NCBI GenBank assembly: GCA_902783545.1
Contig: CACZRD010000017.1
Coordinates: 1-33,084 of the forward strand
From: an uncultured Bacteroidales bacterium
GTDB lineage: Bacteria > Bacteroidota > Bacteroidia > Bacteroidales > Paludibacteraceae
Direction of reading: 5' to 3'
DNA: 33,084 nt
Part shown: piece after piece, positions 1 through 33,084 of the stretch
Layout of the letters: each line of letters starts with the position of its first letter
Position numbering within the stretch: the first letter of the stretch is position 1
Program-made: the position numbers and the translations under genes
Notes under the pieces: model-generated
Told to the model about the DNA's origin: nothing
Databases searched by the model: none
What the model saw: only the letters and a program-made list of their open reading frames with translations

Positions 1-157
1 GGCTTTTCTAATTCTGTTAAGAAATTAGTTTTCCGGACCTTTTTCTCGAACGCGAATAATAGCCAATGCTGTTAATATGTTATTTTGTCAGCGCAACGCT
101 ATGCGCTGTTGTTCCTATGCTATATTTAACGTCTTTGGCAACCGACGATATATTATA

Positions 158-172
158 GTCGCAAATTGCGAC
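158..172. repeat. Perfect 7-bp inverted repeat after the stop of the AlbA_2 gene
   Basis: The arms GTCGCAA and TTGCGAC flank a single central base. The palindrome begins 8 bp beyond the stop codon of the minus-strand AlbA_2-type gene, so it could be part of a transcript end. However, the minus-strand sequence after it is TATAATATAT-like rather than a clean T run, so I do not call a terminator. An operator or a chance palindrome are alternatives. The rest of positions 1-180 holds no convincing gene. Confidence 0.35.
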
Positions 173-180
173 CTCGAAAA

Positions 181-1734
181 TCAGTCAACTATCTCCCAAC
201 GACCACCTTTGTCTGGACCAACACGGCGGAGGATACCTAATTCTTGCAATCTCTTCAATGCGGAAATAACACCACCCAATGAAGCATTAGCTATAATAGA
301 AGATAATTCTTGCCTACTATAACTCGGGTTGATTTTAAGATTTGTAAGTATCTCTCGTTGAATTCGTGAGAGTCCGGGATACTTTTCTGTATGGTTTTCT
401 GTATGGTTTTCTGTATGGTCTTCCTTAGCTTGCTGTATACTTATCTGACCAATTTCTTGCTTTTCTGTACTGTTTAGCATACTTTTAGAATCAGTAGTAT
501 TTACCAGAGCATTGATTGGCATCATCGCCAACTCAGCACGTTTTGCCTCTGCGATATTGAGACGGATACGGAACATGTCATCGTCCGTGATAGTCGGCTC
601 AGCGCCCATGTAGAGTGGGGCATAGTGGTACAAATTGAGCACACCACTACCTAGATGTTCACCGCGCCCCATTTGTACGAAGAAGTTTGCTAAATGGGGG
701 TTCTTGGGATGCGGAGTAAAGTTATCAGGCGTGAGAACACCGGTACGTAGCGGCCGACTGGCGTTTTGTACCAACACATGATCGATGCGAACGTCTATCA
801 TTGTGAAAGCCGGGTTCAGATATTCCCTATGAATGAGGAGATTGGACACCACTTCGCGGAACACTTTATCGCGCAACGAGACGCGTTGGTCGCCTTCCAT
901 AAAGAACGGATCAGGGAAACAACGTTCAAAGAAGTTCATAACTTCTGTATAGCCGTCTATGATATTGCCAAACGAGGTATAGCGGTCATCGTAACGCGTG
1001 GTATTGATACGTCTCAGAACGCAGTCGATTTTGTAATATGGCAACGCACTCTGGATGATTTCGTCTTTGCCAAATAGCATCAGCGCTGCTAAAGTAAATC
1101 CTTCTTCTCCGGTACGTGTATCTTGACGATAGAGATTAGCCGTCTTAAAGAACTCCATTTCGTCCAAAGCTAGCCAAGGATGGTCTTCACGCATACTTCG
1201 GATAAGGTTCTTTGCCTTATTCACGATACCTTCTTTGAAATGCTCTATTTTGAGATACGGGAAGATGGTGTCTTCCGTATAATCGGCACTCTTGCGCAAA
1301 TAGAGTTGGCTGATTTGAGCATCTGTGCGGAGCTCGTAATCGCCATCTACGCTGCGGTCGTAGTATTTGTTTTTGAATCGGTGAGCCTGACTGCTGGCTG
1401 GTACTTGCACAATGATTACCTGAACCTTGTCACCGCACAACGAATCTTCCACTTCAACTATCTCCGGCTGCAACAAGTACGCTGGATTGAGCATCTCGGC
1501 ATTGTTGCTGACGTTGGCTATGTTCTTACACATCTGATCAATGGCACGTGGATTAACACCCTCAGTAATACTGCCATCATCGTGTGCACCCAATACAATC
1601 ACACCTCCGTCACGGTTAAGAAACGCGCAAACAGTCTCGAACAAGTTGCCGGGCAACTCGCTCCACGCTTCTTTGTACTCAAGGGTACGTTTCTCGCGAT
1701 GTCGTGTGATTTGTTTTAACTCGTCGGATGTCAT
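181..1734 (-). CDS. AlbA_2 (Schlafen-type) / RecG-C-like ATP-binding transcriptional regulator
   Basis: The 517-residue product has the layout of the widespread 'putative DNA-binding / ATP-dependent helicase RecG-related' regulators. Residues about 15-135 resemble the AlbA_2 (formerly AAA_4) domain, with ESKEAW-like LEYKEAW, NRDGGVIVLGAHDDG and a following EGVNP. Residues about 285-385 resemble the HATPase_c_4 region, with FREVVSNLLIHREY, then KNPHLANFF and GEHLGSGVLNLYHY. A polar linker carries an HTEN repeat. The last 60 residues (LSRIQREILTNL, then YSRQELSSIIANASLGGVISALKRLQELGILRRVG) read as a winged helix. The ATG start lies 17 bp after a well-formed promoter. Base composition is visibly AT-richer than the operons to the right, and such genes are often accessory or horizontally acquired, so transfer is possible. 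The target is unknown. Family call is firm, function is inferred. Confidence 0.85.
   Translation of the reverse strand: MTSDELKQITRHREKRTLEYKEAWSELPGNLFETVCAFLNRDGGVIVLGAHDDGSITEGVNPRAIDQMCKNIANVSNNAEMLNPAYLLQPEIVEVEDSLCGDKVQVIIVQVPASSQAHRFKNKYYDRSVDGDYELRTDAQISQLYLRKSADYTEDTIFPYLKIEHFKEGIVNKAKNLIRSMREDHPWLALDEMEFFKTANLYRQDTRTGEEGFTLAALMLFGKDEIIQSALPYYKIDCVLRRINTTRYDDRYTSFGNIIDGYTEVMNFFERCFPDPFFMEGDQRVSLRDKVFREVVSNLLIHREYLNPAFTMIDVRIDHVLVQNASRPLRTGVLTPDNFTPHPKNPHLANFFVQMGRGEHLGSGVLNLYHYAPLYMGAEPTITDDDMFRIRLNIAEAKRAELAMMPINALVNTTDSKSMLNSTEKQEIGQISIQQAKEDHTENHTENHTEKYPGLSRIQREILTNLKINPSYSRQELSSIIANASLGGVISALKRLQELGILRRVGPDKGGRWEIVD
383..418 (-). repeat. Three exact 12-bp tandem copies encoding an HTEN repeat
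   Basis: The plus-strand unit TTTTCTGTATGG occurs three times without a mismatch. It encodes consecutive HTEN-type tetrapeptides (residues about 439-450) in the linker between the ATPase-like part and the winged helix. Exact identity of the units suggests recent expansion by replication slippage; being a multiple of three, copy changes would keep the frame and only alter linker length. Confidence 0.9.
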
Positions 1735-1751
1735 ATTATTCGTTTCGACTG

Positions 1752-1783
1752 CAAAGTTACAAAAAATATTTCATATTTGCAAA
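1752..1783 (-). promoter_or_regulatory. Bacteroidales promoter of the AlbA_2-type gene
   Basis: On the minus strand a -33 box TTTG (1783-1780) is followed after exactly 20 nt by a -7 box TAACTTTG (1759-1752), matching the Bacteroides primary sigma-factor consensus TTTG / TAnnTTTG. The start codon is only 17 nt beyond the -7 box, so the leader should be about 10-13 nt and there is little room for a ribosome binding site. Confidence 0.8.
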
Positions 1784-1822
1784 CGTCTTACGCACTTTTT
1801 CATGCAAAAGGGGCAAAAATCT

Positions 1823-2926
1823 TTACTTTTTCTTGCGCTTGAGGCTTTTGCCGAGGGAGTTGGGGTTGACATACCAGCCGAACATGCGCGACAACTGCTC
1901 GCAGAAGTCGTTGAGGGTATGTGAATTATAGTAGTCAAGGAACACTTCGTCGTAGCGGCTGCGGTCATGGATATAGTCGCGCACCTGCGTGTATCTGTTC
2001 GGCTCCGGGCAGGTGAGCGTCGCATCGGGGAAGAGCACCTGCTCCACCCGCGTCTGGCGTTGCTGCTCAGGGAACGAATCCAGTGCAGTGGCAGCTAACT
2101 TGTCTGTTACAAATGCTGTCCACCGCGTCATCCATTTGCGGAAGAGTTTTTGTGTATCGGTCGGCAACTCGCGCAAGTCATCTTCTACGCAACGGTCACT
2201 GGTCTCTCCTGCCAGGATCTGCTCTCTTGTTTGAGCCAGTTGCTGCTCAGCATCGGGGCTTTCTGCCGCCCGCTTACGAACGCTCTCCCACAGCCACTCC
2301 CAATACCGGCGCATAATATCCTCGGCATCTTCGCCCTCAAAGATGAATGTCGGCTCGTTTGTCAGATTATGCGGTTCGGCGAATGCGTTTACCATTGCCG
2401 GATCCATCCAATCGGTGGTTAAGATCCGCTGACGGAACGTCTCAGCATGACCGGCATTGAACAGCCACCGCGCGAATGGAATAGTCCACCACTCATATTC
2501 CCAAATATGCTCATGGAACACTTCAACCACAAGGCGTTGCATGTAACGAGTCGTCATATTCATGGCGATGCTCAATTGCCGCATGTTGGGGCAGAGGTCA
2601 GATAGTCCCAGCTCGCTGACGGTTAACTGTATATACGCATCGTTGAGTTGGTGGATCTCGGCATACATATGTCCCCAATCGTCCGCTATCACCTCTTGCT
2701 CGTAGCTGGTAAAGAGGGATCCCTGCGTCTGCTCACTTTCTATATCAAGCGGAATTCCGCGCCGTTCACCCTCTTCGCTATTAATCAGCCTCACGCACAG
2801 GATGGCTGCGCCGAGAAATCCGCCGATCAGCACCGGCTCTTCCTCCGCCGCATAGCAATACACCAGATGATGCGACTCATACCGCATCCGATCATCGAAA
2901 ATATAGTTGTCTAAGAGTTTAGCCAT
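1823..2926 (-). CDS. Hypothetical protein of unknown family, leaderless or nearly so
   Basis: I do not recognise this 367-residue protein. It is soluble, has no signal peptide or membrane segment, and is rich in Glu, Arg and Trp (for example EHIWEYEWWTIPFARWLF around residues 135-155). The middle third is acidic and helical. The C-terminus switches to a compact basic tail (NDFCEQLSRMFGWYVNP, then LGKSLKRKKK) that could be a small helix-turn-helix, but this is only an impression. The longer frame begins at a TTG inside the promoter's spacer; I chose the ATG reading MAKLLDNYIF because the -7 box ends only 10 nt before it. Its neighbour on the same strand is the AlbA_2-type regulator with a separate promoter, so a shared operon is not required. 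It is possibly accessory. Confidence 0.7.
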   Translation of the reverse strand: MAKLLDNYIFDDRMRYESHHLVYCYAAEEEPVLIGGFLGAAILCVRLINSEEGERRGIPLDIESEQTQGSLFTSYEQEVIADDWGHMYAEIHQLNDAYIQLTVSELGLSDLCPNMRQLSIAMNMTTRYMQRLVVEVFHEHIWEYEWWTIPFARWLFNAGHAETFRQRILTTDWMDPAMVNAFAEPHNLTNEPTFIFEGEDAEDIMRRYWEWLWESVRKRAAESPDAEQQLAQTREQILAGETSDRCVEDDLRELPTDTQKLFRKWMTRWTAFVTDKLAATALDSFPEQQRQTRVEQVLFPDATLTCPEPNRYTQVRDYIHDRSRYDEVFLDYYNSHTLNDFCEQLSRMFGWYVNPNSLGKSLKRKKK

Positions 2927-2936
2927 AATTCGCTTG

Positions 2937-2968
2937 CAAAGGTACAAAAAATAATCGACACATGCAAA
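2937..2968 (-). promoter_or_regulatory. Bacteroidales promoter placing the start codon at the transcript end
   Basis: Minus strand: -33 TTTG (2968-2965), a 20-nt spacer, then -7 TACCTTTG (2944-2937). The ATG of the downstream gene begins 10 nt after the -7 box. With the usual start point a few nt past that box, the mRNA would have roughly 3-7 nt before the start codon, which predicts leaderless or near-leaderless translation. The promoter also decides the start codon: an upstream TTG lies within the promoter itself. Confidence 0.8.
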
Positions 2969-2977
2969 TTTTCACAC

Positions 2978-3008
2978 AAAAAAAAGTGCTCCGAAAAGCA
3001 CTTTTTTA
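2978..3008 (-). terminator. Intrinsic terminator of the T9SS cargo gene
   Basis: An 11-bp perfect stem (AAAAAAGTGCT at 2980-2990, AGCACTTTTTT at 2997-3007) with loop CCGAAA. Read on the minus strand it follows the cargo gene's stop by about 23 nt and ends in a run of T. Because A and T runs flank both sides it could work in either direction. It sits 9 bp upstream of the next gene's -33 box. Confidence 0.85.
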
Positions 3009-3030
3009 ATTTTGCAGGTCGCAAGCGATC

Positions 3031-5763
3031 TTAATGAACCTCTGCACCGAGAGCGTTGAAGGTTTTGCCGTCACGGATGATGAGCAGCTCGCCGTTGCGG
3101 ATGAGTTTCTGACAGCTGATGGCTGACTGCTGATTGCTCATAGGGTTCTCCAACGCCGTGGAGGCATAGACACCCCATGTCACATCATCAATGTAATACG
3201 TCACCGCACCGTCTGCGCCATTCGGGCCTACGTATTTGAACGCCATACAGAACACATCCGCTATGGTCTCGGCATAGGGCGTGAGATCGAGTATAAACGG
3301 CACCCACGTCAGATTCTCGTCAGAGGTCTTGGGAATACTGAAACTCTCTGTCAGATCCTGGAAGAACGGCTCGCCCGGTGCGTTCGGGTCGATGTAGTAG
3401 ATCTCCAGCGCTGCCTGATTCTCGTCAGCGAGGTACTCGCCCATAACCTTGAATGTGAACACTTTGTTGGCAGTGTTCTTATAGTCGAGCAGCGGTGTGA
3501 CGAGCCACATCTGCCAGTCGGCGGTATAGGATTTGCCGAACTGGTAAGCGGTCGCCTTGGCGTACTTGCCGTCGCCGCGTGCGGGCGTTGTCTTGCTCTC
3601 CTCAAATCCCCACCACGGGTGCGCATCCAGATCCGCCACGTTCTGCCAGCCATTGAGCACAAGGGTTTTGTTGTGCTCCGCGCCGTCGAACTGTTCGTTG
3701 AGCTGTGTGAGGGCATCGGTGGTCTGCCAGTTGAAGGTCGTCTGCCAATCGATATTCTCCTCGCTCTTGGCTTCGGCTGTCCCGGTGAGTGTGAGCACCA
3801 CATCATCGGCGTTCTGCGAGTAGATTGTCAGTTTGGATTCGTAACTACCCGCTGCCTGGGGTTTGAAGCTGATGGTAACGGTGCTTGTAGCGTTCTTGGG
3901 CAGCATTGTACCGTCGATGGTGAACCCTTCTCCGGTGATATGGTCCACGCGCATATATACATAATCTATACAGTTGGCGCTCGTCACGCTGACGGTCTTT
4001 GTTGCCGTCTGCCCCTCTACCGCCTCGAATGCCGGGACGGTGCTTGGCGTGACGGTGATCACGGGCTGCTGCGACGGATCGACGCACGTGGCTTTGAGCG
4101 ATATCGACTGGAACAATTCCGTATGGCTCAGGTTGTCAATGTTCAGCAGGGCAGTATGTGAGCCGGCTTTGGTCGGCTTGTAGGTGATGATCAGATCGCC
4201 CTCACCCTGGTCGGCAGGCATCGATGTCATCGACAGCGCAAACTGATCGGCATCCGTGCCGCTGAGTTCGAAGGTGGTTGCACCACTGAGGTTCCCCTGC
4301 CGAATATGTACGGTCGGGTAAGCCTGCGTCTGACCGATATTCACCTGCAGCGGCGAGAGGGTGAGCGGTGACACCTCTATATACGGATCGGTAGAAGCCT
4401 TATACACCAGGCTGAACGCGTCGGCGAGCACCTTAGCGCTCTTGGAGACCTTCAGCCGCACGCGCAGGTAGGATGATTTGGCGGGTTTGGTAGTCTGCAC
4501 CTTCACGCACTGCCAGCCTGTGGTGGTAGTAGCCAGCACCTGTTGCAGCACGTCGGCGTCATGCGCCTTGGTTGCCTCGGCATCACCGCCCGGAGCGGCT
4601 TCCCAGTAGGAATCGATCGCCACGCTGCCGTCGGCAGGCATCGTGACGACCTTGTAGTACATCGTCAGTTCGAACTTCGAGCCGGCGGCATAGTTGGCAT
4701 CGCTGAGCGCCACAGGCTGATCCAGCACCGTAGTGGAGGTTGGATTCATGCATAGTGCCACATTGCCCAGCAGTTTGTCGCTCGCATCGGCAGTAGCACC
4801 GGCGCCTTGCCCCGACCAGTCCTCGAACGAGCAGCCGAAGATCTGGCTGCACGAATAGTCCTCGAAGCCGGGGTTAGCGATCAGGTTGTTCTCCACCTCT
4901 GTCACCTCGGGTTTGGTATCATCGCCCGGCGTATCGCCCGAGCCGGAAGTATCATCGTTCCACAGGTCGTCCCACGCGGTGGCGACGCGTATCTCGTCGA
5001 TATAGATCTTCGGCGTGTTCGAGCCCTGGCGCAGGTTGACAGATGCTATCTTCGAGGCATCGCTCTTGCTGTTAGCGCCCTGCTCTGCCCCGCTGCCGGA
5101 CTGCACCGATTGCACGCACTCCAGCGTAGGCGTGGTGGTCTGCTTGGTTGGGTTGACGTACAGACGTGCCACATCATTCTTCTCACCGTCAATGAACTCA
5201 TATTCGAGTACTACGAGGTAGTCTTTCTGCGGCTCATAGATCTCATCAGTCACCCCGACATATGTAGCGCTCTCGCTTGTTTTGGCAACACCGAGTTTGA
5301 ATCCCGTGAACTCGCCACCGTCCTTCACCGACTTGGTGTACAAGCGCGCTGACATGCCGCTTGCCGTAGCATCGCCCAGACAGAGGCAGTAATCGCTTGT
5401 GGTGCTGTTCTTGAGCTCGTCCACATTGATGATAGCCGCCAGATAAACCTTTCCGCTCGTGACGGGTGACTCGAACTGACGGAAGTCATCAGCGCCGGCG
5501 GAGTAGAGATAAGCCTTGTTGCCCTTGCCGGTGCTCTGATAGCCCGGATGGGTGAGACTACCCTCCGCAACCTGGATGTAGTTACTGCTGCCGCTGTACG
5601 ACCACCAGTTAGCGGTATTGATACCCATGTCGGTATTCGCACCTTTACAGAGTTGACCAACCGTACCATTCTCACCGCTGAAACTCTCTTGCACGATAAG
5701 TTTGGCATTCGCAGTGCCCAGCATCATCAGCATGGCACTCAATAGGGATAGAAATCTTTTCAT
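3031..5763 (-). CDS. Large secreted protein with choice-of-anchor module and T9SS C-terminal sorting tail
   Basis: This 910-residue protein starts with a clear signal peptide (MKRFLSLLSAMLMMLGTANA). Residues 21-270 look like a beta-sandwich or lectin-type domain, followed by a Ser/Gly/Asp/Pro linker (TSGSGDTPGDD). A 'NPGFEDYSC' module resembling carbohydrate-binding domains spans about 290-455. Two ASH/Ig-like repeats follow (about 460-560 and 565-660; each begins with a V-(S/T)-P motif), then a choice-of-anchor-J-like domain (about 665-870, with WWGFEE and WLVTPLLD). The last 25 residues (LIRNGELLIIRDGKTFNALG) match the por/T9SS type A sorting tail, so the protein is probably exported by the type IX system and attached to the surface. 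No catalytic motif is seen; adhesion or polysaccharide binding is the best guess. A 7-bp repeat array encodes the linker just before the sorting tail. It has its own promoter and terminator. Confidence 0.85.
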   Translation of the reverse strand: MKRFLSLLSAMLMMLGTANAKLIVQESFSGENGTVGQLCKGANTDMGINTANWWSYSGSSNYIQVAEGSLTHPGYQSTGKGNKAYLYSAGADDFRQFESPVTSGKVYLAAIINVDELKNSTTSDYCLCLGDATASGMSARLYTKSVKDGGEFTGFKLGVAKTSESATYVGVTDEIYEPQKDYLVVLEYEFIDGEKNDVARLYVNPTKQTTTPTLECVQSVQSGSGAEQGANSKSDASKIASVNLRQGSNTPKIYIDEIRVATAWDDLWNDDTSGSGDTPGDDTKPEVTEVENNLIANPGFEDYSCSQIFGCSFEDWSGQGAGATADASDKLLGNVALCMNPTSTTVLDQPVALSDANYAAGSKFELTMYYKVVTMPADGSVAIDSYWEAAPGGDAEATKAHDADVLQQVLATTTTGWQCVKVQTTKPAKSSYLRVRLKVSKSAKVLADAFSLVYKASTDPYIEVSPLTLSPLQVNIGQTQAYPTVHIRQGNLSGATTFELSGTDADQFALSMTSMPADQGEGDLIITYKPTKAGSHTALLNIDNLSHTELFQSISLKATCVDPSQQPVITVTPSTVPAFEAVEGQTATKTVSVTSANCIDYVYMRVDHITGEGFTIDGTMLPKNATSTVTISFKPQAAGSYESKLTIYSQNADDVVLTLTGTAEAKSEENIDWQTTFNWQTTDALTQLNEQFDGAEHNKTLVLNGWQNVADLDAHPWWGFEESKTTPARGDGKYAKATAYQFGKSYTADWQMWLVTPLLDYKNTANKVFTFKVMGEYLADENQAALEIYYIDPNAPGEPFFQDLTESFSIPKTSDENLTWVPFILDLTPYAETIADVFCMAFKYVGPNGADGAVTYYIDDVTWGVYASTALENPMSNQQSAISCQKLIRNGELLIIRDGKTFNALGAEVH
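3112..3139. repeat. 7-bp repeat array, 4 units, translated in the T9SS linker
   Basis: Plus-strand units ACAGCTG, ATGGCTG, ACTGCTG and ATTGCTC follow each other without gaps. Read in the gene's frame they give the SNQQSAISCQ stretch (residues about 875-884), placed exactly between the last folded domain and the sorting tail. It belongs to the same GCTGA/TCAGC-type family as arrays at 6615, 19495, 20822 and 21225. Confidence 0.75.
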
Positions 5764-5801
5764 AGACGTGACGTATTTACGTTAGGATTCACAATTCGCT
5801 G

Positions 5802-5833
5802 CAAAATTACAATATTTTCTTGACAAAAGCAAA
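5802..5833 (-). promoter_or_regulatory. Bacteroidales promoter of the T9SS cargo gene
   Basis: Minus strand: -33 TTTG (5833-5830), 20-nt spacer, -7 TAATTTTG (5809-5802), a full match to TAnnTTTG. The leader would be about 32-36 nt. It is arranged back to back with the promoter of the plus-strand operon, with 36 bp between the two -33 boxes. Confidence 0.82.
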
Positions 5834-5869
5834 TTATTCCTTAGGAAAATATCAAAAAATTCAAAAAAA

Positions 5870-5901
5870 TTTGCATTTGTGCATTTTTTTTTGTAATTTC
5901 G
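5870..5901 (+). promoter_or_regulatory. Bacteroidales promoter of the twelve-gene plus-strand run
   Basis: -33 TTTG at 5870-5873, 20-nt spacer rich in T, then -7 TAATTTCG at 5894-5901 (one mismatch to TAnnTTTG). The start codon of the first gene is 30 nt beyond. I find no other convincing promoter among the tightly packed genes downstream, so it may drive the whole run, though internal promoters cannot be excluded. Confidence 0.7.
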
Positions 5902-5931
5902 TGCGTTTTTTGCTAAAGCAAATAGTAGTAT

Positions 5932-6573
5932 ATGAAGAATATCGCATTTATCATCAATCCGATGTCGGGCACGCAGAACAAACGTCGTCTGCCCAAACTG
6001 ATCAACGAGCTGCTGGATAAACGTCAGTGGCTAGAGAACATCGTGTTCACCGAGCACGTGGGTCACGCCCTCGTTCTCGCCAAGCAATATGCCACGATGG
6101 GCTTCGATGCCGTGGTCGCTGTGGGCGGTGACGGAACGGTACGCGAGGTAGCGGAAGGCGTAGCGGGCAGCCACTCGGCGTTAGGGGTTATCCCTATGGG
6201 GTTGACGAACACCCTGGCTCGCCACCTTGGTATCCCCTTGCGCGGCAACGCATCGCTGCTGTGGTTGAACCACTGCGAGCCCGTGCTGTGCGACAGCATG
6301 CAGGTAGTCATCGACGGCGAACAACGCCTGACAGCTATGACGGAGGTCGTAGCCGGTGACACACGGATCATCAACTGCGCACAAGGCGTGAAGACGAGTA
6401 TTCAGGACGGCATTCTTGAACGGTTAGCGGTTAACAGCGAGCGGTTAGCGGCTGACAGTCTGGAGTACAGCGGGCAGGTGATCGTGGATAGCGAGGAGTA
6501 CGATGTAGAGCGGGAAGTGAAGGTCAGTGTGGCAGAAGATTCAATTTACGTATTAGCGCAAAAGAGATTTTGA
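5932..6573 (+). CDS. Short diacylglycerol/lipid kinase-like protein (YegS/DgkB family), probably truncated
   Basis: The N-terminal 130 residues are a DAGK catalytic-domain fold: IAFIINPMSG nucleotide-binding start, AVVAVGGDGTVREVAEG, and IPMGLTNTLARHLGIP where the family usually has a G-T-G-N-D motif. Family members run to about 290-330 residues; this one has 213. The normal second beta-sandwich domain, which carries further catalytic acidic residues, is largely missing or replaced. In its place residues about 165-176 are encoded by a 7-bp repeat array (ERLAVNSERLAADS), followed by a short beta-rich tail. It may therefore be a decayed enzyme or a shortened family member with a different role. 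It is the first gene of the plus-strand run, and its TGA stop overlaps the TTG start of the next gene, suggesting translational coupling. Confidence 0.75.
   Translation: MKNIAFIINPMSGTQNKRRLPKLINELLDKRQWLENIVFTEHVGHALVLAKQYATMGFDAVVAVGGDGTVREVAEGVAGSHSALGVIPMGLTNTLARHLGIPLRGNASLLWLNHCEPVLCDSMQVVIDGEQRLTAMTEVVAGDTRIINCAQGVKTSIQDGILERLAVNSERLAADSLEYSGQVIVDSEEYDVEREVKVSVAEDSIYVLAQKRF
6424..6458. repeat. 7-bp repeat array, 5 units, in the lipid-kinase-like gene
   Basis: Contiguous units TTAGCGG, TTAACAG, CGAGCGG, TTAGCGG, CTGACAG. Translated in frame near the point where homology to the kinase family fades. The first and fourth units are identical. Confidence 0.8.
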
Positions 6574-8096
6574 GGCAGGCACGATACATAGTATTGGCAT
6601 GGGCGCTGATTGTAGTCAGCGGTCAGCTGTCAGCGGCCAGCAAGCAACGATCAGTTCTGACGGAGCAGGAGCAGATGCGTCTGGACTACTATCTGTATGC
6701 CGCCCTGCAGGCTTCGGAGAGCAATGAGCACGCCAAAGCGTTCTTCCTGCTGGAGCTATGCAACGAGACAGATCCCGACAACCCGACCGTCTGCTCGATG
6801 CGCGGCGCGTATATGCAGAGTCTGTACGACAAGAAGACTGCCCTACCCCTGCTACGCAAAGCCTACGAGGGTTCGCCGGATGACTACTGGTACCGATACG
6901 CCGTGACAGCCTACGAGACCGGTCATCGCGATGTTACGATGAAGGTGCTCAAAAACATGCGCAAGCGCCAGCCGAAAGACATTGATGTGCTCGAGTTGTA
7001 CGAGAGCATCTACCGTCACGAGCACAAGACCAAAGAAGCCCTCGCCATACGCGATGCCATCGACAAGCTCACCGGCGAGCCTACAGAGCAATCGGTGATG
7101 ACACGCTTCGATATTCTGCGTGGCGCCAATCGCGGCGATGAGGCGTTTCGCGTGCTGGAGGACTACCTTGTACGCGACCCGAACAACGGACGCGTACAAG
7201 CCATGCGCACAGATATACTGCTCGGCCGGGCGCTGAGTAAGTCCGATCGTGCGAGCGCACGCGAGTACTTACGACAGATGCTGCACAACCCCGATGTACC
7301 ATTACAGCGCAAGCTATGGCTCGTGAATACCTACCGCAACACCTTAGGTTACGACGAGCAGGGTAAACGCGCGCTGCTGCTCGAGCTGCGGGACATGTAC
7401 CCCTACGAACAGCAGGTATATCAAGCCCTGCTGGATTATGAGAAGGAGCAGGAGAACTACAGCGCAGCCTTAGAGATAGGGCGGACAATGCTGAACATGA
7501 ACCCCACCGATGCCGAGCTGCGTGAACAGATAGCCAACCTCATGCGCGATGATGACAGCGTGACGACAGAAGAGGTCGGGCTGTTCATCGACGAGAGTTA
7601 CGCCGTTCTGCCCGACAATCCCAAGTGGGGTTACTTCAAAGCTCTGCGCTGCTGGCAACACGGTGATCAGGACTCAACACTGATCGTGCTGGAGCGTACA
7701 CTGAAGAACGCCGAGGAACCGATGGTCAGACTCGAGCTGCTCGTGCTCTACGGCGACCTGAACGGACAGCTCAAGCGCTACGACAAGGCGTATGCCGCCT
7801 ACGATGAGGCGCTCAAACTCGCGCCCGACCACATCGGCGTGCTGAACAACTACGCATGGACACTCGCCATCAGCGGCGGCGACCTGAAGAAAGCCGAGAA
7901 AATGAGCCAGCGCACCATACAGAAAGATGCAAATAACCCCACGTACCTCGACACCTATGCGTGGATCCTGCACCTGCAGGGACAAGACACCCTGGCGCTG
8001 TTCTATATCAAGAAAGCTATGGAAAACGCCACGCATGATGACGGGACGATAGCGGAGCATTATAAGGCGATAAAAGACCGCTGCGCTCAAAGATAA
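6570..8096 (+). CDS. Secreted/periplasmic tetratricopeptide repeat protein
   Basis: This 508-residue protein has a short hydrophobic N-terminus (YIVLAWALIVVSGQLSAAS) that should act as a signal peptide, followed by helical TPR-type repeats over about residues 35-500 (for example ALPLLRKAYEGSPDDYWYRYA, and later AYAAYDEALKLAPDHIGVLNN with NPTYLDTYAWILHLQG). Proteins of this type occur beside DUF4292 and EnvC-like genes in Bacteroidales, as here, and are thought to scaffold envelope complexes. No in-frame ATG exists near the front; TTG overlapping the preceding stop (TTGA), with AAAGAGA just upstream, is the best start. Part of the signal peptide is encoded by a 7-bp array, and the last codons plus the stop by a 23-bp repeat shared with the TrmH-family gene. 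The exact partner is unknown. Confidence 0.85.
   Translation: MRQARYIVLAWALIVVSGQLSAASKQRSVLTEQEQMRLDYYLYAALQASESNEHAKAFFLLELCNETDPDNPTVCSMRGAYMQSLYDKKTALPLLRKAYEGSPDDYWYRYAVTAYETGHRDVTMKVLKNMRKRQPKDIDVLELYESIYRHEHKTKEALAIRDAIDKLTGEPTEQSVMTRFDILRGANRGDEAFRVLEDYLVRDPNNGRVQAMRTDILLGRALSKSDRASAREYLRQMLHNPDVPLQRKLWLVNTYRNTLGYDEQGKRALLLELRDMYPYEQQVYQALLDYEKEQENYSAALEIGRTMLNMNPTDAELREQIANLMRDDDSVTTEEVGLFIDESYAVLPDNPKWGYFKALRCWQHGDQDSTLIVLERTLKNAEEPMVRLELLVLYGDLNGQLKRYDKAYAAYDEALKLAPDHIGVLNNYAWTLAISGGDLKKAEKMSQRTIQKDANNPTYLDTYAWILHLQGQDTLALFYIKKAMENATHDDGTIAEHYKAIKDRCAQR
6615..6642. repeat. 7-bp repeat array, 4 units, inside a signal peptide
   Basis: Units GTCAGCG, GTCAGCT, GTCAGCG, GCCAGCA run in frame through the VSGQLSAAS part of the TPR protein's signal peptide, at the expected cleavage region. 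Confidence 0.7.
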
Positions 8097-8128
8097 AAGA
8101 CCGCTTCGCTGAAAGACAAAAGACAAAG
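8069..8128. repeat. 23-bp tandem element (2 copies plus partial) across a gene end
   Basis: Two adjacent 23-bp copies (8069-8091 and 8092-8114) begin GATAAAAGACCGCT and end CTCAAA or CTGAAA, differing at two positions. A third, truncated A/G-rich copy (GACAAAAGAC) follows. The first copy encodes the final residues IKDRCAQ of the TPR protein; the second supplies the stop as GA-TAA. The same element, in the same frame and also supplying the stop, occurs at 12116-12175. Confidence 0.85.
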
Positions 8129-8133
8129 TGAAT

Positions 8134-8820
8134 ATGAAGAAACTCGGATATATAATGATTATGCTGGTGGCAGTGGTGCTGCTGCCGGCAGGATGCGCCA
8201 ACAAGAAGAAGATCGCTGCCCGTCAGGCAGAGCAACAGCAGCGCATACAGGACTCGATTCGTCAAGTAGAACAACTACGTCTGCAGGACTCCATCCGTCA
8301 GGTAGAGCTACAACGCATACAGGACTCGATAGCCCGCGCTGAGGAGCAGGCCAAACGTCAAGCCGTAAAGACGCTGTACGTACCGCGCATGACGGTGACG
8401 GTGAACATGTCCGGTCAGCAGCTGAGCACTCCCGCGACCCTGCGCTGGCAACGCGGCAAAGGAACGATGCTGAGCGTGCAGCCGTTTGCAGGGTTGGAGA
8501 TGTTCCGCATCGAACAAGACCCGCAAGGCGTGACGGTGATAGACAAGATCAACAGGCGCTACGCACGTCTCAGTAACGAGGACATCAAGAAGAAAGGGAT
8601 CGTCGCCACGCAGGATGATGTGGATAACTGGATCCAGCAGAACATCATCGACAAGAAAGACCAGCCCCAACTGATCCTGAAGACCGACCATGCAGGCATC
8701 AGCGGCTCAGCGGTGATCTACACAAGCAGCATGCAACTCAACGCGAATGTGAACATCCGCGGCACAAACGTGGATACATACAAGCAAGTGACGCTGGAAC
8801 AATTAGTGAAAGGGATATAG
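8134..8820 (+). CDS. DUF4292-family lipoprotein
   Basis: I start at the ATG reading MKKLGYIMIM rather than a GTG two codons earlier. The 228-residue protein has a lipoprotein signal peptide ending LPAGC, so it should be lipidated at Cys21 and face the periplasm or outer membrane. Residues 37-72 form a charged coiled-coil made of three 12-residue repeats. The remainder (MTVTVNMSGQQLSTPATLRW, then MLSVQPFAGLEMFRI, and IDKINRRYARLS) matches the DUF4292 family, whose fold is related to outer-membrane lipoprotein carriers such as LolA/LolB; this relation is family knowledge, not something I can compute here. It stands between the TPR and EnvC-like genes, a neighbourhood conserved in Bacteroidales, and probably takes part in envelope assembly. 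Confidence 0.85.
   Translation: MKKLGYIMIMLVAVVLLPAGCANKKKIAARQAEQQQRIQDSIRQVEQLRLQDSIRQVELQRIQDSIARAEEQAKRQAVKTLYVPRMTVTVNMSGQQLSTPATLRWQRGKGTMLSVQPFAGLEMFRIEQDPQGVTVIDKINRRYARLSNEDIKKKGIVATQDDVDNWIQQNIIDKKDQPQLILKTDHAGISGSAVIYTSSMQLNANVNIRGTNVDTYKQVTLEQLVKGI
8242..8349 (+). repeat. Three 36-bp tandem repeats encoding a coiled coil
   Basis: Three 12-residue units of the form R-I/L-Q-D-S-I-x-x-x-E-x-x lie just after the lipidated cysteine. The first two are nearly identical in protein and DNA; the third has drifted in its second half (SIARAEEQ). They likely space the folded domain away from the membrane. Confidence 0.85.
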
Positions 8821-8823
8821 TTA

Positions 8824-8900
8824 TTGGCCGTTAGCCATTAGCCATTGGCCGTTAGCAGCCAAAAGCTAAAAGCCAAAAGCCAAAAGCCAAAAGCCAAAAT
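8824..8900. repeat. Eleven-unit 7-bp repeat array between the DUF4292 and EnvC-like genes
   Basis: Exactly 77 bp, eleven heptamers with no slip: five of the TTGGCCG / TTAGCCA / TTAGCAG type, then six of the CCAAAAG type (one CTAAAAG, one CCAAAAT). The two unit families meet in phase. The array fills almost the whole gap between the DUF4292 stop and the next ATG, 4 bp before it. Confidence 0.92.
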
Positions 8901-8904
8901 AAAC

Positions 8905-10071
8905 ATGAAGAGATTTGGATACATAGTGATGCTGGTGATGCTGGCGGTGGGTATGCAGGCGCAGACCCTCAAGGAACTTCAGGCGCAACAGAAGAAGTAC
9001 GCCGAGGAGATCGAGAACACCGGCAAGATGATCAAGCAGACCAAGCAGAACGAGAAAGCTACGGAGAACAAGCTCAACCTGATCAATCAGGACATCCGTA
9101 CGCGTAAGAAGCTGATCAACTCCATCAATCAAGAGATCGTGGCGCTGGATCAGGAGCAGAGTCGTCTGCAAGGCGAGCAGTCACGTCTGGAAGCAGAACT
9201 CGACTCGCTCAAGCGCGACTATGCGCACCTGGTACAACTCACCCACTACGCCGACCTGCAGCAGTCACCGCTGCTGTTCCTGCTGTCCGCCAAGGACTTC
9301 AACCAGCTGTTCAGGCGAATACGTTACATGCGCGAGTTTGCTGCCTACAGGCAAGAGCAAGTGGCACGTATCGAAGGCGTGAAAGCCGACATACAGATTC
9401 AGTCCGACCTCATCCAGGACAACCGCAAGGAGAAAGACTCAGCCCTGAAGACCCAACAGCGCGAACGCGACCAGCTTGCACGGAACGAGCGTAAGCAGAA
9501 AGCGATGCTCCAAGACCTGAAGAAGAAAGAGAAAGAGCTCATCGCCAAGCAGAAACAACAGCAGAAGAAGATCGACGAGCTGAACAAACAGATCGAACGC
9601 GCCATAGCCCGGCAAGTGGATCGCAAGCAGCAGCTGACCAAGGAGCAGGAGCTCATAGCCGGCGGGTTCGCTGCCAACAAAGGCAGACTGCCATGGCCGG
9701 TGGAGAAAGGCTTCATCAGCGGACATTACGGCAAGCATCAGCACCCCGTATATGAAAACGTGACGATTAACAACAAAGGCGTATATATCCAGACCACAGC
9801 CGGCAGCGATGCACGCGTCGTTTATGAAGGCGAGGTGACGACATGTATGGTCATGGGTTCGACCTACGCCATCATCGTACAACACGGTAACTACCGTACG
9901 GTATATACCGGCATCCAGACTCCTACCGTCAAACCCGGCGAGAAGGTGCAAGCCAAACAGAACATCGGCCGTATAGCCTCGAACCCTGACGATGATAACA
10001 AGACTGAACTGCAATTCCAAGTATGGGAGGATAGAACATTGTTGAATCCGGAATTGTGGCTCGCACAATAA
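8905..10071 (+). CDS. EnvC-like amidase activator with degenerate LytM (M23) domain
   Basis: The 388-residue protein has a signal peptide (MKRFGYIVML... cut near GMQAQ), a long coiled coil (about 22-250) interrupted by the LLFLLSAKDFNQLFRR segment typical of EnvC, and a C-terminal LytM fold (about 260-388). The zinc ligands of active M23 endopeptidases are missing: the first motif is replaced by YENVTINNKG, and the final H-x-H by ELQFQV. As in E. coli EnvC this implies an activator of peptidoglycan amidases in daughter-cell separation rather than a hydrolase. I chose the ATG after the 7-bp array; an upstream TTG would add 20 residues encoded purely by the array. It is followed 9 bp later by the FKBP gene. 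Confidence 0.88.
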   Translation: MKRFGYIVMLVMLAVGMQAQTLKELQAQQKKYAEEIENTGKMIKQTKQNEKATENKLNLINQDIRTRKKLINSINQEIVALDQEQSRLQGEQSRLEAELDSLKRDYAHLVQLTHYADLQQSPLLFLLSAKDFNQLFRRIRYMREFAAYRQEQVARIEGVKADIQIQSDLIQDNRKEKDSALKTQQRERDQLARNERKQKAMLQDLKKKEKELIAKQKQQQKKIDELNKQIERAIARQVDRKQQLTKEQELIAGGFAANKGRLPWPVEKGFISGHYGKHQHPVYENVTINNKGVYIQTTAGSDARVVYEGEVTTCMVMGSTYAIIVQHGNYRTVYTGIQTPTVKPGEKVQAKQNIGRIASNPDDDNKTELQFQVWEDRTLLNPELWLAQ

Positions 10072-10080
10072 TTTTGAATT

Positions 10081-10569
10081 ATGAAGAAATTAGGATACAT
10101 ACTATTTGTGCTTGTGGCACTGACAGCATGCAAGCAGGATGATTACGTGGACTGGAAGTCGCTGAACGAAGCCTGGATGGAGCATAACAGCACGCAGCCC
10201 GGTGTGGTGACCACCGCCTCGGGATTGCAGTACAAGCAGCTCAACCCCAGCCCTAACCCCACAGAGAGCCGCCCGAACTACAACAGCACGGTGATTGTGG
10301 ATTACAAGCTCTACCTGATCAGCAGCTACGGCGGTTACAGCATAGGCAACGCACTGCAGGAAGGTACGGAATCCGCTTTCTTGCTGCAACAGGTTGTGCC
10401 CGGATTTTCCGAAGGGCTGCAGAAGATGCGTCTGCATGACGACTACATGCTGTACATCCCCTACTCCTTAGGCTACGGCGCAGAAGCAACAGGCTCGGAA
10501 GGGTTCTATGGGTATATTCCGCCCTATTCTACTCTTATTTACGAAGTCCATTTGAAGGCTATGCAATAA
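10081..10569 (+). CDS. FKBP-type peptidyl-prolyl isomerase lipoprotein
   Basis: A 162-residue lipoprotein: MKKLGYILFVLVALTAC gives a clean lipobox with Cys17. The rest is one FKBP_C domain. SGLQYKQL opens it, NSTVIVDYKLYL is the first strand pair, VVPGFSEGLQKM is the hallmark 'V-x-P-G-x-x-E-G-L' segment, then IPYSLGYGAEA and IPPYSTLIYEVHL close the domain. It should catalyse proline isomerisation or act as a chaperone on the periplasmic side. It is shorter than the two-domain Mip/FkpA type and lacks the dimerisation helices. The stop is one base from the next ATG, so the two lipoproteins are surely co-expressed. Confidence 0.9.
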   Translation: MKKLGYILFVLVALTACKQDDYVDWKSLNEAWMEHNSTQPGVVTTASGLQYKQLNPSPNPTESRPNYNSTVIVDYKLYLISSYGGYSIGNALQEGTESAFLLQQVVPGFSEGLQKMRLHDDYMLYIPYSLGYGAEATGSEGFYGYIPPYSTLIYEVHLKAMQ

Positions 10570-10570
10570 G

Positions 10571-11056
10571 ATGAGACGTTTACTTCTTATAGTATTGCCA
10601 TTCATGCTCCTCGGCTGCAAAGGGACGAACCTGCGCAGTGCGGTGCCGGATGCGCCAATCCATCTGGAGAGGAACACGAACGTAGGCATGTACGTCAACT
10701 TCGTTCCGGAGAACATAAGCACCTACCTCATCATCGACGAGGCAGGTATTCACTTGAACGGCATCACCGAGCCGCTGACCGTACAAGACGCCTATGGCTA
10801 TGCCGGGACAGTGGTGTATATTGACGGCGAACACCCCTACGGAGCGTACGACCTGTGCTGCCCGCACTGCCTGCTACGCAACGAGCCCTGCTACGTGGAC
10901 GGCATCTACGCCATCTGCCCCACGTGCAACGAGCATTACGACATCTACCTGGGCAACGGAGTGCCACAGTACGGAATAGCTCAAGAGCAACTCAAGCAAT
11001 ATATGGCTACATACAATGCCTCAACAGGTAAGTTGTATGTAGGACCAAAATACTAA
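10571..11056 (+). CDS. Rieske-like lipoprotein with two CxxC pairs
   Basis: The 161-residue product is a lipoprotein (MRRLLLIVLPFMLLGC, Cys16). The second half reads AYDLCCPHCLLRNEPC, then about 20 residues on, CPTCNEHYDIYLGNG, followed by a YGIAQEQLKQY ending. Spacing and the 'fd..-G-x-x-x-x-G-x-A-x-x-x-L-x-x-Y' close resemble Rieske ferredoxin domains. But Rieske clusters use C-x-H and C-x-x-H; here the positions are CPHC and CPTC (with a further CxxH-like CNEH). It may bind zinc or a differently ligated iron-sulfur cluster. The function is unknown; I infer an envelope redox or metal protein of a kind seen in Bacteroidales genomes. Confidence 0.6.
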   Translation: MRRLLLIVLPFMLLGCKGTNLRSAVPDAPIHLERNTNVGMYVNFVPENISTYLIIDEAGIHLNGITEPLTVQDAYGYAGTVVYIDGEHPYGAYDLCCPHCLLRNEPCYVDGIYAICPTCNEHYDIYLGNGVPQYGIAQEQLKQYMATYNASTGKLYVGPKY

Positions 11057-11059
11057 AAG

Positions 11060-11575
11060 ATGATTAGCGAGAACGAGTTGGTACATATCGGTAGGATGCA
11101 GCGCACGCACGGCACGTGTGGCGAGTTGCAATGCCGCATGACGAACACGTGCTGGGAGGATCATGATGCCACGTTCATCATACTGAAGATAGATGAGATC
11201 TTCGTTCCGTTTCGCGTCACAGACTGGCGCACGAAGGGCAGCGAGGATGTGCTGCTCACAATCCAAGGAATCAGCACCGAGCAGCAAGCCTCGCGACTGA
11301 TTGGCGCAGAAACGTATATGTTACGCAGCGACCTGCCGGCAGATACCGAGCTGCCCACCGATCTCGCCTCACTCTACGGCTACACGCTGCGCGACGAGAC
11401 ACACGGAGAGATAGGCACAATCACCGCCATTGACACCTCGACGATGAACACGCTCGTAGAACTTGACAACGGAATACTGTTGCCGCTGCACGAGGATCTG
11501 ATCACCGGTATTGACCAACAAGCCAAGCAGATACGAGTAAACCTGCCGGAGGGACTGATTGAGAGTGAAGAGTGA
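11060..11575 (+). CDS. rimM: Ribosome maturation factor RimM
   Basis: RimM assists late 30S assembly by binding S19 and the 16S rRNA head. The 171-residue protein has the RimM N-terminal beta barrel (HIGRMQRTHGTCGELQCRM) and the C-terminal PRC-barrel part (LYGYTLRDETHGEIGTI, then ILLPLHEDLITGID and IRVNLPEGL). Length is normal. The tail IESEE and its TGA stop are encoded by a 7-bp repeat array that also runs into the front of the next gene. It stands 3 bp after the Rieske-like lipoprotein gene and in front of two RNA-modification genes. Confidence 0.93.
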   Translation: MISENELVHIGRMQRTHGTCGELQCRMTNTCWEDHDATFIILKIDEIFVPFRVTDWRTKGSEDVLLTIQGISTEQQASRLIGAETYMLRSDLPADTELPTDLASLYGYTLRDETHGEIGTITAIDTSTMNTLVELDNGILLPLHEDLITGIDQQAKQIRVNLPEGLIESEE

Positions 11576-11597
11576 AGAGTTAATAGTGGAAAGTGCA
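11556..11597. repeat. 7-bp repeat array across the rimM stop and the next gene's start
   Basis: Units TGATTGA, GAGTGAA, GAGTGAA, GAGTTAA, TAGTGGA, AAGTGCA follow in phase. The rimM stop (TGA at 11573-11575) is inside the third unit. The array also encodes the possible N-terminal residues of the TrmH-family protein, which makes that start uncertain. Confidence 0.82.
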
Positions 11598-12143
11598 AAG
11601 AAGAGCATAGCAGAGATGCATCGTTTGACGCCGGAAGCGTTTCGCGAAGCAAAGAAAGTGCCACTCGTCGTGGTGCTGGACAACGTGCGCAGCCAGCATA
11701 ATGTCGGCGCGGTGTTCCGCACGGCGGATGCGTTCTGCATACAGGGGCTGTGTCTGTGCGGCATCACCTGCTGCCCGCCGAATGCCGAGCTACATAAGAC
11801 AGCATTAGGCGCAGAGCAGACGGTCGAATACACCTACTACGCCAACACAGTTGACGCTATCCGCGCGCTGCATGAGCAAGGATACAAGGTGTTTGCCATC
11901 GAGTTGGCACACAACGCCGTGACCTTGGAGCAAGCCATCACCGCGCATACTTCAGGAGCGCCTGTGGCACTGGTTCTCGGGCATGAGGTGTTCGGCATAG
12001 CGGATGAGGTGATGGCTGTGTGCGACGGCTGCATCGAGTTGCCGCAGTACGGCACGAAACACTCGCTGAACGTCAGCGTCACGGCAGGCATCGTGATGTA
12101 CGCGTGGGCAAGAGCGATGCGAGACCGTTTCACTGAAAGATAA
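11586..12143 (+). CDS. TrmH/SpoU-family RNA 2'-O-methyltransferase
   Basis: A SPOUT methyltransferase of about 185 residues. Motif 1 is VVLDNVRSQHNVGAVFRTADAF, motif 2 ALVLGHEVFGI and motif 3 IELPQYGTKHSLNVSVTAGIVMYAW, the knotted S-adenosylmethionine site. It should methylate a ribose 2'-hydroxyl in tRNA or rRNA. The start is unclear: GTG at 11586 is my choice because Bacteroidales homologues begin about 15-20 residues before the LTPEAF segment. TTG at 11559, GTG at 11565 and ATG at 11616 are alternatives; the extra residues of the longer forms are repeat-encoded. The last residues (MRDRFTER) and the stop come from the 23-bp element also found at the end of the TPR gene. Confidence 0.88.
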   Translation: MESAKKSIAEMHRLTPEAFREAKKVPLVVVLDNVRSQHNVGAVFRTADAFCIQGLCLCGITCCPPNAELHKTALGAEQTVEYTYYANTVDAIRALHEQGYKVFAIELAHNAVTLEQAITAHTSGAPVALVLGHEVFGIADEVMAVCDGCIELPQYGTKHSLNVSVTAGIVMYAWARAMRDRFTER

Positions 12144-12175
12144 AAGACCGTTTCACTGAAAAAGTAAAGACTAAG
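12116..12175. repeat. 23-bp tandem element, second locus, across the TrmH-family gene end
   Basis: Two copies (12116-12138 and 12139-12161), each ending in ACCGTTTCACTGAAA, followed by an A/G-rich partial copy (AAGTAAAGACTAAG) directly before the ATG of the U32 gene. The second copy starts GATAAAAGACCG exactly as at 8069 and 8092, and again contributes the TAA stop. The first copy has drifted to GATGCGAGACCG, still in the same reading frame. Confidence 0.85.
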
Positions 12176-13924
12176 ATGGAACTACTTGCACCGGCAAAGA
12201 ACATAGACGTCGCGCGTGCCGCCATCATGGCAGGCGCCGACGCGGTGTACATCGGAGCGCCACGCTTCGGTGCACGGCAGGCTGCAGGTAACAGCATCGA
12301 TGATATACGCCGTCTGGCTACATACGCACATCGCTTCGGTGTGAAGGTGCTGGTGACAGTGAACACCCTGATGGACGACAGCGAGCGCCGCGATGCAGCG
12401 AAGATGGCGTGGGAGCTATACGACGCCGGCGTAGATGCACTGATCATCCAAGACCTGCGTCTGCTGCGCGAGCAGTTGCCGCCTATTCGTCTGCATGCAT
12501 CCACACAGTGCGACACCCGCACGCCGGAGCAGGTCATTGCCCTACAACGCATGGGGTTCCGTCGTGCTGTGCTGGCACGCGAGTTGACACTGGATGAGAT
12601 TCGTGCTATCCGTCAAGCCACGCTTGCAGACAACCCGGAACAGCCGATAGAGTTGGAGGTGTTTGTGCACGGTGCAGTATGCGTATGCTACTCCGGACGA
12701 TGCTATATGTCCAAGCGGTTGATGGGACGTAGCGCCAACCGCGGTGCGTGCGCACAGATGTGCCGCATGGCGTACGACGTGCTAGACTGCAACATGCGCG
12801 AACTACGCGACGACGAGGGCAAGCCCCTGCACCAGCGGTACGTGCTCTCACTAAAAGACATGGATCGCTCGGCGTACCTCAAGCAGCTGCAGGAAGCCGG
12901 GGTAAGCACCCTGAAGATCGAAGGCCGGCTGAAAGACGCCGACTATGTGACGAACATCGTGGCGTATTACCGCGAGAAACTGGATGCATTGACCGACAGC
13001 AACCGGCAATACTACACGCACGATTTCGAGCCTAACCCCGAAAAGACCTTCCATCGCAGCGGCTCGCCGTACTTCCTCAACGGACGGACGAGCGACATGG
13101 CAGACTGGCAAACGCCGAAGTCCACAGGGGAAAAGATAGGCATCGTCACCTCGGCACGTAACCGCTCACTGCACGTGCAACTGCTGCCGGGCGTCATTCT
13201 GCATAACGGTGACGGTTTGTGTTACGGCGACCAAGGCTTTCAGGTGAACAGCGTGACGCCGCTCACGGCGAATGCCGTAACCGTCAACACGTTCCGCACG
13301 GTCAACGTACCGGTCGGCACGCTGCTGTATCGTAATACCGATGCCGTGTTCCTCAAGCAGTTGCACGCCGTGCGTAAGATACCTGTATCGCTGCTGCTTG
13401 CCGTCACGGATGAGGGGTTCAGCCTGACGATGCGCAGTTATCCGGAGAATACGTGGAGCGTGACGCGCACTTTCAATCATCCGCATACGCCGGCCACGCA
13501 GAGCATACAAGCACGCCAGACACAACGCGCACAACTTGCGAAGTTAGGCGATAGCGATTATATAGCCGCCGAAGTGATAGTACCCGACGAAGCGTACTTT
13601 ATCCCGATGAGTACGCTCAACGCCTGGCGACGCGAGCTGACGGCTGCTGCTACTGAAGCGCAAGATACCTCATGGCAACCCGAGCACGCTGCGTCGGTCA
13701 GCATTGAGGATAACAGCCTACCCGACTACCGCAGCGACAACGAACCGCTGATGACCTGCAAGTACTGCATCCTCCATGAGTCCGGTCACTGCCGCAAGCA
13801 GCCGACAAGACTGCCGGCAGACGCCGAGCCGCGATACCTGAGACTGAGCAACGGCACGATAGTCGATCTGCACTTCGACTGCAAGCAGTGCGTGATGACC
13901 ATCACCGAACACCATAACGACTGA
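12176..13924 (+). CDS. Peptidase U32 / TrhP-type tRNA hydroxylation protein
   Basis: The 582-residue product is a U32 protein with a TIM-barrel start (MELLAPAKNIDVARAAIMAG, ADAVYIG) and the family signature E-V-F-V-H-G-A-V-C-V-C-Y-S-G-R-C at residues 161-176, then GRSANRGACAQMCR. Members formerly annotated as collagenases include TrhP/RlhA, which use prephenate-derived chemistry to hydroxylate uridine 34 of tRNA or a 23S rRNA cytidine. The four conserved cysteines around 169-196 fit an iron-sulfur cluster. The C-terminal extension adds more Cys pairs (CKYCILHESGHC and FDCKQCVM), as in other Bacteroidales versions. Lying beside rimM and a TrmH-family gene it is best read as a translation/RNA-modification protein, but the exact substrate is not shown by the sequence. 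Confidence 0.87.
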   Translation: MELLAPAKNIDVARAAIMAGADAVYIGAPRFGARQAAGNSIDDIRRLATYAHRFGVKVLVTVNTLMDDSERRDAAKMAWELYDAGVDALIIQDLRLLREQLPPIRLHASTQCDTRTPEQVIALQRMGFRRAVLARELTLDEIRAIRQATLADNPEQPIELEVFVHGAVCVCYSGRCYMSKRLMGRSANRGACAQMCRMAYDVLDCNMRELRDDEGKPLHQRYVLSLKDMDRSAYLKQLQEAGVSTLKIEGRLKDADYVTNIVAYYREKLDALTDSNRQYYTHDFEPNPEKTFHRSGSPYFLNGRTSDMADWQTPKSTGEKIGIVTSARNRSLHVQLLPGVILHNGDGLCYGDQGFQVNSVTPLTANAVTVNTFRTVNVPVGTLLYRNTDAVFLKQLHAVRKIPVSLLLAVTDEGFSLTMRSYPENTWSVTRTFNHPHTPATQSIQARQTQRAQLAKLGDSDYIAAEVIVPDEAYFIPMSTLNAWRRELTAAATEAQDTSWQPEHAASVSIEDNSLPDYRSDNEPLMTCKYCILHESGHCRKQPTRLPADAEPRYLRLSNGTIVDLHFDCKQCVMTITEHHND

Positions 13925-13949
13925 ATGAACACATACATACAACAACACT

Positions 13950-16655
13950 ATGCGTAACTACATATACACACTTGTCACCCTGCTACTGCTATCCGGCAGC
14001 ATATACGGCGCGGAGCCCGCACCCCAACGTCCGCAGATATGGGACTTTGGAGCAGTGAGTTTCGATCGCACCAAATACGAGAATATGCTCACATCCGGCG
14101 AGATCAACAGTTGGATGCCGACGGCTATCCCTGGAGCACGTAACACGTATATCTCCGACTTCCTGGGTTCGCGAAGCGTCAACCTGTCGTTCAACGGTCA
14201 CGGCGGCAAGTCACACCGACTGCGTACGTCTAACACCAAACTCTCGCGATTTGATGAGGGCGAGCTGCATGAGAAACAACACGGAGCGGTATTCACCGGT
14301 TACCTGATGTCAAACATGCACGCCGACCCCGAGGTGTATCTGGAGCAACATTTCTACGAGGGCGACATTGTTGAATACGCCGTTGCTTCAACCGGTGTGC
14401 CGGCAACCTACCGATTGATGTCGGAAGACAAGATCTTCGCCCAGACGCGGAGGATCAGCGGTCAGGGTGCAGAGGTCATATGGTTCTCTATTCCCCGTGA
14501 GGGACACTACCGTCTGTCCTGTATGGACGAGAAACTGGTTGTGGCACGTATCATCCGTTATCCTGCCGAGTGGGGAGAACTCTACTTCACCGGCACGCTA
14601 CCCAAGAACTGCTACCTGCTGATCTCCAACCGCGAGAACGGCGCACTGCACCGCCTGAACATAGGCGAGCAGAACATACGTCTGCCTATGGGTTACACCT
14701 ATGGTCTGACGCTCAAGGGCGACCCGACAAAGATGCTCGTCACCACCGACTCCATTAACTTCCAGCATTCCGGGGAGAAATATGACATCAAGACGCGTAA
14801 CATCGAGCTCAACGAGTTCCGCGGCAAGATCATCGGACTGCCGGAAAGCGAGCTGCAGAAACTCAGTTTTGAACTCACGCCGAAATATCCCACTACGTTC
14901 CACGCGTTCTATGAGATGCACGGCAACCGTTACACGATCTACACCGAGCCGAATAACCAGTACAAGATACGTCCGCGCGGCGTAAACGACTATGTGATGG
15001 ATACCATAGCCGCCATCACGAACCTCAACCAGCTGGTGTTCACCAAACGGCCTGTTTACCCTGTGACTATTCAGTCGCAACTTGACCTGAGTGGTGCCAC
15101 GCTGCAGTTCAGCAACGTCAAGGAACCCGGCTACGTCTATACCTTCAGCGGCACGGACGACATAGCCCTGCGTTCGGGTTCGTACTCGATAGCGGTACTT
15201 GGTCTGGACAGTTTCCGATTGCAGCGCACCTCGCTGCTCAATATCCGCCGCGACCCAGTCACCAAGCGTCTGGACTTCCGTCGCGAGCTGAGTGCCAATG
15301 ACTCATTATCCTATACCGAGACCCTGTACGTAGGCGCACAACGCCAGTACACCACGATCCGCCAAGCGCTGCGCGCTGTCGATAAGATGCGCCGTACACG
15401 CAACCAGCATGTGACTATCGCCATCGATCCCGGACAGTACGACGAGATGCTGCGTATCACCGAGCCGAACATCTCCCTGGTGAACGCTGCAGATATACCG
15501 TCCGTGAAGATCAGCAACAGCGGTCTGGACATCCATCCGCAGGCAGTACGTATAACAGGTTACTACGGCGGTGAGTACAACTACTACTCGATGACCGAGA
15601 GTTACACGCACTCCGCGCGCGCGTTGCGCATAAATAAGGAAAACAAAACCCTCGCCGTACAAAACACCGGCGGACGAGAACTGTACTACAACGCCACGGT
15701 GGTTATCTCCGCCGAAGATGTGACGCTCGAGAATCTGATCATCGAAAATGCATTTAACCGTTACATCACGCGTCTGGAAGCACGTGATCAGATCGTTCCG
15801 CAATATCCCGAAACACCGCGTCGTCCGGTTGCATTCCAATCCACAGAAGTACAAAAGGCCAAATACCGTCGTCCGGCAGCAGCCCTGGCGGTTGCCGGAA
15901 TGGGTGATCGCGTGCAACTCATCGGTTGCCGGCTCATAGGCGTTGAGAACACATTGTACGGCGACGCCGGTTGCCGACTGTACATGCTCTACTGCCACAT
16001 CATGGGTAGTCATAACATCATCTCCGGCGGTATGACGCTGACCTGCTACCGCTCGGATATAGAAGTGTTCCCGACCGACAAATCCTCGTATCTGGCAGCA
16101 GCGCGTACGCAGGTCGGTTTGCGCGGATTCCTGTTCGACCAGTGCTTCATCCGCTCGGCTGAACCGGAGACCGAGATGGCCAGCGAGCACTATTCCGAAG
16201 CCTGCCATCTGGTCAAACCTGTAGATCACTACGGCGAAGTAGTGTTCGTCGATACGAAGTTCGACCTTGCGCTGGAGGCCATGGCTTACGATCCGGCTAT
16301 AGCGTTCGTGCCTGATGATCCTGTGTTTAACACGTTCAGTCTCTCGCCGTACGCTTACACGCGAGGGACAGACGGCTGGAACCCCAGCAAGTCGCCCGAC
16401 CGTGAACTGGATCTGGGTATCGTGAACCTGAAGTTAGGCATGCACATCGAGCCGAACGCGCTTGTGATGCACCACATTGCGCAGCCGACAACGATGCGTG
16501 TGATTACGCCTGACGGCTCATCGTTCATTGACCAGCTGCTCACCGGCACGCAGACATTCCACATGCCTCACGGCGTGTATTGGCTGATCTTTGAGAATAA
16601 TATCGGCAAGCAATCCGTCAAGATTGAGATACCCGATGAGCCTAAGAAGAAATAA
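13950..16655 (+). CDS. Secreted pectinesterase-fold (CE8-like) protein with altered catalytic motifs
   Basis: The 901-residue protein has a signal peptide (IYTLVTLLLLSGSIYGAE). Residues about 25-440 look like beta-sandwich domains of unclear type. From about 450 the chain follows a pectin methylesterase right-handed beta-helix: LYVGAQRQYTTIRQALRAVD, VTIAIDPGQYDEMLRI, then DRVQLIGCRLIGVENTLYGD and YCHIMGSHNIISGG. In active CE8 enzymes those last two read Q-D-T-L-Y and V-D-F-I-F-G; here Gln-Asp is Glu-Asn, and the second catalytic Asp is Asn. The L-G-R-P-W arginine motif is not visible either. It is therefore likely a non-catalytic carbohydrate-binding relative or an enzyme of altered chemistry. 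No T9SS tail; the C-terminus is EIPDEPKKK. A pectin-active role is unsupported by neighbours, which are RNA-modification and repair genes. Confidence 0.72.
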   Translation: MRNYIYTLVTLLLLSGSIYGAEPAPQRPQIWDFGAVSFDRTKYENMLTSGEINSWMPTAIPGARNTYISDFLGSRSVNLSFNGHGGKSHRLRTSNTKLSRFDEGELHEKQHGAVFTGYLMSNMHADPEVYLEQHFYEGDIVEYAVASTGVPATYRLMSEDKIFAQTRRISGQGAEVIWFSIPREGHYRLSCMDEKLVVARIIRYPAEWGELYFTGTLPKNCYLLISNRENGALHRLNIGEQNIRLPMGYTYGLTLKGDPTKMLVTTDSINFQHSGEKYDIKTRNIELNEFRGKIIGLPESELQKLSFELTPKYPTTFHAFYEMHGNRYTIYTEPNNQYKIRPRGVNDYVMDTIAAITNLNQLVFTKRPVYPVTIQSQLDLSGATLQFSNVKEPGYVYTFSGTDDIALRSGSYSIAVLGLDSFRLQRTSLLNIRRDPVTKRLDFRRELSANDSLSYTETLYVGAQRQYTTIRQALRAVDKMRRTRNQHVTIAIDPGQYDEMLRITEPNISLVNAADIPSVKISNSGLDIHPQAVRITGYYGGEYNYYSMTESYTHSARALRINKENKTLAVQNTGGRELYYNATVVISAEDVTLENLIIENAFNRYITRLEARDQIVPQYPETPRRPVAFQSTEVQKAKYRRPAAALAVAGMGDRVQLIGCRLIGVENTLYGDAGCRLYMLYCHIMGSHNIISGGMTLTCYRSDIEVFPTDKSSYLAAARTQVGLRGFLFDQCFIRSAEPETEMASEHYSEACHLVKPVDHYGEVVFVDTKFDLALEAMAYDPAIAFVPDDPVFNTFSLSPYAYTRGTDGWNPSKSPDRELDLGIVNLKLGMHIEPNALVMHHIAQPTTMRVITPDGSSFIDQLLTGTQTFHMPHGVYWLIFENNIGKQSVKIEIPDEPKKK

Positions 16656-16670
16656 CCTCTCCCGCGTAGC

Positions 16671-19600
16671 ATGACGATTGATGAACTCAGACAACGGCTC
16701 ACTGACGGTCACAGCGAGATTGCTGCTGTCGCAGGGCAGTTGGCGCAACGTCCGGCCGGTCACCTGCTAATCACCGGCTTGCACGCCAGTGCTCGTTCTG
16801 TCGTGTTGTCTGCCTTGCGCGAGCAGGACAAGACGCACGCCGTTCATCTCATCGTCTGCGACAACGCCGATGAGGCGCAGTATCTCTACGCCGACATGCG
16901 TACGCTCGGCGGAGACAAAGCCGCAGCCACGCTACTGTTCTTCCCCCACTCGCATCGCCGCCGTCAATCGACAATAGACGAGTCAATGGCCATCCAGCGC
17001 ACGCAGACTCTGAGTGCGCTGTTGCAACAGGACAAACATCCGGCAATAGTCACCTACCCCGAAGCGCTGAGCGAATTGTCGTGTCCGCCGGACGTGATGC
17101 AACAAAGCAGTCTGAGCCTGCACACCGGCGACGAGACGAGCATCGCCGCACTCACCGCACGACTGCTCGACCTGGGATTTCAGCGCGTGGACTTCGTATA
17201 TGAGCCCGGACAGTTCGCTATTCGCGGAGGTATAGTGGATATCTACAGTTACGCCTCTGAGTACCCTTTCCGTCTAGATTTCTTCGGCGACGAGATTGAC
17301 TCTATTCGCACCTTTGATATCGAGACGCAACTATCCGACAAACGTGTGGATGAGGTTGCTATCGTTCGTACAGACGAATCGGAGAATATGGTATCACTGG
17401 CAGCGTACTTGCCGCCAAGCACGCTGTATATCGGCAACAACATTCACCTCACTCCCCTGCACGCTGCGCTGCAAGACTCCGCCCCGGATTGGTCGGATAC
17501 CATAGAGATCGGCACAAAATGCTCCTACGATACCTATTCGCGTATTGCTTTCGATACGCTGCCACAGCCGTTGTTCCACAAACAGTTTGAGATGCTCATG
17601 CAGGATATGACAGAAAAGATTGCGTTAGGTTACACGATCTATATCCTGTCCGACTACAAGAAGCAGACCGACCGCTTGGCTGCCATCATGGCAGCTATTC
17701 CCACCACGCAGGACGACAATCGCCTACCGGATGAACAAGCTGAACGCAAAGCGCTGTTCACACCTGTTGACCACGCGCTGCACAGCGGCTGGATTGATCA
17801 CACGCATAAGATTGCCTGCTACACCGACCATCAGATCTTCGAACGTTACCACCGCGTGACGCTGACCTCGGATAACGCACGTCGCGGCAAAGCGGTGATG
17901 ACCCTCAAGGAACTCAACCAGCTGCAGGTAGGTGACTACGTCGTGCACTCCGACCACGGTATAGGGCGCTTCGGAGGCTTAGTCACCACAGGCGTCAACG
18001 GCAAGCCGCAAGAGATGATCAAACTTATCTATCGCGACGGCGATACAATATTCGTGAGCATCCATAACCTCCACCGCATAAGCAAGTACAAGGGCAAGGA
18101 GGGGACAGCGCCTACCGTCTCGCATATCGGTTCGGGAGCGTGGGAGCGGCTGAAAGAACGCACGAAGGACAAAGTCAAAGAGATTGCCCGTGATCTGATC
18201 CGCCTGTACGCCACGCGCAAGCAACAGCAGGGCGTTGCCTACTCACCTGACGGATATATGCAGCAGGAATTGGAGGCATCGTTCATCTACGAAGATACGC
18301 CCGATCAGGCGAAAGCCACCCTCGATGTCAAGCACGATCTGGAAAGTCATCAGCCTATGGATCGCCTCATATGCGGCGATGTAGGTTTCGGTAAGACGGA
18401 GATCGCGATGCGCGCTGCCTTCAAGGTTGCTACCGACGGCAAGCAGGTGGCTGTACTCGTACCGACAACCGTGCTGGCGCTACAGCACTACACGACGTTC
18501 AAGGAGCGATTCCAGAACTTCCCCGTCAAGGTCGAATATTTGAGTCGTGCCAAGACACCCAAGGAGGTCAAAGAGATCCTGGAGCAACTCGCCAGCGGTC
18601 AGATCGACATACTCATCGGCACGCACAAACTCATCGGCAAGACCGTCAAGTGGCACGATCTTGGTCTGCTGATCATCGACGAGGAGCAGAAGTTCGGCGT
18701 AGCGGTCAAAGAGAAACTCAAGAGCCTCAGGACGAACATCGACGTGCTGACCCTCACTGCCACGCCTATACCGCGTACCCTGCAGTTCTCGCTGCTCGGC
18801 GCGCGCGATCTAAGTGTCATCACCACGCCGCCACCGAATCGTTTCCCGGTCATCACCGAAACAATCACGTTGGATGACGAGGATATCATCAAGGAAGCTA
18901 TCGACATTGAGATGGCAAGAAACGGGCAGGTGTTCGTAGTCTGCAACCGCATTGAGATGCTCGAACGCATTGAGCATCGCCTGCACCGCCTCTGTCCCGA
19001 TGCAAGGATGGTCATAGCGCACGGGCAGATGCCTGCCGACGAGGTTGCACAACGGCTGGAGGATTTCATCAACTACGAATATGACATCCTGATCTCGACC
19101 ACGATCATCGAGTCGGGTATCGACATTCCGAATGTCAATACGATGTTCATCTTCTCAGCGCAGCACTACGGTCTGGCTGACCTGCATCAGCTGCGCGGAC
19201 GTGTCGGTCGCAGTAACCGCAAGGCGTATTGCTACCTCATTACTCCCGAACGTGAACTGCTCACTCCTGAGGCACGCAGAAGAATCGATGCCATCACCAC
19301 GTTTGCCGAACTCGGCTCGGGCTTCCACCTCGCCATGCAGGATCTGGATATCCGCGGCGCAGGTAACATGCTCGGTGCCGAGCAGTCGGGATTCATCGCC
19401 GACCTCGGCTATGAGACCTATCAACGCATATTGAACGAAGCCGTTGAGGAACTGAAGGATGAGATGCACCTCACGCCGGACGAGAGTGAGGAATCGGCTG
19501 ACAGCCAAGAGCCGACAGTCAATGGCCAAAGTTCGGCTCGCCGCTGGGTTAGCGATGCGCAGTTCGAGTGCGACTTGCAGGTGAACTTCCCGCCTGACTA

Positions 19601-20063
19601 TATCGAGAATATCAGCGAGCGTATCACGCTCTATCGCGAGCTCGACTCCCTGCGCGACGAGCAGGAGCTCCTCGCCTACGAGAAACGTCTCATTGACCGC
19701 TTCGGTGCCCTACCCGAGCAAGCAAAAGAACTGCTGAATGTCGTACGCCTGCGTTGGCTGTGCTGCCGCCTGGGTATAGACAAGATCCTGCTCAAGGGCG
19801 AGAGAATGGCACTCTATCTGCCGCAGAACAACGATGCTTACTACCAGAGCGAGACCTTTGCGCACCTCATCCAGTATGCCGTCAGCCGACCGCAGCGTTG
19901 CATGTTCCATGACGAGCCCGTGCGCACCAAAGGTCTGACGGAAGCCGAACTCAAGACAATACCGCACAAACGGTATATAACCATACAAAACGTCAAAACC
20001 ATTGCCGGAGCTATCAACTTGCTGAGCAAGATTGAGCACCCGGAAACACAAGAACAGTTATGA
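16671..20063 (+). CDS. mfd: Transcription-repair coupling factor Mfd
   Basis: Mfd displaces RNA polymerase stalled at lesions and recruits UvrA. The 1130-residue product is full length. UvrB-like N-terminal domains (about 1-340, with FVYEPGQFAIRGGIVDIY and RLDFFGDEIDSIR), the RNA-polymerase-interacting CarD-like domain (QVGDYVVHSDHGIGRFGG, about 419-437), the translocase with Walker A GDVGFGKTEIAMRA (about 568), motif II DEEQKFGV (about 670) and motif III TATPIPRTL, and motif VI QLRGRVGRS are all present. The C-terminal TRCF domain follows from about 960. Between the translocase and TRCF domain a 7-bp array encodes part of a linker (about 942-953). The stop overlaps the kdsB start (ATGA). Confidence 0.97.
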   Translation: MTIDELRQRLTDGHSEIAAVAGQLAQRPAGHLLITGLHASARSVVLSALREQDKTHAVHLIVCDNADEAQYLYADMRTLGGDKAAATLLFFPHSHRRRQSTIDESMAIQRTQTLSALLQQDKHPAIVTYPEALSELSCPPDVMQQSSLSLHTGDETSIAALTARLLDLGFQRVDFVYEPGQFAIRGGIVDIYSYASEYPFRLDFFGDEIDSIRTFDIETQLSDKRVDEVAIVRTDESENMVSLAAYLPPSTLYIGNNIHLTPLHAALQDSAPDWSDTIEIGTKCSYDTYSRIAFDTLPQPLFHKQFEMLMQDMTEKIALGYTIYILSDYKKQTDRLAAIMAAIPTTQDDNRLPDEQAERKALFTPVDHALHSGWIDHTHKIACYTDHQIFERYHRVTLTSDNARRGKAVMTLKELNQLQVGDYVVHSDHGIGRFGGLVTTGVNGKPQEMIKLIYRDGDTIFVSIHNLHRISKYKGKEGTAPTVSHIGSGAWERLKERTKDKVKEIARDLIRLYATRKQQQGVAYSPDGYMQQELEASFIYEDTPDQAKATLDVKHDLESHQPMDRLICGDVGFGKTEIAMRAAFKVATDGKQVAVLVPTTVLALQHYTTFKERFQNFPVKVEYLSRAKTPKEVKEILEQLASGQIDILIGTHKLIGKTVKWHDLGLLIIDEEQKFGVAVKEKLKSLRTNIDVLTLTATPIPRTLQFSLLGARDLSVITTPPPNRFPVITETITLDDEDIIKEAIDIEMARNGQVFVVCNRIEMLERIEHRLHRLCPDARMVIAHGQMPADEVAQRLEDFINYEYDILISTTIIESGIDIPNVNTMFIFSAQHYGLADLHQLRGRVGRSNRKAYCYLITPERELLTPEARRRIDAITTFAELGSGFHLAMQDLDIRGAGNMLGAEQSGFIADLGYETYQRILNEAVEELKDEMHLTPDESEESADSQEPTVNGQSSARRWVSDAQFECDLQVNFPPDYIENISERITLYRELDSLRDEQELLAYEKRLIDRFGALPEQAKELLNVVRLRWLCCRLGIDKILLKGERMALYLPQNNDAYYQSETFAHLIQYAVSRPQRCMFHDEPVRTKGLTEAELKTIPHKRYITIQNVKTIAGAINLLSKIEHPETQEQL
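19495..19529. repeat. 7-bp repeat array, 5 units, in an Mfd interdomain linker
   Basis: Units CGGCTGA, CAGCCAA, GAGCCGA, CAGTCAA, TGGCCAA are translated in frame as ADSQEPTVNGQ-like residues between the helicase and TRCF domains, a position where most Mfd proteins tolerate length change. A degenerate continuation (AGTTCGG) may follow. Confidence 0.75.
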
Positions 20064-20836
20064 AGTTTATAGCCATTATCCCCGCCCGCTACGCTTCGAC
20101 CCGCTTGCCGGGCAAACCGCTGGCGATGCTTGCCGGAAAGCCGGTGATCCAACATGTGTATGAGCATGTGGCGCAATGTCCGGCTCTGACCGATGTGCTC
20201 GTCGCTACCGACGACGAGCGGATTCTCAGTGCGGTACAGGCCTTTGGCGGCAAAGCGCTAATGACGCGCGCCGACCATCGCTGCGGTACAGACCGATGTC
20301 TGGAGGCAATGAACAGTTGGTTGAACGAGCACCCCGGAGTAGATGCTAAGGATCTGGTCGTTGTGAATGTGCAAGGCGACGAACCCTTCGTACACCCCGA
20401 ACAGATCAGCGACATCTGCCGATGCTTTGATGCTTCCGGCACCGACATCGCTACGCTGGCTCGCCCTTATACGGCGGATGACACATGGGCAGACTTGCAG
20501 AATCCTAACACCCCGAAGGTGGTCTTCGACAAAGAAATGCGCGCTATCCTCTTCTCACGCAGTGTCATCCCCTACCTGCGTAACGCAGCGCAAGAGCAAT
20601 GGCTCACTCAACACACGTACTACCGTCATGTGGGCATGTACGCTTACCGCGCATCCGTATTGTGCACGGTAGCTGCATTGCAGCCTACGCCTCTGGAGAT
20701 AGCCGAGAGTCTGGAGCAACTGCGGTGGTTAGAAAATGGCTACACCATCCGTGTAGCCATCACTCGTCACACCACAATAGGCATTGACACACCCGACGAT
20801 CTACGCAAAGCCGAGCAGTATATCAGCAATCAGTAG
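20060..20836 (+). CDS. kdsB: 3-deoxy-manno-octulosonate cytidylyltransferase
   Basis: KdsB makes CMP-Kdo from CTP and Kdo for lipopolysaccharide inner core synthesis in the cytoplasm. The 258-residue protein opens IPARYASTRLPGKPLAML, the CTP-binding signature, and carries VVNVQGDEPFVHPEQI, ADHRCGTDR and YYRHVGMYAYRASVL, all family hallmarks. Length is typical. It overlaps mfd by the ATGA motif and closes the plus-strand run. Its last codons and TAG stop are inside a 7-bp array shared with the end of the converging HAD gene. Confidence 0.96.
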   Translation: MKFIAIIPARYASTRLPGKPLAMLAGKPVIQHVYEHVAQCPALTDVLVATDDERILSAVQAFGGKALMTRADHRCGTDRCLEAMNSWLNEHPGVDAKDLVVVNVQGDEPFVHPEQISDICRCFDASGTDIATLARPYTADDTWADLQNPNTPKVVFDKEMRAILFSRSVIPYLRNAAQEQWLTQHTYYRHVGMYAYRASVLCTVAALQPTPLEIAESLEQLRWLENGYTIRVAITRHTTIGIDTPDDLRKAEQYISNQ

Positions 20837-20849
20837 TCAGTTATCAGAC
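20822..20849. repeat. 7-bp repeat array joining two convergent stop codons
   Basis: Units ATCAGCA, ATCAGTA, GTCAGTT, ATCAGAC. The array holds the TAG of kdsB (20834-20836) and, on the other strand, the TGA of the HAD gene (20846-20844). Only 7 bp separate the two coding regions. No terminator hairpin is seen here. Confidence 0.82.
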
Positions 20850-21419
20850 TTTTAGGAATTGCGCCCCCAAGGCTTTAGCCAATTGACCATCCGTGTCCTC
20901 TCTATCACCGATGAACAGCACTTGCCGCCAATTCAGGGCGGCATTGTTGATGGCAGTCTTGACTGCATCGCCCAGACGCGGATCGGGTTTGACCGTACCA
21001 TAATCTCCTGCGGCAAGGATAGCATCAAAGTCGGCGGTCTGTAGTCCCAAGGCCTGCAATTTCTCCTTTACAGCCTCGTAATCTGACAGGATGATAATCT
21101 TTATCTTGCGCTGCTTGCACTCATCGATCAAGTCTTGCAGCCATGACTGCGGATGATAATGCTTGCGGATGACCTCCACCATCGATGGCAAGTAGTTTTC
21201 CCTATACCACTTATCTGTGAACCGCTGCCGGCTGATGGCTGAGGGCTGACCGCTGACCACTGCCCGCTGCCGGCTGCGCCAACGGCGCTCGGCTATCAAC
21301 GACGGCAGATGCCTGCGCTGCTTGCGGATCATGTACCACGCCATACGCGGCTTGCTGTAGATCGTGCCGTCCATGTCCAGCACCACAGCCTTGATATCTT
21401 TCGGTATAGGAATACGCAT
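20844..21419 (-). CDS. HAD-superfamily hydrolase with a repeat-encoded insert
   Basis: A 191-residue phosphatase-type HAD protein. Motif I is VVLDMDGT (nucleophile Asp15, acid/base Asp17), motif II ILSDYE, motif III TVKPDP, and motif IV GDREDTD, so the active site looks intact. The small helical cap follows motif I, and in it residues about 47-65 (RSRQRAVVSGQPSAISRQR) are encoded by an eight-unit 7-bp array, between RRW and FTDKWY. This insert is unlikely to belong to the ancestral cap, and could change substrate access. The substrate cannot be told from sequence; the N-terminal layout resembles small sugar-phosphate or haloacid-type phosphatases. It is the last gene of the minus-strand run, 7 bp after the GH3-like gene. 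Confidence 0.85.
   Translation of the reverse strand: MRIPIPKDIKAVVLDMDGTIYSKPRMAWYMIRKQRRHLPSLIAERRWRSRQRAVVSGQPSAISRQRFTDKWYRENYLPSMVEVIRKHYHPQSWLQDLIDECKQRKIKIIILSDYEAVKEKLQALGLQTADFDAILAAGDYGTVKPDPRLGDAVKTAINNAALNWRQVLFIGDREDTDGQLAKALGAQFLKV
21225..21280. repeat. Eight-unit 7-bp repeat array inside the HAD cap domain
   Basis: Exactly 56 bp: CTGCCGG, CTGATGG, CTGAGGG, CTGACCG, CTGACCA, CTGCCCG, CTGCCGG, CTGCGCC. Every unit starts CTG, the first and seventh are identical, and none slips phase. It is translated as a basic, Ser/Gln-rich stretch in the minus-strand gene. Confidence 0.92.
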
Positions 21420-21426
21420 CGCTACT

Positions 21427-23325
21427 CTACTCTTCTTTCTTCGTGCGACGTTGGCGGCGCTGCTCGCGACGTTCTTCTATCCGCTGACGACGCTCGCCAC
21501 GGCGCTTCTCACGAGCCGCACGATTCTGCTTGATACGCTCATCCCACTCGTTGGCTTTCTCCATAATCGCCTGACTGAGTTCGCCGGATTGCAACTTCTC
21601 GATGAACGCAAACTTACGACGACGGATCTCGTCTTGCATCAGCAGGTTGAACTTGAACTGGCCGTCACGGAAACCGTCTTTCAGGCAGGCGGTCTTGAAG
21701 CGCGCGTAAGCGTTCGACTGCAAGATATGCGCCTTCGGTTCGTGCAAGCGGAACGAGGATCGTTTGGCTTCGTACTCGATGTTGATCTTCTGCAGTTGCT
21801 CATCCACAACTTTGGCGAACGCGTCAGCCTCTGCCTGACGGATATCCTCGTTGGCAAACTCGAAGTAGAAGTGATACAGACTCTGCTCTACATCCGCAAA
21901 GCCCACGAAGAACTTCGTCTTGATCTTCGTCTTCTTCTCTGCCTCGTGCACAGCCTGTATGAACTGCGGCTCGTAGAGTTTCTCACCGGTCATCGATACG
22001 ATGCCGTTGACCTTCGATATCATGTGTACGGTAGGGGTTTTGCGATAGAATCCGCCAACCTCCACCAGATCGTTCATGTTATAGCGGTACAAGCCTGAAT
22101 AGGTCGTCACGTAGGCGCAATAACGCTTGCCGAGCTCCAGTTCGTCGAGTTGCAGGAAGTGTTTGTTAGGTTTGTCGAGTTCGTCTTCCGACACAAATTC
22201 GTAGTAATGGAAGTGCGGGAACAGTACGCTCTCGTTCGTATCATCCAGCGCAAAACCGAAGCGACACTCCGTGGCTATATAGCCGAGTTCCTGATAATAG
22301 GTCTGATCCCAGTTGAAGGCATCCATGTATTTGTCCATGTATATCTTCGTGTTGCCGCATTTCCATGTGGACAGATATTGCAGCCACGGCCAATAGTCTT
22401 TCGGAAGCAATCGACCGTTCTTCTCCAGCAGTTGCTTGAGTTCCTGCGCCCGCTCGGGTTTGGAATAGACGTACGGCTTGAGTGTCTCGCGGATGTCGTC
22501 AGGTATATCGAACTTCTCGGACAAGGTGCCATGCGCTATATCCATGATCAGCTCCTCGGCGTGCTCATCCACCGTGCGCATCAGCTCAAGGATTGTGGAG
22601 GGGTTAGCTGTCGCCCAGAGTGTGACATCACGGTGCTGGATAGCCAGACGCATCAACGCGTAGTTACGCGCACCGTAGTCGGGTATCGACATCACCGCCG
22701 CCGGAGCGACATAATGCTTCTTGATGATCGGCGGGATATCTCTGACCAGCACGCCGCTCACGCTGCCGAACAACGTGCCGTCCGGAGCATAGCCCTCAAC
22801 CTCCTTGCCAACAATGGGGAATATATGCCCGCCGAAGATGCGGTTGCGGTGCTTGACGAAGTTCCACGTCCACACGTGCGACATTTTGCCATACACAGCT
22901 TTCAGATACTTATGCGTCATCGGCACCCACTTCGGCTCACTCGTCGTGCCCGAGGTGGTGGCATACATGTCAGGCTTGCCGGGGAAGAGAATATCCGTCT
23001 CGCCGTTCTTATGGCGCTCGATGTACGGCCGCAGCGTCTCAAAACTCTCGTTCACCGGCACAAACTGCTGGTATAGCAGGAAGAAGTCCTCGGTGGTCGT
23101 AGCGTGCAGGATTGTATCGAAATGATGCTCCTTGCCATACACTGTATCTTTCGCTAAGGAGAGGATATTGCGCAGCACGTTCTCCGACGAGTGACGCGGA
23201 TGACGGCTCTTGATCTTCAGTCGCAGCGTCTGCGTACCGCCCACGAGCCACAGCATCGCATTGATTAGCCAAGGATAAGGCAACGGTCTGCCTTCATTAT
23301 CCTCATACACATGTTTTCTTGCCAT
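21427..23325 (-). CDS. GH3 (auxin-responsive promoter)-family protein with Arg-rich tail
   Basis: The 632-residue protein belongs to the GH3 branch of the adenylate-forming (ANL) superfamily. Evidence: TSGTTSEPKWVPMT is the phosphate-binding loop, followed by VGKEVEGYAPDG, LWATANPSTILELMR, YVTTYSGLYRYNMNDLVEVGG and FVSEDEL. Plant GH3 enzymes join acyl groups to amino acids; the bacterial substrate is generally unknown. Length of the conserved part (about 590) is slightly longer than the plant family, and the last 38 residues are extremely basic (REKRRGERRQRIEERREQR), an unusual tail. The gene lies between the HAD gene and the mosaic surface protein in the same orientation. Confidence 0.9.
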   Translation of the reverse strand: MARKHVYEDNEGRPLPYPWLINAMLWLVGGTQTLRLKIKSRHPRHSSENVLRNILSLAKDTVYGKEHHFDTILHATTTEDFFLLYQQFVPVNESFETLRPYIERHKNGETDILFPGKPDMYATTSGTTSEPKWVPMTHKYLKAVYGKMSHVWTWNFVKHRNRIFGGHIFPIVGKEVEGYAPDGTLFGSVSGVLVRDIPPIIKKHYVAPAAVMSIPDYGARNYALMRLAIQHRDVTLWATANPSTILELMRTVDEHAEELIMDIAHGTLSEKFDIPDDIRETLKPYVYSKPERAQELKQLLEKNGRLLPKDYWPWLQYLSTWKCGNTKIYMDKYMDAFNWDQTYYQELGYIATECRFGFALDDTNESVLFPHFHYYEFVSEDELDKPNKHFLQLDELELGKRYCAYVTTYSGLYRYNMNDLVEVGGFYRKTPTVHMISKVNGIVSMTGEKLYEPQFIQAVHEAEKKTKIKTKFFVGFADVEQSLYHFYFEFANEDIRQAEADAFAKVVDEQLQKINIEYEAKRSSFRLHEPKAHILQSNAYARFKTACLKDGFRDGQFKFNLLMQDEIRRRKFAFIEKLQSGELSQAIMEKANEWDERIKQNRAAREKRRGERRQRIEERREQRRQRRTKKEE

Positions 23326-23346
23326 AGGCTGTCTTGTGTTGCTTGA

Positions 23347-26300
23347 TTACTTCGTTATGATAGTTACACTATAGATGTATATCGCATCTTCTGAACAGTT
23401 CACTAAGATGGACGGGTTGCCGCTCGGCATCGTGTCCACAAAGTCAAACATCAGCTCGCGCAGTTCGGTATCACCGGACGGCGCTATATTCTGCGACTGG
23501 TTGTATCCGTCAATCTCAATCATGACGGAGCCTGCACCGGTTGTGCCACTGGTAGTGTACGTTACGATGACATTCGAGATGTTACTGTACGATATCGGAC
23601 ATTGCGCATTGGCGCCGGTGCTCTGTGTCGTACATTGTACACCCATGCCATTTATGAAGTCCGTGCCGTCCATGCCGGAGTACCAGTTGCCCTCATCTGC
23701 ATCCCAATACTTCGTGAGGAAGGTGTAGGTCTGACTGCCCTCGTTACCGCCTGTCGGATCGCTACCGCCGGCATCGGCACTCTTCACCAGACGAACAGCA
23801 GCGCCTGAATAGCGACGATTGCCGGTCTGCATGACACCGTCCGAGCTGAAGTGAAGATCGAACGCATCGTCATCGTTGGCATAGGACGACGACCAGTAGA
23901 ATCCGTCGGAACTGTCGTCGTATACCTCCGAGCCGTCACGTAATCCGGTTACGGGCAGGAACACTGCTCCGGCTGCTTCTATCTGACTCCACTCCGATAA
24001 CGTATAGTTGTTCTGCGAATAGGCGTCGAAGCCGGGAGTGAATGTCAGGTCACCGGGCATACCGCTCCAATAATCAGGCAGGAAGATTACACCGCTCATG
24101 CCGTTGACGGTTGCTGCGCCGTACAAGTCTGACGCATTCGTACGCGAGATGAGCAGATAACTCCACTCATCGCTGCTCAGCGTGCGCCATACGCCTTCTA
24201 CGCCGCCACCGTTTTCGATAATATTATTTCCCCAATCATTAAATACGGAATAATCGGTGCTAACCATGCTGGCTAAGGTCGGGTTGTAGGCCGTGCCCCA
24301 ACCGAACAGATCGATCCAACCCTCGTAAGTCTCAGAGATATTGCTATTCGTATATCCGTACGCTTCGTATTGATTCTCTGCAAACTTCCACTTGTAGCCC
24401 GCGGGGTAGTACTGCAGGTTACCTCGAGCGAACTGCACTTGTACACCCTCGCCTACCGAGAAGTAGCCGGGTAGCGCACCATAGCTGTCAACTATATCAT
24501 CGGTGCTACCACCGCTGTCACCCGAACCGCTACCGTCGGATATAGGCAGACTCATGCTCTCGTCGATATACTCCGGCGAGAGTTGTATTGAACCGCTGTT
24601 TTGGCTATCGGGCAGTTGGACAAAGAACGGCTCGAACGGCTGCAACTTGTACTCATCCAAGCCCGGCGTGTAGGTGCTGTAGCCTGTTCCGTTCCAAACA
24701 GTGATCGGCGACTCGATACCTGCGGCAAGCAGACCGTTGATGTCGTAGCCGGCATTATAGGGGTTACCGATGAAGTTCCAGTTCGCATTCGACGGATGAT
24801 CGGCCAGATAATGACTCAGCTCGATGTTAATATATTGATAGTTCGAGTTACCCTTGAGGTTGATGCTCAGGTTCGCGGTATCGCTAATCGAGCGGACAAT
24901 ATGTCCGATGGCCTTGTAGAAGGTATTTACGAAGTCAACCGACTTCCAGCCCTTGTATCCTCCGGCACGCTGCTCGCCGTCGTAGATAGCCCACTCCAAG
25001 TCGCTATCGGCGGCTATGTCTTCATAGTTGATGCCGCCGAACTGCGGTAACATAACGAAATGCCAGTTCTTATTCAGCGGGATGTTGACCGATCCTTCAG
25101 GTTGCGGATCATTCATATAGCTCATACAAGCCTTCGTTCCCCATATCGGGTGATCCACATAGGCCACATAAGCACTCTCGTAGCATATAGCATAGGCGCA
25201 GCCCTCGATGCCTGCAAATGTGTATTCATCGATGCCCGGAGGAGTCAGGTTATACACGTATATTTGTATCCCCGAACTGCCATTGGGGAGGATTCGCTGA
25301 CCAAGAGAATCCACTGTCGATGCCAAATATATGGTTTTGAGGTTTTCACAGTCGCCGAACAAGCCGTTGCTGCAGTATGTTATGCCATCCTGGACGTAGG
25401 CAGTAGTGATCACGCTCGAGTATGAGCTCCACGGAGACATCGATTGTATCCAGTCCGGCAGAGCGCCCGCACCGGAGATAGTCAGTACTCCACTGTTGCG
25501 ATCCAGCGACCATACCATGTCGCCTTCTATCAGTCCATCTACCACGTCTGCAGGCTCCGTGCCCGGGATAACTACCAGTTGCATCTGGCTCCAGTATGCA
25601 TCGGCCAGGAATTCCTCCATCAGCGTGCCACGCACGTTCGCTGTGATTCTCGCCAGATTATTCGGATTGAACGTGTTCTCTTGCGGCTTTGGCATGTAAG
25701 TGGAGTAGCAGGTGATCGTTGTCAGGTTATCGAGTTCGTAGAACAGGTAACTGCCTAACGAGTAGTAATCGGCTCCGAAGTTCAGTTCCGTGACCAGCAG
25801 CCTGTGCTCGTACCATGGCACTGCTGTCGGATCGTCATAGCTGTCCAATGCTCCGCCACCGGTGAAACGCATAACACCCGTGCTGTACAATGTCCAACTT
25901 TTTCCGCTCGGCGTCATGCCGCTGTCGATGATCGTCTCGCCGGTATCACCTCCGGTACTGCCGCCGGTGTCATCCTTAACGGTGAATGTGATTTGATACG
26001 TATTCGTCATGCTTCCATCGGACGTCATGACGGTTATCTTCGCCATGCCGTTCGGCGAGTCTGCCTGCTGAACGTCCGTCATGCAGCTCTCGTCTTGCAG
26101 CAGATACGTCACGTTCGGTGCAGTAACAGTTCCGGCTGGCAGTTCCACTTGGTATGCAAACCTGTTTGGATCAAATTCCTCAATCGGCGTGCCGTCAATG
26201 TATATAGCAGCCAGATACGCGTTCGCACCGCCTGTCGCACCGCCGTCGCTTGCTACAATCTGCATCTGTTTCCAGTAGTCTGCACTCTGGTAGTCAGCCA

Positions 26301-26679
26301 TATACATCGATGGCACGTACAGGATGATCGAACTCAGCTTATTGCTGTTGAACGTATTGCTCGCCAGCGTCGGAGGTACAGGTACATTCGTCGTGATTTG
26401 GGTCAGATTCGTACAGCTGTAGAATGCATACTTACCGATCGACTGAATCGAGCCGTTGAGCTCGATCGAGGTGATTATCTCGCGGTTCTGATACCACGGT
26501 ACAGCACTTGAGGCGCTGTAATCGGGAATAGCATCGCTGCCGTCAAGCGTCAGTCTTCCGTCATCATACAGCGTCCAGGTGATCATACCTTCAATAGTGC
26601 CGCTGTTCACGATTCCTTGGGCCAAACCGGTGATGCTCATCATGAGCATCGTTACCAGTAGATACATTGCACGTTTCAT
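23347..26679 (-). CDS. Large mosaic surface protein with BspA-like and FISUMP modules
   Basis: 1110 residues with a signal peptide (MKRAMYLLVTMLMMSITGLAQG). The first half holds three copies of a module beginning 'W-x-L-x-x-x-G-x-L-x-x-x-G' and ending in a short LRR-like segment (about 22-130, 246-370, 378-510), the type found ahead of BspA-like leucine-rich repeats. A cadherin-like beta-sandwich (about 150-245) sits between the first two. About 531-700 is a Bacteroidales surface module (NKNWHFVMLPQFGG; SNANWNFIGNPYNAGYD). From about 730 to 978 it matches the FISUMP domain (SVGEGVQVQFARGNLQYYP, GFYWSSSYANDD, AAVRLVKSAD). The last 130 residues are another beta domain. I see no T9SS tail, so export route and anchoring are unclear. 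Probably an adhesin. 13 bp separate it from the antiporter gene. Confidence 0.78.
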   Translation of the reverse strand: MKRAMYLLVTMLMMSITGLAQGIVNSGTIEGMITWTLYDDGRLTLDGSDAIPDYSASSAVPWYQNREIITSIELNGSIQSIGKYAFYSCTNLTQITTNVPVPPTLASNTFNSNKLSSIILYVPSMYMADYQSADYWKQMQIVASDGGATGGANAYLAAIYIDGTPIEEFDPNRFAYQVELPAGTVTAPNVTYLLQDESCMTDVQQADSPNGMAKITVMTSDGSMTNTYQITFTVKDDTGGSTGGDTGETIIDSGMTPSGKSWTLYSTGVMRFTGGGALDSYDDPTAVPWYEHRLLVTELNFGADYYSLGSYLFYELDNLTTITCYSTYMPKPQENTFNPNNLARITANVRGTLMEEFLADAYWSQMQLVVIPGTEPADVVDGLIEGDMVWSLDRNSGVLTISGAGALPDWIQSMSPWSSYSSVITTAYVQDGITYCSNGLFGDCENLKTIYLASTVDSLGQRILPNGSSGIQIYVYNLTPPGIDEYTFAGIEGCAYAICYESAYVAYVDHPIWGTKACMSYMNDPQPEGSVNIPLNKNWHFVMLPQFGGINYEDIAADSDLEWAIYDGEQRAGGYKGWKSVDFVNTFYKAIGHIVRSISDTANLSINLKGNSNYQYINIELSHYLADHPSNANWNFIGNPYNAGYDINGLLAAGIESPITVWNGTGYSTYTPGLDEYKLQPFEPFFVQLPDSQNSGSIQLSPEYIDESMSLPISDGSGSGDSGGSTDDIVDSYGALPGYFSVGEGVQVQFARGNLQYYPAGYKWKFAENQYEAYGYTNSNISETYEGWIDLFGWGTAYNPTLASMVSTDYSVFNDWGNNIIENGGGVEGVWRTLSSDEWSYLLISRTNASDLYGAATVNGMSGVIFLPDYWSGMPGDLTFTPGFDAYSQNNYTLSEWSQIEAAGAVFLPVTGLRDGSEVYDDSSDGFYWSSSYANDDDAFDLHFSSDGVMQTGNRRYSGAAVRLVKSADAGGSDPTGGNEGSQTYTFLTKYWDADEGNWYSGMDGTDFINGMGVQCTTQSTGANAQCPISYSNISNVIVTYTTSGTTGAGSVMIEIDGYNQSQNIAPSGDTELRELMFDFVDTMPSGNPSILVNCSEDAIYIYSVTIITK

Positions 26680-26692
26680 ATCTTTGCGTTTT

Positions 26693-28564
26693 TTATTGTT
26701 TCTGTTTTTGCGATCTGCGCAGCCACCTGAGCAGCCACTCTTTTACGCTGCTGACAAGCCGCCATATTGCCGACGGCTGCGGGATATCCGTGAGCAGTAT
26801 ATCCTGTCCCTCGGCGTGGGTGCGCTGCTCGGGGAAAAGCAGCAGGGTACTATACTCACCGAAGAATTCCTTCAACATCCGCGGCACCTGTTTGAACAAC
26901 GGATTATAACTCGGCGTCGAGTATCGCGCCTGAATGAGCACCAGCATGTCATCAGCCTTAATCTGCTTGGCTATCTGCAGTACGTCTTCCCAGCCTGTCA
27001 TCTCGCGGTACGAGGCACGCAGATACTTTCCCTGACGTGCGCACAACGCTTGCAGCGGACGCTTGGCATCATCGTCGCAGTAGAACACTACCTTTGCACC
27101 TATCTGACTGCTCAGTCGGCGTATCTGACCGAAACACGAGATGAAGTCGCGCTCTTTCTCCGCGTGTTGCGGCACGGCTACCAGCAATCGGTTGATCGTG
27201 TTCAGCGGCTGATGCTCGTGGTAGATAACCACGGATTTTCCCGAACGCTCCACGAACTGCTCGGCGGCCTGCCAGTCAAAGGCTGTCACGAACTCCGGCT
27301 CCGGCAACTGGCTGAAGGTGGAGATCGTGCGCAGCGCTTCGTCGCGCTGCTCGCCGACCTGCATCACCAGCCACCGGTCTTCCGTGCGCTCGCTCTCCAG
27401 CCGGGCTTCCTCCTGAAGCGCAAGTTCCTTGGCTGCGTGTTCGGTAACAAACGATGCCGTGGTACACAGCACCAGGATCATCACGATCGTGCCGTTCAAG
27501 ATCGTCACATCGAATAGTCCGACCTGGTAGCCTATCGTCACTATCGCCAGCGTGCCTGCCGCCGTGGCGTGCGTCAGACCGAACATCAGTTCTCTATCCA
27601 GCGACGAGAGCCGGAACGTACGCTGCGCCAGCCATGCTGCCAGCCACTTGCTCGCCAGCTTCGTACCGATCATCGCCAGCGCCATGATCGCTGTACCCCA
27701 GCCGGCTACCACCAGTCGCACGTCAATCATCATACCGACGCCCAGCAGGAACAACGGCACGAAGATCGTATTTCCTACGAAGTTGATCCTACCCATCAGC
27801 GGCGAGAGGTTAGGCACCCATTTGTTCAGCGCTACACCGCAGAGGAACGCACCGAGGATACCCTCCAGCCCTGCCCAGTTAGCCAGGCCGGCACTCCCCA
27901 CCAGCATCAGCATCACCATCGCGAAACCTGCCGCGGTGGCTTGCTTGTGGTGGAAGAACCACTTGGCTATCATCGGGAACGCACCGAACGTCACCGCGCC
28001 CAGCAATGCGGTCTTGCCTGCCAGCGTCCACCAGTACTGCCAGCCGTCGCCGGCAAGCAGCTGGCTCTTCAGTACTGCCAGCACAAGCAGCGACAAGGTG
28101 ATCGACAGCATCGTCGCGCCCACCGTCATGTTCACTGCGGCCGACTGCTGCACACCGTAACGGTTGACGATAGGATACGTCATCAGCGTATGACTGCCAA
28201 ACATCGCGCCCAGCAGCGCACTCGTCTGCCACGAAATGCCCATCACGCGCGCGACGAGCAGTCCCATCATGAACGGGAAAAGGAACGTATATAAACCGAA
28301 TGTCACAGCCCCCAGCCTGTACTGACGGAAGTCATTCATGTCGATCTCTATACCGGCCTGCAACATGATATAGAGCATACCCATCTTACCCAACACATCT
28401 ATCGTGTGGTTCGGGGCGATCAATCCCAACCCGTGCTCACCGACCACGATGCCCACGATGATGAACCCCACGATGGCAGGCACGTGTATCACGCGGCACA
28501 CCATCGGCACCAGCCAGATGATGGCCAGCACTAAGGCTAATATGGCATACGTATCGGTTATCAT
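26693..28564 (-). CDS. CPA2-family cation:proton antiporter with C-terminal USP-like domain
   Basis: 623 residues. About the first 390 form the monovalent cation/proton antiporter membrane domain of the KefB/Bacteroides type: GEHGLGLI, GKMGMLYIMLQAGIEIDM, then GSHTLMTYPIVNRYGV, AVNMTVGATMLS, GILGAFLCGVALN and GVGMMIDVRLV. The cytoplasmic C-terminus (about 400-600) resembles a universal stress protein fold (SVVIYHEHQPLNTINRLLVAVP; DDMLVLIQARYS) and could sense nucleotide or pH. It should exchange Na+ or K+ for protons at the inner membrane. Its ATG is separated from the small RHH gene by a 25-bp gap filled with a 7-bp array. Confidence 0.92.
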   Translation of the reverse strand: MITDTYAILALVLAIIWLVPMVCRVIHVPAIVGFIIVGIVVGEHGLGLIAPNHTIDVLGKMGMLYIMLQAGIEIDMNDFRQYRLGAVTFGLYTFLFPFMMGLLVARVMGISWQTSALLGAMFGSHTLMTYPIVNRYGVQQSAAVNMTVGATMLSITLSLLVLAVLKSQLLAGDGWQYWWTLAGKTALLGAVTFGAFPMIAKWFFHHKQATAAGFAMVMLMLVGSAGLANWAGLEGILGAFLCGVALNKWVPNLSPLMGRINFVGNTIFVPLFLLGVGMMIDVRLVVAGWGTAIMALAMIGTKLASKWLAAWLAQRTFRLSSLDRELMFGLTHATAAGTLAIVTIGYQVGLFDVTILNGTIVMILVLCTTASFVTEHAAKELALQEEARLESERTEDRWLVMQVGEQRDEALRTISTFSQLPEPEFVTAFDWQAAEQFVERSGKSVVIYHEHQPLNTINRLLVAVPQHAEKERDFISCFGQIRRLSSQIGAKVVFYCDDDAKRPLQALCARQGKYLRASYREMTGWEDVLQIAKQIKADDMLVLIQARYSTPSYNPLFKQVPRMLKEFFGEYSTLLLFPEQRTHAEGQDILLTDIPQPSAIWRLVSSVKEWLLRWLRRSQKQKQ

Positions 28565-28570
28565 CTATCC

Positions 28571-28591
28571 CTCAACTGTCAACTATCAACT
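28571..28591. repeat. 7-bp repeat array between the RHH-like and antiporter genes
   Basis: Three clear units CTCAACT, GTCAACT, ATCAACT (the next, AATCAAA, is a degenerate fourth). The TAG stop of the RHH-like gene lies at its edge (28592-28590). Confidence 0.75.
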
Positions 28592-28802
28592 AATCAAACA
28601 GCGTCGGGCTGTCTTTGTCCAGACGTTTGAGTATTGCGCGTATCAGCGTCTGACGGATCATATCCGAGCGGTTGCTGTACTTGTACCGCTCACAGTAACG
28701 CGTGATCGTGCGCAGTTCGCTATCATTGAGCAGCACCGTGATCGGATGATTCCTCGGCTGCCGCTTGAACTTTCCCGATGACGAATTCTTCGGTTGTTTC
28801 AT
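28590..28802 (-). CDS. Small ribbon-helix-helix-like protein
   Basis: Seventy residues from the ATG reading MKQPKNSSSG; a GTG three codons earlier lies in the 7-bp array and is less likely. After a basic tail (SSGKFKRQPRNHPIT), the core reads VLLNDSELRTITRYCERYKYSNRSDMIRQTLIRAILKRL, which has the strand-helix-helix layout of Arc/CopG-type repressors: a beta strand, then helices separated by a turn at YSNRS. The ending DSPTLFD is acidic. If so it binds DNA as a dimer, possibly regulating its own run (antiporter and others), but no operator is evident. Both sides are bounded by repeat arrays. No toxin partner is seen. Confidence 0.6.
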   Translation of the reverse strand: MKQPKNSSSGKFKRQPRNHPITVLLNDSELRTITRYCERYKYSNRSDMIRQTLIRAILKRLDKDSPTLFD

Positions 28803-28803
28803 T

Positions 28804-28831
28804 CTCTTCACTATTCACTCTTCACTATCTA
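28804..28831. repeat. 7-bp repeat array upstream of the RHH-like gene
   Basis: Units CTCTTCA, CTATTCA, CTCTTCA, CTATCTA in phase, directly before the gene's ATG on the minus strand (reads GTGAAGAG-like there). It belongs to the same GAGTGAA family as the array at 11556. Confidence 0.78.
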
Positions 28832-28854
28832 CTGGTTTCGTGGTGTCTTCTTCA

Positions 28855-29631
28855 CTAAAACAGCACTCCCAACGTTACCACGCCCATGACGGCTGTCCGT
28901 CCGCCTTCGTCGGTGAACGTCTGACCGGGCTCCACCTGCACCTGATGCGAGTACCGTGCAAACTGCTGCACCTCGGCGCCCACGCCTATGTGAAACGCTC
29001 CCGTGCGCGAGAAGTGGTATCTATACGCTAACGACAAGCCGGCATTCACTCCGCCTAACACGCCGCCGATGCCTATACCGTAACCGATGTTCGCACCTAC
29101 CATCGGCACGTGCGTGCCCTCCGTCAGCGGCAGTTCCAGCGCAGCACTGATCGGTATGATCGACGGCTTGCGCTCCCCCGCTCCCATCAGCAGCAGACGG
29201 TAACCGACCTGCCCGCCGAGGAAGATATGTCTGCCCGCCAGGTTATTCGCACCCAGACGTGCATCAGCACCTATCACGCCACCTATCGAGCCGCCGCCCA
29301 GACTGGCGACACCGCCTACCACGCGCAGACCCAGCGACGTGCGCTTCACGTTCGATACCTTACGCGATACAACTTCCTCCTCGTGTTTCTCCGACGCCTC
29401 TTGGTCTATCACCTCGGTGATCTCCACCACATCCGACATCGGGAACTGGAACTTCGCTCCGTAACTGTCCTTCACAATCACCACCTCATCGTTGCGCAGC
29501 ACGATCTCACCGACCACCACGCGCCCCGAGTGAAACAGTACACGGTGCATCACCGCCTCCTCGCAGAAAGCAGCAAACGGCATAACGAAAAGCAGTAGTA
29601 ACAGCAGGCTGTAACGGATAGATTTGTTCAT
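28855..29631 (-). CDS. Outer-membrane-type protein of unknown function
   Basis: 258 residues from the ATG reading MNKSIRYSLLLLLLF; the longer frame starts at a TTG in the promoter. A signal peptide ends near AFCEE. Next comes a short beta domain (VLFHSGRVVVGEIVLRND; VVIVKDSYGAKFQFP), resembling a Bacteroidales family of 'G-x-x-x-x-G-x-I' proteins, then a Glu-rich helix (ASEKHEEEVVSRKV) and a C-terminal half with alternating Gly-rich strands (VGGVASLGGGSIGGVIGAD ... GANIGYGIGIGGVLGGVNAG) suggestive of an outer-membrane beta barrel. Ends in a Phe. It opens the six-gene minus-strand run. The function is not known to me; envelope location is inferred. Confidence 0.78.
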   Translation of the reverse strand: MNKSIRYSLLLLLLFVMPFAAFCEEAVMHRVLFHSGRVVVGEIVLRNDEVVIVKDSYGAKFQFPMSDVVEITEVIDQEASEKHEEEVVSRKVSNVKRTSLGLRVVGGVASLGGGSIGGVIGADARLGANNLAGRHIFLGGQVGYRLLLMGAGERKPSIIPISAALELPLTEGTHVPMVGANIGYGIGIGGVLGGVNAGLSLAYRYHFSRTGAFHIGVGAEVQQFARYSHQVQVEPGQTFTDEGGRTAVMGVVTLGVLF

Positions 29632-29660
29632 GGTTAGCATATGCACATAATTTGACGCTA

Positions 29661-29692
29661 CAAAGATACAAAAAAAATCCCGCATTTGCAAA
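29661..29692 (-). promoter_or_regulatory. Bacteroidales promoter of the six-gene minus-strand run
   Basis: Minus strand: -33 TTTG (29692-29689), 20-nt spacer with an eight-T run, -7 TATCTTTG (29668-29661). The start codon lies 29 nt beyond. The -33 box falls in the loop of the gdhA terminator and the spacer uses the terminator's T run, so the two elements overlap. Confidence 0.82.
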
Positions 29693-29703
29693 TTTCTGCG
29701 GGA
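29669..29703 (-). terminator. Intrinsic terminator of gdhA
   Basis: Minus strand: TCCCGCA (29703-29697) pairs with TGCGGGA (29684-29678), a 12-nt loop, then eight or more T (29677-29669). It ends transcription about 60 bp beyond the gdhA stop. Flanking A/T runs may allow both directions. Confidence 0.85.
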
Positions 29704-29740
29704 CTTTTTTTCAAAAAAGTATAATTTTAAGAAATTATAC
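29703..29740. repeat. Two AT-rich inverted repeats beyond gdhA
   Basis: ACTTTTTT / AAAAAAGT (29703-29720, loop TC) and GTATAATTT / AAATTATAC (29719-29740, loop TAAG) are perfect 8- and 9-bp stems between the gdhA stop and the terminator. They could act as RNA 3'-end stabilisers or extra terminator strength; purely structural call. Confidence 0.5.
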
Positions 29741-29761
29741 CCTGTTCTGGCATATCTGCTG

Positions 29762-31105
29762 TTAGATTATTCCTTGCTCCAACATAGCCGTGGCTACTTT
29801 CATGAAGCCGGCGATGTTCGCACCTTTGACATAGTCAATGGTGCCGTCTTTCTGGGTGCCGAACTTCACGCACTGCTCGTGGATGGACTGCATGATATGG
29901 TGCAGACGCTCGTCCACCTCTTCGGCTTTCCAGCTCAGGTGCTCAGCGTTCTGGGTCATTTCCAGACCGGAGGTAGCTACGCCGCCGGCATTGACAGCCT
30001 TGCCCGGGGCAAACAGCACGCCGTTGTGCTGGAAGAAGTGGATAGCGCCGGGTTGGCAACCCATATTACTTACCTCGCAGCAGCACCAGCATCCGTTGGC
30101 TTTCAGCTCCTTGGCATCGTCCTCGCTCAGCTCGTTCTGGAAGGCGCAAGGCAGAGCTATATCGCACTTGATCGACCAGGCTTTCTTGCCTTCGGTGAAG
30201 TGAACCTTACCGGGGAACTTCGTTGCCATATCCTCTACGCGGTTGCGGTTCGAGGCGCGCATAACGAGCATGTAATCAATCATCTCGTCGGTGATGCCGT
30301 CGGGTATCTCTACCACGCCGTCAGGACCGCTGATAGCTACGACCTTTGCTCCGAGCTGTTTGGCTTTGGTGGCAGCACCCCACGCTACGTTACCGAAGCC
30401 GGAGATAGCAATACGTTTGCCCTCGATGGACTTGCCTGCCGTGTGCAGCAGGTGCTGGGTGAAGTACAGTGCGCCGAAGCCCGTTGCCTCCGGACGCAGG
30501 ATCGAGCCGCCCCACGTCATACCTTTGCCGGTCAGCACGCCGGTGTGGTACTCGCGAGCGAGCTTCTGATACATGCCGTTCAGGAAGCCTATCTCACGAC
30601 CGCCTACGCCTACGTCACCGGCAGGTATATCCTGATCCGGACCGATACAACGCCAGAGCTCGAGCATGAACGCCTGGCAGAAGCGCATGATCTCGTCGTC
30701 GGACTTGCCTACAGGATCGAAGTCCGAACCGCCCTTCGCACCGCCCATAGGCAGCGTGGTCAGCGCGTTCTTGAACGTCTGCTCAAAGCCGAGGAACTTC
30801 AACATCGACGGCGTAACGGCGCGATGGAAACGCAGTCCGCCTTTGTACGGGCCAATGGCTGCGTTGAACTGCACGCGGTAACCAAGGTTCGTCTGCACCT
30901 TACCCTCGTCATCCACCCACGTCACGCGGAACGTGAAGATACGATCGGGCTCAACCATCCGCTCGATGATCTGTGCACGCTCAAATTCAGGATGCTGGTT
31001 GTAGGTCTCCTCAATCGACTCGAGAACTTCCTGTACAGCCTGTAAGTACTCGGCTTCACCCGGGTGCTTGGCAGCTAAACGCTGCATGATTTCACTTGTT
31101 TTCAT
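29762..31105 (-). CDS. gdhA: NADP-type glutamate dehydrogenase
   Basis: 447 residues, the usual size of the hexameric class. Core motifs are intact: GPYKGGLRFH and GGAKGGSDFDP (substrate and catalytic lysines), PAGDVGVGGREIGF (catalytic Asp), then the coenzyme domain GFGNVAWGAATKAKQLGAKVVAISG, and NAGGVATSGLEM. It aminates 2-oxoglutarate with NADPH to glutamate, the central ammonia-assimilation route in gut Bacteroidales. The coenzyme preference is family inference. The ATG is 20 bp after the histidine-kinase stop, in a 7-bp array. An intrinsic terminator follows. Confidence 0.97.
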   Translation of the reverse strand: MKTSEIMQRLAAKHPGEAEYLQAVQEVLESIEETYNQHPEFERAQIIERMVEPDRIFTFRVTWVDDEGKVQTNLGYRVQFNAAIGPYKGGLRFHRAVTPSMLKFLGFEQTFKNALTTLPMGGAKGGSDFDPVGKSDDEIMRFCQAFMLELWRCIGPDQDIPAGDVGVGGREIGFLNGMYQKLAREYHTGVLTGKGMTWGGSILRPEATGFGALYFTQHLLHTAGKSIEGKRIAISGFGNVAWGAATKAKQLGAKVVAISGPDGVVEIPDGITDEMIDYMLVMRASNRNRVEDMATKFPGKVHFTEGKKAWSIKCDIALPCAFQNELSEDDAKELKANGCWCCCEVSNMGCQPGAIHFFQHNGVLFAPGKAVNAGGVATSGLEMTQNAEHLSWKAEEVDERLHHIMQSIHEQCVKFGTQKDGTIDYVKGANIAGFMKVATAMLEQGII

Positions 31106-31145
31106 GATTGGTGATTTGATATTTGTTATTGGTTGTTTGTTATTT
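31104..31145. repeat. 7-bp repeat array from the kinase end into the gdhA start
   Basis: Plus-strand units ATGATTG, GTGATTT, GATATTT, GTTATTG, GTTGTTT, GTTATTT. On the minus strand it reads as CAATAAC / AAATATC-type units. The kinase TAA stop (31128-31126) lies in one unit, and the array reaches to the gdhA start codon. Confidence 0.8.
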
Positions 31146-33084
31146 TTTTGAAGTATATATAGAATGTTGTCCCCTTCCTGGAGGTTTCAAAGGTGATCAC
31201 GCCTTCCGAGCCGTCAACGATGTTCTTCGTGATAGCCAGTCCCAAGCCCATACCCGTGGATTTGGTGGTGAAGTTCGGCATGAAGATCTTGCTCTGTATA
31301 TTCTCGGGGATCCCCGGCCCGTTGTCGGATATGCTGATCTCTATCCACTCGAAGCTTGCCGGCAGTTGCCGCTTGAGCATTGTTTCCTGATTAGCCTCTT
31401 TGAGGACGACGATTATATCCGAATCCTTATGTCCCTGCAGCGCTTGCAGCGCATTCTTGATGATGTTCGTGAACACGTGCGCCACCTGCTCGGCATCGGC
31501 GTAGGCTACCACCCCGCTCTCCTGACCGATATAGCGGATCGGGATCGACGGATCGTTCATGCGCATCAGCGTGACAGCGGAGAACAGTTTCTCAGCTATA
31601 TCCACCTCCGAGGGGTGTACCTCGGGCATCTTCGCGAAGTCCGAGAATGTCGTGGCTATACGTCCGAGGTCATCAAACTGCTCGAGCAGCAGCCGTGACG
31701 CGCGGTCGAAGCGCTCGTCGAAGAACTCCGTGCCTTTGATGCGCTGCAGCTGTTGTACGCTGAGCTTCATCGGGGTGAGCGAGTTATTGATCTCGTGGGC
31801 TATCTGCCTTGCCATCGTCCGCCATGCGGACTCACGTTCGGACTGCGCGAGCTTCGTCGTGGACTGCTCGAGTTGCTTGACCATCAGGTTGTACTGACGG
31901 ATCAGCTCGCCCAGCTCGTCGTTGGCGTCGTAGTGGATATAGTTGTCCTTGCCGAGTTGGAAACGGTGCATCGTATCCGCCATGCTGCGCATGTTACGCG
32001 TCAGGCGCTGCGTGACAATCACGGCGATGATGAACGCCAGTATCAGCAGGAACACGTACGGCGGCAGGAACCGGCCGATATACTCCGCCACCTCCTGATC
32101 GACCTGTGCCGACGATACATAGCACGGCACGGCTATGTATCCTATCTGCAACTGGTTGCCGTTATAGAACGGCGTATAGACCGTCAGGTACGGCACTACG
32201 CCGATCTGCTCGTAGCACACCCTGTCCACGCTGTCCGTGAAGTACGGCTCGGGCGCGATGATCGGCGATATCAGTCCCGACTCCAACAGCTGCGGCACCG
32301 ACGAACCGACGAGCCGCCCGTGCATGTCATAGACGAGGATATCCGTCTCGTAGGTGTAACTCAGGTCTCTCAGGTCGGTATTCAAGCCGCGAGTGTTCAG
32401 CGCGGAGATACTCATGTCCCAGTAGTACAGATCCTCCAGCGCGGCTTGGATATAGCGGGCTTTGGCTTGCTGCTTGTCCTGCTGGCGCTCCTCGTAGTGC
32501 GTGCGTACGTACGACGTGCTCATAAAGAACACGTACACGAACCCTGCCAGCACCAGTGCCACCACCAGATACTGCATCTTCGTGTACATGCGCATGTTTC
32601 GCCAGCCGTGACTGCGCCAGAGGTTATAGGTGAACGCGGCGGTGAAGATCAGCAATATCAGCAGCACTATACCGATGATCAGGTGCAGTCGCGACAAGCC
32701 CTGCTGCGGTTTGGCGAACAGCGAACCGTAGGAGAAACTGTCCGGCGACAATGCCGGCAACGGCTCTTCCTGCTCCATCTCCGGCGGGACAAGCGAGAAC
32801 AGATACGACCCGTCCTCAGCCGTCACCGGATAACAACCGTCATTCACACGCTGACGGCGGATTAGCCAGCGGTTGTCGGCATCGAACGGAGCGATGAAGT
32901 CATTAGGCAGACGCTCGCTGGACTGCGCAAACTGGAACTTGAGCGGGATAATCGTGCACACCGAGTAGTCGCCGCACCGCGTCCAGCGACCGATACCCAC
33001 GGCGTTATCGAAGCGCCCTAACCACCAGTCGTCGTACTTGACGCGGTACAAGCCGTTGGTCACCAACCAGTTGTGCGACCAGAA
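31126..33084 (-). CDS. Sensor histidine kinase, 5' end cut by window
   Basis: The frame is open to the window edge (reading FWSHNWLVTNGL), so the N-terminus lies outside; at least 652 residues are present. It has a first transmembrane segment (LHLIIGIVLLILLIFTAAFT), a second (MQYLVVALVLAGFVYVFFM), a periplasmic segment (about 190-340) and a third (YVFLLILAFIIAVIVTQRL) followed by a HAMP-like region. The H-box reads RQIAHEINNSLTPMKL, the N-box NIIKNALQAL, then DNGPGIP and GMGLGLAI, all intact. It is of the NtrY/AtoS-like type common in Bacteroidota, so a sigma-54-type or other response regulator partner is expected beyond the edge. The signal is not known. The tail KKITNNQ and stop are repeat-encoded. 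Its link to gdhA is position only. Confidence 0.92.
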   Translation of the reverse strand, partial: FWSHNWLVTNGLYRVKYDDWWLGRFDNAVGIGRWTRCGDYSVCTIIPLKFQFAQSSERLPNDFIAPFDADNRWLIRRQRVNDGCYPVTAEDGSYLFSLVPPEMEQEEPLPALSPDSFSYGSLFAKPQQGLSRLHLIIGIVLLILLIFTAAFTYNLWRSHGWRNMRMYTKMQYLVVALVLAGFVYVFFMSTSYVRTHYEERQQDKQQAKARYIQAALEDLYYWDMSISALNTRGLNTDLRDLSYTYETDILVYDMHGRLVGSSVPQLLESGLISPIIAPEPYFTDSVDRVCYEQIGVVPYLTVYTPFYNGNQLQIGYIAVPCYVSSAQVDQEVAEYIGRFLPPYVFLLILAFIIAVIVTQRLTRNMRSMADTMHRFQLGKDNYIHYDANDELGELIRQYNLMVKQLEQSTTKLAQSERESAWRTMARQIAHEINNSLTPMKLSVQQLQRIKGTEFFDERFDRASRLLLEQFDDLGRIATTFSDFAKMPEVHPSEVDIAEKLFSAVTLMRMNDPSIPIRYIGQESGVVAYADAEQVAHVFTNIIKNALQALQGHKDSDIIVVLKEANQETMLKRQLPASFEWIEISISDNGPGIPENIQSKIFMPNFTTKSTGMGLGLAITKNIVDGSEGVITFETSRKGTTFYIYFKKITNNQ

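What the first reader, a model, noticed from the sequence alone, without database searches (positions are those of the whole stretch)
3112..31145. Dispersed degenerate 7-bp tandem arrays recur throughout the window
Eleven separate arrays of phase-keeping heptamers (3 to 11 units each) are described, with several related unit families (TTAGCGG/GTCAGCG, CTGACCG, GAGTGAA, CCAAAAG, CAATAAC-type) and two mixed arrays. Arrays lie inside operons, at gene junctions, or in coding linkers and termini. The promoter-bearing gaps 1735-1822, 2927-3030, 5764-5931 and 29632-29761 hold none. Distinct sequences sharing the period 7 and the same placement suggest one process (slippage, template-switching or a mobile element) rather than chance. 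Resembles short tandem heptamer repeats known from some other bacteria, but I know of no settled description here.
Basis: partly seen in the sequence, partly recalled or inferred. Interest (0 to 1): 0.78.

Follow-up and report, generated by a model that had tools for sequence, protein, structure and literature searches.

The report
Short 7-letter repeats invading genes
This gut bacterium carries many short runs of 7-letter DNA repeats that come and go quickly between related species, filling gaps between neighbouring genes and even sitting in frame inside essential proteins, which suggests that short DNA patches are repeatedly written into the genome rather than built up one unit at a time.

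Summary
The window (a MAG near rumen Paludibacteraceae) has 11 heptamer arrays; shuffled controls give about none, and 7 is the dominant tandem period in a 505-kb sample of the genome (112 arrays against 0.8 expected). Density is 45 per 10 kb in co-directional gaps of 80 nt or less, 3.0 in longer ones, 6.8 in divergent gaps and 1.2 in gene interiors, so the placement claim is a tendency, not a rule. Half of the arrays (62 of 125) lie in gene interiors, as in-frame peptides in variable loops of RecF-like, MurC, MiaA, cysteinyl-tRNA synthetase and other proteins. Turnover is fast: between two siblings at 76-86% DNA identity 3 of 28 array sites keep the same unit. Gene-interior length differences are multiples of 3 in 14 of 14, yet over all sites only 3 of 22 non-zero differences are multiples of 7, the chance rate. 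Variation sits in a few fixed unit positions, and one of two families tested shares strings between loci beyond a Markov null. I favour patch-wise copying or replacement plus local slippage, filtered by selection. Heptamer arrays are known; this multi-family, in-frame, patch-like form is a new variant. The enzyme is unknown.

The parts
3109..3141 (-). Array, gene-sense units RTCAGCN, about 26-37 codons before the stop of the 910-aa gene 3031-5763
   Evidence: 14-nt row 87%; score 11
6421..6451 (+). Weak array GTTAGCG/GTTAACA about 40-50 codons before the stop of the diacylglycerol-kinase-domain gene 5932-6573; no array of score 9 there in G001 or G007
6615..6641 (+). Array GTCAGCN at the 5' end of the TPR gene 6570/6594-8096; no array of score 9 there in G001 or G007 (each has about two heptamer-like units nearby)
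8069..8127 (+). 23-bp dispersed repeat with AAAGACA heptamers, end of one gene and gap before 8128/8134; related copies elsewhere in the genome and genus
8823..8899 (+). Composite array (NTTRGCY)n(RGCYAAN)n in the gap 8820/8845 and the called start of the M23 peptidase gene; folds as 5-bp stems with 2x2 loops; G007 has CTGAAAA-type heptamers there, G001 no array
11562..11600 (+). Array AGTGAAG at the overlap of the rimM-like and SpoU-methylase genes; no array there in G001 or G007
12122..12171 (+). 23-bp repeat in the 12143/12176 junction; the same junction holds CTGAATA-type heptamers in G007
20816..20847 (+). Weak array RTCAGYN across the 3' end of the cytidylyltransferase gene 20060-20836; no array there in G001 (G007 not comparable)
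21221..21277 (-). Array RTCAGCN/GGCAGCG coding residues ~47-65 of the HAD hydrolase 20844-21419; stands where 19 of 19 more distant orthologues have a longer segment of constant length
28572..28597 (-). Array AGTTGAN just upstream of the start of the Na+/H+ exchanger gene 26693-28564
28804..28828 (-). Array AGTGAAN in a co-directional gap upstream of a short called ORF 28590-28802
31105..31148 (-). Array AATAACA/AATCACC ending at the start codon of the glutamate-dehydrogenase-family gene 29762-31105 and overlapping the 3' end of the histidine-kinase gene 31126-33066

Best explanation
The arrays belong to a genome-wide population of short heptamer arrays made of a few interrelated unit families (RGCYAAN, RTCAGYN, AGTYGAN, AATTRAN, AATCACN and others). 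Patches holding a few units (3-9 in the two families parsed) are written into, or over, existing sequence, most likely by copying from other arrays in the genome by short-homology template switching or ectopic conversion; they then change length by slippage. Selection removes most insertions: survivors lie in short operon gaps and, in the coding orientation and a net multiple of 3, in variable loops and ends of proteins. Because 7 and 3 share no factor, an array reads as the same 7-residue peptide in all three frames, so any frame is usable if the unit has no stop. SHOWN: period, placement, in-frame presence, turnover, position-specific degeneracy. INFERRED: copying as the source, replacement as a single event, the selection story in detail, and any enzyme.
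For: Not chance. Units collapse into few families: 134 arrays in 21 clusters, mean neighbours 14.4 against 4.3 with shuffled units. Turnover: 28 array sites in 38 kb between G015 and G046 - 3 with the same unit, 3 with different units in both, 22 detected in one species only; 14 of 14 gene-interior sites differ by multiples of 3 (5 of these zero), and only 3 of 22 non-zero differences over all sites (1 of 9 in gene interiors) are multiples of 7. Nine insert-bearing loops in five genes: 18 of 253 sibling loops have a period-7 array, mostly of other units (sequences). Segment replaced or lost in the window HAD gene; length-neutral loop change in CysS against G001 and G007 and at one G015 site. 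Variation concentrated in the top two unit positions: 0.818 against 0.681, 0 of 1000 nulls as high in G000; similar in G022 and G015. Family A strings >=21 nt shared between loci: 26 pairs against 7.5 simulated in G000 and 8 against 2.5 in G015, 0 of 100 simulations as high. Antisense reading would put a stop into 71 of 120 coding arrays.
Against: Family B shows no excess sharing between loci (1 pair against 1.2), and even in family A the longest shared string is no longer than simulated (58 and 27 of 100 simulations as long). The simulation does not model array-to-array composition, and family A units are more alike within an array than across arrays (0.144 against 0.092, 7 of 1000). Some local duplication is plain: MiaA loop 2 has four identical AATCTGC units in G000 and is 21 nt longer than in G001; single positions are slightly more alike in neighbours (position 5 in A and B); lag identity falls slowly with distance. 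In G015 the two most variable positions are not adjacent more often than the null. G007's HAD segment is also short, so the loss may have preceded the array. No target duplication or conserved flank was seen, no reverse-transcriptase hit, no enzyme named. The siblings compared are 76-86% identical, so later indels blur the original events.
Confidence: 0.5

Rival explanations
1. Ordinary replication slippage: a chance heptamer duplication at each site is amplified in 7-nt steps, then mutates; period 7 reflects a polymerase property, as proposed by Mrazek and colleagues (as cited in PMC4679880 and PMC4692102).
For: Some recent local expansion (MiaA); 14-nt and 21-nt periodicity in several arrays; within-array likeness in family A; known over-representation of heptamer repeats.
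Against: Shared unit families genome-wide. Whole neighbouring units are no more alike than units shuffled within the array in family A (0.144 against 0.141) and less alike in family B (0.053 against 0.114, 2 of 1000 shuffles as low). Mutations avoid core positions. Between siblings 3 of 22 non-zero length differences are multiples of 7.
Confidence: 0.27
2. Functional sites: arrays are binding sites for a translation or RNA-binding factor, placed just before start codons, as MacGregor suggests for TAACTGA.
For: 27 of 41 arrays at co-directional junctions in G000 end within 10 nt of the start codon; short-gap enrichment; conserved unit cores.
Against: Orthologous junctions often lack the array or have other units; 62 of 125 arrays lie in gene interiors; 131 of 166 co-directional gaps of 15-80 nt have none.
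Confidence: 0.1
3. Contingency (phase-variation) loci: frame-shifting arrays switch genes on and off.
For: Units of 7 shift the frame; some arrays are nearly perfect.
Against: Hosts include housekeeping genes with net frame kept in 14 of 14 gene-interior comparisons; many arrays are short and degenerate.
Confidence: 0.04
4. A discrete mobile element, like a MITE or the Rickettsia palindromic elements, with its own ends and transposase.
For: Presence/absence at many sites; a composite array folds as a hairpin, and composites have a fixed polarity, 10 against 0.
Against: No shared flank seen in the 96 flanks printed, many unit families, variable length, equal-length unit switching at two gene sites.
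Confidence: 0.08

Closest known systems
TAACTGA heptamer direct repeats of Beggiatoaceae, Cyanobacteria and five Bacteroidetes (MacGregor 2015, PMC4679880; abstract and sections 3, 8, 10, 15, 24 read)
   Same: Heptamer direct repeats, mostly intergenic, next to start codons, some in ORFs; mixed heptamers in some genomes; reported in Bacteroidetes, among them Paludibacter; indels mostly in 7-nt increments between two Cyanothece strains.
   Different: There one exact unit, related heptamers rarely or never repeated in the main genome, and ORF insertions mostly at protein ends; here several degenerate families, many deep in-frame insertions, and sibling length differences that are mostly not multiples of 7.
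GGGAATC / GGGGA(C/T)T heptamer repeats of Xanthomonas and Nostoc (Rehm 2015, PMC4692102; abstract start and passages read)
   Same: Degenerate heptamer unit with conserved and free positions; many copies; length and sequence vary between relatives.
   Different: G-rich, quadruplex-forming, one family, studied mainly as intergenic.
STRR heptamers of cyanobacteria, including copies in the RNase P RNA gene (Vioque 1997; only the title seen, in the reference list of PMC2858038; heptamer nature recalled and from passages of PMC4692102)
   Same: Heptamer arrays dispersed in a genome and inside a functional gene.
   Different: Host RNA gene there, protein genes here; no RNase P RNA hit in this incomplete MAG to compare.
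Rickettsia palindromic elements (via review PMC10969869, passages read)
   Same: Repeats inserted in frame into many unrelated protein genes.
   Different: RPEs are ~150-bp elements in ten families, each coding a conserved peptide; these are arrays of a few tens of nt without fixed ends.

Membership tests
Bacterial heptamer simple-sequence-repeat arrays (STRR/LSSR kind) | Excess of tandem period 7 over other periods and over shuffled sequence | tested here: met
Bacterial heptamer simple-sequence-repeat arrays (STRR/LSSR kind) | Dispersed multicopy presence, enriched per base in intergenic sequence | tested here: met
TAACTGA repeats (MacGregor) | Unit TAACTGA as the main direct repeat | tested here: not met
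   largest clusters are CCAATAG-, AGAAATC- and AACAATT-type; a TAACTGA-type array was seen as one case (L025:12252)
Slippage-generated microsatellites | Neighbouring units more alike than distant units of the same array | tested here: inconclusive
   not met by whole-unit shuffles; slightly met at single positions; weak decay of identity with lag, but lag 7 was the selection criterion
Slippage-generated microsatellites | Length differences between relatives are multiples of the unit | tested here: not met
   3 of 22 non-zero differences are multiples of 7, at 76-86% identity; MiaA loop 2 differs by 21 nt
MITE / Rickettsia-palindromic-like mobile element | Conserved ends or terminal inverted repeats | tested here: not met
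   no shared flank motif by eye in 96 flanks printed: 85 of 85 family A arrays and 11 of 38 family B arrays; other families not looked at
MITE / Rickettsia-palindromic-like mobile element | Target-site duplication at empty/filled site pairs | tested here: inconclusive
   siblings too diverged
MITE / Rickettsia-palindromic-like mobile element | In-frame insertion in protein genes | tested here: met
Reverse-transcriptase-templated repeats | RVT_1 gene in the genome | tested here: not met
   no hit in the 78%-complete MAG, so a missed gene is possible; the control search found hits in 3 of 14 genomes

The most novel reading that the evidence does not exclude
A dedicated or semi-dedicated copying process in this genus keeps writing short patches from a genomic pool of degenerate heptamer units (four or five fixed letters plus two or three free ones) into spacers and protein loops, so that housekeeping proteins continually gain and lose frame-independent 7-residue peptides: a selfish or diversity-generating repeat with neither transposon ends nor stepwise slippage.
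Probability: 0.3. Interest if true: 0.82.

Novelty: new variant of a known kind. Interest (0 to 1): 0.62.

Why it matters
Why 7-nt arrays are over-represented in bacteria is an open question, usually answered by polymerase slippage. This genus has many sequenced species and fast turnover, so the question can be tested: the sibling comparison already shows gains that keep the frame but are multiples of 7 only at the chance rate, and unit replacement at constant length. It also shows a route by which repeat DNA becomes loop sequence in essential proteins.

Tried and rejected
Chance or composition: rejected by shuffled controls. Strand bias as a sign of an RNA origin: first suspected by eye; inside genes it is largely explained by stops and hydropathy (antisense has stops in 71 of 120 arrays, mean hydropathy +0.97 against -1.00), and in gaps the counts are small and mixed. 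Matching of inserted peptide to local hydropathy: no correlation (r 0.04). Conserved flank of composite arrays (CCAAAGTRAA): only 3 copies in each of three genome samples. Reverse transcriptase and RNase P RNA insertion: nothing found in the incomplete MAG. Methylation-driven transitions at R and Y positions: considered, not tested. Assembly artefact: unlikely, since frame is kept and 26 of 31 genus genomes sampled show at least one array. Function as terminators, rut sites or G-quadruplexes: considered, not tested. Papers: the rows listed (20 of 39; 20 of 73; 12 of 19; 12 of 19; 12 of 15; 10 of 130; 26 of 26) showed no report of multi-family heptamer arrays in frame in housekeeping genes of Bacteroidales; the library is open-licence only and I read only the passages named.
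Full report
What was checked. The window is a whole contig of an unnamed 1.92-Mb, 149-contig genome (78% complete). Gene content and the closest named relatives of its glutamate-dehydrogenase-family protein, Paludibacteraceae or Bacteroidales MAGs from goat reticulum, sheep colon and similar sources (best 80 kept of more), place it near rumen Paludibacteraceae. Three are weak alone (6421, 8112, 20816).

More than chance. With codons shuffled inside genes and Markov-simulated gaps (5 rounds) the window has 9 segments at score >=11 against 0.0 expected, the hit-independent sample of 167 kb 15 against 0.0, and the 505-kb sample 112 against 0.8. Periods 14 and 21 are harmonics; the next period, 9, gives 23 against 3.2. 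Part of the 505-kb sample (L009-L027) was chosen because it matched a window array, so its density is inflated; the hit-independent stretches give about 0.9 per 10 kb. Period-11 arrays (19 against 0.2) and a dispersed 23-bp element also exist.

Placement. In 637 kb 125 arrays divide into: co-directional gaps up to 80 nt 32 (45 per 10 kb), longer co-directional gaps 6 (3.0), divergent gaps 6 (6.8), convergent gaps 3 (13.5), gene ends 12 (2.5), gene interiors 62 (1.2), contig edges 4. G022 and G015 agree for short gaps (59 and 77 per 10 kb), though G022 has no array in its 3.6 kb of divergent gaps. In G000 35 of 166 co-directional gaps of 15-80 nt carry an array, and 15 of 41 junction arrays fill the spacer from stop to start within 10 nt. 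Gene calls are from my own dicodon script.

Inside genes. 53 of the 112 arrays of the first sample lie at least 120 nt from both ends of the called gene. I followed five such genes across 31 genus genomes: RecF-like (28 sequences with the query, one truncated), MurC (29), MiaA (28), cysteinyl-tRNA synthetase (30, one not covering the site) and a FolC-like Mur ligase (30). I picked these five by eye as recognisable housekeeping genes. Pfam supports RecF/SMC, tRNA-synt_1e, IPPT and Mur_ligase families; PDB matches name MiaA and MurC; the names RecF and FolC beyond that are recalled. In the nine insert-bearing loops 18 of 253 sibling loops have a period-7 array of score 9 or more: 5 of 27 in RecF, 1 of 28 in MurC, 1 of 27 and 2 of 27 in the two MiaA loops, 0 of 28 in CysS, and 0, 6, 0 and 3 of 29 in the four FolC-like loops. 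These are mostly other units in the same loop. RecF before the Walker-B strand: ATCAGCA in G000, GTCAGCA in G007, ATCAGCC in G018, GAATCAG in G004, TCTACAC in G017, AAAGTCG in G022. MiaA: AGCCAAG in G015. FolC-like: TTTCAAA in G006, AGTCAGG in G003, ATTCAGC in G022. In MiaA loop 2 G000 and G001 share the RTCAGCN type and differ by exactly 21 nt.

Inside the window. The HAD hydrolase 20844-21419 looks like replacement, not simple insertion: over the aligned stretch 19 of 19 more distant orthologues have 231 nt, G007 204 and G000 192, where the array codes RSRQRAVVSGQPSAISRQ (22 of 31 genomes had a match; two partial hits and one weak second hit, L386, L390 and L389, were left out). As G007 is short there too without an array, the loss may have come first. 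At the 11 syntenic places shown no window array is matched in G001 or G007 by an array of the same unit; G007 has its own heptamers at two of them (8820/8845 and 12143/12176) and an 8-nt repeat at a third (13924/13950, by eye).

Sibling test. G015 and G046 (blocks of 76-86% DNA identity, 38 kb) have 28 sites with an array of score 10 or more in at least one: 3 keep the same unit (two identical, one with two changes), 3 have arrays of different units in both, 16 are detected in G015 only and 6 in G046 only (a few of these have weaker or other repeats in the partner). Net length differences are multiples of 3 in 14 of 14 gene-interior sites and in 10 of 14 gap or gene-end sites. Of the 22 non-zero differences 3 are multiples of 7 (21, 28 and 63), the chance rate; in gene interiors it is 1 of 9. 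Two gene sites switch unit at constant length, and one gene site gains an array at constant length. This argues against gain by 7-nt steps alone, but at this divergence later indels may contribute. The stretches were not chosen at random: several lay near repeat matches or the five genes.

Unit structure. 134 arrays (score >=9) fall into 21 clusters with 14.4 mean neighbours against 4.3 for shuffled units. In family A (RGCYAAN; 52 arrays, 239 units) and family B (RTCAGYN; 36 arrays, 150 units) of G000 the fixed positions are 95-99% conserved while R, Y and N vary. The parser allowed one core mismatch per unit, so this is not forced, though it favours conserved cores. Family-free, over arrays of at least 28 nt with at least 3 variant letters, the two most variable positions hold 0.818 of the variation in G000 (81 arrays) against 0.681 for evenly thrown changes (0 of 1000 nulls as high), 0.889 against 0.705 in G015 (35 arrays, 0 of 1000) and 0.873 against 0.718 in G022 (13 arrays, 1 of 1000); they are adjacent more often than the null in G000 and slightly in G022, not in G015. 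Whole neighbouring units are not more alike than units shuffled within the array (A 0.144 against 0.141; B 0.053 against 0.114, 2 of 1000 as low), but family A units are more alike within than across arrays (0.144 against 0.092) and position 5 of both families is slightly more alike in neighbours. Lag identity over whole arrays falls slowly from 0.84 to 0.75 in coding arrays of G000, a mild sign of local duplication, but lag 7 was the selection criterion. Family A loci share exact strings of >=21 nt in 26 pairs against 7.5 simulated (G000) and 8 against 2.5 (G015), 0 of 100 simulations as high; the longest shared string is not longer than simulated, and family B shows no excess (1 against 1.2). 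An earlier shuffle test points the same way for A (7 of 500 as high) and shows nothing for B and C.

Composite arrays. (NTTRGCY)n followed by (RGCYAAN)n, as at window 8823-8899, occurs at 6 places in the G000 sample and 4 in G015, and the reverse order at none in G000, G015 or G022. The window copy folds as 5-bp stems with 2x2 loops, -23 kcal/mol, z -4.65. Its meaning is unknown.

Distribution. Over loci and stretches held per genome, 26 of 31 genus genomes show at least one array; density runs from 0 (G009, G010, G016, G020, G044) to 4-6 per 10 kb (G022, G015, G018); G000 itself is at 7.5 there because its loci carry the inserts. The five genomes sampled outside the genus have 0 or 1 array in 20 kb each. 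The loci were chosen by the five insert-bearing genes and some stretches by repeat matches, which biases these numbers.

Reading. The period, families, placement, in-frame presence and turnover are shown. Copying of patches between arrays is my inference from shared strings, unit switching and length-neutral change; slippage acts too. Selection explains where arrays survive: the antisense reading would hold an in-frame stop in 71 of 120 coding arrays and is more hydrophobic.

Known or new. Heptamer arrays are a known kind: MacGregor 2015 (abstract and sections 3, 8, 10, 15, 24 read; [quoted passage not shown] New here is the combination of several degenerate families, frequent deep in-frame patches in housekeeping genes, and sibling evidence against stepwise growth. 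The rows listed by my literature searches (partly capped lists) held no such description, in an open-licence library only.

Noticed in passing
window 8069-8124 and 12122-12171: A dispersed 23-bp repeat (GATAAAAGACCGCTGCGCTCAAA type) recurs in the genome and genus; related letters stand in the RecF loop of G043 and, more weakly, G022.
   Followed up: partly
L021:15722-15799, L041:995-1049, L043:3291-3349, L033:15248-15343: Period-11 arrays in gaps, a second excess period (19 against 0.2 expected), with units unlike the heptamers.
   Followed up: no
window 383-423: A 12-bp repeat TTTTCTGTATGG x3.4 near the 3' end of the Schlafen/AlbA-domain gene 181-1734.
   Followed up: no
L358:1326 and L358:19794: T/C-rich units coding hydrophobic peptides (SIFIFQFSI, LSPFIFHLSP) lie at about residue 20 of two called proteins of G015, possibly in signal peptides.
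   Followed up: no
[quoted passage not shown]
   Followed up: no
L010:4258-4358 and L010:5693-5791: Period-9 clusters (AATCCGTTC, TCCGTCCCA types) repeated every 37-40 nt in gaps.
   Followed up: no
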